Origin: Curvibacter sp. AEP1-3
Lineage (GTDB): Bacteria > Pseudomonadota > Gammaproteobacteria > Burkholderiales > Burkholderiaceae_C
Length of the DNA stretch: 64,000 nt
NCBI RefSeq assembly: GCF_002163715.1
Contig: NZ_CP015698.1
Span: forward strand, 3,669,464 to 3,733,463
Direction: 5' to 3'
Positions 1 through 64,000 of this stretch are shown piece by piece; position 1 is the stretch's first letter, and each line of letters begins with the position of its first letter. The position numbers were made by a program, and so were the translations under genes. Under the pieces are notes generated by a model. The model worked only from the letters and a program-made list of their open reading frames with translations. It ran no database searches and was not told where the DNA came from.

Positions 1-31
1 ATCAAGCAGTTACCAATTTTCACAGGCAGAA

Positions 32-52
32 CGTGGTGATTTTCACACCACG
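32..52. other. Small hairpin downstream of rfbC
   Basis: A perfect 7-bp inverted repeat (CGTGGTG, 7-nt loop, CACCACG) lies just past the rfbC stop. It is not followed by a T-run in the minus-strand direction, so it is at best a weak transcript end or a 3' stabilising hairpin for the rfb operon. Confidence 0.3.
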
Positions 53-61
53 GGCTTGCGA

Positions 62-610
62 TTAAGGTTTTTTCAGCGCATCTGGAAATGCAGCGCCAGT
101 AGCGTCTTTGGCTGAAAGTTTGGGCGCAATGGTCAACTCAGGCCAAGCAATGGCCAGCGTGCGGTCGTTCCATGCAATGCAGCGCTCATGTTCCGGGGCA
201 TAGTAATCTGTAGTTTTGTACAAGAACTCTGCTGTTTCCGTCAGTACCACGAAGCCGTGCGCCAAGCCCGGCGGCACCCACAGCTGCCGCTTGTTAGTGG
301 CAGACAAGATTTCGCCCACCCACTTGCCGTAGGTAGGGGATTCAGGCCGGATATCCACCGCTACGTCAAACACCTCACCCGATGCCACCCGCACCAACTT
401 GCCTTGGGGCTGCTGTACCTGGTAGTGCAAACCACGCAAAACAGCGTAGCCGGATTTGGAGTGATTGTCCTGCACAAAGGGCAGGGTCACCCCGGTCGCT
501 TCGCGGAACACCCGCTCGTTGAAGCTCTCAAAAAAGAAACCACGTTCATCTCCGAACACTTTGGGTTCAAGGATCAGTACATCCGCAATGGCGGTTCGGG
601 TCACTTGCAT
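62..610 (-). CDS. rfbC: dTDP-4-dehydrorhamnose 3,5-epimerase
   Basis: This is the RmlC cupin enzyme that epimerises C3 and C5 of dTDP-4-keto-6-deoxyglucose in cytosolic dTDP-L-rhamnose synthesis. At 182 aa it has the usual family length. The early FGDERGFFFESF block, the LRGLHYQ block with the catalytic His62, the FDVAVDIR strand and the YKTTDYYAP segment (Tyr131) are all recognisable. It is the last gene of the minus-strand rfbBDAC operon; its ATG overlaps the rfbA stop by one base (TGATG), which indicates translational coupling. The product feeds rhamnose to the EPS glycosyltransferases encoded further right. Identification is secure. Confidence 0.97.
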   Translation of the reverse strand: MQVTRTAIADVLILEPKVFGDERGFFFESFNERVFREATGVTLPFVQDNHSKSGYAVLRGLHYQVQQPQGKLVRVASGEVFDVAVDIRPESPTYGKWVGEILSATNKRQLWVPPGLAHGFVVLTETAEFLYKTTDYYAPEHERCIAWNDRTLAIAWPELTIAPKLSAKDATGAAFPDALKKP

Positions 611-1509
611 CAGAACACCTTTTCTTTTAGCAAGCGAAACAAGTACTGCCCGTAGCCCGTCTTGACCAAGGGCTGTGCCAGGTTTTGCAATTGCGCATCA
701 TCAATCCAGCCGCTTCGCCAAGCGATCTCCTCCGGGCAGGCCACTTTCAGACCTTGGCGGTTCTCGATGGTGTGAATGAACTGACTCGCCTCCAGCATGG
801 ACTCATGGGTACCGGTGTCCAGCCATGCGTAACCGCGCCCCATAGTTTGTACGTCCAGAGCTCCGCGCTCCAAGTACATCCGGTTCAGGTCGGTGATTTC
901 AAGCTCGCCGCGGGCTGAGGGTTTCACCTGCTTGGCCATCTCCACCACATTCGCGTCGTAAAAGTACAGGCCGGTTACGGCGTAGCGCGACTTGGGTGCT
1001 TTGGGTTTCTCCTCGAGGCTAATCGCTTTGCCCTGAGTGTCAAACTCCACCACGCCGTAACGTTCGGGATCGTTGACGGCATAGGCAAACACAGTGGCGC
1101 CTGTGGTTTGCGCTGTGGCGCCTCGCAGCAAGCCTGCAAAGTCGTGGCCGTAGAAGATGTTGTCGCCCAGCACCAGCGCGCAGGGCGCGCCGTCCAGAAA
1201 CCGCTCTCCGATCAAGAAGGCTTGTGCCAAACCATCCGGGGATGGTTGCACCGCGTATTTAATGTGAATGCCCCACTGGCTTCCATTGCCCAGCAGTTGC
1301 TCAAAGCGCGGGGTGTCCTGGGGGGTGCTGATCACGAGCACTTCCTTGATGCCTGCCAGCAGCAGCACGCTCAAGGGGTAGTAAATCATGGGCTTGTCGT
1401 AGATGGGCAGCAGTTGCTTGCTGACCGCCTGGGTGGCCGGGTACAGGCGGGTGCCTGAACCGCCGGCCAGGATGATGCCTTTGCGTGCTTTTGTGTTTGT
1501 AGTCGTCAT
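610..1509 (-). CDS. rfbA: Glucose-1-phosphate thymidylyltransferase
   Basis: RmlA makes dTDP-glucose from dTTP and glucose 1-phosphate, the entry step to dTDP-rhamnose. The nucleotide-binding signature LAGGSGTRL is at residues 14-22, followed by [17 protein letters not shown], the [10 protein letters not shown] metal-site block and [10 protein letters not shown]. The protein is 299 aa, typical for the family. The reading frame extends 78 codons further upstream, but that stretch lies inside rfbD. The ATG at 1509 gives the family N-terminus, is preceded by a GGGA ribosome-binding site, and sits 2 nt after the rfbD stop. Confidence 0.97.
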
Positions 1510-1511
1510 GT

Positions 1512-2417
1512 TTATTTCCCTGCAATTTCGATCAACATGCGTTTCACGCCATGCTGCCAATGGGGCAGCTTCAGTCCGAATGCGGCCTGCAGTTTGGTCG
1601 TGTCCAGACGCGAGTTCAGCGGCCGCTTGGCCGGCGTGGGGTAGCTGCTGGTGGCTGTGGGGGCCACTTTGTCGGCGGTGGCTTTGAGTGGTAGGCCCAG
1701 CATTGCAGCCTGTGCCAGCACAAACTGCGCATAGCCATGCCAAGTGGTCTCGCCCGAAGCAACGCAGTGGTATAGCCCCGCCAGTTCCGGTGTTGCTTGC
1801 AGGCTGCGGAGAGCATGCGCAGTGACATCGGCCAATAGCTCGGCAGAGGTGGGTGCGCCGAATTGGTCGTTGATCACAGTCAATGCATCCCGCTCGCTGG
1901 CCAAGCGCAGCATGGTTTTGACGAAGTTACCGCCCCGGGTGGCATACACCCAGCTGGTGCGCAAGATCAGGTGCTTAGGGCAGGTAGCCACCGCCTGTTC
2001 ACCCTCTAGTTTGGTCTGGCCGTACACGCTCAAGGGGCCGGTCGCGTCGGTTTCTTTCCGAGGAGCGCTGCCACTGCCATCAAACACATAGTCTGTGCTG
2101 TAGTGAATCAACCATGCTCCTGTTTTGATAGCTGCTCGCGCAAGTGCAGCGGGCGCGAGAGCATTGATTGTTCTTGCAAGCTCGGGCTCGCTCTCGGCCT
2201 TGTCCACTGCCGTGTTAGCGGCAGCGTTCACGATGACATCCGGTTGCACCGCTTCGACGGTGCGTTCCAGCCCTTCAATATCTGTGAAGTCCCCGCATAA
2301 GCCTTGCGGGTTTTGGCTGGCATCAAAGTCCAGCGCCACCACTTCGCCCAACACGCTCAAAGAGCGTTGCAGCTCCCAGCCCACCTGGCCGCCACGGCCC
2401 AACAGCAAGATCTTCAT
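1512..2417 (-). CDS. rfbD: dTDP-4-dehydrorhamnose reductase
   Basis: RmlD is the NADPH-dependent short-chain reductase that performs the last step of dTDP-L-rhamnose synthesis. The 301-aa protein starts [13 protein letters not shown] (Rossmann glycine motif), then has [19 protein letters not shown] and the catalytic Tyr-x3-Lys in VYGQTK. The ATG at 2417 overlaps the rfbB stop as ATGA. Codons covering 2116-2161 closely match the window's short interspersed repeat in reverse orientation (peptide [11 protein letters not shown]), with no obvious change of length compared with other RmlD proteins; see findings. Confidence 0.96.
2116..2161 (+). repeat. Short interspersed repeat copy inside rfbD
   Basis: The stretch reads GCTCCTGTTTTGATAGCTGC followed by TCGCGCA and GCGGGCGCGAGAG. 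It matches the intergenic copy at 40568 over most of its length (GCTCCTATTTTTATAGCTGC, TCGCGCA, ACGGGCGCTA). It is embedded in coding sequence without disrupting the frame. Comparison was by eye. Confidence 0.6.
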
Positions 2418-3490
2418 GCCGCAGCCTTGGTGTCGCCGTATTGCTTGCTCACCCATTCGCGGTAGCCGCCGCTCAGTACGTTGTCCACCCATTGCGGGTT
2501 GTCCAGGTACCACTGCACGGTTTTGCGGATACCGGTCTCAAATGTCTCGGCCGGTTTCCAGCCCAGCTGCTGCTCAATCTTGCGGGCGTCTATAGCGTAG
2601 CGACGGTCGTGGCCGGGCCGGTCGGTCACATAAGTGATCTGCTCTTTATAAGGTTTGCCGTCCGCGCGGGGCTTGAGCTCATCCAGCAGGGCACACACGG
2701 TGTGCACGATGTCCAGGTTGGGCTTTTCGTTCCAGCCGCCTACGTTGTAGGTTTCGCCCAAGACACCGGCTTCCAGCACACGGCGAATGGCGCTGCAGTG
2801 GTCTTTCACATACAACCAATCGCGGATCTGCTGGCCATCGCCGTACACGGGCAGAGGTTTGCCGGCCTGGGCGTTGACGATCATCAGTGGGATCAGTTTC
2901 TCGGGGAAGTGGAAAGGCCCGTAGTTGTTGCTGCAGTTGGTGGTCAGTACCGGCAGGCCATAGGTGTGGTGGTACGCGCGCACCAAGTGGTCGCTGGCCG
3001 CCTTGCTGGCGCTATAGGGACTGTTGGGCTCGTATCGATTGGTTTCTGCAAAGGCGGGGTCGGTCTTGGCGAGTGAGCCATAGACCTCGTCAGTCGAGAC
3101 GTGCAGAAACCGGAAAGCCGCTTTGGCATCTGCAGGCAAAGCACTCCAGTAAGCCCGCACACTCTCCAGCAAATGGAAAGTACCCACGATGTTGGTCTGG
3201 ATGAACTCACCCGGACCATGAATGGAACGGTCTACGTGGCTTTCGGCTGCAAAGTTCAGCACTGCCCGAGGCTGGTGTTCTTTCAACAAGCGGTTGATCA
3301 GTTCAGCATCACCTATGTCGCCGTGCACGAATACGTGGGCCGGGTTGTCCGCCAGAGAAGCCAAGTTTTGCAGGTTGCCCGCATAGGTCAGCTTGTCCAA
3401 GTTGACTACGGTTTCTGACGAACCCGCCAGCCAGTCCAGCACAAAATTACTGCCGATGAAGCCGGCGCCGCCGGTTACCAAAATTGTCAT
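2414..3490 (-). CDS. rfbB: dTDP-glucose 4,6-dehydratase
   Basis: RmlB is an NAD-dependent extended SDR that converts dTDP-glucose to dTDP-4-keto-6-deoxyglucose. The 358-aa protein begins [17 protein letters not shown] (NAD-binding glycines), has the catalytic Thr-Asp-Glu in VSTDEVYG, the Tyr-x3-Lys of PYSASKA, and the [15 protein letters not shown] substrate block. An in-frame extension to 3550 exists, but the ATG at 3490 matches the conserved family start. It is the first gene of rfbBDAC; the order B-D-A-C is the common rhamnose operon order. Confidence 0.97.
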
Positions 3491-3649
3491 GGTGCGTTGT
3501 AAGTCCACTTGGATAAGCCTTGGATTATCAGCGGGCTTGCTCACTGACACCCTAGAAAGACCGCTCGTTTGTTTGCATCAGTCATCCAGACTATTTCCAA
3601 CTGGGCCTCGATTCTTTATCATGTGTTTACAACTAGTTACGTTTAGGGA

Positions 3650-4036
3650 ATGCGCATTTCTTTAGTCCGTCAGTCCGGCTTCACGCTGATCGAGCTTGTC
3701 ATGGTGATTGTCATCTTGGGCATTCTTTCGGCAGTGGCCATACCCAAGTTTGTGGATCTAAGTGGTGACGCACAAGCCGCTGCTACACAGGCCTTGGCAG
3801 GAGCCATCACCAGTGGGTCGGTCATCAACGTGGCTGTGCGCAGGGTCAACCCTGCCAAAGGCCAGGTGGTGAGCGACTGCACCCATGGTGCCCGCCTTAT
3901 TGAAGGTGGGCTACCAGCTGGCTACACCTTAGGCGGGAGTCTCCCTCTCCCTGTACCGGCAGGGACTGACGTCGTGTGCACCCTTAATGGGCCGAACAGT
4001 TCGTCTGCCAGCGCGACACTGACAGGAATACTTTGA
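3650..4036 (+). CDS. Type IV prepilin-like protein
   Basis: The 128-aa protein has a class III (prepilin) leader: MRISLVRQS then the [20 protein letters not shown] helix with Gly at the cleavage site and Glu5 of the mature protein, followed by [19 protein letters not shown] as in MshA/PilA-like pilins. A prepilin peptidase should cut before Phe. The C-terminal region contains two cysteines far enough apart for a pilin-type disulfide. No other pilus assembly genes are in the window. The stop is 17 nt upstream of a PEP-CTERM gene on the same strand, so the two are probably cotranscribed. It could be a minor pilin or a secretion pseudopilin; sequence alone does not decide. Confidence 0.85.
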
Positions 4037-4053
4037 AAAAGGGAGACAAAAAA

Positions 4054-4683
4054 ATGAAAAACGCAATTAAACAGACCGTTTGCACCGCGTTGCTCGCGCT
4101 GGGTTGCTCATTCAGCGCGCAGGCCTTGACGCTAACCTTTGACGACATGAGCAGCACTGCCGACGCCGGCAACTATGGTGTTGTCTTGCAGCACAGTTCC
4201 GATACCCATTTTGTGGTCAATACAAGTAGTTTCATACCCGCCGCCGGCAGCGGAAAGCTGCTTGCATACTACGGTTTGGGCACTGAAAAAGAGACGCTCT
4301 CCTTGTTGCCCAGTCTGAATTCCGTTTTCTCGCTGACTGGCTTGTCCCTTGCAGGCCTGTTGGGCGATGGAGGCGGGCAAGCCGCCGATAACTTTTCCAT
4401 CCGCATCACTGGCACCCGTATCGACGGGACGATCGTGGGCGGCCAGGAAGACTTTCGTTTGAGCCCCGGTGCCTTTACCCAGTACGGCAGTACTAGCTTC
4501 AGTGGGTTTACCGGTCTCAAGTCTGTATCTTTCAGCGGTATCGGGGTCAATGCGGCCCGGTATGTGGGCGTAGATAACGTGTCCCTCACTATTACCCCTG
4601 TCCCCGAGCCTGAGACCTATGCTCTCCTTTTGGCAGGTTTGGGGCTCATTGCGGCAGTGGGCCGCCGGCGGAAAGCCATTTGA
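4054..4683 (+). CDS. PEP-CTERM sorting domain protein
   Basis: This is an exported protein of 209 aa with unknown main-domain function. The signal peptide runs MKNAIKQTVCTALLALGCSF to about SAQA. The C-terminus is a textbook PEP-CTERM tripartite sorting tail: VPEPETYALLLAGLGL, a short hydrophobic stretch, then the basic cluster GRRRKAI. It is therefore a predicted substrate of the exosortase XrtB encoded at 24483-25379. The ATG at 4054 is preferred over the TTG at 4033 because GGGAGA lies 7 nt upstream and it directly begins the signal peptide. It follows the prepilin gene closely. Confidence 0.88.
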   Translation: MKNAIKQTVCTALLALGCSFSAQALTLTFDDMSSTADAGNYGVVLQHSSDTHFVVNTSSFIPAAGSGKLLAYYGLGTEKETLSLLPSLNSVFSLTGLSLAGLLGDGGGQAADNFSIRITGTRIDGTIVGGQEDFRLSPGAFTQYGSTSFSGFTGLKSVSFSGIGVNAARYVGVDNVSLTITPVPEPETYALLLAGLGLIAAVGRRRKAI

Positions 4684-4714
4684 TTTGAAACCTCAAGGCC
4701 AAGTTGAAAGACAT

Positions 4715-4744
4715 AAAAAAAGGACTGCACTTGCAGTCCTTTTT
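4715..4744. terminator. Bidirectional intrinsic terminator
   Basis: AGGACTGC-ACTT-GCAGTCCT forms an 8-bp perfect stem, preceded by an A-run and followed by a T-run, so it can end transcription from both sides. It sits between two convergent PEP-CTERM genes. Confidence 0.9.
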
Positions 4745-4765
4745 GGGCTCAAGAGAGCTTGTTGC

Positions 4766-5248
4766 TCAGGCAGCAGTCTTGCTGCGGCGGCGGGCAATCG
4801 CGCCCATCACTCCCAAGCCTGCCAACAACATGGCATACGACTCTGGCTCAGGCACAGCTGACACTTCGTATTGGGCCAAAGCGCCACCCACACCGCCGCC
4901 TGCCACAGAACCAGACACTTTCAGTGTGTAAGTACCGCTGGCCAAACTGCCAAAGTTGAACGAATCGCCGTTAGAGAAGCTAGTCAAAGTGTTGCCGGAG
5001 AACAGTGACACTTTAGTGAAAGTAATGGCTGGGGCATTGATGTCAAAGGTCTGCCCATTGAAAGAGCCAGTGAACTTGGACACATAGCCTGCCAAACCAG
5101 TCACATTTGATGTGCTTACAAACGTGATGTCGCTCAAGGCAACGTCGTTAAAAGAGCCGGACACCAACGCCACGTTGGTGACAGTAGCGCTGGCGGCGCT
5201 ACCCAAAAGTGCCAAAGTGGCTGCGGCGATCACAGATTTAATTTTCAT
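4766..5248 (-). CDS. PEP-CTERM protein, FxDxA-like
   Basis: A 160-aa exported protein: signal peptide MKIKSVIAAATLALLGSAAS with cleavage after ASA, a beta-rich body with a central Ser/Thr/Gly-rich segment, and the sorting tail VPEPESYAMLLAGLGVMGAI followed by ARRRSKTAA. It resembles the small PEP-CTERM family often annotated FxDxA, although I cannot assign a biochemical role. The tail is nearly identical to that of the protein at 36900. The ATG at 5248 is chosen because AAGGG lies 6 nt upstream; the ATG at 5254 would abut the Shine-Dalgarno sequence. A copy of the shared EPS-region motif lies 73 nt upstream. Confidence 0.85.
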   Translation of the reverse strand: MKIKSVIAAATLALLGSAASATVTNVALVSGSFNDVALSDITFVSTSNVTGLAGYVSKFTGSFNGQTFDINAPAITFTKVSLFSGNTLTSFSNGDSFNFGSLASGTYTLKVSGSVAGGGVGGALAQYEVSAVPEPESYAMLLAGLGVMGAIARRRSKTAA

Positions 5249-5320
5249 ATACATCCCTTTAATTCAAATCCAGCTGAAACCACTTCAGCTAATTCGATAT
5301 TAGGGTTACTACCTGTAACT

Positions 5321-5340
5321 GTACATAGTCCATTCAGGCC
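5321..5340 (-). promoter_or_regulatory. Shared EPS-region motif, site A
   Basis: Read on the plus strand it is GTACATAGTCCATTCAGGCC; it matches site B (upstream of epsA) at 17 of 20 bases by direct comparison. It lies 73 nt upstream of the PEP-CTERM gene on the minus strand, in the same orientation relative to its gene as the other sites. The bound factor is unknown; EpsA is a guess. Confidence 0.5.
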
Positions 5341-5345
5341 AAAAC

Positions 5346-6788
5346 CTAGGCAGACGCCGCACTTTTCAGGATTCTTAAGAGGCACTCATCACACAGGCGT
5401 TTGGCGCTGCGCACACTGGTGCTCTCGGCATAGCAGCGCAGCTCAGGTGCGTTCCCGCTGGGGCGCAAATGCACAATATCTCCCGACGCAAAGTGAACCC
5501 GCAGACCATCGGTTTCGTCAATGGCCTCTACCGGGCCAGCCTGAGGCGCCATCACATTGCGCAACAACACATGGTCATTGCGCAGGCTGGCAATCAGCTC
5601 TCTGCTGCTCGCAGTGGCAAAGTTCTGAATACGGTCGCTGGCTGTGTAGCGCTTGGGCAAGCGGTAGCCCACTTCAGACATCTTGAGCGCTTGTGCCTTC
5701 GCGCCGCACAGCAGCGCCAGCATGGGCAACAAGGCATCCCGGGTGGGCAGGGGGCCAAGCCGCTGCCCATTGCGCAGCACCTGGCTGCCGAGCAAAAAGC
5801 CGCCATTGGCCTCGTAGCCCACCACCAGTTCGGCGCCTTTGGTCGCTGCCTGTTGCATACCTTCAATCACGTAGGGCGAGCCAATGCGCGTGCGCACTAC
5901 CTGCGCAAAGCTCTGGGTGCGCTCCAAAGCACTGTTGCTGCTCACCGGCGTCACCACCGCGGTGGCATGCAAGTACTGGGCAGTCAGAATACCCACCACA
6001 TCCCCACGCATCCATTCGCCCTTTTCGTCACCAATCAGGGGGCGGTCCGCATCGCCGTCGGTCGAAACAATCGCGTCAAAGTCATACAGCTCTGCCCACT
6101 CGCGTGCCTGTTCAATGTCTTCGTGGCGCACGGCCTCGGTGTCTATGGGCACAAACACATCGGTGCGCCCCAGAGAAATTACTTCGGCGCCCAGCGTTTC
6201 CAAAATGGTGCGTAGCACATCCCGCGCCACGCTGCTGTGTTCGTAGACTGCAATCGTTTCGCCTTGCAGGGCGTTGGCGCCAAAAAACCGGATGTAGCGG
6301 TCCAGATATGCCTGCTCCACCCGCGGGTCCGGGGCCGGCAGCTTGGGCAACTTGAGCTGCTTGGGCAGGCCCACCAGAAAGTCGAGCATGGCGCGCTCAT
6401 CCGTTTTGGAGATCTCGCCATCTTCCTTGTAAAACTTGATTCCGTTGCGATCAAACGGGATATGGCTACCGGTCACCACGATGGCGGGAGAGCCATTTTG
6501 TGCTGCGTAAAGCGCAAGTGCGGGGGTGGGCAGGGCGCCACCATAAATGACGGACATTCCCAGGCTTTCTATGGCTGCAGCACAAGCAGCGGCGATTTCC
6601 GGGCTGCTGGGCCTGAGGTCATGGCCAAGCACTATCGAGCTAGCTTTAGGTACGACTGCATTAATGAACGCGGTGGCATAGGCGTGGCAGAGGTCGGGCG
6701 TCATGTCAGCCACTTTGCCGCGTGCACCACTTGTGCCGAAGGCTACGCCTGACTGCGTAGCCATGTCTTGGAGAGTCAGTACAGTCAT
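5346..6788 (-). CDS. manB: Phosphomannomutase/phosphoglucomutase (ManB-like)
   Basis: An alpha-D-phosphohexomutase of 480 aa that interconverts hexose 6- and 1-phosphates in the cytosol, supplying mannose 1-phosphate (and possibly glucose 1-phosphate) for EPS sugar nucleotides. Four family sites are visible: GTSGARG at 18-24, the phosphoserine loop VTGSHIPFDRNG with Ser108, the Mg loop DGDADRP at 244-250 and the sugar loop EANGG at 326-330, plus the phosphate site RPSGNAPELR near the C-terminus. The active-site loop reads TGSHIP instead of the more usual TASHNP. Its partner guanylyltransferase manC is at 35317. Exact sugar preference cannot be told from sequence. Confidence 0.88.
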   Translation of the reverse strand: MTVLTLQDMATQSGVAFGTSGARGKVADMTPDLCHAYATAFINAVVPKASSIVLGHDLRPSSPEIAAACAAAIESLGMSVIYGGALPTPALALYAAQNGSPAIVVTGSHIPFDRNGIKFYKEDGEISKTDERAMLDFLVGLPKQLKLPKLPAPDPRVEQAYLDRYIRFFGANALQGETIAVYEHSSVARDVLRTILETLGAEVISLGRTDVFVPIDTEAVRHEDIEQAREWAELYDFDAIVSTDGDADRPLIGDEKGEWMRGDVVGILTAQYLHATAVVTPVSSNSALERTQSFAQVVRTRIGSPYVIEGMQQAATKGAELVVGYEANGGFLLGSQVLRNGQRLGPLPTRDALLPMLALLCGAKAQALKMSEVGYRLPKRYTASDRIQNFATASSRELIASLRNDHVLLRNVMAPQAGPVEAIDETDGLRVHFASGDIVHLRPSGNAPELRCYAESTSVRSAKRLCDECLLRILKSAASA

Positions 6789-6839
6789 GGGTGTTTAGCG
6801 AATGGCAAGCATCGTAAACGCCTGTCAATGATCAGTCTA

Positions 6840-6851
6840 TAGTTACTTCGG
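6840..6851 (-). promoter_or_regulatory. Weak copy of shared motif upstream of manB-like gene
   Basis: TAGTTACTTCGG matches the motif core TAGTCCATTCGG at 9 of 12 bases and sits 52 nt from the start at 6788, within the spacing range of the better copies. The rest of the 6789-6949 intergenic stretch shows no strong promoter to my eye. Confidence 0.25.
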
Positions 6852-6949
6852 CCGACCCAAATCTATACGTAAAAATATGCCTAGACGCTCACGTAGTATT
6901 CGTTGGCAGCTATGTTATTTATAGCAAATCGGGTCGTCTTCGGCGTTCC

Positions 6950-8272
6950 TTAGCGTCCAATAGCCTGGTACTCAATGCCCATGCTACGCACCAGCTTGGG
7001 ATCGTAGAGGTTGCGGCCATCGAAAATCACCGGTTGCTTGAGCTTTGTCTTGATGGTGTCGAAGTTCGGGCTGCGAAACTCGCGCCATTCCGTCACGATG
7101 ATCAGCGCATCCGCCCCTTCAAGCGCCGCAGTCTGGTTGTCGGCGTAGGTGAGGCGTGCCTCATTAGGAAAGCAGTGTTGAGCCTCCTTCATAGCTACCG
7201 GGTCATAGGCCGTCACGGTGGCACCCGCATCCAGCAGATCCTGAATCACATCACGGCTGGTGGCCTTTCGCATGTCGTCGGTGTTGGCCTTGAAGGCCAA
7301 GCCCCACAGCGCAAAGTGCTTGCCCTTCAAGTCCACACCAAAACGCTTGAGTACCTTGCTGCCCAGTACCCGCTTCTGCGCGTCGTTCGCTTCTTCAACC
7401 GCGTTGAGAACCTTCAGGTCGATACCTGCATCAGTTTGCGCAGTTTTGATGAGTGCTTGCACATCCTTGGGAAAGCACGAGCCACCATAGCCCGCACCTG
7501 CGTACAAGAAGTCGTAGCCGATGCGCGGGTCTGAGCCAATGCCTTTGCGCACGTTTTCAATGTCTGCACCCAGCTTTTCAGCAAGGTTTGCCAGTTCATT
7601 CATAAAGCTGATGCGTGTCGCCAGCATGGCATTGGCGGCGTACTTGGTCAGTTCTGCGCTGCGCACATCCATCACGATCATCCGGTCATGGTTCCGCTGG
7701 ATGGCCGAGTAAATCGCACGCATATAGGCAGCACCTTGGTCGTCGTCGCAACCCACGACGATGCGGTCCGGGCGCATGAAGTCGTCAATGGCGGCGCCTT
7801 CCTTCAGAAACTCGGGGTTGCTCACCACACTGAATGGCGTAGTCACACCACGTTTGGCTAGCTCTTCGGCAATGGCAGCCTTTACCCTGTCAGCCGTGCC
7901 CACCGGCACGGTGCTCTTGTCCACGACCACCTTGTAATCGGTCATGTACTTGCCGATGTTGCGCGCCGCAGCAATAACGTACTTCATGTCGGCTGAGCCA
8001 TCTTCATCCGGCGGGGTGCCCACCGCAATGAATTGCACGGTACCGAAGTGCGCCGCTTTTTCCACGTCCGTGGTGAAGTGCAGGCGGCCGGCTGCCACGT
8101 TGCGCTTGACCATGTCTTGCAAGCCCGGCTCATAGATTGGAATGCCGCCTTCTTCCAAGATCTTGATTTTGGCCGGATCCACATCCAAGCACAGCACGTC
8201 GTTGCCCACATCCGCAAAGCACGCGCCTGACACAAGGCCAACGTAGCCGGTTCCAATAACTGTGATTTTCAT
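6950..8272 (-). CDS. ugd: UDP-glucose 6-dehydrogenase
   Basis: Oxidises UDP-glucose to UDP-glucuronate using two NAD. The 440-aa protein has the NAD motif GTGYVG at 7-12, the central dimer domain with [11 protein letters not shown], and the catalytic cysteine Cys266 in GGSCFPKD, followed by the C-terminal UDP-binding domain ([15 protein letters not shown]). It is followed on the same strand by the manB-like gene and preceded by the GH5 gene, so these three may be one transcription unit. UDP-glucuronate implies an acidic EPS. Confidence 0.96.
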
Positions 8273-8302
8273 AGTGGTTAGTTCGCGTTTCTATATTTCA
8301 AA

Positions 8303-9409
8303 TTAGTCGAGCAAGGCACTTCGAATCGGTTCAATCCAACTCGCACTTTTGGGGTTGTAAACGCCAAATGAAGAACCAAATTCCCAATAGGCCCAACCCA
8401 TCCCATATTTTTCAAAAGTATCTCTTGCAAACCTTGTGTAGTTTGCCCTCGAGGTTATATCGCCTGCCTCGAAGGAACCGAATTCGCCCAAGTGCAATGG
8501 AATACCTTTAGCTTTGTTCCACTTGACGGCTGTTTCTACGTTTCCAATCAATGCCTGTCTTTGTGACTGGCTACAGCATGTCGGGCCTTTTGGGAACTGG
8601 GGCATCCAGCTTATTCCCTGGTGGGTAAATTCGAAAGGATCGTAACTATGGATCGAAACAATCAGATTCAGATCTGCCGGCAACTGCAATTTATCCAAGT
8701 CTTTGGGGTTGTTCCAATAGGTGGGGCCCACCATAAGTGTTCGTGTGGCGTCTACCTCCCGAACGGTGGCGATGAGTTTTGCCAGTAGGCTGTTCCAGGC
8801 AGCGCTGGTCAAGGTGCCATGTGGCTCGTTGAGTAATTCAAACACCAGATTTTTCGAGCGGCCTTTATAGCGTTGAGCCAGCTGCCGCCAGATGTTCACC
8901 AAGCGCACTTCCAGCACGGCTGGGTCAACCGCAAACTCATTGGGGTGCAACTTGTCGCCAAATAGTTGGTTGTAGTGGTGTGTGTTCACAATCACATACA
9001 TGTTTTTGGCCAGCAAAGCATCTAACGCTTTGTCTACCCGGTTCGCAAAAAACTCGTCTATTTTGGCGTCCTGCGTTGGAGCTGCATGGTTCGTCCAGCG
9101 GACAGGCACGCGTGCGGTCTTGAACTTTTCGGCCACCAAATTGACGTAAGCCGGGTCTAGTCTGATGCCCCAATCGCCCTCGCGGGGGGCCTCCAGCATG
9201 TTGCCGAGGTTGATGCCTCGCCCCAAGTTATGGGCCAGTGTGCAGGTCTCTGCGCTCACCGCATGGCAGGCTTGGCGCACTCCTGCTGGGGTCTTCTCGG
9301 GTGTGGAATTTGCATTCACTTGTGCAGCGTAGAGCCCGCCCAAGCAAGTGAGCAAAAATGCACATAAGTGTTTGATTTTTATTGGCTTTTTAGTGTTTTT
9401 TGGTGCCAA
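8303..9409 (-). CDS. Secreted glycoside hydrolase family 5 (endoglucanase-like)
   Basis: A 368-aa exported glycanase. After a lysine-rich start and the hydrophobic stretch LCAFLLTCLGGLYAA, a signal-peptidase site follows VNA. The catalytic domain has the GH5 features RGINLGNMLE, the acid/base glutamate in FELLNEP (Glu195) and the nucleophile glutamate in LHLGEFGS (Glu309). I chose a TTG start at 9409 because GGGAG lies 7 nt upstream and it places the signal peptide at the terminus; the frame is open to a TTG at 9451. Inside an EPS locus such enzymes usually trim or release the polysaccharide (role inferred). A shared motif copy lies about 55 nt upstream. Confidence 0.85.
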   Translation of the reverse strand: MAPKNTKKPIKIKHLCAFLLTCLGGLYAAQVNANSTPEKTPAGVRQACHAVSAETCTLAHNLGRGINLGNMLEAPREGDWGIRLDPAYVNLVAEKFKTARVPVRWTNHAAPTQDAKIDEFFANRVDKALDALLAKNMYVIVNTHHYNQLFGDKLHPNEFAVDPAVLEVRLVNIWRQLAQRYKGRSKNLVFELLNEPHGTLTSAAWNSLLAKLIATVREVDATRTLMVGPTYWNNPKDLDKLQLPADLNLIVSIHSYDPFEFTHQGISWMPQFPKGPTCCSQSQRQALIGNVETAVKWNKAKGIPLHLGEFGSFEAGDITSRANYTRFARDTFEKYGMGWAYWEFGSSFGVYNPKSASWIEPIRSALLD

Positions 9410-9458
9410 TTTATGGCTCCCGCTGTATGATTGAATTATGTTGCACTGCAACTAAAAG

Positions 9459-9478
9459 AAGAATAGTCCAATCGGGCT
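9459..9478 (-). promoter_or_regulatory. Shared EPS-region motif, site C
   Basis: Contains TAGTCCAATCGGGC, matching 12 of the 14 core bases of the motif upstream of epsA. The core begins 55 nt from the GH5 start. It lies in the divergent region between the GH5 gene and the flippase gene (9410-9587), so it could also affect the plus-strand EPS operon. No clear sigma-70 boxes were recognised here. Confidence 0.45.
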
Positions 9479-9587
9479 CGGTTCAGGAAGGCCGGCTCGA
9501 GCCTCTTTGTAAGAGTTTCAACAATGCTGTCACACAAATATTGTGTTCGCGTTACAGATCTGTGGCGCGTGTTTTTCGGGTGTCTGC

Positions 9588-11072
9588 ATGAGTAGCCTGG
9601 CTAAGGAGGGCGTACGCGCAGTCAAGTGGAGTGCTGTATCCACGGTTGCCCGGTTTGTGCTGCAACTGGTCGCGCAAGTAGTTTTGGCCCGGATTCTGGG
9701 TCCTGAGAACTATGGGGTCTTCGGCATTGGCATGGTCGTGCTCACACTGAGCAACTTCCTGTCCAACTTCGGATTTGGTTGGAACCTACTGCACAAAAAA
9801 GATCTTGCGATTGAGGACATTCGCTTTGCATTCACATGGCAAGTCATAACCGGCACCGTGGCCATGGTGGCGCTGTATGTGGCGGCTCCGGCTTTGGCAG
9901 ATTACTTCCGTGAACCTCGGGTTTTGGGAGTCATACAGTGGCTGTCATTGGCCTGCTTACTGACCGCGGCCAACGCACCTTCCAGCAACCTGCTTCAACG
10001 CGACCTTAACTTCAAGGCCGTGGGCCTAATCCAAGTGGGTAGCTATGCAGCGGGCTACTTGGCGGTGGGCGTTCCCATGGCACTTGCGGGTATGGGGGTA
10101 AATGCCTTGGTGGCTGCCTGGTTGGTGCAAACAGGCGTTGCGCTGGTGGCCAGCTACGCCTTGCGGCCCCATTCATTGGTTCCGCTTTTCCACTTCAGTG
10201 GCACCGGCAAAGCCATGGGCACCAGTAGCCAAGTGTTCGTGACAAACGTGGTCAATTGGTGTTTGAACAATATAGACCGTGTGCTCATTGGGCGCATGCT
10301 GAATGTGCATTCCGTGGGGGTCTATACAGCGGGTTACAACCTAGCAACCATGCCAAACACCCTGTTGCTTAGTGCGCTTCAGCCGGCGTTCATGTCTGCA
10401 GCGGCGCGCATGCAAGACGATCCCAAGCGTTTGGCAAGGGTTTATATGGAAATGCTTGCAACCGTGTGGGTGCTGGTGTTGCCGTTCTTTGTGTTTTTGG
10501 CTGCCATTTCTGCTGACGTCGTCAGACTGCTGTACGGACCACAATGGGCGGATACAGCCCCTGTTTTGGCAATACTGTTTTTGGGCATGCCGGCTTATGT
10601 AACGTGGGGCATCAGCACCCCAGTGTTGTGGAATACAGGCCGCAAGCATCATGAGGCGCTGCTGCAGTTGCCTGTATTGATCCTCGGTGGTGTCGCGCTC
10701 TATGCGGTTATGCAATGGGGTGTATTGGCAGCGGCTGCCGTAGCTTCTGGAATGTTGGTGTCCCGTATGTTGATGGTGGGGGCCTCTGCATTTCAGGTGC
10801 TTGGTTTGCAGTTCAGGAGTCTGATTCCCTATCTATTGCGTGGCGTTTCCCTTAGTTGTCTTTGCGTCGTTACGGTTTTGCTGGGTCAAGTTTTTGCTGA
10901 ACCTTGGAATTATGCAATCGTCAACTTAGCTGTTAGCGGGCTTTTGACTGGCAGCGTGTTTGTGTTTATTTGCTGGTGGAAACCATCAGTGCTTGGTGAT
11001 CATGTTGTGGCGATGGTTATCCGGTTTGTGCCTCCGTTAAGCCGGTACATATCAACGTCGCAATCCGGTTGA
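9588..11072 (+). CDS. Polysaccharide flippase (Wzx-type, MOP superfamily)
   Basis: A 494-aa inner-membrane protein with about 12-14 hydrophobic segments. The N-terminus (AVKWSAVSTVARFVLQLVAQ, then VLARILGPENYGVFGIG) is characteristic of the WzxC/polysaccharide-synthase branch that flips undecaprenyl-linked repeat units to the periplasm. The ATG at 9588 is preferred to an upstream start at 9543, because it begins directly before the amphipathic first helix. It is the first gene of a plus-strand operon running to 20935; the next gene follows after 10 nt. Confidence 0.88.
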   Translation: MSSLAKEGVRAVKWSAVSTVARFVLQLVAQVVLARILGPENYGVFGIGMVVLTLSNFLSNFGFGWNLLHKKDLAIEDIRFAFTWQVITGTVAMVALYVAAPALADYFREPRVLGVIQWLSLACLLTAANAPSSNLLQRDLNFKAVGLIQVGSYAAGYLAVGVPMALAGMGVNALVAAWLVQTGVALVASYALRPHSLVPLFHFSGTGKAMGTSSQVFVTNVVNWCLNNIDRVLIGRMLNVHSVGVYTAGYNLATMPNTLLLSALQPAFMSAAARMQDDPKRLARVYMEMLATVWVLVLPFFVFLAAISADVVRLLYGPQWADTAPVLAILFLGMPAYVTWGISTPVLWNTGRKHHEALLQLPVLILGGVALYAVMQWGVLAAAAVASGMLVSRMLMVGASAFQVLGLQFRSLIPYLLRGVSLSCLCVVTVLLGQVFAEPWNYAIVNLAVSGLLTGSVFVFICWWKPSVLGDHVVAMVIRFVPPLSRYISTSQSG

Positions 11073-11082
11073 GGAGCAAACG

Positions 11083-12486
11083 ATGTATGAAGTCTTGTTG
11101 TACACCGCGCTTTTCGCGGCTGCCGGGCTGGCGGCTTTGTTCGCTTACGTAGCCGTTATTGGGGCCACACAGCTCAACCGTCATCGCGAAACCGGTTGGT
11201 TTCACTTAACACCGTATCTGATTTTTCTCACCGTTGCGTTGATTACGATTTCGGGCGGGCGAGATCTGACGCAAGGCACGTGGAGTTTGTTGACGGAAGA
11301 GGCGATGACGAGAGCACCTTGGGCAGCATGGTTGCAGCGAGGTCTTACATTGTTTTTGCTGTTGATATCGTCGGAACGCATTGCAAGTACAGTTTTTCGT
11401 AGGAAGCGTGCCGGGGCGTTCACATGGCTATTGCCATTGTTCGTTATGTACTGGTACTGCGCTGTTGCATCTCCAGCCTTGTTTGGCAGGTATCCACAGT
11501 TTTCTTACGAATACTTGTACCCGTTACTCATCGGTGTTGCTGGTTTGCTGGTATCCGGAAAAGAGTGTGCACAGTTTGTGATCGCCACCCGCAATGCAAC
11601 ATTGTTATTTATTGCAGCGGGCGTATTCCTTATTCCTGTGAAGATGGGGCTGGTTTTGGAGACTAACTACAGCCAAGGTTTTATTCCTGGCCTGCCTCGC
11701 ATGGCTGGGCTTTCTCCGCACGCACTACAACTCGGGTTAGTCGTGCAGGTTTCTCTGCTCACCTTGTGGGTTGAGCCCCTGGAGTCGAAGTGGTGGAACC
11801 GCATGGCTTGGCTGATGTGTTTACTGGTATTGTTCCTTGCTCAATCGAAAACTGCATGGATTTCTTTTGCGGTTTGCGCGAGCGTTATGCAAATTGTTCG
11901 AAGCGGCCCAGAGGTTCGCAAATGGGTGTTTAACCCAGAACGACCTTTTCAGGGTGTTGTTTCAATCGTAGGGCTAGTTTTGTTTGCAATGCTGTTGGCA
12001 TATGGAGCATTGTTCAGCCAGGTGGGTGACAAGGTACTTGGCTTTTTTGACACGAAGGAAGGGGCAACCCTACTCACTTTGAACGGGCGTGAACAAATCT
12101 GGGAGGTTGCATTTCAAGAGTGGGAAAGGAATCCACTGTTTGGCTATGGGCCCAGCTTCCTGAATCTGGCACATCGCACCAGTATCGGAATGTTGAATGC
12201 AACCCATGCGCACAACCAGTTTGTGGACGACTTAGCTCGCGCGGGCTTGATCGGTGCGTCAAGCTTAGTTGTTTACGCAATTGCATTGCTTTGTTTATCT
12301 ATCAGATATGCCTTTCAAACTCGAGGCTTGAGCATTGCCTTGTATATCGTGCTTTTTCTCCGTGGAGTGAGTGAGATACCACTCTCTATGTACGGGTACG
12401 GCGCAGAGTTTGCAGCGCATATCTTGTTGTTAATGGTGTTGGTGATGATGAGTCGGAACCATGGTTCACGGGTACGAGCACTATGA
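11083..12486 (+). CDS. O-antigen ligase/EPS polymerase family (Wzy-like)
   Basis: A 467-aa multi-pass membrane protein. The WzyC/O-antigen-ligase domain is marked by the late conserved block GREQIWEVAFQEWERNPLFG and by HAHNQFVDDLARAGLIG near residue 375, in a large periplasmic loop position. In this context, next to a Wzx flippase and with an EpsE/EpsF export system, it most likely polymerises the EPS repeat units. Distinguishing ligase from polymerase is not possible by sequence alone. A GAGGAG ribosome site overlaps the flippase stop. Confidence 0.82.
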   Translation: MYEVLLYTALFAAAGLAALFAYVAVIGATQLNRHRETGWFHLTPYLIFLTVALITISGGRDLTQGTWSLLTEEAMTRAPWAAWLQRGLTLFLLLISSERIASTVFRRKRAGAFTWLLPLFVMYWYCAVASPALFGRYPQFSYEYLYPLLIGVAGLLVSGKECAQFVIATRNATLLFIAAGVFLIPVKMGLVLETNYSQGFIPGLPRMAGLSPHALQLGLVVQVSLLTLWVEPLESKWWNRMAWLMCLLVLFLAQSKTAWISFAVCASVMQIVRSGPEVRKWVFNPERPFQGVVSIVGLVLFAMLLAYGALFSQVGDKVLGFFDTKEGATLLTLNGREQIWEVAFQEWERNPLFGYGPSFLNLAHRTSIGMLNATHAHNQFVDDLARAGLIGASSLVVYAIALLCLSIRYAFQTRGLSIALYIVLFLRGVSEIPLSMYGYGAEFAAHILLLMVLVMMSRNHGSRVRAL

Positions 12487-13439
12487 AATTTAGTGTTGTT
12501 ATACCCCTTTACAACAAGGCACCGTATATTGAGTTCACCCTGCACTCGGTGTTGGCTCAGACTTGCCCAAATTTTGAAGTGGTGGTCGTGGACGATGGTT
12601 CCTTAGATTCCGGGCCCGAGCTCGTGCAACGCTTGGCAGAGTTGGATGCGCGCGTGCGTCTGGTACAACAACCCAACGGTGGTGTGTCTGCAGCGCGAAA
12701 TACGGGTATTGCTGCTGCCCGTGGCGACTGGGTTGCATTTCTGGATGCGGACGATTGGTGGCACTCAGACTACTTGGCCACACAAGCGGCTGCCATAGCC
12801 GCCAAGCCTGACGTGCACATGGCTGCAACTCTATTGCGCAGAGTGCCTGATGCAGTTAACTGGAATCCCTTGCCATGGCCTGCAATGCCAGCAGATGTCG
12901 AGCCGGCGCTGATTACAGACTTGCCTACTCGCTGGATGCATGGCATTCCATTCTTTACTTCATCAGTCGTCGTTCGACGCGAATTATTGTTGGCTAAGCA
13001 GCCGTGTTTTGTGATGGGTGAGTCGCATGGTGAAGACTTGGATCTCTGGTTCAGGCTTGCAGAGGTGACCAACATTGCTCACACCGCCAAGGCTTTGGTG
13101 GCTTACCGCACCGAATCAACAGGTAGCTTGACCAAACTACATACGCCAGACGGCTTGCCACCCTATTTGCTTCGCATGCAGGCGCGCGCGATGGCAGCGG
13201 GCGCTACCAATCCCAAGCGGGCTTCCGCGTTGAACTTCGTCGCGCAGCAGCGGCTGACTTTGGCGCGAAATGCGCTCATGAGCGGGCGGCGGCGCGAGGG
13301 ATTGCGTTGGTGGTTGAGTGCCCGGCATGCAGCGGGTAGTAAGCGCTGGGCAATGACCGCATTCATGGCGCTGTGCATACCTGCGGCATGTATCGCCTAC
13401 TGGGAGCAATGGCGAATTTCGCGAACCGGCTCCTCTTAG
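12483..13439 (+). CDS. Family 2 glycosyltransferase
   Basis: A 318-aa cytosolic GT-A enzyme that transfers an activated sugar onto the growing lipid-linked repeat. The N-terminal domain shows VVIPLYNKAPYI, the VVDDGS nucleotide-binding aspartates, NGGVSAARNTGI, and the DXD-type FLDADDWW. The start overlaps the polymerase stop by ATGA, indicating coupled translation. Donor and linkage are not predictable. The C-terminal 90 residues are Arg/Ala-rich and probably membrane-associated. Confidence 0.9.
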   Translation: MKFSVVIPLYNKAPYIEFTLHSVLAQTCPNFEVVVVDDGSLDSGPELVQRLAELDARVRLVQQPNGGVSAARNTGIAAARGDWVAFLDADDWWHSDYLATQAAAIAAKPDVHMAATLLRRVPDAVNWNPLPWPAMPADVEPALITDLPTRWMHGIPFFTSSVVVRRELLLAKQPCFVMGESHGEDLDLWFRLAEVTNIAHTAKALVAYRTESTGSLTKLHTPDGLPPYLLRMQARAMAAGATNPKRASALNFVAQQRLTLARNALMSGRRREGLRWWLSARHAAGSKRWAMTAFMALCIPAACIAYWEQWRISRTGSS

Positions 13440-13461
13440 CCGATGAATTAGGGAACGGGAA

Positions 13462-13968
13462 ATGACTTTTTTTGAAGACCTTCGCGCAGCGCGGGAAGGT
13501 GTTTTGTCTTTGGGGTTCTGGGCACTACAGGTCTACCGTTTCGGGCATTTGCGCTACCGCTTCCAGAGCAAGCTGGTGCGCTACCCGTTGGGTGCTTTGC
13601 ACATAGTGCTTAGCAAGGTAGCTGAGATGTTGTGCGGGGTCACTATCGGGGTCTCTGCAAAGATAGGGCGGCGCCTGGTAATCGAGCATTCGGGAGCCAT
13701 CGTGGTACATGGCAACGCTGTGTTGGGTGACGATTGCATCATCCGCCAGGGCGTGACCATTGGCAACCGCTACATGGACAAACCATTGGACGCGCCGGTT
13801 ATCGGGCAGAGGGTGAACATCGGTGCTGGCGCCAAAATTTTGGGTGCAGTGCACATTGGCGACGATGCAGAAATCGGTGCCAATGCGGTTGTATTGAAAG
13901 ACGTGCCCGCTGGCGCGGTAGCGGTGGGTGTGCCCGCGCGAATCATTTTGCGGAAATCAGAGCTATGA
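13462..13968 (+). CDS. Hexapeptide-repeat acetyltransferase (serine acetyltransferase-like)
   Basis: A 168-aa protein with an N-terminal helical segment and a left-handed beta-helix built of hexapeptide repeats (IGVSAKIGRRLVIEHSG, IIRQGVTIGN, IGAGAKILGAVHIGDDAEIG) ending in the family motif VPAGAVAVGVPARII. It resembles CysE-type acetyltransferases found in EPS clusters, where they O-acetylate sugars using acetyl-CoA; its short N-terminus and location argue against a role in cysteine synthesis. The target sugar is unknown. Confidence 0.85.
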   Translation: MTFFEDLRAAREGVLSLGFWALQVYRFGHLRYRFQSKLVRYPLGALHIVLSKVAEMLCGVTIGVSAKIGRRLVIEHSGAIVVHGNAVLGDDCIIRQGVTIGNRYMDKPLDAPVIGQRVNIGAGAKILGAVHIGDDAEIGANAVVLKDVPAGAVAVGVPARIILRKSEL

Positions 13969-14975
13969 CTTTATCTACATCGCAGTACCGGGTCAGTATC
14001 GTTATCAAGGCCCTGAATGAGGAGCAGCGTATTGCCACGGCAGTGCAGTCCGCCTTGGATGCGGTGCAGCCTTTTGGAGGGGAAGTGGTGTTGGCTGATT
14101 CTTGCTCCACAGACCGCACCGTAGAGATTGCGTCGGCGTTTCCTATCCGCATTGCCCAACTAGCTAATTCAAACGAGCGTTGCTGCGGCATCGGGCCGCA
14201 ATTGGGTTACCAGCATTGCACGGGTGAATTCGTTTACATCCTGGATGGAGATATGGAAATGCTCCCCGGCTTTCTGCCAAAGGCCATCGCGTTGATGGAT
14301 GTTCACCCTGAGCTGGCGGGTGTGGGGGGCAGGGTTATTGAAATGAACACCACCAGCCTGGAATACCTTGCGCGGGTAGAGCGGGGCACGGCCCATATGC
14401 AAGCCGGTGTGGTGGACAGGCTAGATATGGGCGGTCTTTACCGCCGTGCCGCGGTAGAGCAGACCGGCTACTTTTCTGATCGCAACCTCCATAGCTATGA
14501 GGAGTTTGACCTTGCCGTGCGACTGCGTGCCAAGGGTTGGCAGCTACAGCGTATTGATGAGCCGGCCGTGCGCCACCATGGGCACGACGCTCCACCGTAC
14601 CAACTACTGATGCGCAGGTGGCAAAGCCGCTATATCGATGGTTTGGGTGAGCTGGTGCGGGGCGCTTGGGGGCAGCCACACCTAGGCTTGGCGCTACGCG
14701 GAGTGAGAGAGCTGCGCATCTATGCTGCAGTCGTAGTTTGGTGGCTGGCGTTGCTATCAATTTGGTTGCTGCCTACGCAACATCCATGGGCGTTAGTTGG
14801 ATTTTTGGTGTTGTTTGTAGCGCCCTTCGGCTTGATGACTTTGCGAAAACGCAGTTTTCAAAAAGCAGTTTTCTCTGTGGTCTCTTGGTGTTTTAACGCA
14901 GCAGGTGTGCTCCGGGGGCTTGCAAGGCCGCGCGTACATACCAATTCACCAATTCAAAGTAAGTTGGTGAAGTAA
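13965..14975 (+). CDS. Family 2 glycosyltransferase with C-terminal membrane segments
   Basis: A 336-aa GT-A enzyme: VSIVIKALNEEQRI, then the ADSCSTDRTVEIA nucleotide site and the DXD-like ILDGDMEM, with the acceptor block SYEEFDLAVRLRAKGW. Two hydrophobic helices follow residue 240 (VVVWWLALLSIWLL and LVGFLVLFVAPFGL), suggesting membrane anchoring. The ATG at 13965 overlaps the preceding stop (ATGA); the open frame continues upstream to 13734 but only inside the acetyltransferase gene. Sequence at 14744-14790 weakly resembles the short interspersed repeat. Confidence 0.88.
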   Translation: MTLSTSQYRVSIVIKALNEEQRIATAVQSALDAVQPFGGEVVLADSCSTDRTVEIASAFPIRIAQLANSNERCCGIGPQLGYQHCTGEFVYILDGDMEMLPGFLPKAIALMDVHPELAGVGGRVIEMNTTSLEYLARVERGTAHMQAGVVDRLDMGGLYRRAAVEQTGYFSDRNLHSYEEFDLAVRLRAKGWQLQRIDEPAVRHHGHDAPPYQLLMRRWQSRYIDGLGELVRGAWGQPHLGLALRGVRELRIYAAVVVWWLALLSIWLLPTQHPWALVGFLVLFVAPFGLMTLRKRSFQKAVFSVVSWCFNAAGVLRGLARPRVHTNSPIQSKLVK

Positions 14976-14999
14976 TCAACAAGAAAAAAGTAGGCGAGG

Positions 15000-16124
15000 A
15001 TGCTTTCATATCTAAACTTTTTGCGTAGAAAAGCTGCGCATCGGGCAGCTAACTGGGTTAACACAATCTCGTCTGTGGAAAACACCCCTAAGAACGCCAA
15101 TGTGTTACTGGTGACTTTTCGTCATGAGTTGGCCGAAACGCAGCTCTACCCGTTTCATTTTTATGCGAAGACTTTGCGCCAAGACTTCGGCGTGCGATGC
15201 ACACAAATTTCAATTGAAGCGTTGCAAGCGCAAGCGCGCTCTGGCGAGAGGTGCGCACCACAGACACAGATCAAGCGAATTTTCTTTCAAGCATCGTTTG
15301 AGATGCCGGCTGTAGAGGCCGTGCAAGCCTTGGAGTTTCTGAAGCAAGCCTATCCGAATGCCAATATTGCTTATATGGATTGGTTTGCCCCTTTGCACAT
15401 ACGCCCGGCGCTGTATACAGATCCATATATTGATATATATATCAAGAAGCAAACCTATGCTGATTTTTCACAGTACGGTACTCCAACTGCAGGCGATACA
15501 AATTTGAGTAACTACTATGGCAGTAGACACGGCCTTCCAGAGTTGGCGCAACAGTTTGTGGCGCCGGTAAATTTCGAGCGAAAGTTACGTCTAGGAAGTA
15601 ACTTTGGTCTTTCTACCCTGATGGTGGACATGTTCTTGGGTGCCGCACCCGTTGCCACTGGGAGAGATATTGACCTGCATGCCCGAATTGCAGTTAACGG
15701 AGTCCCTTGGTACAAGGCTATGCGTCAAGAGGCCAAAGATGCCGTTGACAGCCTTAAGGGTTTGAAAATCGCCTCGAATGGTCGGGTTAAGCGCCACAAG
15801 TTTTATGACGAGTTAAAGCGGAGCAAGCTTTGCTTTAGTCCATTTGGATATGGCGAGGTGTGCTGGCGGGATTATGAGGCGCATGCTACCGGCGCCTTGC
15901 TGTTGAAGCCTGATATGTCGCACCTTCGTGTATTGCCAAATGTGTTTATTCCAAACGAGACCTATGTACCCTTGAATTGGGATTTGTCTGATTTTGCGGA
16001 AAAGGTCGAAATCTTTGTCAAGGACGAAAAGACGAGATCCAAGATAGTTCGGCAAGCGTTCGAAATGAATAGAGATTTTATAAGATCCAATAGTTATTCT
16101 GCATTCATTGCTGAATTAATGTGA
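15000..16124 (+). CDS. Putative glycosyltransferase (GT1/exostosin-like C-terminus)
   Basis: A 374-aa protein without a signal peptide. The C-terminal third carries FYDELKRSKLCFSPFGYG, followed by WRDYEAHATGALLLKPDM, the pattern of glycosyltransferases with a GT-B fold (Glyco_trans_1_2 or exostosin-like), in which the acidic residue of the YEAHATG block contacts the nucleotide sugar. The N-terminal half is not one I recognise. The SD sequence GGCGAGG lies just before ATG 15000. The operon position between other transferases supports a role in EPS assembly. Confidence 0.65.
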   Translation: MLSYLNFLRRKAAHRAANWVNTISSVENTPKNANVLLVTFRHELAETQLYPFHFYAKTLRQDFGVRCTQISIEALQAQARSGERCAPQTQIKRIFFQASFEMPAVEAVQALEFLKQAYPNANIAYMDWFAPLHIRPALYTDPYIDIYIKKQTYADFSQYGTPTAGDTNLSNYYGSRHGLPELAQQFVAPVNFERKLRLGSNFGLSTLMVDMFLGAAPVATGRDIDLHARIAVNGVPWYKAMRQEAKDAVDSLKGLKIASNGRVKRHKFYDELKRSKLCFSPFGYGEVCWRDYEAHATGALLLKPDMSHLRVLPNVFIPNETYVPLNWDLSDFAEKVEIFVKDEKTRSKIVRQAFEMNRDFIRSNSYSAFIAELM

Positions 16125-16143
16125 AGTACAAGAATTTAATTAT

Positions 16144-17154
16144 ATGCAAGGGATACAAATATTACGGTATTTCGCAGCAATATTGGTTGTGATAATGCAT
16201 TCCCATCAAGCGTGGAATGCGAAGCTTGGCCTAAAGCAGTACTGGGGTTTTGGGTCCGTAGGCGTTGATATATTTTTCGTCATTAGTGGTTTTGTAATGA
16301 TGTATTCCACAGTACCAAATAATGGGAGTCTTGGTTCTCGGTGCAGAAGCGCTTTGGTTTTTGTGAAGCGAAGATTGATTCGGGTTGTGCCACTGTATTG
16401 GATATACACACTGATTAAGCTGACCTTGGTAATCGCCATCCCAAGCCTGGCTGTGCGTACGTTGATCGATCCTTTGCATGTGGTGTCTTCTTTTTTGTTT
16501 TTCCCTTTTCCGAGTCCTTGGGGGAACTTTGAACCCTTTTTGCCAGTTGGTTGGACTTTGAACTTTGAAATGCTTTTCTATATTGTCTTTGCTGCTGCTA
16601 TTTGTTTGGGCAGAAATAGAATGGTTTTCTGTTTTTTGACTTTTTTGGTAATAAATGTTGTTTCAAAATACACCAGCTTTGGAGCTCTGGATTTTTATTC
16701 GCAGTCAATTATCTTTGAGTTTCTTCTTGGTTGTCTTGTGGCTTTAATGGTGCCACGCTTGGAGACCCTTAAGCAAAGAGTCCCTTTAGGTGTGTTGGTA
16801 ATCGCCATAGCCGTCACTTATTTTTATGTTTTTGATCATTTGATGTCCCTTGATCGACTGATTGGCTGGGGAATCCCAAGTGCTATCTTGGTTATGGGCG
16901 TTCTGTGCGTGGAGCCGAGAGTAATGAATATTCCTTTTTCGGGTTTGTTGAAGAAGTTGGGTGATAGTAGTTACTCTTTATATTTGGTGCATACATTTGC
17001 CGTTCCAGCGCTTGTTATGTTATTCGGGAAATTAGATATTGATGGTCTATTCCTCTTTATGGTTTGCTCGTTACTTTTCTCAACATTTTTGGGTTTGATT
17101 TCCTATCGATATGTGGAGCAACCAATACTTGCTCGCCTGAAGAAAATAATTTGA
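16144..17154 (+). CDS. Acyltransferase 3 (OafA/YrhL family) membrane protein
   Basis: A 336-aa integral membrane protein with about ten hydrophobic segments. Family marks are the first-helix block IQILRYFAAILVVIMHSHQA with the conserved His, SVGVDIFFVISGFVM, and the RLIRVVPLYWIYT arginines. Such enzymes O-acylate (usually acetylate) polysaccharides at the membrane. The gene is clearly AT-rich compared with neighbours (20 of 60 bases are G or C in 16561-16620), suggesting separate acquisition. Confidence 0.88.
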   Translation: MQGIQILRYFAAILVVIMHSHQAWNAKLGLKQYWGFGSVGVDIFFVISGFVMMYSTVPNNGSLGSRCRSALVFVKRRLIRVVPLYWIYTLIKLTLVIAIPSLAVRTLIDPLHVVSSFLFFPFPSPWGNFEPFLPVGWTLNFEMLFYIVFAAAICLGRNRMVFCFLTFLVINVVSKYTSFGALDFYSQSIIFEFLLGCLVALMVPRLETLKQRVPLGVLVIAIAVTYFYVFDHLMSLDRLIGWGIPSAILVMGVLCVEPRVMNIPFSGLLKKLGDSSYSLYLVHTFAVPALVMLFGKLDIDGLFLFMVCSLLFSTFLGLISYRYVEQPILARLKKII

Positions 17155-17172
17155 GTCTACTTTCTATATCGC

Positions 17173-18309
17173 ATGACTAAAGAAATATTTATTGCTTGCC
17201 CCTGGAACCCAAACGGTGGTGGTATGTTCAAGGTCGCGGACTATCTGACTCAGTGCCAGCACAGTTCTTCTGAATACACTGCGTCAAGTGCTCGTTTGGT
17301 GCCTTTGGATACTCGAGGTGATGGAAGTGCATTAGCCTCTCTATTCGTGTTGATCGGTGCACTTGCTCGTATTTTGAATGGGCGCATTAACGGAAACTTG
17401 GCAGGCGTACACGTCAATATGGCTGAGCGACTCAGCTTGTTCCGTAAGGCGGCCGTAGTTTTGTTAACGCGTTTGTTGGGCTTGCCAGTGATTTTGCACT
17501 TGCATGCAGCCCAGCTTCACCACTTTTATGCTGAATTAGCTTCACCAGTGCAGTGGTGTGTGCGCTGGGCTTTTTCCAAGGCGACAAGGGTGGTTGTTTT
17601 GGGTGCTGCAGCTCAGAAGTTCGTTACCCATACCTTGCAGGTACCTGCCGATCGTGTTTCTATTGTGATCAATGGCGTGCCCCAGCCCACGTTTCCACGC
17701 CGGCCAGCTGGGACAAGCTCACGCAAACTTCAACTTTTGTTCTTGGGTAACTTGAGTGAGCGCAAAGGGGTCTCTGACCTGATCGCTGCTATTGCTCAAA
17801 GCAAGGTTTTTAAATCAGGACTTGCAGACGCAGTTTTTGCGGGCAATGGTGATATCGATGGATATACCGCTAAAGCCGTTAATGCAGGTGTGGCCGAACT
17901 TGTGTCTTTTGCTGGTTGGTGTGATCAGAAGAAGGCGGCCACGTTAATGGCGAATGCAGATGTATTGGTCTTGCCATCTTACGATGAAGGATTACCGCTG
18001 GTAATTCTGGAGGCGCTTGCAAACGGCACCGCGGTAATTTGCACGCCGGTGGGTGAGATTCCGCATGCGCTGGTTCCCGGCAAAGAGGCGCTTTTTGTGG
18101 AGCCTGGGAATGTGATGGAACTTGCCGCAGCTATCGATTCAGTCTTGGGTGATGAGGTAGTGCGCAAGGCCTTGGAGTGCGATGGGCGAGCCTTGTACGA
18201 GCGTGAATTTTCATTGGACATGTTCGCGGACAGCATTGCGCGTATTCATCTTGAGTGTTTCGGTGTCGCATCGCGGAACTTGGCAAATGCGGAAGTGAAT
18301 GCCAAATGA
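17173..18309 (+). CDS. Family 4 (GT-B) glycosyltransferase
   Basis: A 378-aa glycosyltransferase. The C-terminal Rossmann half is typical: LLFLGNLSERKGVSDLI, AVFAGNGDIDGY, then the donor-binding E-x7-E block DEGLPLVILEALANGTAVI and TPVGEIPHAL. The N-terminus (CPWNPNGGGMFKVADYL) holds the acceptor-side glycine loop. The gene sits between an acyltransferase and a GMC oxidoreductase; its stop overlaps the next start by ATGA. Donor sugar is not predictable. Confidence 0.9.
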   Translation: MTKEIFIACPWNPNGGGMFKVADYLTQCQHSSSEYTASSARLVPLDTRGDGSALASLFVLIGALARILNGRINGNLAGVHVNMAERLSLFRKAAVVLLTRLLGLPVILHLHAAQLHHFYAELASPVQWCVRWAFSKATRVVVLGAAAQKFVTHTLQVPADRVSIVINGVPQPTFPRRPAGTSSRKLQLLFLGNLSERKGVSDLIAAIAQSKVFKSGLADAVFAGNGDIDGYTAKAVNAGVAELVSFAGWCDQKKAATLMANADVLVLPSYDEGLPLVILEALANGTAVICTPVGEIPHALVPGKEALFVEPGNVMELAAAIDSVLGDEVVRKALECDGRALYEREFSLDMFADSIARIHLECFGVASRNLANAEVNAK

Positions 18310-19991
18310 TTAAATCGGCAAACTCCATTGAAAAAGGGGCACGGCTAAAGGCGGATATCTGCATCGTGGGAGGGGGGGCCGCAGGTATCAGTATGGCTCT
18401 TGCACTTTCTGGGAAGGGCCTGCAGGTCTTGCTGCTCGAGAGCGGCAAGTGGGAGGAAGACGCCGCATCCCAAGCGCTCTACCAGGGAACGGTAGCTGAT
18501 GACCGTATGCACAGCCCCACTGATAAATACCGCCAGCGCAGGTTTGGGGGCTCCACCACCATTTGGGGTGGTCGCTGCATGCCGTTCGACCCCATTGATT
18601 TTGAAGAGCGCCCATGGGTACCGAATAGTGGCTGGCCAATTACTCACGAGGACCTTGCCCCTTTTTACTTACGGGCCAACCAATATCTTGAGGCAGGCAA
18701 GTTTGAATATGACGCAGATCAGGCGCTGCTGCCTGGCACCGGACCATTGGTGCAAGGGTTTGCAAGTAAGCGCCTGCGAACCAATGGGTTGGAGCGGTTT
18801 TCGTGCCCAACAAACATGGCCGCACGTTACGGCAATCGGTTAAAAGCTGCGGCTGACGTGCGAGTGTTGCTGGAAGCAAATTGCACTGGTATCCGGTTGG
18901 CAGAGGATGCTGGGAGCGTCAGGTTCTTGGAGGTTGCTACTCTCGCCGGCAACACTTTTGCTGTTGAAGCAGAAGAATATGTTTTGGCAACTGGGGGTAT
19001 TGAAGTAGCCCGTCTACTTTTGGCATCCAACGACCGATGTCCTTCTGGCGTGGGGAATAGCTTTGACGTAGTGGGCCGCTACTACATGTGCCACATTGCG
19101 GGGAACGTGGGCACGTTATCGATAGACGGGCCTGTAGCGAATGTTCGACATGGATATGAAGTGTCGCCCGATGGCATTTATTGCCGCCGTCGATTGCAAC
19201 TTACGGAGCAAGCTCAGCGTGAACTGCAAGTTGGCAATATGGTCACACGCCTGCATTTCCCTAAGATTACTGATCCGGCACACCGCAGCGGAGTGTTGTC
19301 CGGCCTTTTCCTGGCACGTTTCTTCATAAGCTACGAGTACGGCAAGCGCTTGAAGGATGGCGACCGTGATTCTCTTGGCACCTATTTGCGGCACATATGG
19401 AATGTGGTGTCCGATCCGATTGATACGATTTTGTTCTTGAGCCACTGGGTCACCAAGCGGACCTTGGCAGCGCGAAAGTTTCCATCAGTTATTTTGAGGA
19501 ACAAGACCAATCGCTTCAGTCTTGAGGTCCACGCTGAGCAGGTTCCGCGTGCAGATAGCCGTGTGACTCTCTTGGATTCGAAAGATGCCTTGGGTATGCC
19601 CAGGGTAAAAGTGGACTGGCGTTACAGCCCGGAAGATATCGAGACAGTGCGAAAGACACTGCGCGCCATTAGCGAAGAGTTCTCTAACTCAGGTGTGGGC
19701 ACGTTTGAGTTTGATGAACGAACTCTGGAGTCTGATTTGTTGCGGTTTGGAGCCTATGGTGGCCACCATGTGGGCACCGCCCGAATGGGGCTGGACCCGA
19801 AAACGAGTGTGGTCGACGCCAATTGTTTCGTACATGGTGTGGCAAATTTGAGCGTTGCAAGTAGCGCAGTTTTCCCGACGTCCAGTCAAGCGAACCCGAC
19901 CTTAGCAATCGTTGCGATTTCTTTGAGATTGGCTAACCATATCTTGAACAAACGTCATCCTGACGCGATTGCCAGGGAGGCAGCAGCATGA
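18306..19991 (+). CDS. GMC-family FAD oxidoreductase
   Basis: A 561-aa flavoprotein. The FAD motif VGGGAAG is at 21-27, RRFGGSTTIWGGRC gives the second flavin block, and the C-terminal GMC domain has YGGHHVGTARMG (catalytic His near 485) and SSQANPTLAIVA (conserved Asn near 530). GMC enzymes oxidise alcohols and sugars, for example pyranoses. No Tat or Sec signal is evident, so it appears cytosolic. Start at 18306 overlaps the glycosyltransferase stop (ATGA), and its own stop overlaps the next SDR gene (ATGA), tying both to the EPS operon. A GMC enzyme is unusual here; oxidation of an EPS sugar or precursor is inference. Confidence 0.85.
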   Translation: MIKSANSIEKGARLKADICIVGGGAAGISMALALSGKGLQVLLLESGKWEEDAASQALYQGTVADDRMHSPTDKYRQRRFGGSTTIWGGRCMPFDPIDFEERPWVPNSGWPITHEDLAPFYLRANQYLEAGKFEYDADQALLPGTGPLVQGFASKRLRTNGLERFSCPTNMAARYGNRLKAAADVRVLLEANCTGIRLAEDAGSVRFLEVATLAGNTFAVEAEEYVLATGGIEVARLLLASNDRCPSGVGNSFDVVGRYYMCHIAGNVGTLSIDGPVANVRHGYEVSPDGIYCRRRLQLTEQAQRELQVGNMVTRLHFPKITDPAHRSGVLSGLFLARFFISYEYGKRLKDGDRDSLGTYLRHIWNVVSDPIDTILFLSHWVTKRTLAARKFPSVILRNKTNRFSLEVHAEQVPRADSRVTLLDSKDALGMPRVKVDWRYSPEDIETVRKTLRAISEEFSNSGVGTFEFDERTLESDLLRFGAYGGHHVGTARMGLDPKTSVVDANCFVHGVANLSVASSAVFPTSSQANPTLAIVAISLRLANHILNKRHPDAIAREAAA

Positions 19992-20935
19992 CTAAATCAC
20001 GAATTCTTGTCTTGGGTGGATCGGGTTTTGTCGGAAAAGAGGTCGCTCGGCAATTAAGCGCCTCAGATTGGGCGGTACCGGTCGTGGCATCCAGGTTTGC
20101 AAAGTCCCAAGGGGGACTCGAAACCATTCAAGTCGATACTTTGGACAGTGCTTCATTGGCCAAAGCCTTAGTTGGAATACAGGGCGTCATTAATTGTGTT
20201 GCGGGTGAAGGTCGGGCAATTTCTGATGGCGCTGCAATTCTGGTGAAGGCTGCACTTGCTGCGAGCAAGCCGCGAATCATTCACATGAGCTCTATGTCTG
20301 TATATGGAACTGCAGAAGGTGTGATCGATGAATCGCACATTTGCCGAGACGATCTTGGGTGGTATGGGCATGCCAAGATCGAGGCCGAGAAGCGAATATT
20401 GGAGTACGCTGAATTAGGGGGCGAAGCTGTCATTCTTCGGCCCGGTTGCATAGTGGGTCCCGGAAGTCGACTCTGGGTGGATCGCATTAAGACTTGGCTA
20501 AAGGCAGGCAGACTCGGTGACCTTGGTGCCTACGGTGATGGCCCTGCTAACTTGGTTGATGTACGTGATGTGGCTCAAGCCGCGGTGAGAGGGTTGGCGC
20601 TGAAACTAGGTACGTCGCAATGTGAGATCTTTAACATCGCGTCACCGGATAGTCCGCGGTGGAACGAATATTTTTCCGACTTGGCACTGCAAATCGGCGC
20701 AATTCCGCTAAAGACATTTGGAACAAGGAGATTACAACTGGATGCCTATGCGGTGGGAGTGCCAACCAAGGTAGTTGAAAAAATACTCCAAAGAATACTC
20801 AAAAAGCCGGCGCCTCTTCCGGAAGCCATTCCCCCGTCTCTTCTTGGCTTGTGGCAGCAGCAAATTTACTTAGATAGTAGTAAGGCAACGTCGCTTTTAG
20901 GGCTTAATTGGACGAAGTACGGCTCAAAGATCTAA
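19988..20935 (+). CDS. NAD-dependent epimerase/dehydratase (extended SDR)
   Basis: A 315-aa Rossmann protein: RILVLGGSGFVGKEVA (NAD site), VINCVAGEG, MSSMSVYG and the catalytic Tyr-x3-Lys in WYGHAKIEAE. It lacks strong matches to GalE, RmlB or RmlD signatures, so the substrate is open. Start overlaps the GMC oxidoreductase stop by 4 nt, hence the pair is likely to act on the same compound (oxidation then reduction or epimerisation). It ends the plus-strand operon. The 72 nt to the convergent acyltransferase hold a 6-bp inverted repeat (GCGGCA/TGCCGC) without a T-run. Confidence 0.82.
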   Translation: MTKSRILVLGGSGFVGKEVARQLSASDWAVPVVASRFAKSQGGLETIQVDTLDSASLAKALVGIQGVINCVAGEGRAISDGAAILVKAALAASKPRIIHMSSMSVYGTAEGVIDESHICRDDLGWYGHAKIEAEKRILEYAELGGEAVILRPGCIVGPGSRLWVDRIKTWLKAGRLGDLGAYGDGPANLVDVRDVAQAAVRGLALKLGTSQCEIFNIASPDSPRWNEYFSDLALQIGAIPLKTFGTRRLQLDAYAVGVPTKVVEKILQRILKKPAPLPEAIPPSLLGLWQQQIYLDSSKATSLLGLNWTKYGSKI

Positions 20936-21007
20936 GGCGGCAAATAGTTTATATATGCCGCTGATATTCTGTAGCAAAAAATACCTGACTGTTGTTGTCA
21001 TGTCGAA

Positions 21008-23005
21008 TCATCTAGTACTTTCCATTAAATACGGACCAATTAGTGTTTGGGCAAACGCCGGTCGAATGTGGTTCGCATCTTTGTATAAGGGTTGGCCACT
21101 GCCATCTGTGGTTGCACAAATTGATTTTGGACATATTATCTCAATAAGGCTAATATATTTTACGTCGGGTGGTGTAGCTAGTCTTAGTTGGCGTTCGACT
21201 TCTATTTCCTGATTGGAAACTTGAAATTCATTCTTTGTGAAGTTCGGATATCGGGTTTTGAAATGAATTGATTCACCACGAAGGACGTGCGACAGAATCA
21301 CTGCCGGATTGAAGTTGTCGGACATTGGATTATCTCCAATAACAACTAACTTGTACCTTGAGGAAAGGCCCTCAAGAAATGATTTGAAACTTCCAATCGA
21401 TTCAGACTGGCCCAGTCCGGATCTGAAGAAAAGCTTCTTTCCTTCATGCAAATAATAATAGTTGTAATGGTCTCCAGGATCGGGCTTGGCTTGCGATTGA
21501 CCGATGAAGTAGCAGTTGAAGCACCCGGCAATAATGACTTGAACTGTGTGCGTCTCAGCACTCAGAACCTTGCTCAACTTATTAAATAAATCAAAGCAAT
21601 GCGGATGCAGGTCTTCCAATAAGTTGGGAATTGGGGGGCATCCCCCACCACTCAAAAATCCTACGTTTTTTCCAGCAGCAACAATGTTTTGCGATAGTGG
21701 CGCCAGTTGTTCTGCGTGTGAATCGCCAAAAACCAATATGTCGATCGGCTTACTATTATCGGATTTATAGTAGCCATCAATGCTGGTTTTTTTGAGGATG
21801 CCTGGATGTTGCCAGTCACCTATAGCTTCATTTACATGAGATAACTTGCCCGGGAATCCATTACTAATATTTCCGGCTAAGCCGATTGAGAAGAAAAATA
21901 AAAGCCCTGCAGCGGAAAATGTAAATATACCTCTGCGGCTGATTTTTTGCTTTGCTCTGAAAGGAGTCTCTATGTATCTATAGCTCAGGTAGGCGAGCAA
22001 GAAGCTGAGAAAAATTAGCGCAGCAGTTATGGTTGAATTTAGTTGATTGAATGTGTAGATTTTCGGCAAGGCGAATAGTGGCTGATGCCAGAGGTATGCA
22101 CTGTAGCTAATACATCCGATCCCAACAAATATTCTATTTCCGATTAATTTGCCGGCCATTGTCGTCTCTGTTGCAAACAAAATAATGAGCAACGTACCTG
22201 TAGTGGGTAAGAGCGCGTAAAGGCCAGGAAATGGTGTCGATCTATCAAAAGCAAAAACAGAATAGAGAATTAGAAGCAACCCAAACCATGAGGCACTTTC
22301 TGCTATAGACCGCGAGCCTATTTCTTTGTTTTCTTTAGACAGAAAGAATGCAGCGAATGCGCCAATAAGCAACTCCCACATCCGGGTTGGTAGCAAATAG
22401 AAGGCAGCATCAGGTTTATTGATGACTCCCCACTGTGCTAATGCAAGACTGACAATAAAAATGGCCCCTAGTACAGCAAGTATCGATCGCCTGCCTAGCT
22501 TCCAAAACATCATTAATAGTATTGGAAAAATGACGTAGTACTGCTCTTCAACAGACAAACTCCAAGTGTGGAGTAGTGGCTTGAGTTCTGCAGTTGTATT
22601 GAAGTAACCGCTCTCTTTCCAGAATAAAAAATTCGAAGCAAATACTGAAACCGCACTGAGACTTCGAGAGAAACTTTTGAATTCACTTGGAATCATCCAA
22701 AGCCAAGCGAATGGTACGCAGATGAGTATTACAACAAACAGCGCAGGCAAGATGCGCCTAGCCCTTCTCTCGTAAAAATCAATGAGTGAAAACGTACCTT
22801 TCGCCAGCTCATTGAGAATGATGGAGGTAATGAGATAGCCGCTAATTACGAAAAATATATCAACACCAACATAGCCACCACTAAATGTGGCAAAACCTGC
22901 GTGAAAAAGTACCACAGGTATTAGTGCTATAGCGCGCAGTCCATCAATTTCTCGCCTGTAGTCCATGTTTTTGAATGTTGCGTTGTAAACATATTCGAGA
23001 TGCAT
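21008..23005 (-). CDS. OafA/YrhL-type acyltransferase with C-terminal SGNH domain
   Basis: A 665-aa protein: an N-terminal acyltransferase-3 membrane domain (YRREIDGLRAIALIPVVLFH, GGYVGVDIFFVISGYLI, RRARRILPAL) of about ten helices plus one more helix near residue 365, then a periplasmic SGNH domain with the nucleophile in VFGDSHAEQ (near residue 427) and late DANHIRPAF carrying the Asp-x2-His dyad. The family O-acetylates polysaccharides. The start could instead be the ATG at 22966 (MDYRREIDG), the usual family start; neither has a clear ribosome site. About 43 percent G+C in 21901-21960, lower than neighbours. Last gene of the minus-strand eps operon, or a separate unit. Confidence 0.9.
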   Translation of the reverse strand: MHLEYVYNATFKNMDYRREIDGLRAIALIPVVLFHAGFATFSGGYVGVDIFFVISGYLITSIILNELAKGTFSLIDFYERRARRILPALFVVILICVPFAWLWMIPSEFKSFSRSLSAVSVFASNFLFWKESGYFNTTAELKPLLHTWSLSVEEQYYVIFPILLMMFWKLGRRSILAVLGAIFIVSLALAQWGVINKPDAAFYLLPTRMWELLIGAFAAFFLSKENKEIGSRSIAESASWFGLLLILYSVFAFDRSTPFPGLYALLPTTGTLLIILFATETTMAGKLIGNRIFVGIGCISYSAYLWHQPLFALPKIYTFNQLNSTITAALIFLSFLLAYLSYRYIETPFRAKQKISRRGIFTFSAAGLLFFFSIGLAGNISNGFPGKLSHVNEAIGDWQHPGILKKTSIDGYYKSDNSKPIDILVFGDSHAEQLAPLSQNIVAAGKNVGFLSGGGCPPIPNLLEDLHPHCFDLFNKLSKVLSAETHTVQVIIAGCFNCYFIGQSQAKPDPGDHYNYYYLHEGKKLFFRSGLGQSESIGSFKSFLEGLSSRYKLVVIGDNPMSDNFNPAVILSHVLRGESIHFKTRYPNFTKNEFQVSNQEIEVERQLRLATPPDVKYISLIEIICPKSICATTDGSGQPLYKDANHIRPAFAQTLIGPYLMESTR

Positions 23006-23048
23006 TAGTTACTCGAATAGCGGGTATCTGGAGAGGAGTGACGAGAAA

Positions 23049-23789
23049 TTAAGGTCGTTTTGTGTGCAAAGATCGATACAGAAATTTCGGATTACCCACT
23101 ACATACCGCTTGAATAGCCTTTTGGGCTCTAGCGCAAGGCGATAGATCCACTCTGCCTTCATGCTTCGCATCCACTCGGGTGCCCTAGTAACTTTGCCGC
23201 CCAAGAAGTCGATGATGGCACCGCCGCATACGATCAGGCACGGGAAGTGAAGCTCACTCCTTAGCTGTGCAGCTACCAACTCTTGCTTAGGCATACCCAT
23301 CCCTAAAACAATGAGCGCGGGTCTTTGTGATTGCGCCAGAGCTACATACTCATCAGTACCGAGAAAGCCATTTGCACAGTGGATTGCGCTAGGTGTAGCT
23401 TCGCTGGCAGAGATGGTCTGCGCTGCTTGGCTCAGGTAGGGCTCTGCTGTTCCATACAGGGCGATCTCTTGACGGGCATATTGCTTCAAGAGGCGGGGTA
23501 TCAGGTCCGTGCCATTGAGGTTGAGGCCGGCGGCTTCTCCTCGCATGTGGTACATGAGTTCCAGACCAATCCCATCTCTATAGATCGTGTCTGCCGAATT
23601 AAGTGCAGCAAAGAAAGTTTCGTCTTCGGCTGCGCAGTTCATGGCGTGTGCATTGACGAACGCCAATACGTGCGGTTGCTGCGTGTTGTGGAGAGCCTGA
23701 AGTGCTTCTTGGAGATGCTCTTCAGTATGCAGAATCTTGATTTTTGATATTAAGGTGCGCCAATGCGTGCGCCAAGCCGGATGTGCCAT
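23049..23789 (-). CDS. WecG/TagA/CpsF family glycosyltransferase
   Basis: A 246-aa GT26-type enzyme that adds a sugar to a polyprenyl-linked intermediate at the membrane. Recognisable blocks: AFVNAHAMNC, IYRDGIGLELM (conserved Asp), LNGTDLIPRLL, LIVLGMGMPKQE and GGAIIDFLGGKVTRAPEWM with the basic tail LEPKRLFKRYVVGNPKFL. I start it at the ATG at 23789, 7 nt after the epsI stop; a TTG at 23819 would overlap epsI and has no ribosome site. It is common for this gene to sit beside exosortase genes. Confidence 0.9.
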   Translation of the reverse strand: MAHPAWRTHWRTLISKIKILHTEEHLQEALQALHNTQQPHVLAFVNAHAMNCAAEDETFFAALNSADTIYRDGIGLELMYHMRGEAAGLNLNGTDLIPRLLKQYARQEIALYGTAEPYLSQAAQTISASEATPSAIHCANGFLGTDEYVALAQSQRPALIVLGMGMPKQELVAAQLRSELHFPCLIVCGGAIIDFLGGKVTRAPEWMRSMKAEWIYRLALEPKRLFKRYVVGNPKFLYRSLHTKRP

Positions 23790-23796
23790 GTACAAA

Positions 23797-24486
23797 TTAA
23801 GGTTGGGCTTTGCCAGCAAATCGGGCCACGAAGTCCTGGGGCAATGCTGCCACCAGCTCTGCAGAAAACTTTTGCTGCTCAGAGAAAGCGCGGGGCGCTT
23901 CTGGGTCGATGGACGACACTCTGAAAAGCAAGCCGTCAGGAATTAGGCCTTCTTTGGCATAGCTGATCTCTGCTAGTTTTTTGTTGATGCCACCTTGAAA
24001 CACTTGTTCGCCCACCATGGTCCAGTAAGTGACTGGTTCATTGCGGTTGCCGAGGCGGGTTGTGATGCGGGTACTGGCAACCGACCTCGCTGGGAGCTCT
24101 AGACCGACTCTTTCTTTGGTGAGGACCTGAAAGCCCTGAGCCGGGTAACACACCTCCGGTTGGTGGAGCTGTAGGCTGTCGCGTTGGTCACGCCCATAGG
24201 CGATGGATAGCATGATGCGGTAGCCATCTTTATTCACATAAGTGCGGCTGAGAGTTTCGGTATAAATCGCATCGATCAGCGTTTGGCTGGAAGGGTCTAC
24301 GATTTGTGCAGGACCAGTGGTCAGCTCACGCCACTCACCAAAGCTGGAAGGCACAATTTGTTTTAGTTTGAGTGGGGGCAGTTGGTCCGCTAGAAAAAGG
24401 GTGGGAGTGAATACCCAAGCCAAACCGGCGGCAAGCATCATGAGCACCAGAATGATGCTGTTTATTGCGGGGCCAGGGCGTCTCAT
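23797..24486 (-). CDS. epsI: Exosortase-associated protein EpsI
   Basis: A 229-aa protein with one N-terminal membrane helix (SIILVLMMLAAGLAWVF) and a periplasmic domain. The EpsI family marks LQLHQPEVCYPAQGF (His-Cys block), VTYWTMVGEQVFQGG and a late YAKEGLIPDGLLFRVSS are present. EpsI accompanies exosortases in EPS clusters; it is thought to work with the sortase or the polysaccharide, but its biochemistry is unsettled. It overlaps xrtB by 4 nt (ATGA). Confidence 0.93.
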   Translation of the reverse strand: MRRPGPAINSIILVLMMLAAGLAWVFTPTLFLADQLPPLKLKQIVPSSFGEWRELTTGPAQIVDPSSQTLIDAIYTETLSRTYVNKDGYRIMLSIAYGRDQRDSLQLHQPEVCYPAQGFQVLTKERVGLELPARSVASTRITTRLGNRNEPVTYWTMVGEQVFQGGINKKLAEISYAKEGLIPDGLLFRVSSIDPEAPRAFSEQQKFSAELVAALPQDFVARFAGKAQP

Positions 24487-25379
24487 GGTTTTGCGCCTCT
24501 AAGTTTGAGTTTTCGGGTGCGCCAAGTCTCAAACGCTTGTAGCGCACTATCGCCCCCGATGATGAGAAGCAGCGCGCTCAAGAACAGCACCATGCCGGCA
24601 AACCCATGCAGGAATCCTTGGCCAGCTTCGTCGCCAAAGTGGTAGGTGATGAGGCTGAGCGTCATGACACGGATGACGTTCGCGGTAAACGATATGGGAA
24701 CGATGAGCAAGGCCAAGCCGATGTTCCGCAGAGCAGAGTCGCGTTGAACAAGGTTCAGGTAGAGCAGCCCAAGTGCTTCCAGGGTGAGCAAGGTGTGCAA
24801 GCCCGCGCAGGCGTCCGCAACCAAGAGTTTGTATTGCCCGATTTGCAGCATGACTCCGTTTCGCCCGATGGGGTACCCCACTGCGAAAAGCACATTTTCA
24901 GCGGCGTAAGAAACGGCCATCTTCATGGGCATGGTGACCGCGTCCACCACCGCAGACGGCAGTGGCACCATGAACAGCATGAAAAAAAGCGCGAACCACT
25001 GCGCTTTAAGGGCTTTGGTGCCGCGCTGTAGCAAGATGAGCGCGGCTACCAACCAGATGACCGAACCGATCTCAAACAGCAGGATGCCCTGGGACCGCCC
25101 GATGACATACAAAATTAGTCCGATACCGAAGAGCGGCCACCCCCAGGCACTGCTGCGCAGGCCGAGCGCTGCGTTTTCCATTGTCGGCCAGTTCTTGTAC
25201 AAAAGCCAAATGGATATGCCCAGCACGATGGGCCCGTGCATCTGCTCGTCTTGACTCCAGATGCCCGAGAACAGCTTGTAGAGGCTCGGACCATACAGAA
25301 TGAACAAACCTAGGCCTAAAGGGGCCCATACTTTGACGGCTTGTGCGCTGAAGGGTGGGAAGAGTGGCTTAGCTTTCAT
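24483..25379 (-). CDS. xrtB: Exosortase B
   Basis: An integral membrane cysteine-type transpeptidase/protease of 298 aa, predicted to cut PEP-CTERM proteins at the sorting tail. About eight hydrophobic helices; the proposed catalytic triad is visible as Cys191 (VADACAGLH), Arg237 (TANVIRVMT) and His258 (GQGFLHGFAG). The long open frame to 25592 is ignored because ATG 25379 gives the family N-terminus. Its start overlaps the epsG stop by 11 nt. The three PEP-CTERM genes in this window (4054, 4766, 36900) are predicted substrates. Confidence 0.95.
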   Translation of the reverse strand: MKAKPLFPPFSAQAVKVWAPLGLGLFILYGPSLYKLFSGIWSQDEQMHGPIVLGISIWLLYKNWPTMENAALGLRSSAWGWPLFGIGLILYVIGRSQGILLFEIGSVIWLVAALILLQRGTKALKAQWFALFFMLFMVPLPSAVVDAVTMPMKMAVSYAAENVLFAVGYPIGRNGVMLQIGQYKLLVADACAGLHTLLTLEALGLLYLNLVQRDSALRNIGLALLIVPISFTANVIRVMTLSLITYHFGDEAGQGFLHGFAGMVLFLSALLLIIGGDSALQAFETWRTRKLKLRGAKP

Positions 25380-26247
25380 TGAGCACCGAGCCGACGAGCG
25401 CAACACCGCTATCTTGCAGACGCCTTGCAAATTGAGCCGTTTGTGGCAACTTGGTTTGGTTTTGCTTCGCCACCAGCACAGCAGCGCCTGCGCGGGCTGC
25501 AACGAGTTCGGCGTCTGCATATTCCGAGCCGGCGGGGGTGTCGATGATGATGACGTCAAACCGCTCGCTGGCAATACGCAAGAGTGCGCCAAACGCCGGG
25601 CGGCCCAAGAGCTCTTGCGGGTTTGGTGGCACTGCTCCTGCGGGGAGCACTGCTAAACCGGGTAGGCCGGGAACCAGCTGGGCTACTTCCAAACCGGCCC
25701 GACCGGCTAGCACTCCCGATAGGCCAACGCTCTTGCCCAAGCGAAAAAGCTTTTGTTGCCCGCCGCCCGCCGCAGAGCGAAGGTCTGCGTCAATCAGCAG
25801 CGTGCGCTCGCCTTGTTGGGCAAACACCACCGCCAAGTTGCCCGCTAAAAAGCTGCGGCCTTCTTTCTTGCCGGGGCTAACTACTGCCAGAACCTTGCGG
25901 TCAGGGTCAGTGTTGAACCAGCGCAGCATGAGTTGGCTGCGCACAGCTCTCAGGTTCTCGCCAACTCTGCTGAAGGGTTTGTACGCTGCGACCAGCTCGG
26001 GGCTCAGCGTGTTGTCACTATCGCTGAGGTACGAGTAGTCGAATTGCTTGGAGAGCGCAAAGTCAATGTCGTCTTTGGTGAGCACGCGCAGGGCGATGGC
26101 GGCTTCACCGAAAGGGACACGGTCTTTTTGTTGACGCTCGAGCACGCGGGCAGCGTCTTCCTGACTGAGGCGGCCTGTAGCGACAAGAATGGAGCCGATC
26201 GAGTTGCTGGAGCTCAATGGAGCAGTAGATGGAATGGAGTCGTTCAT
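25369..26247 (-). CDS. epsG: Chain-length-determinant tyrosine kinase EpsG-like
   Basis: A 292-aa cytosolic ParA/MinD-type ATPase related to bacterial tyrosine kinases that pair with Wzz-like EpsF to control EPS length. The N-terminal region (IGSILVATGRLSQEDAARVL) is a small FrzE/GspE-like helical domain; the ATPase has a degenerate Walker A SPGKKEGRS (124-132), Walker A' LLIDADLR (150-157) and Walker B VIIIDTPAG (232-240). The canonical GKS/T of the P-loop is replaced by GRS and there is no C-terminal tyrosine cluster. It overlaps epsF by 4 nt. Confidence 0.9.
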   Translation of the reverse strand: MNDSIPSTAPLSSSNSIGSILVATGRLSQEDAARVLERQQKDRVPFGEAAIALRVLTKDDIDFALSKQFDYSYLSDSDNTLSPELVAAYKPFSRVGENLRAVRSQLMLRWFNTDPDRKVLAVVSPGKKEGRSFLAGNLAVVFAQQGERTLLIDADLRSAAGGGQQKLFRLGKSVGLSGVLAGRAGLEVAQLVPGLPGLAVLPAGAVPPNPQELLGRPAFGALLRIASERFDVIIIDTPAGSEYADAELVAARAGAAVLVAKQNQTKLPQTAQFARRLQDSGVALVGSVLNES

Positions 26248-27626
26248 GCCAGGAGTCCAGCGGAGTTGTGTTTGAGTTTGAGCATGCCAGTGGCTGAGCT
26301 GACGGAGCCCAGGACTGGTAGTTCCAGTACCTCAACGAGATCTTCGGTAGAGCGGATCTTGCGGTTGGCAAGTTCAAGAATCAAAGCAAATCCAATCCCC
26401 AGGAAAGTGCCCAGAAAAACCGATACGAGGATGTTTATCATGACGCGTGGCTTGCTGGCACTGGTAGGGGCAACTGCCGGGTTGAGCACGGCAATGTTGG
26501 TTTGGGTGGTCTGGCTCTCAATGTTGGTCTGGGATGCTCGCTGACTGACCAGTTCGAAAGCGCGCTGTGCTGACTCGATGTCACGGCGCAACACATTGAG
26601 CTCATCGCGCTGCTTGTTCAAAACCAGGACGCGTGCCTTTTGGGCAGCCAAAGCGCCTTGGAGTTGAGCTTCGCGTTGTTTGCCGACTTGGTAGCTCGTT
26701 TCTATCGACGTAGTGATCTTGCGCGTCTCACTATCGAGTTGGGAACGCAGGGTTGCCAATTCGGACTCGGACCGCAAGATCTGCGGGTGATTGGCGCCGA
26801 GGTTTCCGCGGCTTTCGTTCAGTTTTGCTTCCAGCCTTGCAATGTCGGCTTTCAAGCCGTTAATGAGTGGGCTTTGCATCACTTCGGCAATGGAGTCGGC
26901 CTTGGTGGTTTGACGCTTGCTTTGGCTATCTGTAGTCTGGCCTTGAACGCTCGTTAGCTGACTGCTGGTTTCGTTGAGTTTTGCAGTTTCGAAGTCCAGA
27001 CGTTCATCGGTGCTGGTGATGCCGTTTTTCTGCTGGTAGTCCGACAGTGCCTGCTGTGCTTTCTCCAGCTTTTCGCGGGCTGCTTTGGTTTGCTCATCAA
27101 AGAAGCTGGCGTATTGACGTGCAGGTGCTACCCGGAGGTCCAAGTTAACTTCAATATAGGCTTGCGCAAACGCATTAGCCACTGCTGCCGCAAAATCTGG
27201 GTCTGTGCCGGTGTATCCGATGTTGATGACGTTGCTTTCGCGGGACGGCTTCACATCCAGTCCACGCTGAAGAAGGCCTGCGAGCCAATCGGACATTTGG
27301 CCTTTGCCTTGCGTGGCTTCACGCCACTGGTTTTGAATGACGGGGCTACTCTCCATTTTGAGGAGCTTGACGGCAGCTTTTGCGACACGGTCACTATTGA
27401 TGATGTCGACTTGGGTTGCCATGTAGCCCGGTGCCATCATTCCTTGCAGCATCAAGCCACTTACCAAATCCGGAGACTTTACGTCGACAACTACAGCCGA
27501 ACTCGCCCCGTACTGTTTGGGCAGAAAGAGGCTGATGGCTGTTGTTGCTGCAACCGTAAGCAGCAGGATGAGCAGCGCCACCTTGTAGCGGGCGCGGAGG
27601 ATTAGGAAAAGTTGTTGTACCGTCAT
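26244..27626 (-). CDS. epsF: Chain length determinant protein EpsF (Wzz/GNVR)
   Basis: A 460-aa polysaccharide co-polymerase. The first helix (LLILLLTVAATTAISLFL) precedes a long periplasmic coiled-coil domain with the GNVR-type block NLRVAP-like and QQALSDYQQ, and a second helix near 405-425 (VMINILVSVFLGTFLGIGF), followed by a cytosolic tail that contacts the kinase. The Wzz proline-rich region before TM2 reads LNPAVAPTSASKP. It lies between the outer membrane exporter epsE and the kinase epsG, the normal order in XrtB clusters. Confidence 0.93.
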   Translation of the reverse strand: MTVQQLFLILRARYKVALLILLLTVAATTAISLFLPKQYGASSAVVVDVKSPDLVSGLMLQGMMAPGYMATQVDIINSDRVAKAAVKLLKMESSPVIQNQWREATQGKGQMSDWLAGLLQRGLDVKPSRESNVINIGYTGTDPDFAAAVANAFAQAYIEVNLDLRVAPARQYASFFDEQTKAAREKLEKAQQALSDYQQKNGITSTDERLDFETAKLNETSSQLTSVQGQTTDSQSKRQTTKADSIAEVMQSPLINGLKADIARLEAKLNESRGNLGANHPQILRSESELATLRSQLDSETRKITTSIETSYQVGKQREAQLQGALAAQKARVLVLNKQRDELNVLRRDIESAQRAFELVSQRASQTNIESQTTQTNIAVLNPAVAPTSASKPRVMINILVSVFLGTFLGIGFALILELANRKIRSTEDLVEVLELPVLGSVSSATGMLKLKHNSAGLLA

Positions 27627-27628
27627 GA

Positions 27629-28432
27629 TTAAAAGATGCTTTCTTTGACGTAAAGCACATCGTTCGCTTGGACTGGGTCTGTCAATTGCGGTTCAATTTG
27701 TTGAACTGTGCCGTTCGCCAGCTTGCGATGCAGGCGCAGGCGTTTCTCAGAGCCACGGGCGTTGGGGCCGCCGCCTTGCGCTAGTGCTTGCATGATGGTC
27801 ATGTCACGCTCAATGCGGAAGGAGCCGGGGCGCTGTACCTCGCCATAGATGAAAAACATGGGGGCACGGTGCACGTAGATGGTGTCTCCACCCTGTAGTA
27901 ACAAGTTGTCTTGCGCCTTGTTATCCAGAAAGATGGATGGGATGTCGATTTCTTTGCGGAACGGTTTGCCTTCACGGACGCCAGTGACAACAACGATGTC
28001 ATCTCCACTTGTAGTGGCGCCGCCTGCGTTGGCAAGCATGTCGCTCAAACGGGTATTGACGGTTTCAAGCGGGAAGCGGCCGGGCCGAGCCACTTGGCCC
28101 AACACGGACACTTGGTTGCCGCGGATTTGAATCAACGAGATGTTGACTTGTGGCTTTTGAATAAAGCCGCCGGTCTGCAGTGCATCTGCAATCTTCTTCT
28201 CAGCTGCTGCGACCGATAGACCGCCGAGCGGTACTGCCCCAATCAGCGGGTAGGTGATGACACCGCTCTCGGAAACGCGTGTTTCGATAGTGAGGTCGGG
28301 GTTTTGGAATACTTGCACGCGGATGGTGTCGCCTGCGCCAAGTGGGTAGTCAGCTTTGCCGTCTTGTGCTTGAGCCACGATGCTGCTCAAGGCGATAAGG
28401 CCGGTAGCAATCAAATTGATAATTTTTTTCAT
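27629..28432 (-). CDS. epsE: Polysaccharide export protein EpsE (Wza family)
   Basis: A 267-aa periplasmic/outer-membrane export protein. Signal peptide MKKIINLIATGLIALSS to AQA, then the polysaccharide export domain YPLGAGDTIRVQVFQNPDL and VSESGVITYPLIGAVPLGGL, followed by SLBB-type domains (VSVLGQVARPGRFPLE and FIYGEVQRPGSFRIE). Wza proteins usually carry a lipobox cysteine; none is present at the signal cleavage site here. It follows epsD and precedes epsF by 2 nt. Confidence 0.92.
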   Translation of the reverse strand: MKKIINLIATGLIALSSIVAQAQDGKADYPLGAGDTIRVQVFQNPDLTIETRVSESGVITYPLIGAVPLGGLSVAAAEKKIADALQTGGFIQKPQVNISLIQIRGNQVSVLGQVARPGRFPLETVNTRLSDMLANAGGATTSGDDIVVVTGVREGKPFRKEIDIPSIFLDNKAQDNLLLQGGDTIYVHRAPMFFIYGEVQRPGSFRIERDMTIMQALAQGGGPNARGSEKRLRLHRKLANGTVQQIEPQLTDPVQANDVLYVKESIF

Positions 28433-28477
28433 GATGGCGTTTTGAAGTGTGTGGATTTGGGCTGGGGCTGTGGCGAC

Positions 28478-29422
28478 TCACTTCAAGCCGGAAACGCCTT
28501 TTTCGATTGCAGACTTGGTTTTTTCGTCTGTACTTGCGGCGTCAGAACCAGGCGCGCCGGGCGCGGAAGTTGCAGCCGCGCCTTTCTCAAATTCACCCAT
28601 GTAAGTGATCTTGGTTGTGCTGCGTAGCTGTTTGATGTTCGCAGCTACTGCTTCACCGGCACGTTGATTGGTCAGGAATTGTTCAATGCGTGGCAGTGCC
28701 GCAGCTTCGGTCACCGGTGATGCCTGTGAGGACACCACACGAACCACAGTGATGGCCTGCGGTGCTTCGATCACAGTGGACTGCCCGTCTTTGAGTGCGT
28801 GGATCTTGGGGAGGACATCCAGCGGAATCTGCTCAGCAGCGCGCGTAGCGCTGCCTCCATTGAACTGCACGTTCTTGGCCTTTAAGGCCGCAGCAATATC
28901 GTCCAGACTTTTGCCTCCGGATGTGTAGCTTTTCAACAGGTCTGAAACGCCGGGTGCGTTAGGTGCGACTATCTCTTGCACATTGAAGATGCGGCGTTCG
29001 CTGAACAACTGCGGGTGGTCTGCAAAGTATTTTTTTGTGTCGTCTGAAGTGGGTTTGGCAATACCTGCGCTGATTTGCTGGATGTACGCGCGGGCCAAAA
29101 TATCGCGGCGGGCTGCCTCGATCTGGGCCACGACTTCGGGCGAACGGTGGAGCTTGTTTTCGGTGGCTTGATCGACGGCCAATTGCTGGTCGATGAGTTT
29201 TTCCAGCACTTCTTTGCCCATAGCTTGGACCGCCTCAGGGCTCGCGCCGTTGGTGTTGGCGCGACTGAGCAATTGGTTGATCTGGTGTACCGAAATTTCT
29301 TCGCTCCCCACTTTGGCGGCGACTTGGGTAGCGACTTTTTTAGCCTCTTTGTCACCACAAGCGACCAGGGCGAGGGCAACGGCTGCAGCTAACAGGGTGG
29401 CAGTGAAGCGTGTATTTTTCAT
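28478..29422 (-). CDS. epsD: EpsD family peptidyl-prolyl cis-trans isomerase-like lipoprotein
   Basis: A 314-aa exported protein; the signal peptide ends in a lipobox, ALVACGD, so Cys22 is predicted to be lipidated. The following part (KVGSEEISVHQINQLLSRA, VLEKLIDQQLAVDQA) is a SurA/PrsA N-terminal chaperone fold, with a central PpiC-like domain (FSERRIFNVQEIV). In XrtB clusters it is called EpsD and likely helps fold outer membrane components such as EpsL. The C-terminus is Ala/Ser/Thr-rich. Confidence 0.9.
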   Translation of the reverse strand: MKNTRFTATLLAAAVALALVACGDKEAKKVATQVAAKVGSEEISVHQINQLLSRANTNGASPEAVQAMGKEVLEKLIDQQLAVDQATENKLHRSPEVVAQIEAARRDILARAYIQQISAGIAKPTSDDTKKYFADHPQLFSERRIFNVQEIVAPNAPGVSDLLKSYTSGGKSLDDIAAALKAKNVQFNGGSATRAAEQIPLDVLPKIHALKDGQSTVIEAPQAITVVRVVSSQASPVTEAAALPRIEQFLTNQRAGEAVAANIKQLRSTTKITYMGEFEKGAAATSAPGAPGSDAASTDEKTKSAIEKGVSGLK

Positions 29423-29434
29423 GGCGTATTTCGC

Positions 29435-30634
29435 TTAATAAGTGAGTTGTGCGGTGAGAAGCAGCATGGTGCTGTCATAGTCGAGCCCGGCTTGGTTGAC
29501 GCCGCGACTTGCGTTTTGTAGTGATGCGCTGAGAGCGAGTTTTTCGTGCGCTTGCCAGTTCACCGAGAGTGTGGTGTCTCGGGTGATGTCTTGGCGGTTG
29601 CTGTTGACGCTGCTGGTAGGGCTACCCAAGTAATTGCGCTGAGCCCATTCATGCCTGAGCCGCAGTCCGACTTTGGGGCTGATTTGCCAGACTGGACCGA
29701 TGCTGATTCGATCAGTACTACTGTAGTTGCTGTCGGTGGCGGCATAGGCCTCAAGCACATGGCTGAATGCCAAACTGACGCTGGTTTTGCCGCTTATGGC
29801 CCAATCCAATCCGGCGCCGGAATTGAAGCCGTTGTAGTCGCGCTGCCCGTATCGGGGATGGGTGCGGTTGATGTGGGTTAGGTTGGCGTTGGCTGCGGTG
29901 CCTCCACCAAGATCCCAGCGCAGGCGCAGGTCATTGTCCATTTGAGTGTATTGGTCGTCCAGCGCATTGGTGTTTGGCACCACACGGTTGAGGTAGCTGC
30001 CTTTGCCAACCCGCATCTGGTAGCTCAGGGCACTCCCGGAGCCGAACTGATAGCGAACGCCTGCATCGACGGCGTTGGTGGTGTAGTCACTACCCGTCAC
30101 CTGTGCCAACTGGTTTTCCTGGCGGGTGGTGCTGGTGCCGGCGATCAAGCGCCAAGGCCCATCGAGCTCGTAGGTCGCATCAAAGCGGGTGGTGGTATCC
30201 ATCCGTTGGTTGCGTTGGCGATAGCCAGTGAAGTCCGCAAAGCTGTTTAGTGTTTCTTTGCGGTCAGTGCTCAGTGTGCCCGTTACCCGTGGCGTGATGG
30301 CCCATTGCCAGTTGACGTTGTAGTTGTTGGCAGTGAAGCTGAGGTAATTGAACTTTTGGTACTGGTAGTCCACAAGATTCAGATTGACGGAGAGGGTTTG
30401 CAAGCTCTGCCGTGTGTTGAACCCCAGCCCGATCGTCGTCACTCCGATAGTCTCAGCGCCGCTGCTCTGGCCGGTCCTTGCAAGAACGTCGGCGTTGGAC
30501 GGCAGTCGGAACAGGTTGCTGTCGCTCTGCACTGTGTAGCCTGCGCTCAATGTCAGAGGGTCTTGCTGAGCTTGTGCCATGGAAGCGGCAAGGGTGCTCA
30601 GCGCCAACGTGAATAGTGTGGTGGGAGTGCGCAT
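29435..30634 (-). CDS. epsL: EpsL-type outer membrane beta-barrel protein
   Basis: A 399-aa exported protein: signal peptide TLFTLALSTLAASMAQAQ, then alternating amphipathic strands rich in aromatic residues and ending in a terminal aromatic (LLLTAQLTY), as in outer membrane barrels. It matches the family annotated as XrtB/PEP-CTERM-associated EPS biosynthesis protein EpsL, which probably forms the outer membrane channel for EPS. It lies between the initiating transferase and epsD, with short spacers. Confidence 0.88.
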   Translation of the reverse strand: MRTPTTLFTLALSTLAASMAQAQQDPLTLSAGYTVQSDSNLFRLPSNADVLARTGQSSGAETIGVTTIGLGFNTRQSLQTLSVNLNLVDYQYQKFNYLSFTANNYNVNWQWAITPRVTGTLSTDRKETLNSFADFTGYRQRNQRMDTTTRFDATYELDGPWRLIAGTSTTRQENQLAQVTGSDYTTNAVDAGVRYQFGSGSALSYQMRVGKGSYLNRVVPNTNALDDQYTQMDNDLRLRWDLGGGTAANANLTHINRTHPRYGQRDYNGFNSGAGLDWAISGKTSVSLAFSHVLEAYAATDSNYSSTDRISIGPVWQISPKVGLRLRHEWAQRNYLGSPTSSVNSNRQDITRDTTLSVNWQAHEKLALSASLQNASRGVNQAGLDYDSTMLLLTAQLTY

Positions 30635-30637
30635 GGT

Positions 30638-32059
30638 TCAGTAAGCCTGTTGATCTTTGGCCACCAAGCGCACAGTGCGCAGGATGATGTGAATGTCCAA
30701 GCGCAAGGACCAATTGCGAAGGTAGTCCAGGTCGTAGTCGATACGGCCCTGCATTTTGTCTAGGGTGTCGGTTTCACCGCGATAGCCATTGACCTGCGCC
30801 CATCCGGTAATGCCGGGTTTGACCTTGTGGCGAACCATGTATCCCTTAATGAGTTTGCGATAAAGCTCGTTGTGAGCGACGGCGTGTGGGCGAGGGCCGA
30901 CGATACTCATCCGCCCCTGCAGCACGTTGATGAACTGTGGAAGTTCGTCTAACGAGGTTTTGCGCAAAAAGGCACCAAGCGGCGTGATGCGGCTGTCGTT
31001 CTTTTTGGCCTGGGTAACCACTCCGCCGTCTTCGGTGACGCTCATGGAGCGGAACTTATAGACCAGAATTTCTTCACCATCGAGCCCGTAGCGGCGCTGC
31101 TTAAAGATGACGGGGCCAGGGGATGTGAACTTCACAGCCAAGGCAATGCCCAGCAGAATCGGAGCAATGAGCGTAAGGATGCCAATGGAAAAAACAATAT
31201 CGCTCAAGCGCTTGACCATGCCATTGGCACCGCGGAAAGGCGTCTCGCAGACCGAAATCACTGGCATGCCGCATACCGCGCTGGGGTGGCCTTGGATCAG
31301 GTCTGTTACGAACATGTCGGGCACAAAATATATGGAAGCTGTTGTGTCTTTGAGCTCGTCGAGGATCTGCAGAATTCGGGGTTGGGACGCCATCGGCAGA
31401 GACAGGTAGATCACTTGGATGCGGTCATTCTTGGCGATAGCTGCTAGCTGGTCGAGCTTGCCCAGCAGAGGGTAGGTGTCCCCCGCACTCAAACGCTCGG
31501 TGCTGCGACTGTCTACAAAACCTGCGAGCTCGATCCTTGAGTAGGGAGAGCTTTTGAGTTTGGTGGCGAGTGCCAGACCTTGCTCGTTCATGCCGACGAT
31601 CAGGGCGCGTTGCCGGGGACCTTGCAAGCTGATGATGGCGGGTGCAGCCAAGCGCAGGCCCAGGGTCAGGGCCGCTTCAGTGGCTGGTGCAACCCAAAGC
31701 CAAGTGAAAAGCGCTTGGTGATCGAACTGGCGGATGTATCCGGTAGCGTACCCTGTAAGACCCAAGAGCCCAGCAATCCACACCCAATTGAAGCCGATGT
31801 CTAACAGGCTGCCGGCTTTGGAGGCTTGCAAGCGGGGCTCGCCCGGGAAGGTGAGGGCAAAGGTGAGCACGGCCAGAAGCAGGTATGCGGGGGGGATGTC
31901 CCCTTCGTACAAGAAAGCCAGTACCCAGAGCGAGCCAACAAGTGCGGCTGGGCAGATGCAAGACTCCAGGATGCCCAGAAGGTTGTCGCGCCCCAATGAG
32001 GCATGCTCATGGCCACCGTTGAACTCAGCGGCGGAGAAGGTGATGTGGGCCTTAGACAT
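30638..32059 (-). CDS. Undecaprenyl-phosphate glucose phosphotransferase (WcaJ/EpsB-like)
   Basis: The 473-aa membrane enzyme starts EPS assembly by moving a hexose 1-phosphate (typically glucose) from a UDP-sugar to undecaprenyl phosphate. There are four N-terminal helices and a CoA-binding-like cytosolic domain (ALIVGMNEQGLALATKL). The catalytic domain has KRLSDIVFSIGIL, the helix LIAPILLGIALAVKF, KQRRYGLDGEEILVYKFRSM and RKTSLDELPQF with the Asp-Glu pair, plus VGPRPHAV. The ATG at 32059 overlaps the end of epsA by 8 nt, so it is translationally coupled. Confidence 0.93.
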   Translation of the reverse strand: MSKAHITFSAAEFNGGHEHASLGRDNLLGILESCICPAALVGSLWVLAFLYEGDIPPAYLLLAVLTFALTFPGEPRLQASKAGSLLDIGFNWVWIAGLLGLTGYATGYIRQFDHQALFTWLWVAPATEAALTLGLRLAAPAIISLQGPRQRALIVGMNEQGLALATKLKSSPYSRIELAGFVDSRSTERLSAGDTYPLLGKLDQLAAIAKNDRIQVIYLSLPMASQPRILQILDELKDTTASIYFVPDMFVTDLIQGHPSAVCGMPVISVCETPFRGANGMVKRLSDIVFSIGILTLIAPILLGIALAVKFTSPGPVIFKQRRYGLDGEEILVYKFRSMSVTEDGGVVTQAKKNDSRITPLGAFLRKTSLDELPQFINVLQGRMSIVGPRPHAVAHNELYRKLIKGYMVRHKVKPGITGWAQVNGYRGETDTLDKMQGRIDYDLDYLRNWSLRLDIHIILRTVRLVAKDQQAY

Positions 32060-32855
32060 GGTTAACCCAGGCGCGGAACTTGCCAACGGCTTGGGCGCGG
32101 TTGGAGACATCCAGTTTCTTGAAGACACGCTGCATGTGGTTTTTGACGGTGAAAGCACTGATTTCCAGAATGCTGCCGATTTCGGGGTTGGTTTTGCCCA
32201 GGGCCACCCATTTCAGGATTTCGGCCTCCCGTTCGGTGAGGACGTCTGCCTCTGTGGGCAAGTGGCCGTTGGTGTAAGTAATGGGCGCGTTAGCTTGCAC
32301 GGTTGCCTGATGCGGCAGGTGCTCTACCTGGCGCAAGGCAGTGTCGATATAGGGCAGGACCATCGCCATGGCGCTACGTTCTTTTTCGGTGAAATGTTCC
32401 CGGGTGCTGAAAACAACGTACAGGCAGTCGTGGCTGCCTCGCTCATCGGTGATGCCATGCACCGTAGCAGAGCGCATTTTGAGGAGCGCGCCGCCTAGTG
32501 CACTTTTCAGGCCAGCGTCATCCATGGAGAAGCCGGATTGGCCGGCGTTCAGGCTGAAAGGTTTTTTCCCAAACTCTGACCACCGGGCGAATAGGCGAGT
32601 CAACAGGGGAGTAAGTGGCTCAGTGTGCGAGGCATGGGAACGCACTCCGGACATGGCGGAAATGATGTCGTGCTGTACCGCACCGGTCGAAAAGTCACCC
32701 CAGGCCGCGATCAGGATCTCGTGGGGGAGGTACTTTTGCATGTCGCCTTGCAGCCAGATCAGCATGTCGAAATGGCTGCGCACCTCTACCGAGTGGGTGA
32801 CCACACGGTGGTAGTGATGGAGATCCTCGGTAGTGAGCGAGGGCAGAAAAGACAT
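32052..32855 (-). CDS. epsA: LuxR-type transcriptional regulator EpsA
   Basis: A 267-aa regulator: an N-terminal ligand/sensor-like region (about 1-195) and a C-terminal GerE/LuxR helix-turn-helix (LTEREAEILKWVALGKTNPE, then ISAFTVKNHMQRVFKKLDVSN). It is the XrtB-associated regulator that commonly heads these operons. ATG 32855 is chosen over a TTG at 32867. A motif copy lies 56 nt upstream, and another heads the divergent galE operon; both could be autoregulatory or target sites, unproven. Confidence 0.9.
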   Translation of the reverse strand: MSFLPSLTTEDLHHYHRVVTHSVEVRSHFDMLIWLQGDMQKYLPHEILIAAWGDFSTGAVQHDIISAMSGVRSHASHTEPLTPLLTRLFARWSEFGKKPFSLNAGQSGFSMDDAGLKSALGGALLKMRSATVHGITDERGSHDCLYVVFSTREHFTEKERSAMAMVLPYIDTALRQVEHLPHQATVQANAPITYTNGHLPTEADVLTEREAEILKWVALGKTNPEIGSILEISAFTVKNHMQRVFKKLDVSNRAQAVGKFRAWVNHV

Positions 32856-32910
32856 AACAGGTAACAAAATAACTAAGGGTTATTGCTGATTTGGTAACAA
32901 GTGGGCGATG

Positions 32911-32930
32911 GTACGTAGTCCATTCGGACC
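32911..32930 (-). promoter_or_regulatory. Shared EPS-region motif, site B (epsA)
   Basis: GTACGTAGTCCATTCGGACC on the plus strand, 56 nt upstream of epsA. Contains an inverted repeat GTCC-ATTC-GGAC read as GTCC/GGAC arms. Reference site for the comparison of the other copies. Confidence 0.5.
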
Positions 32931-33132
32931 CGCCAATCCCCCAAACGGGTGAATTTCTAGTCATTGGTGCTATTACCAACAAACAATGTGAACAAATGCA
33001 CATTTTTTGAAGGTTTTTTGGACTTGCCTTTTTTGTGTAGTCCACCGCACAGAACATCTGGGTAACAGCATGCACAGAGGGTGAAGTCTTTGTTTCTTCA
33101 TGTTGATGCTGTGACCGAAAAGGCAATGCCTT

Positions 33133-33152
33133 AGTCCGAGTGGGCTACATGC
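33133..33152 (+). promoter_or_regulatory. Shared EPS-region motif, site D (galE)
   Basis: AGTCCGAGTGGGCTACATGC in gene orientation; its complement matches site B at 15 of 20 bases. It ends 39 nt before the galE start and has the same orientation relative to the gene as the other copies. Confidence 0.45.
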
Positions 33153-33190
33153 TGGAGGCTAAACTTCAGCTCTAAAAACGGGAGTAGATA

Positions 33191-34207
33191 ATGATTTTTG
33201 TCACCGGGGGGGCCGGGTACATTGGTTCGCATACCTGTGTTGAGCTGCTGAACGCGGGCATGGATGTAACCGTGTTCGACAATTTTTCCAACAGTCAGGC
33301 CGAAGCACTGGAACGTGTGAAGTCCATCACCGGAAAGCAACTCAGATCGGTGGAAGGGGATATCCGAGACGGCGTGGCCCTGAAAAAAGCTTTGGCAGAT
33401 TCCGGTGCGACATCTGTTATCCATTTCGCCGGTTTGAAGGCGGTGGGGGAGTCAGAGGTTGATCCCCTGCGGTATTACGACAACAACGTAGTGGGAACCA
33501 TGCGTTTGTTGGAATCTATGAGGGAGCTCAACATCAAACAGTTGGTGTTCAGCTCGTCGGCAACGGTGTATGGGGTCCCGCAGTTTCTGCCGTACACAGA
33601 AAAGCACCCTTTGTCTGCGACCAACACCTACGGCCAAACCAAGTTGGCGGTAGAAAATATGCTCAGGGACGTCTATCGGAGTGATGCCTCTTGGCGTTTG
33701 GCGATTTTGCGCTATTTCAATCCTGTGGGTGCGCACCCAACGGGGCTGATAGGCGAGGACCCGCAAGGCGTGCCGAATAATTTAATGCCATACGTAGCTC
33801 AGGTTGCAGTCGGGCGCCGGGAGTTCTTGAATGTGTGGGGTAACGATTACCCCACGCCCGATGGCACCGGTGTGCGTGATTACATTCACGTTGTCGATCT
33901 GGCTGCGGGACATGTGAAGGCCGTCCAGTTTTTGGAACGTAATGCGGGTTGCAACGCAATCAACTTGGGGGCAGGGGTAGGCCATAGCGTTCTTGACTTG
34001 GTCCACGCATTCGAGTCGGCCAGTGGCAAGCCTGTACCCGTGAAGGTGGGGCCGCGACGCTCCGGCGATTTGGACGCTTACTGGGCAGACCCTAGCTTGG
34101 CCCGGGATTTGCTGGGCTGGTCTGCAGAGCGCGGAATGGAGGCTATGTGCCTCGACACTTGGAAATGGCAACAAAGTAATCCAAACGGATACAAGGGAGG
34201 GATTTAA
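33191..34207 (+). CDS. galE: UDP-glucose 4-epimerase
   Basis: An NAD-dependent extended SDR of 338 aa that interconverts UDP-glucose and UDP-galactose. The NAD site GGAGYIGSH is at 6-14, the catalytic Ser block FSSSATVYG and Tyr-x3-Lys in TYGQTK are present, as are RYFNPVGAHPTG and the late RRSGDLDAYWAD. It heads the plus-strand operon galE / nucleotidyltransferase / manC, which supplies UDP-Gal and GDP-Man to EPS synthesis. SD GGGAG is 7 nt upstream. Confidence 0.96.
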   Translation: MIFVTGGAGYIGSHTCVELLNAGMDVTVFDNFSNSQAEALERVKSITGKQLRSVEGDIRDGVALKKALADSGATSVIHFAGLKAVGESEVDPLRYYDNNVVGTMRLLESMRELNIKQLVFSSSATVYGVPQFLPYTEKHPLSATNTYGQTKLAVENMLRDVYRSDASWRLAILRYFNPVGAHPTGLIGEDPQGVPNNLMPYVAQVAVGRREFLNVWGNDYPTPDGTGVRDYIHVVDLAAGHVKAVQFLERNAGCNAINLGAGVGHSVLDLVHAFESASGKPVPVKVGPRRSGDLDAYWADPSLARDLLGWSAERGMEAMCLDTWKWQQSNPNGYKGGI

Positions 34208-35311
34208 ATGGCAAAAGGAATGATTCTGGCTGCGGGTCAAGGCACACGGGTTCGCCCGCTGACAAAAGACCTGCCCAAGCCTATGGTGCCTATTCTGGGC
34301 AAACCGGTGATGGAGTATTTGATCGAGCATCTTGCTCGCCACGGCATTCGCGAAATCATTGTCAACGTGGCCTACCACCACCAGCGGATCGAGCAGTATT
34401 TTGGGGATGGCAGCCGTTGGGGGGTTGAAATTGCCTACTCGTATGAAGGCGTGCGTGAGCATGGTGACATCCTGCCCAAGCCTATGGGCTCTGCAGGGGG
34501 TATGCGCCGAATTCAGGATTTCAGCGGATTCTTTGACGACACCACGCTGGTTTTGTGTGGCGATGCATTGATTGATCTCGATATCACCGCAGCTATAGCC
34601 GAGCACAAGGCCAAAGGCGCTCTTGCCAGCGTAGTAGCACTGGATGTGCCTCTAGACGAAGTGCAGAACTATGGCGTGGTAGTGGCTGATAGCGAAGGGC
34701 GCATCCAGTCTTTCCAGGAAAAGCCCAAGCCTGAAGAGGCCAAATCCACTTTGGCAAGCACCGGCATCTACATTTTTGAGCCGGAGATTCTGGAAAAAGT
34801 GCCCAAGGGTAAGGTGTATGACATCGGGTCAGAGCTTTTCCCTCAGCTGGCAAAGGATGGTTCGCCGTTTTATGTGCAGAACCGGCCCTTTCATTGGATT
34901 GATATCGGACGCGTGAGCGATTATTGGACTGTCTTGCAGCGCGTGCTTAAGGGTGAGGTGGAAAACATGCCCATGCCAGGTAAGGAAGTGAAGCCTGGTG
35001 TTTGGGTGGGTTTGAACACCAACATACCTTGGGACAAGGTGAGAATTGAAGGGCCTGTGTATATCGGCTCTAGTGTGAAGATTGAAGAGGGCGCGACCAT
35101 CATCGGGCCTTCTTGGATCGGACATGGAAGTGTGATTCGCTCGGGCGCTCGCATTACCCGAGGTATTTTGTTTGAGTACACCCGAATAGCGCCGGACATG
35201 CATTTCCACGAAATGATTGTCTCCCGCTTGTACTGCGTGAACCGGCATGGCGAAACCTTGTACGCTGGTGACGATACTTCCCGCATGCGATGGGGTGATG
35301 CTAGGGCCTAA
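34208..35311 (+). CDS. NDP-sugar pyrophosphorylase with left-handed beta-helix tail
   Basis: A 367-aa sugar nucleotidyltransferase. The N-terminal domain starts MILAAGQGTRVRPLTKDLPK with GKPVMEYLIEHL, then VLCGDALIDLD and FQEKPKPEEA, and ends in a C-terminal hexapeptide-type helix (IEGPVYIGSSVKIEEGATII). It belongs to the GDP-mannose / dTDP-glucose pyrophosphorylase superfamily; mannose-1-phosphate guanylyltransferase-like is the best guess, but glucose-1-phosphate nucleotidyltransferase cannot be excluded. The ATG directly follows the galE stop with SD GGGAGG. Confidence 0.85.
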   Translation: MAKGMILAAGQGTRVRPLTKDLPKPMVPILGKPVMEYLIEHLARHGIREIIVNVAYHHQRIEQYFGDGSRWGVEIAYSYEGVREHGDILPKPMGSAGGMRRIQDFSGFFDDTTLVLCGDALIDLDITAAIAEHKAKGALASVVALDVPLDEVQNYGVVVADSEGRIQSFQEKPKPEEAKSTLASTGIYIFEPEILEKVPKGKVYDIGSELFPQLAKDGSPFYVQNRPFHWIDIGRVSDYWTVLQRVLKGEVENMPMPGKEVKPGVWVGLNTNIPWDKVRIEGPVYIGSSVKIEEGATIIGPSWIGHGSVIRSGARITRGILFEYTRIAPDMHFHEMIVSRLYCVNRHGETLYAGDDTSRMRWGDARA

Positions 35312-35316
35312 GTCTG

Positions 35317-36780
35317 ATGCAGAATCAGCGGATGCTGATTCAACCTATCATTTTGTCCGGGGGCTCCGGCACGCGTTTGTGGCCGCTCTCGCGTGAGAAG
35401 TATCCCAAGCAGTTGCTGCCCCTGATTGGCGATGACTCTTTACTGCAGGCCACGATACGCCGTGTAGAAGGCGTTCAGGGCGCTGAGCTTGCACCACCCA
35501 TGGTGGTGTGCAACGAAGAGTATCGCTTTGTGATCGCGGAGCAGATGCGGCTGATGGGCAAGCCGGGCTCTGTCATTCTTGAGCCTCAGGGGCGAAATAC
35601 GGCTCCAGCGCTTACTCTTGCTGCGCGAGCAGCTATCAAAAACGGAGTAGATCCGGTTCTACTGGTTATGCCGGCGGACCACGTGATCATGGATGTGGCG
35701 GCTTTCAGGGCTGCTGTGATCCGGGGCGCTGCGCTGGCTCAAGATGGCGCGGTGGTGACCTTCGGTATAACGCCGGATGCGCCGGAAACCGGTTACGGGT
35801 ATATCCAGTCTGGCGAGGCTTTCGGTGCAGCCGGCGCCATGCGCATTGCGCGCTTCGTAGAAAAACCTGATTTGGAAACCGCACAAGGCTACTTGCGCGA
35901 GGGCACTTACTCGTGGAACAGCGGCTTGTTCATGATGAAGGCTTCTGTGTGGCTTGCTGCATTGGAGTTATGCAGGCCAGACATTGCCAAAGCCTGTGAG
36001 TCAGCGTGGAGCCAGGGCAGTACCGACGGCGAGTTTGTGCGGGTGGGTAAAGAGGCATTCAGTGCTTGCCCCAGTGACTCGATCGATTACGCGGTGATGG
36101 AACGCTTGGCCGGCAAGAATGGCGCCCCTACGCTAGGCTTGCCGGTGGGGGTGGTGATTCCTCTTGCTGCGGGATGGTCTGATGTGGGTGCTTGGGAGGC
36201 TTTGTGGAATGTGCTGCCGAAAGACGATGCCGGCAACGTTGCGCAAGGCGATGTGCTCATACAGGACAGCCGAAATACGCTGGCCCTGTCGGAAGGGCGC
36301 TTGATTGCCTGCGTGGGCGTGGATGACCTGATCGTTGTTGAAACGGCCGATGCCGTTTTGGTGGCTCACAAGAACAAGACCCAAGACGTTAAGAAGATAG
36401 TGGACCGCTTGAAACAGGCGGGTCGCAGTGAAGGGCAGGCGCACCGCAAGGTGTTCCGCCCCTGGGGTTGGTACGACAGTATTGATCAGGGTGAGCGCTT
36501 CCAGGTGAAGCGCATTGTGGTGAAGCCGGGAGCAGCATTGTCGCTGCAGATGCACCATCACCGTGCTGAGCACTGGATTGTGGTGAGTGGTACTGCGAAG
36601 GTCACGGTGGGCGAGAAGACCGTATTGCTTTCAGAGAATGAATCTACCTACATTCCACTTGGAACCACACATCGACTTGAGAACCCTGGAAAGCTGGCAC
36701 TGGAGATGATTGAGGTGCAGTCGGGCAGCTATTTGGGCGAGGACGACATCGTGCGGTTTGAGGACGTTTATGGTCGTTGA
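35317..36780 (+). CDS. manC: Mannose-1-phosphate guanylyltransferase / mannose-6-phosphate isomerase
   Basis: A bifunctional type II enzyme of 487 aa for GDP-mannose. The N-terminal GT domain has ILSGGSGTRLWPLSREKYPK, EPQGRNTAPALTLAARA, and VMPADHVI; it ends in a cupin isomerase domain with RPWGWYDSIDQGERFQVKR and LSLQMHHHRAEHW (metal-binding His, Glu). A second ATG at 35332 is the more usual family start. The block LAARAAIKNGVD (35603-35648 on DNA) corresponds to a copy of the short interspersed repeat in reverse orientation. It completes the operon with galE. Confidence 0.93.
   Translation: MQNQRMLIQPIILSGGSGTRLWPLSREKYPKQLLPLIGDDSLLQATIRRVEGVQGAELAPPMVVCNEEYRFVIAEQMRLMGKPGSVILEPQGRNTAPALTLAARAAIKNGVDPVLLVMPADHVIMDVAAFRAAVIRGAALAQDGAVVTFGITPDAPETGYGYIQSGEAFGAAGAMRIARFVEKPDLETAQGYLREGTYSWNSGLFMMKASVWLAALELCRPDIAKACESAWSQGSTDGEFVRVGKEAFSACPSDSIDYAVMERLAGKNGAPTLGLPVGVVIPLAAGWSDVGAWEALWNVLPKDDAGNVAQGDVLIQDSRNTLALSEGRLIACVGVDDLIVVETADAVLVAHKNKTQDVKKIVDRLKQAGRSEGQAHRKVFRPWGWYDSIDQGERFQVKRIVVKPGAALSLQMHHHRAEHWIVVSGTAKVTVGEKTVLLSENESTYIPLGTTHRLENPGKLALEMIEVQSGSYLGEDDIVRFEDVYGR
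35603..35648 (-). repeat. Short interspersed repeat copy inside manC
   Basis: Reverse complement reads TACTCCGTTTTTGATAGCTG, then CTCGCGCA and, after a variable part, AAGCGCTGGAGCC. The core TTTTTGATAGCTGCTCGCGC is the same as in the other copies. It is in frame with manC. Confidence 0.55.
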
Positions 36781-36899
36781 TGTGATTTTTTTCACATTTT
36801 TTAAGCTCGACTAGTACTTACGGGCTATTGGTGTAACTACTTGTGTCTTCGACAATCCTGTCAAAGCCCGAATTGGTCTGGCTTAATCAGGGGACGTAA

Positions 36900-37511
36900 A
36901 TGAAATCAATGAAATCTATTGCTCTGGCGATGCTGAGCACCTTGGCGCTTGGCGCAAACGCGGCAACCAATTTGGTTACCAACGGTAGCTTTGAGCAAAC
37001 CGCTCAAACCAACTGGAACACATACACTAGCCTGCCAGGCTGGACTGGTCAGCCCAATGTTGAACTCCGTAACAATGTTTCTGGCACAGCTCAAGACGGC
37101 TTGAATTTCGTGGAATTGGATACCAATGCCAACAGCGGTATTACCCAAACCATCACCGCTACAGGTTTGGTAGAGCTCAGCTTTTGGTACTCGGCTCGTC
37201 CCGGTACCTCCAGCAGTACAAACGATTTGCAAGTGTCTTTCGGTAACAGCTTCCAAACTACCGTCCTGCAAGGCGTTGGTAACAGCACCAGCACTCACAA
37301 TTGGCAACACTTTACCCAAATCGTAAACTTGGGTAATTCTGGTTCCGCAGTTCTGGCTTTTTATGCACGTGGTGCATCGGATTCCTTGGGCGGTTCGTTG
37401 GATAACATTTCCGTGACTTCGGTGCCCGAGCCAGAAACCTACGCCATGTTGCTGGCAGGTTTGGGTGTGATGGGTACTATCGCCCGTCGCCGCAAGCAAA
37501 AAGCTGCTTAA
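36900..37511 (+). CDS. PEP-CTERM sorting domain protein
   Basis: A 203-aa exported protein: signal peptide MKSMKSIALAMLSTLALGAN ending ANA, then a body starting NLVTNGSFEQ and containing GLNFVELDTNAN, similar to DUF642/CBM-like beta-sandwich proteins, and the tail VPEPETYAMLLAGLGVMGTI followed by ARRRKQKAA. Tail residues match those of the 4766 protein closely although the DNA has diverged at synonymous positions. SD AGGGG is 6 nt upstream. A weak motif-like stretch (CCCGAATTGGTCT at 36867-36879) lies upstream. Confidence 0.87.
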   Translation: MKSMKSIALAMLSTLALGANAATNLVTNGSFEQTAQTNWNTYTSLPGWTGQPNVELRNNVSGTAQDGLNFVELDTNANSGITQTITATGLVELSFWYSARPGTSSSTNDLQVSFGNSFQTTVLQGVGNSTSTHNWQHFTQIVNLGNSGSAVLAFYARGASDSLGGSLDNISVTSVPEPETYAMLLAGLGVMGTIARRRKQKAA

Positions 37512-37530
37512 GAAGCACGCTTCCGACACA

Positions 37531-37565
37531 AAAAAGGGGCTTGCCAAACGGCAAGCCCTTTTTTT
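37531..37565 (+). terminator. Intrinsic terminator after PEP-CTERM gene
   Basis: GGGCTTGCC-AAAC-GGCAAGCCC, a perfect 9-bp stem with a T-run after and an A-run before, so it could work in both directions. Confidence 0.92.
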
Positions 37566-37578
37566 ATACGCCGAAACT

Positions 37579-37655
37579 TGGTCGGGGTGAGAGGATTCGA
37601 ACCTCCGATCTCTTCGTCCCGAACGAAGCGCCTTACCGGACTAGGCCACACCCCG
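37579..37655 (-). tRNA. tRNA-Pro (anticodon CGG)
   Basis: Minus-strand cloverleaf: acceptor arm CGGGGTG pairs with CACCCCG, the anticodon stem CTTCG/CGAAG holds the loop TTCGGGA with anticodon CGG, and the T arm has GGTTCGAATCC. The 3' CCA is encoded. It sits between the EPS region and housekeeping genes, a possible region boundary. Confidence 0.97.
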
Positions 37656-37680
37656 TGTGCGAAAGTGAGCGGCTGAAAAC

Positions 37681-38664
37681 CTAGTGGTTACGCTCCAGCA
37701 ACTGCGTTGCCAAGTTAATCAAACACTCGGAATACTCATTCGTTGGCAGACGTTTAGCGGCCTCAATTGCGCGAGCGGCTTCTGAGCGCGCAGAAGCCTT
37801 GGCGACGTCGAGTGCGCCGGTCTTTCTGACAATGGCCACTACTGCCTCCAGCATAGTGAGGTCGCCGGTTTCGATCGCGGTCTGGATCGTACTCCGCTCA
37901 GACTCAGTGCCACGTTGCATGGCTGCAATCAACGGCAGTGTGGTTTTGCCTTCGCGCAGGTCGTCGCCCAGGTTCTTGCCCATGACTGTGGCATCACCCG
38001 CATAGTCGAGCACGTCATCGATGACTTGGAATGCGGTCCCCATGGCTTGGCCGAATTCGGCACATGCTTCTTCGTGGGCTTCAGATGCTTGAGACAAGAT
38101 GGCGCCGACACGGGCGCTTGCTTCAAACAGCTTTGCAGTCTTGGAGCGGATAACTTGCAAATAACCCGCCTCATCGAGAGCTGCATTGTGCATGTTCATC
38201 AGTTGCATCACTTCCCCTTCGGAAATGATGTTGGTGGCATCTGCCAGCACCTGCATGATGCGCATGCTTTGGGCGTCGACCATCATCTGGAAGGCGCGGG
38301 AGTACAGGAAGTCGCCTACCAAGACACTGGCGGGGTTTCCGAAACGTGCATTAGCGGTGGGCGCTCCGCGACGGAGGTCCGAGTCGTCGACAACATCGTC
38401 ATGCAGCAAGGTCGCTGTGTGAATGAATTCGACCACTGCGGCCATGTTGTACCGTTGCTCTCCCCTGTAGCCCAATGCTCCACAGCACAGCAACAACAGG
38501 GCGGGGCGAAGGCGCTTGCCGCCAGCAGAGATGATGTATTGGGAGACGCTGCCAACGAGGGGAACGCCGGAGTCCAATCTCTGGGCGATGACCCTGTCAA
38601 CTTCGCGCATGTCGGGTTCGACGATGGAAAGACCCGTCGAAGAAGCAGGAGTAGAGACTTGCAA
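37681..38664 (-). CDS. ispB: Octaprenyl diphosphate synthase
   Basis: A trans-prenyl transferase of 327 aa that makes the polyprenyl side chain of ubiquinone from FPP and IPP. The first aspartate-rich motif is HDDVVDDSD and the second is [22 protein letters not shown] provides the conserved IPP-binding Lys-Arg. The frame begins at a TTG (38664); an alternative ATG at 38610 (MREVDRVIA) would lose part of the expected N-terminus. It is divergent from rplU, the usual arrangement in this family. Confidence 0.93.
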
Positions 38665-38690
38665 GGCGTTGGACCGGTTTGTTTTCCCCG

Positions 38691-38696
38691 ATTATA
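38691..38696 (-). promoter_or_regulatory. Candidate -10 box of ispB promoter
   Basis: TATAAT on the minus strand lies about 27 nt upstream of the TTG start, which fits a short leader. No good -35 box is seen at the usual distance. Confidence 0.35.
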
Positions 38697-38738
38697 GAGA
38701 GGCTATGGCTCTCTGCCCCTGCACTGGTAGAGTAGGCT

Positions 38739-38766
38739 TTGACGAATTACGGCGAAATGTTATACT
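38739..38766 (+). promoter_or_regulatory. Sigma-70 promoter of rplU-rpmA
   Basis: TTGACG and TATACT with a 16-nt spacer, about 52 nt upstream of rplU. Both boxes fit the consensus well. Confidence 0.75.
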
Positions 38767-38818
38767 CCAAGGCTCTGCGAAAATTCATTTGCAGAATTTC
38801 CTAGTCGAAGAGGTCAAC

Positions 38819-39130
38819 ATGTACGCGGTCATAAAAACCGGCGGCAAGCAATATCGCGTTGCTGCTGGCGAAAAAATTAAAGTAGAACAGATTGCTGCGG
38901 ACGTAGGCCAAGAGATCGTGATCGACCAGGTTCTGGCAGTCGGAAACGGCGCTGAACTGAAGGTTGGCACACCCTTGGTGTCCGGTGCGACCGTTACGGT
39001 CACAGTAATTTCCCACGGAAAGCACGACAAAGTGCGCATTTTCAAGATGCGTCGTCGTAAGCATTACCAAAAACGTCAAGGTCACCGTCAGCAGTTCACC
39101 GAACTGCAAATCGGCGCGATCAAGGCTTAA
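38819..39130 (+). CDS. rplU: 50S ribosomal protein L21
   Basis: A 103-aa ribosomal protein that binds 23S rRNA. The family start [14 protein letters not shown], the central [10 protein letters not shown] and the C-terminal [17 protein letters not shown] are all present. AGAGG lies 6 nt before the ATG. The frame is open to 38516, but the ATG at 38819 is the conserved start. It precedes rpmA and obgE in the standard order. Confidence 0.98.
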
Positions 39131-39141
39131 AGGAATAGGTC

Positions 39142-39399
39142 ATGGCACAGAAAAAAGGCGGCGGCTCTACGCGCAACGGACGTGACTCCAAGCCAAAGAT
39201 GCTCGGTGTGAAGGCTTTCGGCGGTGAATTGATCAGCGCTGGTTCCATCATCGTGCGTCAACGCGGTACCAAGTTCCACGCTGGCGACAACGTCGGCATG
39301 GGCGTGGACCACACCCTGTTTGCACTGGTGGACGGCAAAGTGTCGTTCGCAGTGAAGGGTGCGTTGAACAAGCACACAGTGAGCATTACTGCAGCGTAA
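39142..39399 (+). CDS. rpmA: 50S ribosomal protein L27
   Basis: An 85-aa ribosomal protein whose N-terminal tail reaches the peptidyl-transferase centre. [20 protein letters not shown] and the later [19 protein letters not shown] are diagnostic. AAGGA precedes the start; it follows rplU by 11 nt and ends before an intrinsic terminator. Confidence 0.98.
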
Positions 39400-39420
39400 A
39401 CTGCACAGGCTCCCCCGAGA

Positions 39421-39448
39421 AACCCTGCGCCCTTCGCGCGGGGTTTTT
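39421..39448 (+). terminator. Intrinsic terminator after rpmA
   Basis: AACCCTGCGC-CCTTC-GCGCGGGGTT, a 10-bp stem with one T-G pair, followed by a T-run. It separates rpmA from obgE. Confidence 0.88.
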
Positions 39449-39457
39449 CATTTCTAA

Positions 39458-40564
<1,107 letters not shown>

Positions 40565-40567
40565 TTT

Positions 40568-40614
40568 GCTCCTATTTTTATAGCTGCTCGCGCATACATA
40601 ACGGGCGCTACAAG
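40568..40614 (+). repeat. Short interspersed repeat between obgE and proB
   Basis: GCTCCTATTTTTATAGCTGC, TCGCGCATACATAACGGGCG, CTACAAG. This intergenic copy is the reference used here for the copies in genes. It lies immediately upstream of proB and could affect its translation start region. Confidence 0.65.
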
Positions 40615-40619
40615 CATAA

Positions 40620-41756
40620 ATGAACCCTAAATTCAGTTCGATGGTGTTGCGCGATGCCCGGCGTGTCGTGGTCAAAGTGGGCTCCAGCCTGGTCACCAAT
40701 GATGGTCGTGGGCTGGACGAGCAGGCCATTGGCGAATGGTGCAGGCAATTGGCGCACTTGATTCGCGATGGACGCGAGGTCATCATGGTGTCCAGCGGCG
40801 CCATTGCCGAAGGCATGAAGCGGCTGGGCTGGACCACTCGCCCCAAGGCAGTTCAAGAATTGCAAGCGGCAGCTGCTGTTGGGCAGATGGGCTTGGCGCA
40901 GATGTACGAGACCAAACTCCGTGCGAACGGTTTGGGAAGCGCACAGGTCTTGCTCACGCATGCCGATTTGGCCGATCGCGAGCGCTACCTCAATGCACGT
41001 TCCACCTTGCTGACTTTGTTGAAGCTGGGTGTAGTCCCAGTGATCAATGAAAACGACACGGTGGTGAATGATGAAATCAAGTTTGGCGACAACGACACCC
41101 TCGGTGCGTTGGTGGCGAACCTAGTGGAAGCGGATGCCTTGGTCATCCTCACCGACCAAAAGGGCTTGTTCACTGCCGATCCGCGCAAAGATGCATCTGC
41201 CACTTTCGTGAGCGAAGCCTCTGCAGGTGATGCGAAGCTCGAACTCATGGCGGGTGGCGCTGGCAGCAGCATAGGTCGCGGTGGCATGCTCACCAAAATT
41301 CTGGCGGCCAAACGTGCGGCCGGCTCCGGGGCTTCCACTGTCATTGCTTGGGGGCGTGAGCCTGATGCACTGATTCGGCTAACCCAGGGTGATGCGATTG
41401 GTACCTTGCTAATTGCACAGACCCAGAAAAATCAAGCCCGCAAACAGTGGATGGCGGATCACCTGCAAATGCGTGGCGCCGTCATTGTGGATGCGGGTGC
41501 CGCAGCCAAGGTGCGCGACGAGGGCAAGAGCTTGCTCCCCATCGGGATGGTTCAGGTGGAAGGTGAGTTTTCTCGCGGTGACGTTATCGCAGTTCGGGAT
41601 GAGGCCGGCCAAGAAATTGCCCGCGGATTGGCCAACTACGCAAGCGCAGAGGCTCGATTGCTGTGTCGCAAGCCATCGTCCGAATTTGAGCGCCTATTGG
41701 GCTATGCCGCGGAGCCCGAGATGCTGCATCGGGACAATCTGGTGCTCAGCCGCTAA
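40620..41756 (+). CDS. proB: Glutamate 5-kinase
   Basis: A 378-aa amino-acid kinase that phosphorylates glutamate in proline synthesis. [14 protein letters not shown] begins the ATP-binding fold, followed by [38 protein letters not shown] and [18 protein letters not shown]. The C-terminal PUA domain runs from about residue 280 ([13 protein letters not shown]). An ATG at 40641 is an alternative start. Confidence 0.96.
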
Positions 41757-41775
41757 GCCTCACTAGTTTGAAGAG

Positions 41776-42297
41776 CTACACCGGGTTGTCGTTTTTCTGA
41801 TTTGCCGGTTTCGTGCCGGTTTGAAGCGCCTTGATGATGTCAGGCTTACTCACTACGACACGCGCATAGCAAGCTGCCTGCCTGGCGAACATGCGGGGGT
41901 GTTGTGATCCCATGTTATCTAGCAGATCACGCCAGACCGGGTTGGCTACCGGTGACCAGGTTCCACTGGAGCCGGCGCGGGCATAGGTTTTGACCTCACC
42001 GGTCAGGCACCGGATGCCTTCGTACACCGCGTTGCTCGTCCCCGTCGAATTGGTCATGACCGCCACGTACCGAACAATGCCGTCATTGCCCACGTAAATC
42101 GTGTTGGGATCAATCCCTACTTTGACGGTCACAAAGTTCGGCATTTCCAAAGGCAAAACTTTGGTGACCGAAAAGGCGGGTGCGGGAGGCTCCTTTTCCT
42201 CAACCCAGTCCGGGTTATCCAAAGAGTTCTGTGCGCAGGCAAGACTGCTGACCAGTAGCAAGACTTGACCTGCAACTGAGCGCTTGAAATGATTCAT
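41776..42297 (-). CDS. CNP1-like family protein, exported
   Basis: A 173-aa protein of unknown function with a signal peptide ([16 protein letters not shown]). The central segment [20 protein letters not shown] and the two-cysteine region ([13 protein letters not shown], then [10 protein letters not shown]) match the CNP1-like family of betaproteobacteria. It overlaps rppH by ATGA and so is probably cotranscribed with it. No function is proposed. Confidence 0.82.
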
Positions 42298-42917
42298 GAT
42301 GTGGAGGGCACATTCGTGCCCGGGTCCGGTTCAAACGACGCGCCTGGAGGCAATTCCATGTGGTTGGGCTGGAGCCGGTCAAAGCCGCTTTCGACTTCCC
42401 GTTGGCGTCCGCTACCGTGGCGCAAAAAACGGTTACGTGGCTCATGACGAGGCAGATAACGCGATAGCTCTGTCAGAGCCATTTCATAGACTCCGCGCTT
42501 GAATTCCACGACGGCGTCCAGCGGCACCCAATAGTCGTTCCAGCGCCAAGCATCGAACTCAGGGTGGTCCGTAGCACGCAGATTCAGGTCCCAATCGTGA
42601 CCGACCAATTGCAGCAGAAACCAGATCTGCTTTTGTCCTTTGTAGTGGCCCCGCGCATCGCGGCGCACATACCTGTCCGGCACCTCGTAGCGCAACCAGT
42701 CCCGGGTACGGGCCACAATGCTTACATGCTCCGGAAGGAGGCCCACCTCTTCATGGAGTTCCCGGAACATGGCTTGCTCAGGAGTTTCCCCCCGGTCAAT
42801 GCCACCTTGCGGGAACTGCCACGAATGCGTGCGTATGCGTTTGCCCCAAAATACCTGATTTCGCTGGTTGAGCAGGACGATGCCGACATTGGGTCGAAAT
42901 CCGTCCCGGTCAAGCAT
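42294..42917 (-). CDS. rppH: RNA pyrophosphohydrolase
   Basis: A 207-aa Nudix hydrolase that removes pyrophosphate from the 5' end of transcripts and triggers decay. The family N-terminus [20 protein letters not shown] and the Nudix box [20 protein letters not shown] followed by VGL are intact. An upstream start at 42944 is possible, but 42917 is the conserved start. The C-terminal 50 residues beyond the domain are basic and then variable. Divergent from proS. Confidence 0.95.
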
Positions 42918-43008
42918 AATCAAACCCCAATTTTTAAACTTCATTCATTATGCACAGCGAAAGCAGTGCATCAAGGTCTGGAGTTCCCTGTAGTTCACTG
43001 AGCGACCC

Positions 43009-44747
<1,739 letters not shown>

Positions 44748-44751
<4 letters not shown>

Positions 44752-45392
44752 GTCTTCCGCTCTCCGATTCGCTGGTTTCAAGGCGAATCGGGCTGCAGCG
44801 CTTATCTCTCGTGTGCGGGTTGCTCTGTTTTTCGCAGCAACGCGCATGGGCGGGCGCGCAGGTGGAGGAGCCTTTGGTGGACTCAGTGCGTACCGCTCTG
44901 TCGTCCGCCATTACCAATTCTGCGCCGCCCATACCTGAATTTCAGGACACCGAGTCGCGCCTCAAATACCTGCGCTGGCTGGGTGCCATGAGCGAGCGCC
45001 TCAAGAAGAAAAAGCCTGAGTGGGACGTGCGCCGGGAGTTTCTGCAAACGGTCTGGTACGAGAGCAAGCGTGCCGGTCTGGATGTGGCCCTGGTACTTGG
45101 CCTGATTCAGGTGGAGAGCAACTTCCGCAAATTTGCGGTCAGCAGCGTGGGGGCGCGCGGCTACATGCAGGTCATGCCGTTCTGGACCCGCGTTCTTGGC
45201 GACGGCGATGCCGGCAAGCTGTTTCACATGCAGACCAACCTGCGTTTCGGCTGTGTGATCCTGCGCCACTACCTGGAGCGGGAGCGCGGCGATGTGTTTA
45301 TGGCCCTGGGGCGCTACAACGGCTCCCGCGGCAAAGCCCCGTATCCGAACGCTGTGCTCGGCGCCCGCCGCAACTGGGAATGGGCAGGCTAA
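44748..45392 (+). CDS. Lytic transglycosylase domain protein
   Basis: A 214-aa exported enzyme that cleaves peptidoglycan glycan strands. The signal region is [18 protein letters not shown]. The SLT fold has the catalytic glutamate in [16 protein letters not shown], the [12 protein letters not shown] block and [16 protein letters not shown], with the late [13 protein letters not shown]. Start overlaps the proS stop by ATGA. The stop overlaps the convergent GGDEF/EAL gene by 4 nt. Confidence 0.92.
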
Positions 45393-47290
45393 ACTTGGCC
45401 CGCAATCGGGGTGAGGGTAGGGCGGGCCAGCCAGTAGGCCTCGAAGTCTTTGGCAGGCATGGGCCGCGCGAATAAATAGCCCTGCGCTTGATCGCAGCCC
45501 ATGCGGGTAAGGGCCTCCCGGGTGGCTTCGTTTTCCACGCCCTCGGCGGTCACGGTGAGCTGCAAACTTTTGGCCAAGTGAATGATGGCGCTCACCATGG
45601 CCACATCTTTTTGTCCCTGCATCAATCGGCGGACAAACGACTGGTCAATCTTGAGTTTATGCACCGGAAAGCGCTGCAGGTAAGACAGGTTGGAGTAACC
45701 GGTGCCGAAGTCATCGATGGACATTCGGATGCCGGAGTGTTGAATCCGGCCAAGCGTGGTGATGAATTTCTCGGTGTCATGGATCAGGGTGGACTCCGTG
45801 ACTTCCAACTCCAATTGCCGCGGATCCAGACCGGTCTCCCGTAGAGCCTGTGCGATCACGGCTTCCACATTGCCCCGACTGAATTGAACCGGCGACAGGT
45901 TGACCGACACAAACAGATCCGTCGCACCTTGCTGCCGCCAGGCCTGCATTTGCCGGCAGGCTTCAGTCAACACCCATTGACCGATGTCCACAATCAAGCC
46001 CGATTTTTCTGCCAAGGTGATGAACAAGCCGGGTGACACCATACCCAGCTTGGGGTTTTGCCAGCGCACCAGCGCTTCCGCCCCCAACAGCCTGCCGCTG
46101 TGCAGGTCATACACCGGCTGGTAGTGCAATACAAACTCTTCTTGCGTGACCGCCTGCCGGAGGCTGGAAATCAGGTGCAGGCTCTCCGTCACACTGCTGC
46201 GGATGTCTTCACTGAAGAATCGGAAGGTGTTGCGCCCGGCTTCTTTGGCGTGATACATCGCCAGGTCAGCGTGCCGCATCAGTTCGTCGAAAGAGTTGCC
46301 GTGTTGGGGATACAGGGCGATGCCGATAGAGCAGGAAGCGAGCACTTCTAGGCCTCGCAACTGAAACGGGGCCTGCATCTTCTGCAGGATGTCCTGACTG
46401 ACTTTCGCCACCGCATCGGGGTGTTGGAGACCAGTCAGACCAATCAAAAATTCATCTCCGCCCTGCCGGCAAACAATGTCTGTTTGCCGCACCGATTCAC
46501 GCAAACGCTGCGCCACTTGCACCAAAAAATCATCTCCAGCGGAATGCCCCAAGGAGTCGTTGACGTCTTTGAAGTTGTCCAGATCCACAAACAGCATGGC
46601 GACCAGATTCTTCTCTTCGGCGGCTAAGCGCATCGCCTCGGTCAGGAGCTCGTTACCCAGTATGCGGTTGGGCAGACGCGTCAACCCATCGTGCTGTGCC
46701 AGATAGGTCAGGTTCTTTTCCGAGGCATGAAAACGCGCAATCTGCGCCCTTAGGCGCACCAATGCGTTTTGCATGTCGTAGGTCAGAAACCAGATCAGAA
46801 AACCATTGATCAGCAAAATGGATACGCTGTCTGTCAGCCGGTCCAGCTCGGTACCGGAGGTGATGCCAGTGCGCCAACCGTTCAATGTACCCAGGCCCAA
46901 CATCACCACGCACCCCAGCATGAAGGTCAGCAGCATCCAGAAGTGTCTTGGTTTGAGTAGCTGACCCGCCCCGATCAGGATGACCGGATAACCCAGGAGC
47001 GAGGAGTCGCGCAGCCCGTCGCTGAACCACATGATGCTGAACAGGGAGAGGGTGGCCACCGACAGCACCATGCCGGCAGCGGCCTCGTGGTGCCCGCGGT
47101 GGTTGAGCCATTGGCAGGGGAGCATCAGCGCAGCTCCCAAGCCCAGGGACAGGACTACATCCCAGCGGGATTGCAGTCCGTACTGGGCTGCCGTGCCGCT
47201 GAAGGCGATGAACACCAGCAGTGCAAACTGGAAGACCCGGCGACTTCGTACGGTCGCCTCTTCCGCATCGTCATGACGGGGATTGGACAC
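45389..47290 (-). CDS. GGDEF/EAL cyclic-di-GMP enzyme, membrane-bound
   Basis: A 633-aa protein with about six N-terminal helices (residues 15-175) that form a membrane sensor. Then a GGDEF domain with an intact active motif RQGGDEF near residue 283 and an I-site RQTD five residues before it, and an EAL domain with GAEALVRW, IDDFGTGYS and VENEATREAL. Both halves look catalytically competent, so it may make or break cyclic-di-GMP. The start is a GTG with GGGAG 8 nt upstream. Link to EPS control is plausible, not shown. Confidence 0.93.
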   Translation of the reverse strand: MSNPRHDDAEEATVRSRRVFQFALLVFIAFSGTAAQYGLQSRWDVVLSLGLGAALMLPCQWLNHRGHHEAAAGMVLSVATLSLFSIMWFSDGLRDSSLLGYPVILIGAGQLLKPRHFWMLLTFMLGCVVMLGLGTLNGWRTGITSGTELDRLTDSVSILLINGFLIWFLTYDMQNALVRLRAQIARFHASEKNLTYLAQHDGLTRLPNRILGNELLTEAMRLAAEEKNLVAMLFVDLDNFKDVNDSLGHSAGDDFLVQVAQRLRESVRQTDIVCRQGGDEFLIGLTGLQHPDAVAKVSQDILQKMQAPFQLRGLEVLASCSIGIALYPQHGNSFDELMRHADLAMYHAKEAGRNTFRFFSEDIRSSVTESLHLISSLRQAVTQEEFVLHYQPVYDLHSGRLLGAEALVRWQNPKLGMVSPGLFITLAEKSGLIVDIGQWVLTEACRQMQAWRQQGATDLFVSVNLSPVQFSRGNVEAVIAQALRETGLDPRQLELEVTESTLIHDTEKFITTLGRIQHSGIRMSIDDFGTGYSNLSYLQRFPVHKLKIDQSFVRRLMQGQKDVAMVSAIIHLAKSLQLTVTAEGVENEATREALTRMGCDQAQGYLFARPMPAKDFEAYWLARPTLTPIAGQV

Positions 47291-47363
47291 AGCAGACTCC
47301 CTGCAAGCCTCATGGGGGTTGCGGTTGCCCGGTCATTCGCGCCAGGCATACCGCTGGAGGCGG

Positions 47364-47690
47364 TTAATTGGCCTGGGCGCCGATCACTTGCACCAGTTCG
47401 CCGGATTCGTACATCTCCATCATGATGTCTGAGCCGCCGATGAATTCACCCTTGATGTAGAGCTGGGGGATGGTGGGCCAGCTGCTGTATTCCTTGATGC
47501 CTTGGCGGATGCCGTCGTCTTCCAGCACGTTCACGGTCTTGATGGTCTTGGTATCCACGCCGCAGGCCTTGAGGATCTGGATAGCGCGGCCGGAGAAGCC
47601 GCACTGTGGGAAGCTGGCAGTGCCTTTCATGAACAGCAGGATGTCGTTGGACTTCACCAGTTCGTCAATGCGTTGTTGTGCGTCGCTCAT
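47364..47690 (-). CDS. grxD: Monothiol glutaredoxin Grx4-type
   Basis: A 108-aa CGFS glutaredoxin, which carries Fe-S clusters. [20 protein letters not shown] holds the CGFS site, and [20 protein letters not shown] provides the glutathione-binding cis-proline and GG. The length is normal. Confidence 0.96.
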
Positions 47691-47802
47691 GTCAAAAATT
47701 CCGAGTAGATAGATACCCTAATTATTTCACCTTCGTCCCTGCTTGTCGCCCTTCCGTGGCCTCAGCGCACAGCCGGTAAGGCTTTTTACGATAATTGGGG
47801 GC

Positions 47803-48279
47803 ATGAACATCACTAAAAACACCGCAGTCACCCTGCAATTCAAGATTTCCGATGCTACCGGCAAGCTGCTGGACCAGAGCCAGGAACCCATCGCCTACCT
47901 GCATGGCGGCTACGGCAATACTTTCCCAAAGATTGAAGAAGCACTCGAAGGCCAGGCAGCCGGCTTCGCCACCACCGTGGAGCTGGCCCCTGCCGATGCC
48001 TTCGGCGAATACAACGAAGGCCTGTTACAAACCATTCCCAAAACCCAGTTTCCCCCGGGCGTGAAGGTTGGTGGTCAGCTGGAAGGCCGTGCCGAAGATG
48101 GCCAAACCATCGTGTTCACCGTGGTCAAGATCAAGGGCCCTGAAGTGCACCTCGACGGTAACCATCCCCTGGCCGGCAAGACACTGCGATTTGCACTGAA
48201 GGTGCTGGAAGTGCGTGCTGCCAGCGAAGAAGAAATCGCCCACGGACACGTGCATGGTGCCCACGGCCATCATCACTGA
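47803..48279 (+). CDS. FKBP-type peptidyl-prolyl isomerase, SlyD-like
   Basis: A 158-aa protein: MNITKNTAVTLQFKISDATG with the FKBP fold, LHGGYGNTFPKIEEALEGQA, the inserted IF domain (VELAPADAFGEYNEGLLQTI) and a histidine-rich end (GHVHGAHGHHH) that likely binds metal. The ATG at 47803 gives the family start; the longer frame to 47743 is dismissed. It stands divergent from grxD. Confidence 0.93.
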   Translation: MNITKNTAVTLQFKISDATGKLLDQSQEPIAYLHGGYGNTFPKIEEALEGQAAGFATTVELAPADAFGEYNEGLLQTIPKTQFPPGVKVGGQLEGRAEDGQTIVFTVVKIKGPEVHLDGNHPLAGKTLRFALKVLEVRAASEEEIAHGHVHGAHGHHH

Positions 48280-48447
48280 TTGCCTTTCGGTAGCTTTTGC
48301 GTGAGTTGAATTGCGGAATTTTGTTTTTTATTGGCATAAATCACCAAGTATTTTGAAATAAAGGCAAACAACGCAATTGGCTGCCGGTCCTGCGGGGCTA
48401 CGATACCAGTCTAGAAATTGGTGTCATGCCCTTCAGGAGTTTTTGCC

Positions 48448-50187
48448 GTGTTGTCCAACCCCGCTACCAAATACCGCGCCTTCCCTTCCATTGACTTGCC
48501 GAATCGGCAGTGGCCCACGCGCAGCATCACCCAGCCGCCCATTTGGATGAGCACGGACCTGAGGGACGGTAACCAATCCCTGTTTGAGCCCATGAATGCG
48601 GAGCGCAAGATGCGCATGTTCCGCACGCTGCTGAGAGTGGGTTTCAAAGAAATCGAGGTCGGCTTCCCCAGCGCCTCGCAAACCGACTTTGACTTTGTGC
48701 GCGAGTTGATCACTGGTGGTCATGTGCCCGATGACGTGACCATCGAAGTGCTCACCCAGTCCCGCGAGCACCTGATCCGCCGCACCATCGAGTCCCTCAA
48801 GGGCGCGCGCCGCGCCATCGTGCATGTGTATAACGCCACCGCCCCCGTCTTCCGCGAAGTGGTTTTCGGCATGAGCAAGCCCGAGGTCAAAGAGTTGGCC
48901 GTGTCTTCGGTGCGCTTGATCAAAGAGATCACTGCCACCATGCCCGAGACCGAGTGGGTGCTGCAGTACAGCCCCGAGGTGTTTACCAGCACCGAACTCG
49001 AATTCGCCTGCGAAGTATGTGACGCCGTCACCGCCGAGTGGGGCGCCACGCCTGCCAACAAGGTGATCCTCAATTTGCCGGCCACCGTGGAGGTGTCCAC
49101 CCCCAACATTTATGCCGACCAGATCGAGTGGATGCACACCCACCTGGCTCGCCGCGACAGCATCATCCTGAGCCTGCACCCGCACAACGACCGGGGCACT
49201 GGCGTGGCGGCTGCCGAACTGGGCATGATGGCCGGCGCCGACCGCGTGGAAGGCTGCTTGTTCGGCAACGGCGAGCGCACCGGAAATGTGGACCTTGTGA
49301 CCTTGGCCCTGAATATGTACACCCAGGGCGTGAGCCCCGGTCTCGATTTTTCGGACATCAACGCCATTGCCCGCACCGTCGAGCATTGCAACCAGTTGCC
49401 CATCCACCCACGCCACCCGTATGTGGGTGACCTGGTGTTCACCGCGTTCAGTGGCTCCCACCAGGACGCCATCAAGAAAGGCTTTGCCGCCCAAAAGGCA
49501 GCCGGCCCGGATGCGATGTGGAATGTGCCCTACATGCCCATAGACCCTGCCGACGTGGGCCGCAGCTACGACTCGGTAATCCGCGTGAACAGCCAGTCCG
49601 GCAAGGGTGGTGTGGCTTATTTGATGGAAACCGAGTTCGGTGTGGTCATGCCGCGCCGCCTGCAGGTGGAGTTCTCGGGCGAAGTGCAAAGCTACACCGA
49701 CAGCCATGGCGGCGAAATGAGCGCGCAAAACATTTGGGACCTGTTTGACGCCACCTACCTGAACGCGGCAGACGCCAAAGTGCGCTACGTCGAGCATCAC
49801 CTGTTCGACCACCCCGGCCAGACCGGCAAGGCCCATGTGCAGGGCATCCGCATCGGCGTGGAGGTGGACGGCCAGCCCATGCTGATCACCGGCGAAGGGA
49901 ACGGCCCCATCGACGCGGCAGTGCATGCCTTGCAGACGATTGGCGTGAAGGTGCAGGTGCGCAGCTATGAAGAGCGCAGCACCAAAGCCAGCACCGACGC
50001 GGGTGATGCACAAGCCTGTGCCTTCCTGGAGCTGGTGGCTACGAACGGCGATACCGGCAAGGGCGGCGAGCGCTTCGGGGTAGGCATGGACACCAACATC
50101 GTGACCGCCTCGGTCAAAGCCCTGATTAGCGGTGTGAATCGCTTGGGGCTGGTGGACGTGGATGCGGCAGAGCCTGTTGCAGCCTGA
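48448..50187 (+). CDS. leuA: 2-isopropylmalate synthase
   Basis: A 579-aa enzyme that condenses acetyl-CoA and 2-ketoisovalerate at the entry of leucine synthesis. The TIM barrel has [20 protein letters not shown] and [15 protein letters not shown] (metal histidines) and GNGERTGN; the C-terminal LeuA dimer/regulatory domain follows. It is the long alpha-IPMS type. A GTG start at 48448 yields MLSNPATKY and has AGGAG 8 nt upstream. The 168 nt upstream show no recognisable leader peptide. Confidence 0.96.
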
Positions 50188-50207
50188 TTCAGCCAAGTCA
50201 TGAAGAG

Positions 50208-50238
50208 CCGGGGCAGCGCAAGCGCCCCGGTTTTTTTT
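50208..50238 (+). terminator. Intrinsic terminator after leuA
   Basis: CCGGGGC and GCCCCGG pair around a 9-nt loop and are followed by eight T. It overlaps the end of the convergent gene at 50237. Confidence 0.88.
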
Positions 50239-50575
50239 ATGCCTTTTTCAGGAAGCAGGCCTTGAGCATGAAGCTGCCGCCGTCCATCTTGCAGTCCACC
50301 TCGTGGTCGCCGCCCACCAGCCGGATGCTTTTGACCTTGGTGCCCTGCTTGAGCACGGTGGAGCTGCCTTTGACTTTCAGGTCTTTGATCAGCACCACCG
50401 CATCGCCGTCCTGCAGCACCTGACCGTTGGAGTCTTTGACGACTGCGTTGTCTTCATCATCCGCCGCTGCAACAGCCTGTGGCCATTCAAAGCCGCAGTT
50501 GGCGCACACAAAGTTGTTGCCATCGGGGTAGGTGTTTTCCAAAGTGCATTGCGGACAGGCGGGTGTAGAGGACAT
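50237..50575 (-). CDS. PhnA/YjdM-like zinc-ribbon protein
   Basis: A 112-aa protein with an N-terminal zinc ribbon (PACPQC, then CANCGFEWP) and a C-terminal domain (VLQDGDAVVLIKDLKVKGSS, KSIRLVGGDHEVDCKMDGG). This is the family misnamed alkylphosphonate utilisation operon protein PhnA; its actual function is unsettled. Convergent with leuA. Confidence 0.9.
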   Translation of the reverse strand: MSSTPACPQCTLENTYPDGNNFVCANCGFEWPQAVAAADDEDNAVVKDSNGQVLQDGDAVVLIKDLKVKGSSTVLKQGTKVKSIRLVGGDHEVDCKMDGGSFMLKACFLKKA

Positions 50576-50590
50576 GGATGCTTTCTTCTT

Positions 50591-50645
50591 GCTATGAATT
50601 CAGGAGCTGCTCGCGCAATATCGGTGTGCGCTAAAGGCCAATTTG
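50591..50645 (+). repeat. Short interspersed repeat between PhnA-like gene and prmC
   Basis: TGCTATGAATTCAGGAGCTG, CTCGCGCA, then GTGTGCGCTAAAGGCCAATTT. The GAGCTGCTCGCGCAATAT and GCGCTAAAGGCC blocks match the other copies. Confidence 0.6.
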
Positions 50646-51479
50646 TTATGGAAATGCTGCCGGCCATCTGCCGCCGCTGCAGCGCTCAATGCCAGCCAGA
50701 TCGCGGTGGCTTTGCACTTCACGGAAGCCGGCGGCAGCCAAGAGCCCGCGAACATCAGCCGCTTGGTCATACCCGTGCTCGAACAGCAGCCAGCCGCCAG
50801 CAAGCAGGTGCTCTGGGGCCTGGCGGATGATGGTGCGTATGTCGTCCAGCCCATCGGTACCGGCGGTCAATGCCTGTCGGGGCTCGAACCGCAGGGCAGG
50901 CAGGTGTTCGTCGTCTTCGCGAATGTAGGGTGGGTTGGACACAATGACCTGGAACTTGCCTTCTGCGCTGCTAAGCCAGGAGCCCTGGCCAAAAGCCACC
51001 TCTAACCCCAGACGTTGCGCATTGCCTTGCGCCACAGCCAGTGCTGCGTGGCTGAAGTCCACGGCTTCCACCTGCAATTCCGGCCGTGTGGCCTTGAGGG
51101 CCAGCGCAATCGCACCGCTGCCGGTGCCCAGGTCCACCACCCGGGCATGGAGGGTGGGCTCCAGCGTCACCAGTGCCCATTCCACAAGCGTCTCGGTGTC
51201 AGGGCGGGGTATCAATACATCGGCGCTGACCTGCAAGTTCAGCCCGTAAAACTCTTTGTGGCCGATCAGGTAAGCGACGGGTTCGCCCGCCAGCCGTCGA
51301 TTTGCCAGCCGTGTCAGCGTGGTGAGCGCTTGCTCACTCAGAAGGTCGGTGTCATGTGCCAGCAGCCAAGCCCGCCCCGCCCTGGCCTGCCCGACTGCAT
51401 GCAAAAGCAGCAGCCGACTGTCTGTCAGGTCCAGCCCTTGGCTTTGGAGCTGAGAAATCGCTTGCGCAATGGTGGGCAT
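50646..51479 (-). CDS. prmC: Release factor glutamine N5-methyltransferase
   Basis: A 277-aa SAM-dependent enzyme that methylates the GGQ glutamine of release factors RF1/RF2. The SAM site VVDLGTGSGAIALALK and the catalytic NPPYI (IVSNPPYIRED) are intact, and RPDTETLVEWAL gives the family block. Its likely substrate RF1 (prfA) is encoded nearby at 53810. The repeat at 50591 immediately follows the stop and another lies just upstream of the start. Confidence 0.95.
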   Translation of the reverse strand: MPTIAQAISQLQSQGLDLTDSRLLLLHAVGQARAGRAWLLAHDTDLLSEQALTTLTRLANRRLAGEPVAYLIGHKEFYGLNLQVSADVLIPRPDTETLVEWALVTLEPTLHARVVDLGTGSGAIALALKATRPELQVEAVDFSHAALAVAQGNAQRLGLEVAFGQGSWLSSAEGKFQVIVSNPPYIREDDEHLPALRFEPRQALTAGTDGLDDIRTIIRQAPEHLLAGGWLLFEHGYDQAADVRGLLAAAGFREVQSHRDLAGIERCSGGRWPAAFP

Positions 51480-51483
51480 GATT

Positions 51484-51520
51484 GCTCTTATATTGATAGC
51501 TGCTCGCGCATATTTTGTAT
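51484..51520 (+). repeat. Short interspersed repeat upstream of prmC
   Basis: GCTCTTATATTGATAGCTGC, TCGCGCATAT; the right half seen in other copies is missing. It lies in the divergent prmC / chemotaxis receptor region (51480-51667). No promoter is recognised with confidence there. Confidence 0.55.
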
Positions 51521-51667
51521 GGATGAATACACGAAATAGTTGAAAGACCGCTTATTTTTCGCTGCGCTTTCGACCCAAATAAAGTACAGTGAATCCACAA
51601 ATAGATGAGGCCGATCTTGGCTGGAGCAGGCGTTGGCGAGGCGCCGTTTCGTTGGAGTGTTCTCAAA

Positions 51668-53632
51668 ATGAGCCTTGTATTGTCCTCCGGTTCGTCCGCG
51701 CCACCTGCACGCCTGAGTGGCTTGTCGCTCAACGCCAAGATTTGTGTCGCGGCTACCGCCCTCGTGGTCGCCAGTCTGGCCATTACGGCCGCTGTGATCG
51801 GCTTTAAAAGCAGTTCCACCGCAGAAGCAGCAACCATGGAGCTGGCCCGCACCTCTGCCCGCGAAGCGGCGGGGGCCTTGCAATCGCGGATCAAGGCCAA
51901 TCTGTATTCCGTGATGGCGCTTTCCGGCGCCATGACCACTACCAAGGCGGCTGGCTTGCCCTTGCAACGACCGCAAATTGACGAGATCACCAAATCCACC
52001 CTGATGAGCTCCCCGGACTTTGTGGGTGCCGCCGTCACCTGGGAGCCCAATGCACTGGACGGCAAAGATGCCGAGTTCGCGGGCAAAGCGCCGCTTTACG
52101 ATGCAACCGGACGCCATATGCCCTACTGGACCCGCAAGGCCGGTGGCGGCTTCCATGTGGACCCCATTGTGTTCGACCCCGCGCCGGGGGCCAATGATTG
52201 GTACGACATCCCGAAGAAAACCAGCAAGGTGTTTTTCACCGAGCCCTACATCTACCCGATTGAAGGCAAAGATGTGCTGATGGCATCGCTGGTGGCGCCC
52301 ATTCTGGTAGAAGGCAAGTTTCAAGGTGTGGCCAGTGCCGACTTCGCGCTCACACAGCTGAACACCATCCTGTCGGATGTGAAAGTCATGAATGGCGGCA
52401 GTCTGGTCTTGATCTCCAACGGCGGCTTGTATGCGACCAACCCCGATGCGGCGCTGATCAACAAAAAGGCCGAGGACATCCCCGCAGCCGGTTTGGAGGC
52501 GGTGCAGAAGGGGCAGACTTACGAGTACACCGATAGCAGCAAAGTGATTCACCTCTTACAGCCTTTGGTCATCCACCCGGACGCAGCGCCTTGGGCAGTG
52601 CGCATGAGCTTTCCGCAGAGCGTGGCAACCGCATCGTCGCGCCAACTGACTTTCTACACCTTGGGTGCCGCATTGGTGTGCGCCTTGGCTACGGCGGTCA
52701 TTCTGGTTGCGGTAGTGTCGCGGCTCATGCAGCCCCTGCGGGCCCTGAGCAGCGCTATGGCCGATGTATCCAGCGGGGATGCAGACCTGCGTACCAAAAT
52801 CGCCGTGCATGGCAATGACGAGCTGGCCGCCATCGGCAACGGGTTTAACCAGTTCGTCGCCAAAATCCATGGGGTGTTGGCGCAAGTACGCAGCAGTGCT
52901 GACAGCGTGGCCAACGCCAGCGCCGAGATTGCCCAAGGCAACAATGACTTGAGTGCGCGCACCGAGCACCAGGCCAGCTCGCTGGAGGAAACTGCGGCTA
53001 GCATGGAAGAGCTCAACAGCACCGTCAAGCAAAACGCCGACAACGCTCGCCAAGCCAATCAACTGGCCATGAGCGCCTCAACTGTGGCGGTGCAAGGTGG
53101 CGAAGTGGTAGGGCAGGTGGTGGACACCATGAAAGGCATTAATGAGGCCAGCCGCAAGATCAGCGACATCATCAGCGTGATCGATGGCATTGCCTTCCAA
53201 ACGAACATTCTTGCGCTGAACGCTGCTGTGGAGGCTGCCCGTGCCGGGGAGCAGGGGCGTGGTTTTGCGGTGGTGGCCAGCGAAGTCCGTTCTCTCGCAG
53301 GCCGCAGTGCAGAGGCCGCCAAAGAGATCAAGAGCCTGATCAACGCCAGCGTCGAGCGCGTGGAGCAGGGCACTGCTTTGGTCGACAAGGCCGGTGAAAC
53401 CATGACCGAAGTGGTGAGCAGCATCCGGCGAGTGACTGACATCATGGGCGAGATCAGCGCCGCCAGCAATGAGCAAAGTGCCGGTGTAGCGCAGGTGGGT
53501 GAGGCTGTGACTTCGATGGACCAGGCGACGCAGCAAAACGCAGCCTTGGTGGAAGAGATGGCTGCGGCAGCTAGCAGTTTGAAGAGTCAGGCCAACGATT
53601 TGGTACAGGTGGTGGGGGTGTTCAAGCTCTGA
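51668..53632 (+). CDS. Methyl-accepting chemotaxis protein with dCache domain
   Basis: A 654-aa receptor. TM1 is at about 20-42 ([20 protein letters not shown]), followed by a dCache_1 sensor domain in the periplasm (residues about 50-310, including [11 protein letters not shown] and [20 protein letters not shown]), TM2 near 320-345, a HAMP domain ([18 protein letters not shown]), and the signalling hairpin with the conserved tip [20 protein letters not shown] and [11 protein letters not shown]. The ATG at 51668 with GGAG 9 nt upstream is chosen. The ligand is unknown. Confidence 0.95.
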
Positions 53633-53659
53633 CTTTGGCTAGAGTCTGGGTGCTTGGCC

Positions 53660-53755
53660 GAGCGTTTGGGCGGCAGCGCGTTTTGCTCCGTGTCCCCCGC
53701 CCGCTGTGCGGGCTCCTCCTTGACCTGCGCAAAACGCACTGCCGCCCAAACGCTC
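53660..53755. repeat. Long inverted repeat between receptor gene and prfA
   Basis: Two 27-nt arms (53660-53686 and 53729-53755), identical in inverted form except for one base, surround a 42-nt spacer that itself contains the hairpin GCCCG-CTGTG-CGGGC. This fits a large bidirectional transcription end for two convergent genes, although there is no T-run. Confidence 0.85.
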
Positions 53756-53809
53756 TCTGTTAATCGCAGTGAGCGCCCAGCCGACTCAACTCAGAGCCCA
53801 CAAGCAAAC

Positions 53810-54931
53810 TCAGTTCAAGCTGTTTTCCAGCGCAGCCAACTGCTGGGCTGCTTCGTAGGCTTGCAGGGCCTCGACCACATCGTCCAAATCGCCCTCCATC
53901 GCGCGGTCCAGTTTATACAGCGTCAAGTTGATGCGGTGGTCGGTCAGCCGGCCTTGCGGGTAGTTGTAGGTGCGGATGCGGTCGCTGCGGTCGCCGCTGC
54001 CAACCAGGCTCTTGCGCTCGGCCGCGTCTTTGGCGGCGCGCTCGGAGCGGTCTTTTTCGTGGATGCGGGCGGTCAGCACTTTCAGGGCTTGGGCCTTGTT
54101 GCTGTGCTGGCTGCGGCCATCCTGGCATTCGGCCACGATACCGGTGGGGATGTGCGTGATACGCACCGCCGAGTCGGTCTTGTTGATGTGCTGGCCACCT
54201 GCGCCGCTGGCGCGGTAGGTGTCAATGCGCAGATCCGAGGGGTTGATCTTGATGGCCTCCGCCTCGTCCTGCTCGGCCAGCACCGCAATCGTGCAGGCGC
54301 TGGTGTGGATGCGGCCCTGGGTTTCGGTGGCGGGCACCCGCTGCACCCGGTGGCCGCCTGATTCAAACTTGAGCATGCCGTAGGCACCGCAAGAGCCCGT
54401 GCTGGTGGTCGTGCTGCCTTCGATGCGCAGCACCACTTCCTTGTAGCCACCCAGCTCGCTTTCAGACGCGCTCATGATTTCGGTGCGCAGCCCCTTGGCG
54501 TCGCAGTAGCGGGTGTACATGCGGGCCAGATCCGCGGCAAACAGGGCGGATTCATCACCCCCCGTGCCCGCGCGGATTTCCACAAACGCAGGGCGCGCAT
54601 CGTCCGGGTCCTTCGGCAGCAACATGCGCTGCAGCTCGGCCTCTAACTGGGCCATTTCGGCGGTGGCGCCGTCGATTTCCTCTTGCGCCATGGCCAGCAT
54701 GTCCTCGTCGCCCGCCGCATCACCCAGCATCTCCTGCCCCGTGGCCAGATCAGCCTCACGCTGCTGGAAACGCTCCCAACGTCCCGCCACGGCTGCCACA
54801 TCGGTGTGTTCGCGCGAGAGCTTGAGGAACTGCTCCATGTCTTTCATGATGTCTTCACGCGAAAGCAAAAACTCCAGCTCCCCTTGGCGGTCTTTGTACT
54901 TGGCAAGCTGTTGGCGGAGAAACGGTTTCAT
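53810..54931 (-). CDS. prfA: Peptide chain release factor 1
   Basis: A 373-aa translation factor reading UAA and UAG. The PxT anticodon motif is PAT in [14 protein letters not shown], and [18 protein letters not shown] carries the GGQ loop that PrmC methylates. N-terminal [20 protein letters not shown] begins at ATG 54931; the frame upstream of it has no support. It is followed on the right by hemA on the same strand (151 nt apart), the usual order hemA-prfA. Confidence 0.97.
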
Positions 54932-55082
54932 GGGTGACTTTGTGTGTGTAGCGATCAATGCGACGACCGTAGAAGCGGGGTCGAAGCGAAAAAACAAAAT
55001 GTGGCTGTTTAAGCCCCCCGCTCAATCGGCCGGGCGACAGGGACTGGGGGAGAGGGGTGTGAACCCCTGAGCTTGACCCCAG

Positions 55083-56342
55083 CTAACGCTTGTTCCGCAA
55101 GAAAAAGTGCGAAATCGCGTTGCCCGCCCGTTCGCGTGCTGCAGCGTCCCCGGCGTGCAGCTCGGCCATGGCGCCATGCAGCATCTTCTGGCTCAGGCCT
55201 TTGGCCAGAGCTTCAAGCACCGCGTCCACATCTTCGCCCTTGGCCAGCATCTTGCGGGCACGGGTGAGTTCTGCGGTGCGCCATTCTTCGGCTTGGGCAT
55301 TGAGCTGCTGGATCAGGGGCACGGCGCTGCGCTGGTCCACCCAGTGCATAAAGCTTTGCACCCCGGCGTCCACAATGGCTTCCGCTTGGGCCACGGCGGC
55401 CTGGCGGTTGGCTTGAGCGGTTTGCACCACGCCGGCCAGGTCGTCCACGGTGTAGAGGTACACATCGCCCAAGGCTTTGACTTCGGGTTCAATGTCGCGG
55501 GGCACGGCGAGGTCCACCATGAACATGGGGCGGTGCTTGCGCTTTTTGAGTGCGCGCTCCACCGCGCCCAAGCCGATGATGGGCAGGGTGCTGGCGGTGC
55601 AGCTGATGACAGCGTCAAACTCGTGCAGCCGCTCGGGCAAGTCGGCCAGGCGCATGACCTCGCCCCCGAAGCGGCTGGCCAGCTTTTCGCCCCGCTCCAG
55701 CGTGCGGTTGGCAATAGCGATGGCCTTGGGGTTCTTGGCCGCAAAGTGCGTGGCACAGAGCTCAATCATTTCGCCCGCACCCACAAACAGCACCTTGACC
55801 TTGGCCAGGTCTTCAAACAGATTGCCGGCCAGACGCACGGCCGCAGCGGCCATGCTGATACTGTGCGCGCCGATCTCCGTAGAGGTACGCACCTCTTTGG
55901 CCACCGCGAACGAGCGTTGGAAAAGCTGGGAGAGCGTTGTGCCCAAAGCGCCTGCCTCATCGGCGGCGCGCACCGCATCTTTGAGCTGCCCCAAGATTTG
56001 CGGCTCGCCCAGCACCATGCTGTCCAAGCCACTGGCCACGCGGAAGGCATGGCGGGCGGCTTCCTGGTCTTCGAGGCGGTAGGTGTGGGAGCGTAGTTCA
56101 CTGGCCGACACGCCACCGCTTTGGGCCAGCCAGGCGAGGGTGTGGTCCAGCGCGGCTTCATCGCCTGCGCAGTAGATTTCGGTGCGGTTGCAGGTGGAGA
56201 CAATGGCCGCCTCCGGGGGGCGGGCCATGCTCTGGCGCAGCCCGTGGAGCTGCGGCGCGATCTGGTCACTGGCGAACGCAAACCGGCCCCGCATATCCAG
56301 CGGTGCGGTGGTGTGGTTGATGCCTAATGCCCAGACTGCCAT
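55083..56342 (-). CDS. hemA: Glutamyl-tRNA reductase
   Basis: A 419-aa enzyme reducing glutamyl-tRNA to glutamate-1-semialdehyde, the first step of tetrapyrrole synthesis in the C5 route. The catalytic cysteine is in [11 protein letters not shown], the NADPH site in [16 protein letters not shown], and the dimerisation domain at the C-terminus. The N-terminus [20 protein letters not shown] is typical. Confidence 0.97.
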
Positions 56343-56409
56343 ATGTTTAGACGCCGATTATAAAATCCAGCGTCTACTCACCCCGCCAAAGCCTCGATTG
56401 GCCTTTGCA

Positions 56410-56688
56410 ATGACCGCCATGGGCCCTCTCGATCTCCTGAACCACCTGTTGAATTTTGCGGCTCCTGCCTTGGTGGTCGGGGTGTTGCTGGCGCTTCTGG
56501 CGTCTCTTTTTTATAGAAAAGTGCCGGTAGCGCTCAGTCTATATGCGCAGGCAGCTATTAATTTTGTAGCGGGGCTAGGGGCCTTGATGGGCGGACTCGT
56601 ATTCTTCGGGCGCGACGGCAAGATGCTCAGCTACGGCGCCATGGTGCTGGCCTGTGCGGCCAGCCAGTGGTGGGCCATGCGCCGCTGA
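56410..56688 (+). CDS. Small membrane protein of unknown function
   Basis: A 92-aa protein with three hydrophobic segments (LNFAAPALVVGVLLALLASL, AAINFVAGLGALMGGLVFF and YGAMVLACAASQWWAMRR). I do not recognise a named family. The stretch LSLYAQAAINFVAG is encoded by 56521-56570, which is a reversed copy of the short interspersed repeat. It lies between divergent hemA and the HAD phosphatase gene. Confidence 0.7.
   Translation: MTAMGPLDLLNHLLNFAAPALVVGVLLALLASLFYRKVPVALSLYAQAAINFVAGLGALMGGLVFFGRDGKMLSYGAMVLACAASQWWAMRR
56521..56570 (-). repeat. Short interspersed repeat copy inside membrane protein gene
   Basis: Reverse complement: GCTACAAAATTAATAGCTGC, CTGCGCATATAG, ACTGAGCGCTACCGGCAC. The ATAGCTGCCTGCGCATAT and GCGCTA blocks match other copies. 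In frame with the gene at 56410. Confidence 0.55.
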
Positions 56689-56714
56689 ACCCGGCCCCCC
56701 TTTTTTGGAGCTTT

Positions 56715-57377
56715 ATGCCCTCACGTTTCAAAGCCGTTCTGTTTGACCACGACGGCACCCTGGTCGAATCCGAAGCGGTGCATCACGCGATTTGGAATCA
56801 GGTGCTGCAGCCCTATGGCGTGCAGATTCCGGTGGAGTTGTTCATGGCGGACTTCTCAGGTGTGCCCGCCATCACCAACGGCCATGACATCAAGAAGCGC
56901 TATGCGCTGGCTCCGGACGCCGCCGAACTGGCTGATACCAAAAACGGCATGACGGCCGAATACCTTGCAACCCACGCCTTCCCGCTGATGCCCGGCGTGC
57001 GCGAATCATTGACCCGTTTGAATGCAGCGGGCCTGCGCAAGGGCGTGGTGACCGGGGCACGTATGTTCGCCATTGCCGCCACTTTGCGCTCGCACGCGCT
57101 GGCGCCGGAGTTTGAGATCGTGATTTCTGCGGACGAAGTCGTTCACAGCAAGCCAGCACCCGAGTGCTACCTGCTCGCCTTGGAGAAGATGGGCTTGCAG
57201 GCCCATGAAGCAGTGGCCTTTGAGGACACTGAGCACGGCGTCGCCTCGGCCATTGCGGCGGGGCTGGCCTGTGTGGCGATACCCACCGCTATGTCTGCAG
57301 TGCAGGACTTCAGTGCCGCCACCGTGGTGGTGCCGGACATGGCTTCTGCCGTCGATTGGGTACTCAAGCAGGGCTGA
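56715..57377 (+). CDS. HAD-superfamily hydrolase (phosphoglycolate phosphatase-like)
   Basis: A 220-aa phosphatase: motif I FDHDGTLVESEAVHH with the nucleophile Asp, a helical cap, motif II region VVTGARMFA, motif III Lys in HSKPAPECYLLALEKMG, and motif IV VAFEDTEHGVASAIAAGL. Subfamily IA. The substrate is not predictable. The ATG at 56715 with GGAG 5 nt upstream is chosen. Its end overlaps the convergent ugpQ gene by 14 nt. Confidence 0.9.
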   Translation: MPSRFKAVLFDHDGTLVESEAVHHAIWNQVLQPYGVQIPVELFMADFSGVPAITNGHDIKKRYALAPDAAELADTKNGMTAEYLATHAFPLMPGVRESLTRLNAAGLRKGVVTGARMFAIAATLRSHALAPEFEIVISADEVVHSKPAPECYLLALEKMGLQAHEAVAFEDTEHGVASAIAAGLACVAIPTAMSAVQDFSAATVVVPDMASAVDWVLKQG

Positions 57378-58182
57378 ACAAATCCACCCGGTCGGTGATG
57401 ATGCCGTCCGTGCCTAAGTCGATCAGACGCTGCGCAGCGGGCTCGTCATTGACCGTGTAGCTCAGGGTGCGGATGCCGGCCGCTTTGGCTTGCGTCACAG
57501 TGCTGGTGTCCCAGAGCGTGTGCTTGCACACGATGGCGTGGCATCCCAAGCGCAGGGCGGTTTCTAGCCAACCGCTCCAGAGTTCGTCCAGCAATAGACC
57601 ACGGGGCAACTCAGGCTGAGTGTCCAGAGCGCCTTCCAGTGCGTCTGGCGCGAAAGAAGTCAGCAGGGGTGGCACGGACTGTCCTGCCCACAGGAGGGCG
57701 GCGTGCCGGGCCACGACCTCGCCGGTGTGACGCTCGGTACCCGGGGTGGGCTTGATCTCGATGTTCAGAAAGTAGCCGTTGCGGATGCAATAGGCGGCAA
57801 TGCCGTCCAGCGTGGGAATGGTCTCGCCTGCGTAGGCACGGCTGTGCCAAGCGCCGGCATCGAGCCGGCTCAAAGTGGCCCAAGGATGGTTGCCGGCGAT
57901 GGCCTCATTTGCTACATCTTTGATAGCTACTTGCGGATGATTCACGGGCGCCAGCACTTGATGGGATGCATTGGTGGTGCGGGCGAGGGTGGCATCGTGA
58001 AGTAAAAACGGCACGCCATCGGCGCTGAGCTTCACGTCGCATTCGAACATGCGGTAACCGTGGCTGGCACCCAGGCGGAAGGCGGCCAGCGTGTTCTCGG
58101 GCGCGAGCTTGCCGGCGCCCCGATGGGCGACCCAGCGGGGGTAGGGCCAGGCGGGGAGGTCGAATTCGTGGGCGGCGGTCAT
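57364..58182 (-). CDS. ugpQ: Glycerophosphodiester phosphodiesterase
   Basis: A 272-aa cytosolic GDPD that hydrolyses glycerophosphodiesters to glycerol-3-phosphate and an alcohol. [20 protein letters not shown] and the [18 protein letters not shown] metal/catalytic block are typical, as is [12 protein letters not shown]. Between the catalytic loop and [14 protein letters not shown] there appears to be an insertion, in which [16 protein letters not shown] is encoded by the repeat at 57911-57957. Overlaps ugpC by 4 nt. Confidence 0.94.
57911..57957 (+). repeat. Short interspersed repeat copy inside ugpQ
   Basis: GCTACATCTTTGATAGCTAC, TTGCGGATGATTCACGGGCG, CCAGCAC. Matches the family core TTTGATAGCTNCTTGCG and ACGGGCGC(C/T)AG. 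The gene stays in frame. Confidence 0.55.
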
Positions 58183-59213
58183 GCGGTGATTCTTTTGCCG
58201 GTGGCAGCGTCAAAGTGGTGGATGCGGTCTGCGCGCGGTGTCACATGCAGGGTGCTGCCCAAGGCGGGCACGGCGGCCGACTCTTCGATGCGGATGATGA
58301 CAGTCTCATCCGCATCCGCAGCATTCAATTTGTGCGCCCACTTGCCGTAGATCAGGCGCTCAGCCCCCAGCATTTCCACCGCTTCCACTTGCAGGGCCCA
58401 GCCGCCAGACGTGATGTCCAGGTGCTCGGGGCGGATGCCGGTGATGACGCCTGGCTTGGCGTCCGGTGCATTCTTGAGCAGGTTCATGGGCGGCGAGCCG
58501 ATGAAGCTGGCCACAAAGGTGCTGGCCGGGCGGGTGTAGACCTCTTCGGGCGTGCCGAACTGCTCCATCACGCCGCCATTCATAACGATCATGCGCTGGG
58601 CCAGCGTCATGGCTTCCACTTGGTCGTGCGTCACAAACAGGCTGGTAATGCCCAGCTCGCGGTGCAGCTTCTGGATTTCCAGCCGGGTCTGGGCGCGCAG
58701 CTTGGCGTCCAGGTTGGAGAGCGGCTCGTCAAACAAAAACACCTGGGGCTGGCGCACGATGGCGCGGCCCATGGCCACGCGCTGGCGCTGCCCGCCCGAC
58801 AAGGCTTTGGGCTTGCGCTCCAGGTAGGGGGCCAGCTCCAGAATCTTGGCGGCCTTGTCCACGCGCGCCTTGATCTCTTCCATGGGCACATTGGCGATCT
58901 TGAGGCCGTAGGCCATGTTCTCGAACACGCTCATGTGCGGGTAGAGCGCGTAGTTCTGGAACACCATGGCGATGTCGCGGTCGCTGGGCTCCAGGTCGTT
59001 GACCACGCGCCCGCCTATGGAAATCTGACCGTCGCTCACTTCTTCCAGGCCGGCCACCATGCGCAAGAGCGTTGATTTGCCGCAGCCGCTGGGCCCGACG
59101 ATGACGATGAATTCACCGTCCTGAATCTGGGCGTTCACGCCGTGGATGACCTGGTTGGCCGACTTGCCGCTGCCGTAGCGCTTGATGACGTTTTTGAGTT
59201 CGATGGAAGCCAT
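58179..59213 (-). CDS. ugpC: sn-Glycerol-3-phosphate ABC transporter ATPase
   Basis: A 344-aa ATPase of the MalK/UgpC type: Walker [11 protein letters not shown] loop, [14 protein letters not shown] signature, Walker [13 protein letters not shown], followed by the C-terminal TOBE/regulatory domain ([13 protein letters not shown]). It powers import through UgpA/UgpE. It sits between ugpE and ugpQ, the standard order. Confidence 0.95.
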
Positions 59214-59228
59214 AAATCTTTTTTCCTA

Positions 59229-60080
59229 TTACTTTTCGGTGTCCACGAGGCCTTTGACAAACCATTTCTGCATGAGCATGACCACCAACGCGGGTGGCAG
59301 CATGGCCAGCATGGCGGTGGCCATGACGATGTTCCATTCGGTCTGGGCGTCGCCGCCCGAAATCATTTGCTTGATGCCGATGACCACCGGGTACATGTCC
59401 TCCTTGGTGGTGACCAGCAGCGGCCAGAGGTACTGGTTCCAGCCGTAAATGAACTGGATGACAAACAGTGCCGCCATGCTGGTGGCCGACAGAGGCACCA
59501 GAATGTCTTTGAAGAAGCGCATGGGGCCTGCGCCGTCCACTCGGGCGGCCTCCACCAGCTCATCCGGCACGGTCAGGAAAAACTGCCGGAACAAGAAAGT
59601 GGCCGTAGCTGACGCAATCAGTGGCACCGTGAGGCCGGCATAGGTGTTGAGCATGCCCAGATCAGCCACCACTTGGTAAGTGGGGCCGATGCGCACCTCC
59701 ACCGGCAGCATCAGGGTCACAAAAATGGCCCAGAAAAAGAACATGCGCGCTGGAAAGCGGAAGTACACGATGGCAAACGCCGAGAGCAGCGAGATGGCAA
59801 TCTTGCCGATGGAAATGATCAGCGCCGTAATCAGGCTGACCATCATCATGCGACCCACCGACGCGTGCGACCCCGAGCCTTGGCGGTCACCGCCCAGAGC
59901 GGCGGCGTAGTTGTCCAGCAGGTGGCTGCCGGGCAGCAGCGGCATGGGCGACTGCACCACCGCGTCCGCCGTATGGGTGGAGGCCACAAAGGTGATGTAG
60001 ATGGGGAATGCCACGATGAGCACCCCGATGATGAGAATGGCGTGCGACAAAAAGTCCAGCCAGGGGCGACGTTCAACCAT
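59229..60080 (-). CDS. ugpE: sn-Glycerol-3-phosphate ABC transporter permease UgpE
   Basis: A 283-aa permease with six hydrophobic helices. The EAA loop [20 protein letters not shown] that docks to UgpC is conserved. ATG 60080 ([14 protein letters not shown]) is preferred over 60116, which would place an unrelated segment in front. Followed by ugpC. Confidence 0.95.
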
Positions 60081-60098
60081 GAGATGGCTCCTGCAGGG

Positions 60099-60135
60099 CT
60101 GCCCCAAAGGAGCCATGCGCCCCCTTGGGGGGCAG
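60099..60135. repeat. GC-rich inverted repeat between ugpA and ugpE
   Basis: CTGCCCC and GGGGCAG arms 24 nt apart, plus an inner GCCCCC/GGGGGC hairpin. Resembles repeat hairpins common in Comamonadaceae intergenic regions (from memory, not checked). It may fine-tune expression within the operon. Confidence 0.45.
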
Positions 60136-60172
60136 CGAATACACGTAGTGATGAGCGTGGGGGCGTGTCATT

Positions 60173-61060
60173 TCAGTAATTCACTTTCTTTTCAACAAAG
60201 CGGAACTGCACCACGGTGAGTGCCACCACGATGACCATGAGCACCACCGACTGGGCTGCCGAGCCACCCAGGTCCATGGCCTTGAAGCCGTCGAAATACA
60301 CTTTGTAGACCAGAATGGCCGTGTCTTTGCCCGGGCCGCCTTTGGTGGCCGCATCGACGATGGCGAAGGTGTCAAAGAAGGCATACACCACATTGATCAC
60401 CAGCAGGAAGAAGGTGGTGGGCGACAGCAGCGGGAACTGGATGGTCCAGAACCGGCGCCAGGGGCGCGCACCGTCCATGGATGCGGCCTCGATCAGCGAC
60501 TTGGGGATGCTCTGCAAGCCTGCCAAGAAGAACAGAAAGTTGTAAGACAGCTGCTTCCAAACTGCTGCCATCACGATCAGCGCCATGGCGTGGTTGCTGT
60601 TGAGCAGCGGGTCCCAACTCGCTCCAAGAGCGCGGATGCCATAGCTCACGATACCGATGCTGGGCGCAAACATGAAGAGCCACAGCACGCCAGCCACTGC
60701 AGGGGCTACGGCGTACGGCCAGATCAGGAAAGTGCGGTAAATACCCGAGCCCTTGACCACGCGGTCGGCAAAGATCGCCAGCATTAGCGAGATGCTCAGG
60801 CCCAACACGGCCACCAATGCGGAGAACACTGCAGTGGTCTTGAAGGAGGCGAGGTAGGAGGCGTCGTTCCAGAGGTTGCGGAAGTTGTCGAGCCCGACAA
60901 ATTCCACAGAGGTGCCGAAGGCGTCGCTTTGTTGCACCGACTGCATCAGCGCTTGAGCCGCCGGCCAGAAAAAGAAGACCGTGATGACGATGACCTGCGG
61001 TGCAATCAGCACCCAAGGCAGCCACGCGGATTTGAATACCACCCGTTTTTCGTTAGCCAT
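60173..61060 (-). CDS. ugpA: sn-Glycerol-3-phosphate ABC transporter permease UgpA
   Basis: A 295-aa permease with six helices. The EAA motif [20 protein letters not shown] is intact. The first helix is [20 protein letters not shown]. It lies between ugpB and ugpE, with a strong hairpin before it (61111-61142). Confidence 0.95.
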
Positions 61061-61110
61061 AGTTGTTATGCAAGGTGTGGGGACCCAAAGTGGGATGTCG
61101 GAAATAGAAA

Positions 61111-61142
61111 AACGGAGTGGCCACCGCAGCGGCCACTCCGTT
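61111..61142 (-). terminator. Hairpin between ugpB and ugpA
   Basis: A perfect 12-bp stem (AACGGAGTGGCC with GGCCACTCCGTT) around an 8-nt loop, followed in the minus direction by TTTTTC. It is likely to work as an internal attenuating terminator, leaving more ugpB than permease transcript, as in many binding-protein operons. Confidence 0.8.
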
Positions 61143-61157
61143 CAATCAAGAAACGAT

Positions 61158-62477
61158 TTATTTGTTGGCTTTTTCGAAACGGGCCAACAGTTCGTCACCA
61201 CGGGTCACGATGGAGTCCAGAGCTTCCTTGGCAGTTTTCTTGCCGGCCCAGACTTGTTCCAATTCTTCGTCTTCAATCGCGCGGATCTGCACGTAATTGC
61301 CCAAACGGATACCGCGGGACTTGTCTGTCACTTTGCGGATCATCTGGTTCACGGCCACATCGGTGCCGGGGTTCTCTTTGTAGAAGCCGGACTTTTCGGT
61401 CAGCTCAAAAGCCGCAGTCGTGATGGGCAGGTAGCCGGTGCGCTTGTGGCTGGCAGACTGCACTTCAGGCGTGGAGATGAAGTCGAAGAACTTGGCAATG
61501 CCTTTGTACTCTTCCGCTTTCTTGCCGGCCATGACCCACAAGCTGGCGCCACCGATGACGGTGTTTTGCGGTGCTCCGGGTACGTCTTTGTAGTAGGGCA
61601 GGGGAGCAATACCGTAGGCGAACTTGGCGTTCTTCTTCACGTTGCCGTAGAAGCCGCTCGATGTAGTCATCATGGCGCACTCGCCGGATACGAAGCTGGC
61701 TTCCGGCACGTTGGCGCGGCCCTTGTACACAAACAAGCCTTGCTTGGCCATATTGGCCAGGTTTTCAATGTGGCGCACGTGCAGTGGCGAATTGATCTTC
61801 AGGCGGGCGTCTGTTCCGGCCAGGCCGTTTTGCTTGGTCGCGAATTCGACGTTGTGCCAGGCAGAGAAGCTTTCCAGCTGGGTCCAGCCTTGCCATGCAA
61901 TCGAAATAGGGCACTTGTGGCCACTGGCTTTGAGCTTGGCGGCTGCCAGAGCTACATCGCCCCAGGTAGCGGGCGCCTGGTCGGGGTTGATGCCGGCTGC
62001 CTTGAAGGCGTCCTTGTTGTAGTAAAAGATGGTGGTGGAGCTATTGAACGGGAAGCTCAGCATCTGGCCATTGGGCGCGGTGTAGTAGCCGGCCACAGCA
62101 GGCACGTACACCTTGGGGTCGAATTTGTAGCCCGCGTCTGCCATGACTTTGCCGACGGGAACCACGGCTCCCTTGCTGGCCATCATGGTGGCAGTGCCCA
62201 CTTCAAACACCTGGAGGATGTGGGGTGCATTGCCGGCGCGGAAAGCGGCAACCGCAGCGGTCATGGATTCGTCGTAGGTCCCCTTGAAGGTGGGAACAAT
62301 TTTGTAGTCTTTCTGGCTGGCGTTGAATTCCTTGGCCAGGTCGTTCACCCATTCGCCGTTCACGGCGGTCATGGAGTGCCACCACTGAATTTCGGTCTGG
62401 GCTTGGGCGATGCCTGGGATGGCGAATGCGGCCGCGGATACGGCAGCAATAGAAAGAGCTCTGCGGGTAATGGACAT
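61158..62477 (-). CDS. ugpB: sn-Glycerol-3-phosphate-binding periplasmic protein
   Basis: A 439-aa periplasmic substrate-binding protein. The signal peptide MSITRRALSIAAVSAAAFAI ends near AQAQ, followed by TEIQWWHSMTAVNGEWVNDL, the UgpB family start; GSASLWVMAG-like GGASLWVMAGK and YLPITTAAFELT are also typical. A perfect AGGAGG lies 6 nt before the ATG at 62477. First gene of ugpBAEC-Q. Confidence 0.95.
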   Translation of the reverse strand: MSITRRALSIAAVSAAAFAIPGIAQAQTEIQWWHSMTAVNGEWVNDLAKEFNASQKDYKIVPTFKGTYDESMTAAVAAFRAGNAPHILQVFEVGTATMMASKGAVVPVGKVMADAGYKFDPKVYVPAVAGYYTAPNGQMLSFPFNSSTTIFYYNKDAFKAAGINPDQAPATWGDVALAAAKLKASGHKCPISIAWQGWTQLESFSAWHNVEFATKQNGLAGTDARLKINSPLHVRHIENLANMAKQGLFVYKGRANVPEASFVSGECAMMTTSSGFYGNVKKNAKFAYGIAPLPYYKDVPGAPQNTVIGGASLWVMAGKKAEEYKGIAKFFDFISTPEVQSASHKRTGYLPITTAAFELTEKSGFYKENPGTDVAVNQMIRKVTDKSRGIRLGNYVQIRAIEDEELEQVWAGKKTAKEALDSIVTRGDELLARFEKANK

Positions 62478-62522
62478 GATTGCCTCCTGAATGTCGAATG
62501 CGGCGATGCTAGGTGCGCTGCA

Positions 62523-62549
62523 TGTCAAATATGTGTCACTCTCATTACA
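62523..62549 (+). promoter_or_regulatory. Pho-box-like direct repeat upstream of ugpB
   Basis: TGTCA occurs twice with exactly 11-nt spacing (62523 and 62534) and a weaker TTACA follows after 11 more; this is the PhoB-box layout. The repeat is oriented on the plus strand, that is, opposite to ugpB, so it could serve the FAD oxidase gene or be chance. Confidence 0.3.
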
Positions 62550-62561
62550 ACCTGAGAATTT

Positions 62562-62575
62562 TGACCGATTGGTCA
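62562..62575. promoter_or_regulatory. Palindromic operator-like site
   Basis: TGACC-GATT-GGTCA is a perfect 5-bp-arm palindrome in the divergent region between ugpB and the FAD oxidase gene. Such sites resemble operators of dimeric repressors; no regulator is encoded next to it. Confidence 0.35.
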
Positions 62576-62676
62576 GGGGTTTCCATTAGAAAAGCCCGTG
62601 AATAGGCGGTGCGGTACCATCGCAGACCTACCAAAAAAGGCCGTGCCGGGGCCTTTGGCAGCTACTAAACACCCTG

Positions 62677-63957
62677 ATGAACGCTCCCACCTCGCTCAAT
62701 CACCTCCTCAGCGCCGCCAAGCCGGGCGCTCATGCGCAAGAGCGCATCCGCGAAATTCCATACAACTACACGTCTTTCTCCGACCGGGAAATCGTGATTC
62801 GTTTGCTGGGTTCTCACAGCTGGGAGCTGTTGAACCAGCTGCGTGGCGAACGCCAGACCGGCCGCTCTGCCCGCATGCTCTACGAGGTGCTGGGCGATGT
62901 GTGGGTGGTGCAACGCAACCCCTACCTGCAGGACGATCTGCTGGACAACCCCAAGCGCCGCGGCCAGTTGGTCGATGCGTTGAACCACCGCCTCTCGGAA
63001 GTCGAGAAGCGCCGCACCCCAGAGGCGGACCCCGAGCGGGACGCCATGGTCGGCCAGTTGCTGGTGGCTGCCCGAGCAGCCGTCAAAGCGTTTGATGCCG
63101 CCTTTGTGGAAGTGGCCGCCCTGCGCAAGAAGACCCAGAAGCTGCTTTACAAGCTCACCGCCAAAGACAACGTCAAGTTTGACGGCCTCTCGCGCGTAAG
63201 CCATGTGACCGACGCGACCGATTGGCGCGTTGAATATCCCTTTGTGGTGCTGTGCCCGGACTCGGAAGAGGAAATGGCCGGTTTGGTGAAGGGCTGTATC
63301 GAACTCGGGCTGACCATCATTCCCCGTGGAGGCGGCACCGGCTACACGGGCGGCGCGATTCCTCTTACCTGGAAGAGCGTGGTCATCAACACCGAAAAGC
63401 TCGAAGCCATGACCGAGGTGGAGATGAAACGCCTCCCTGGTCTGGACCGCGATGTGGCCACCGTGTGGTCCGAGGCCGGTGTGGTCACCCAGCGGGTGGC
63501 CGATGCCGCCGAGCGCGGCGGTTATGTGTTTGCGGTGGACCCGACGTCTGCCGAGGCCTCGTGCATTGGCGGCAACATTGCCATGAACGCGGGCGGCAAA
63601 AAAGCCGTTCTGTGGGGCACTGCGCTGGACAACCTGGCCAGCTGGCGCATGGTGACGCCGCAGGCTGAGTGGCTGGAAGTGACCCGTATCAACCACAACA
63701 TGGGAAAGATCCATGACGTGGAAGTGGCTAGCTTCGAGCTGCAGTACTACAAGGCCGACGGCAAAACGCCCATCCGTAAAGAGCGCCTGGACATTCCTGG
63801 CACCACCTTCCGCAAGGAAGGCTTGGGCAAAGACGTCACCGACAAGTTCCTGAGCGGCTTGCCCGGCATCCAGAAAGAGGGCACCGACGGCCGGATACGC
63901 TGGATCAGCAAATGCCGCGCATGCTGCGTGAAGACCGGGAAGCGCCTCGTGCAGTGA
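62677..63957 (+). pseudogene. FAD-linked oxidase, DUF3683/GlcD-like, truncated by foreign sequence
   Basis: The first 404 codons encode a normal FAD-linked oxidase start: a DUF3683-type N-terminal region ([17 protein letters not shown]), then the PCMH FAD-binding fold ([35 protein letters not shown], and [20 protein letters not shown]). After [11 protein letters not shown] the sequence at about 63891 changes abruptly to [20 protein letters not shown] and stops. Relatives of this type (from memory) run to well over 1,000 aa with a C-terminal Fe-S and cysteine-rich domain. So this is a 5' fragment. Truncation by insertion, rearrangement or a misassembly is possible. Confidence 0.7.
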
Positions 63958-64000
63958 TCCGGCTCGAAGCGCAAATTGCCGCTTTGCGTGCGCAGGGGGC
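63891..64000 (+). other. Foreign sequence after the oxidase break
   Basis: From 63891 the DNA no longer reads as the oxidase. Another frame is open to the window end and encodes [17 protein letters not shown] and later LEAQIAALRAQG, with a possible ATG at 63912. This resembles the coiled-coil start of a transposase or DNA-binding protein, but I cannot assign it. No terminal inverted repeat is recognised. Confidence 0.4.

Follow-up and report, generated by a model that had tools for sequence, protein, structure and literature searches.

The dyad as the conserved unit

The locus studied here, in Curvibacter sp. AEP1-3, combines exopolysaccharide (EPS) genes, the exosortase gene xrtB and PEP-CTERM genes, and raises the question of what switches them on. 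In the open-licence literature we found no account of how XrtB-type exosortase systems are turned on. The original prediction, made for the 64,000-nucleotide stretch of DNA analysed here (the window), proposed a shared 20-bp motif upstream of a PEP-CTERM gene, a GH5 gene, epsA and galE. All four sites are present (5321–5340, 9459–9478, 32911–32930 and 33133–33152), and the matches to its site B were reproduced at 17 (PEP-CTERM), 12 (GH5) and 15 (galE) of 20 bases. The asymmetric 20-bp form, however, is better replaced by a 16-bp inverted repeat, TAGTCC-N4-GGACTA, hereafter the dyad. In a motif-blind count over 53 loci of other genomes, the most frequent 6-4-6 arm in front of epsA was TAGTCC, exact in 11 loci and with at most one mismatch in 15. 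Scored on its 12 bases, the dyad reaches 11/12 before galE, 10/12 before both the GH5 gene and epsA, and 9/12 before the PEP-CTERM gene. As to the single orientation first reported, the promoter-proximal half is better kept at three of the four sites, galE being the exception, and this asymmetry, with the -35 and -10 elements that follow, gives the sites their apparent direction.

Genome-wide counts of the older and the newer pattern have to be read differently. The original core, scored on 14 bases, occurs without mismatch five times in the 4.38-Mb genome, four of them inside the window, which is circular evidence because the pattern was derived from those four sites. When two mismatches are allowed, the whole genome holds no more copies of it than of the reversed control (218+251 versus 235+272), and for this lack of enrichment we dropped it as search unit in favour of the dyad. 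A weaker copy proposed before the manB-like gene (6840) is at chance level and was rejected as a site; it matches 10/14 core and 8/12 dyad bases, and 523 of 1000 random 200-mers also reach 10/14. The dyad at two mismatches is itself rarer than its reversed control in this genome (69 versus 218), and searches with it are informative only for near-perfect copies or when restricted to upstream regions. With at most one mismatch it occurs at six places: before galE, before two PEP-CTERM genes, before a 56-aa PEP-CTERM-like gene, and twice inside other genes.

The non-circular tests, which took the dyad from other genomes and the genes from HMM searches, were strongly positive. Within 150 nt upstream, seven of the nine scannable PEP-CTERM genes of the genome have a dyad of at least 9/12 and two have none, against 10 of 323 background genes; the motif is thus far from equally common before random genes. 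The dyad sites are real and go beyond chance.

Predicted promoters in the window

The dyad adjoins a weak -35 element (often TTG at positions 1–3) and lies 23 nt before the -10 hexamer (offset 24). Of 34 rows, 18 have a -10 at this offset, whereas the next most frequent offset accounts for 5. Among the sites of this genome, 7 of 10 have their -10 at one offset, compared to a null maximum of 5 in 20,000 draws. Nothing else around the dyad is conserved apart from promoter elements. This arrangement predicts a lux-box (class II) geometry, in which the dyad adjoins the -35 and is centred near -43.5.

On the minus strand, the predicted operator at 5326..5341 (9/12) lies 77 nt before the ATG of an FxDxF-family PEP-CTERM protein gene (4766..5254, minus strand; NCBIfam NF038126 over cut-off), a predicted target, with a -10 hexamer TAATAT at 5297..5302 (minus strand, offset 24). 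The predicted operator at 9464..9479 (minus strand, 10/12) precedes the GH5 hydrolase gene (8303..9451, minus strand; PF00150), likewise a predicted target, with CATAAT at 9435..9440 (minus strand) at offset 24; both elements are kept in one relative (L261). The reading frame of this gene starts at TTG, and its true start is probably further in.

Around epsA the picture is more complex. Before epsA itself (32052..32867, minus strand) lies a predicted operator at 32916..32931 (minus strand, 10/12). It lacks a good -10 at offset 24; similar sites occur in two other loci (L061, L063). The genes that follow at 23049..32158 (minus strand), wcaJ-type, epsL, epsD, epsE, epsF, epsG, xrtB, epsI and wecG-type, are packed such that they probably form one operon behind epsA. 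Divergently, the predicted operator at 33132..33147 (plus strand, 11/12) precedes galE, a nucleotidyltransferase-like gene and a mannose-1-phosphate guanylyltransferase gene (33191..36780, plus strand), together a predicted target operon. Exact dyads also stand before galE in three relatives (L144, L156, L187). At galE promoters the -10 has an offset other than 24; here, a possible -10, TAAACT, is found at 33160..33165 (plus strand, offset 13), nearer to the dyad by one helical turn than at the other sites.

The first reading of the window overlooked a further predicted operator at 36812..36827 (plus strand, 10/12). With a -10 hexamer GACAAT at 36851..36856 (plus strand, offset 24), it stands 72 nt ahead of a second PEP-CTERM gene (36900..37511, plus strand). 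This gene, also a predicted target, is over the cut-off for PF07589 (L126) and scores 48.3 bits against a cut-off of 50 for NF038126.

Conservation in relatives

Absence from relatives that share the locus would have spoken against a common operator, but exact dyads were found in 13 of the 15 genomes with a close EpsA. These 15 genomes hold 28 exact dyads versus 8 copies of the reversed pattern; 18 of the 28 lie at most 150 nt from a PEP-CTERM start, and the others precede galE, epsA or EPS genes. Rhodoferax bucti (G152), a culturable relative, has three exact dyads. In eight EpsA-bearing relatives, a dyad of at least 10/12 precedes 17 of 29 PEP-CTERM genes and is missing before the other 12 (background 1/323), with starts placed by a simple rule here and in the remote genomes, such that some upstream stretches are possibly misplaced. 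The same operator is found before linked genes in several genomes and is rare before random genes, the pattern by which comparative genomics recognizes a regulon.

In the family sample, the exact dyad occurs in 7 of 150 genomes, at 8 places, and the reversed controls sum to 43. Four of these places lie in the genomes with an EpsA-model match of at least 150 bits (our own, G062, G075 and G077), all before PEP-CTERM or PEP-CTERM-like genes; none of the four in G110, G128 and G140 could be linked to a PEP-CTERM gene. Among PEP-CTERM genes from genomes that lack EpsA or mostly have a remote one, 1 of 40 has a dyad of at least 10/12 (1/20 and 0/20); this one comes from the set in which the EpsA model scores 112 to 247 bits, and has no -10. 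Two PEP-CTERM genes of G082 have no dyad, though its EpsA is 66% identical. On the 1/20 and 0/20, we rejected a regulon that would comprise all PEP-CTERM genes; judged by the sampled PEP-CTERM genes, the operator does not accompany the EpsA family everywhere, remote genomes and G082 mostly lacking it.

The regulon claim is limited to the close EpsA clades and, in variant form, to Comamonas-type loci. Five of the latter, with EpsA 42–47% identical, have the same composite promoter, with 12 sites located 69–86 nt upstream of genes whose exported products have a sorting-type tail. In Polaromonas loci we saw weak sites only, before a porin-like gene. Of the regulon originally guessed, the EPS and PEP-CTERM parts stood. 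The glycanase site is kept in the only one of 12 relatives that has an orthologue (81%); a GH5 match occurs in four of the 12, and GH5 was rejected as a general member, as the loci of the three weak matches have no dyad of at least 9/12.

EpsA as candidate activator

EpsA matches TIGR03020, the model of the XrtB/PEP-CTERM-associated regulator, with 263.9 bits (cut-off 170) and PF00196, a GerE-type HTH, with 69 bits. Its gene adjoins two of the dyad sites and shares a same-strand block with xrtB (410 bits, over cut-off), epsDEFGL and epsI. By position, family and co-occurrence only, EpsA is most likely the binder, and the best candidate. Two observations temper this assignment. As EpsA and XrtB go together, EpsA cannot be told apart by co-occurrence from the other proteins encoded in the locus. 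The recognition helix is nearly constant across the operator-bearing clades; yet it does not single out EpsA, because it is near-identical in Polaromonas and Nitrosospira, where weak sites or none were seen.

The computations establish the dyad together with its preference for certain genes, its fixed place in the promoter and its conservation in close relatives. On this basis we propose, with a probability of about 0.68, that the dyads form a regulon with EpsA as a LuxR-family activator. Each dyad would be an operator of one regulon, directly upstream of a weak -35. With the dyad centred near -43.5, a dimeric activator on it would contact RNA polymerase in the manner of a LuxR-type activator at its lux box. 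EpsA, the most likely activator, would sense a signal and activate the EPS/XrtB operon to which its gene belongs, the divergent galE operon, the GH5 gene and the dispersed PEP-CTERM surface-protein genes. Matrix polysaccharide, sorting enzyme and sorted proteins would thereby be made together.

An alternative, in our view rather unlikely, keeps operator and regulon but assigns the binding to another regulator, of NarL/LuxR type or from outside the locus, with epsA merely one target. The role of EpsA as binder is indeed deduced, its model has 10 GerE-type matches in the genome, the epsA promoter itself bears a dyad, and an exact dyad followed by a good -10 stands at the edge of a contig in G110, a genome in which EpsA has no clear match. 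Against this, the dyad is concentrated in genomes with a close EpsA and rare elsewhere in the family, it adjoins epsA, and the Comamonas-type loci retain both EpsA and sites. It seems still less probable that EpsA, bound to the dyad, acts as a repressor at some or all promoters and, under autoregulation, shuts off EPS and surface proteins. The dyad does touch the -35, and four galE promoters have a possible -10 one turn closer, which would place the dyad over the -35 region; most dyads, however, lie immediately upstream of a poor -35 and leave the -10 uncovered, the usual place of an activator.

Two further explanations find very little room. Chance similarity, or a dispersed mobile or structural repeat without regulatory role, would fit the unenriched core at two mismatches, but enrichment before HMM-chosen genes, the fixed -10 offset and the lack of conservation beyond promoter elements make it practically negligible. 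Nearly as improbable is an incidental dyad before PEP-CTERM genes under sigma54/PrsR control, which two papers describe for many proteobacterial PEP-CTERM genes (PMC1569441; PMC9850573). The best PrsR match in our genome is 353 bits, below the cut-off of 502.6, and the -24/-12 scores before its nine PEP-CTERM genes are 7–8/10, the same as in random 300-mers; both disfavour such control here, and the dyad precedes a sigma70-type -10.

Comparison with known systems

Haft et al. (2006; PMC1569441) describe a PEP-CTERM upstream motif with sigma54 and PrsK/PrsR, and pepA is RpoN-dependent (PMC9850573). Our proposed regulon resembles that system in that a single conserved cis-element precedes most of a genome's PEP-CTERM genes and a regulator gene is linked to exopolysaccharide genes. 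There, the motif lies far upstream of a -24/-12 promoter and serves a sigma54-dependent response regulator. Here, in contrast, the dyad adjoins a sigma70-type promoter, the candidate belongs to the LuxR family and no PrsR exceeds the cut-off. This suggests that PEP-CTERM genes of different bacteria have acquired two unrelated control systems.

The proposed arrangement also recalls the lux box. The inverted repeat recognized by LuxR, TraR or CviR lies near -42.5, adjoins the -35 and is bound by a LuxR-family dimer. Our predicted dyad likewise adjoins the -35, and the nearest PDB relative of EpsA is CviR, with a match that spans the HTH and some of the preceding domain (profile positions 112–253). 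The dyad differs in its half-site and in its length of 16 bp, compared to 18–20 bp. EpsA gave no Pfam Autoind_bind match, and it has no known ligand. The half-site GGACT is shared with the DosR/DevR box of mycobacteria, where the half-sites have the opposite direction and a different spacing; EpsA, unlike DosR, has no receiver domain match. Base contacts in DosR are made by Lys179, Lys182 and Asn183 (PMC4082495). K242 and N243 of EpsA, which belong to an invariant TVKN, are presumably equivalent to contact residues of DosR.

Because the operator has a fixed geometry and a short target list, a single protein and a single DNA fragment are enough to test what activates such systems. The dyad also offers a sequence-based way to recognize exosortase substrates, even those with odd or reduced tails.

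A possible second input

Several of the promoters have a CRP-type box about 31 bp upstream of the dyad, which suggests a second input. Tentatively, exosortase substrates and EPS genes may share a two-input promoter class, composed of a CRP-family box, a distance of ~31 bp (three helical turns), the EpsA dyad, a -35 and a -10. If so, cyclic-nucleotide-type and EpsA signals would jointly govern matrix synthesis and the sorting of surface proteins, and the class, previously undescribed, would be a sigma70-type counterpart to the control of PEP-CTERM genes by sigma54/PrsR. In the window, the box TGTGATTTTTTTCACA (10/10) at 36781..36796 (plus strand) lies 31 bp, centre to centre, from the dyad of the second PEP-CTERM gene. 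Another CRP-type box (9/10) is found between epsA and galE at 32987..33002 (minus strand), centred 71 bp from the epsA dyad.

An inverted repeat upstream of EPS and PEP-CTERM genes

The exosortase/EPS cluster that surrounds the sites discussed here lies in a genome of 4.38 Mb in two contigs, whose named relatives, as judged by EpsA, are Rhodoferax and other Comamonadaceae. On the minus strand, epsA, a WcaJ-type gene, epsL, epsD, epsE, epsF, epsG, xrtB, epsI and a WecG-type gene are tightly packed, and therefore probably form a single operon with epsA at its head. Divergent from this block are galE, a nucleotidyltransferase-like gene, a mannose-1-phosphate guanylyltransferase gene and then a PEP-CTERM gene. 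The DNA further to the left carries genes for a GH5 hydrolase and a nucleotide-sugar dehydrogenase, a phosphohexomutase-like gene and two convergent PEP-CTERM genes.

The original prediction was an asymmetric 20-bp motif at four sites, whose positions and match counts were reproduced in the window. A further copy proposed before manB was weak, at chance level. The 14-base core of the motif failed as a search unit, showing no enrichment over the reversed control at two mismatches in the own genome. Of the five places in the genome that match it perfectly, four fall in the window, so that such matches are circular evidence.

Comparison with other genomes was the decisive step in defining the motif. 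Upstream of epsA in several relatives it is a perfect inverted repeat, TAGTCC-N4-GGACTA (hereafter the dyad, scored over its 12 arm positions). In a motif-blind count of every 6-4-6 inverted repeat in the 1.5 kb preceding epsA at 53 loci, TAGTCC was the top arm (15/53 loci with at most one mismatch), followed by an arm found at the same tolerance in 10/53 loci, all of close relatives. The exact TAGTCC arm occurred in 11/53 loci, and any other exact arm in at most five, over spacings of 0 to 11. The window sites are partly decayed forms of this perfect dyad, matching it at 11/12 (galE), 10/12 (GH5 and epsA) and 9/12 (PEP-CTERM gene) positions; a fifth, at 36812, precedes the second PEP-CTERM gene (10/12).

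Distribution of the dyad

The dyad occurs with at most one mismatch at six distinct places in the own genome: before galE, before two PEP-CTERM genes at a great distance from the window (loci L131 and L129), before a 56-aa gene (L133), and twice inside other genes. With two mismatches allowed, it has fewer matches than the reversed control (69 vs 218). The sole exact copy precedes L133 (contig C1, near 2573255-2573492), whose promoter is kept in a relative (L157) and whose product has a signal peptide and a PEP-CTERM-like tail, ALLLVGLGLMATIARRRFK; the PEP motif is absent from this tail, and its Pfam PEP-CTERM score is under the cut-off.

The Pfam PEP-CTERM model matched ten places in the genome, nine above cut-off. 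Up to 150 nt upstream of nine of these places (L132 being left aside), a dyad of at least 9/12 was found in 7/9 and of at least 10/12 in 5/9, against 10/323 and 0/323 for 323 background genes out of a 400-kb sample. Over the same distance, L125 and L128 had no dyad of at least 9/12. The third PEP-CTERM gene of the window (4033-4683) reached at most 7/12 there.

The motif had been expected in relatives sharing the locus, and the dyad was indeed present there: across 15 genomes with EpsA loci, 28 exact copies were counted (reversed pattern, 8), with none in the EpsA-bearing G157 and G158. Eighteen of the 28 precede a PEP-CTERM gene in the correct direction, at distances of 52-149 nt. The remaining ten lie before galE (L144, L156, L187), between epsA and a nucleotidyltransferase gene (L141), on the EPS-operon side (L149, L151), before a small-protein gene (L188), at the counterpart of the L133 promoter (L157) and at two unassigned places (L152, L182). 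The L188 protein has a homologue with a cyclic-nucleotide-binding domain in L086. When PEP-CTERM genes of eight relatives were picked by the model (30 loci out of 97 matches, 29 readable), 17/29 had a dyad scoring 10/12 or better no more than 200 nt away, compared to 1/323 in the background (Fisher 2e-20, a guide only, since the genes include orthologues and the eight genomes were drawn from holders of exact copies).

Two side observations concern these relatives. The dyad precedes small-protein genes in three of them (L086:12313-12834, L085 8360, L151 2222), and the first, when scanned, matched PF00027, the cyclic-nucleotide-binding domain. In the close relative G150 (L261), the GH5 homologue has two in-frame stops, with dyad and -10 intact.

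The dyad regulon is not general to PEP-CTERM genes. Among 20 such genes from family-sample genomes with EpsA-model scores of 112 to 247 bits, one carried a dyad scoring 10/12 or better, and this dyad had no -10; none of another 20, taken from genomes that lack a full-length EpsA match, carried such a dyad. EpsA identity in the measured genomes of this sample was 22-26% (G062, G075, G077, G103) or 66% (G082), and both sampled PEP-CTERM genes of G082 lacked the dyad. G125, the sole same-genus genome in the sample, had no EpsA above cut-off, PEP-CTERM match or exact dyad. Exact dyads were also seen in L136 (G075), L137 (G062) and L139 (G077), genomes with remote EpsA-like proteins only, where they precede a large gene that looks phosphodiesterase-like by eye and has a PEP-CTERM tail. 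Another, with good -35 and -10 elements, lies at a contig edge in L135, its downstream gene cut off; this genome (G110) lacks a clear EpsA match.

Promoter architecture

In the direction of the gene, TTG often adjoins the dyad, and a -10 hexamer comes next at a fixed offset. A -10 matching TATAAT in at least 4/6 positions lay at offset 24 from the dyad in 18 of 34 partly related site rows, and at any other offset in at most five; the own sites alone gave 7/10. Of 20,000 draws from background upstream regions, not one gave more than five at any of 69 offsets. Over 26 rows, column information was confined to the dyad and parts of the spacer, TTG and TAnAAT, with little besides, which rules out a longer repeat as the explanation. 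Setting the -10 at -12 to -7 would place the dyad at about -51 to -36, with its centre at -43.5, the position of a lux box. There are exceptions: the epsA site lacks a good -10 at offset 24, and in four galE promoters (window 33160, L144, L156, L187) the sequence at offset 13 is TAAACT or TACACT, nearer to the dyad than the usual -10 by one helical turn.

A possible second input is a CRP-type box (consensus TGTGAN6TCACA, at least 9/10 positions), which occurred in the 80 nt preceding the dyad in 11/37 promoters, several of the eleven being orthologous, compared to 0/323 background 80-mers. These boxes lie at 36781-36796 and 32987-33002 in the window and in L129, L178, L154, L061, L062, L063, L065, L066 and L068; in 9/11 the centre-to-centre distance to the dyad is 31 or 32 bp. 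The CRP/FNR family has 13 places in the genome, the best scoring 130 bits, under the model cut-off.

Candidate regulator

The best-supported reading of the sequence pattern is that a LuxR-family dimer would bind the dyad and aid RNA polymerase where the -35 of the promoter is weak. The most probable candidate for this dimer is EpsA, because it is encoded beside two of the sites, belongs to the LuxR family with CviR as its closest PDB relative, and has a recognition helix that is near-constant throughout the operator-bearing clades. This helix is, however, shared by loci of Polaromonas and Nitrosospira, in which at most weak sites were found. That the dyad is bound, which way the effect goes and that a signal is sensed are inferences; as rival readings, another regulator might occupy the dyad in place of EpsA, or the dyad might serve repression instead of activation.

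According to PMC1569441, PEP-CTERM genes of Proteobacteria are under sigma54 with PrsK/PrsR, and PMC9850573 describes an RpoN-dependent case; PMC4082495 is the source for comparison with DosR. Control by sigma54 with PrsK/PrsR was unsupported in this genome. No paper on the present operator was found in the open-licence literature; subscription papers may exist.

Comamonas-type loci

In Comamonas-type loci (L092, L100, L105, L108, L111), EpsA is 42-47% identical. Twelve composite-form sites, some of them selected using the -10 as a criterion, lie here 69-86 nt before exported proteins with PLPGAALMFLSALGLGGLARRK-like tails. Of three L108 ORFs scanned with such tails, two had no NCBIfam match at 1e-5 and the third matched an XrtA-system ATPase model below cut-off; the tail may represent an unnamed sorting signal. 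Two of these loci (L111 20059, L108 19169) also have a mannose-1-phosphate guanylyltransferase-like gene with a weaker dyad (9/12) and a -10 upstream of it.
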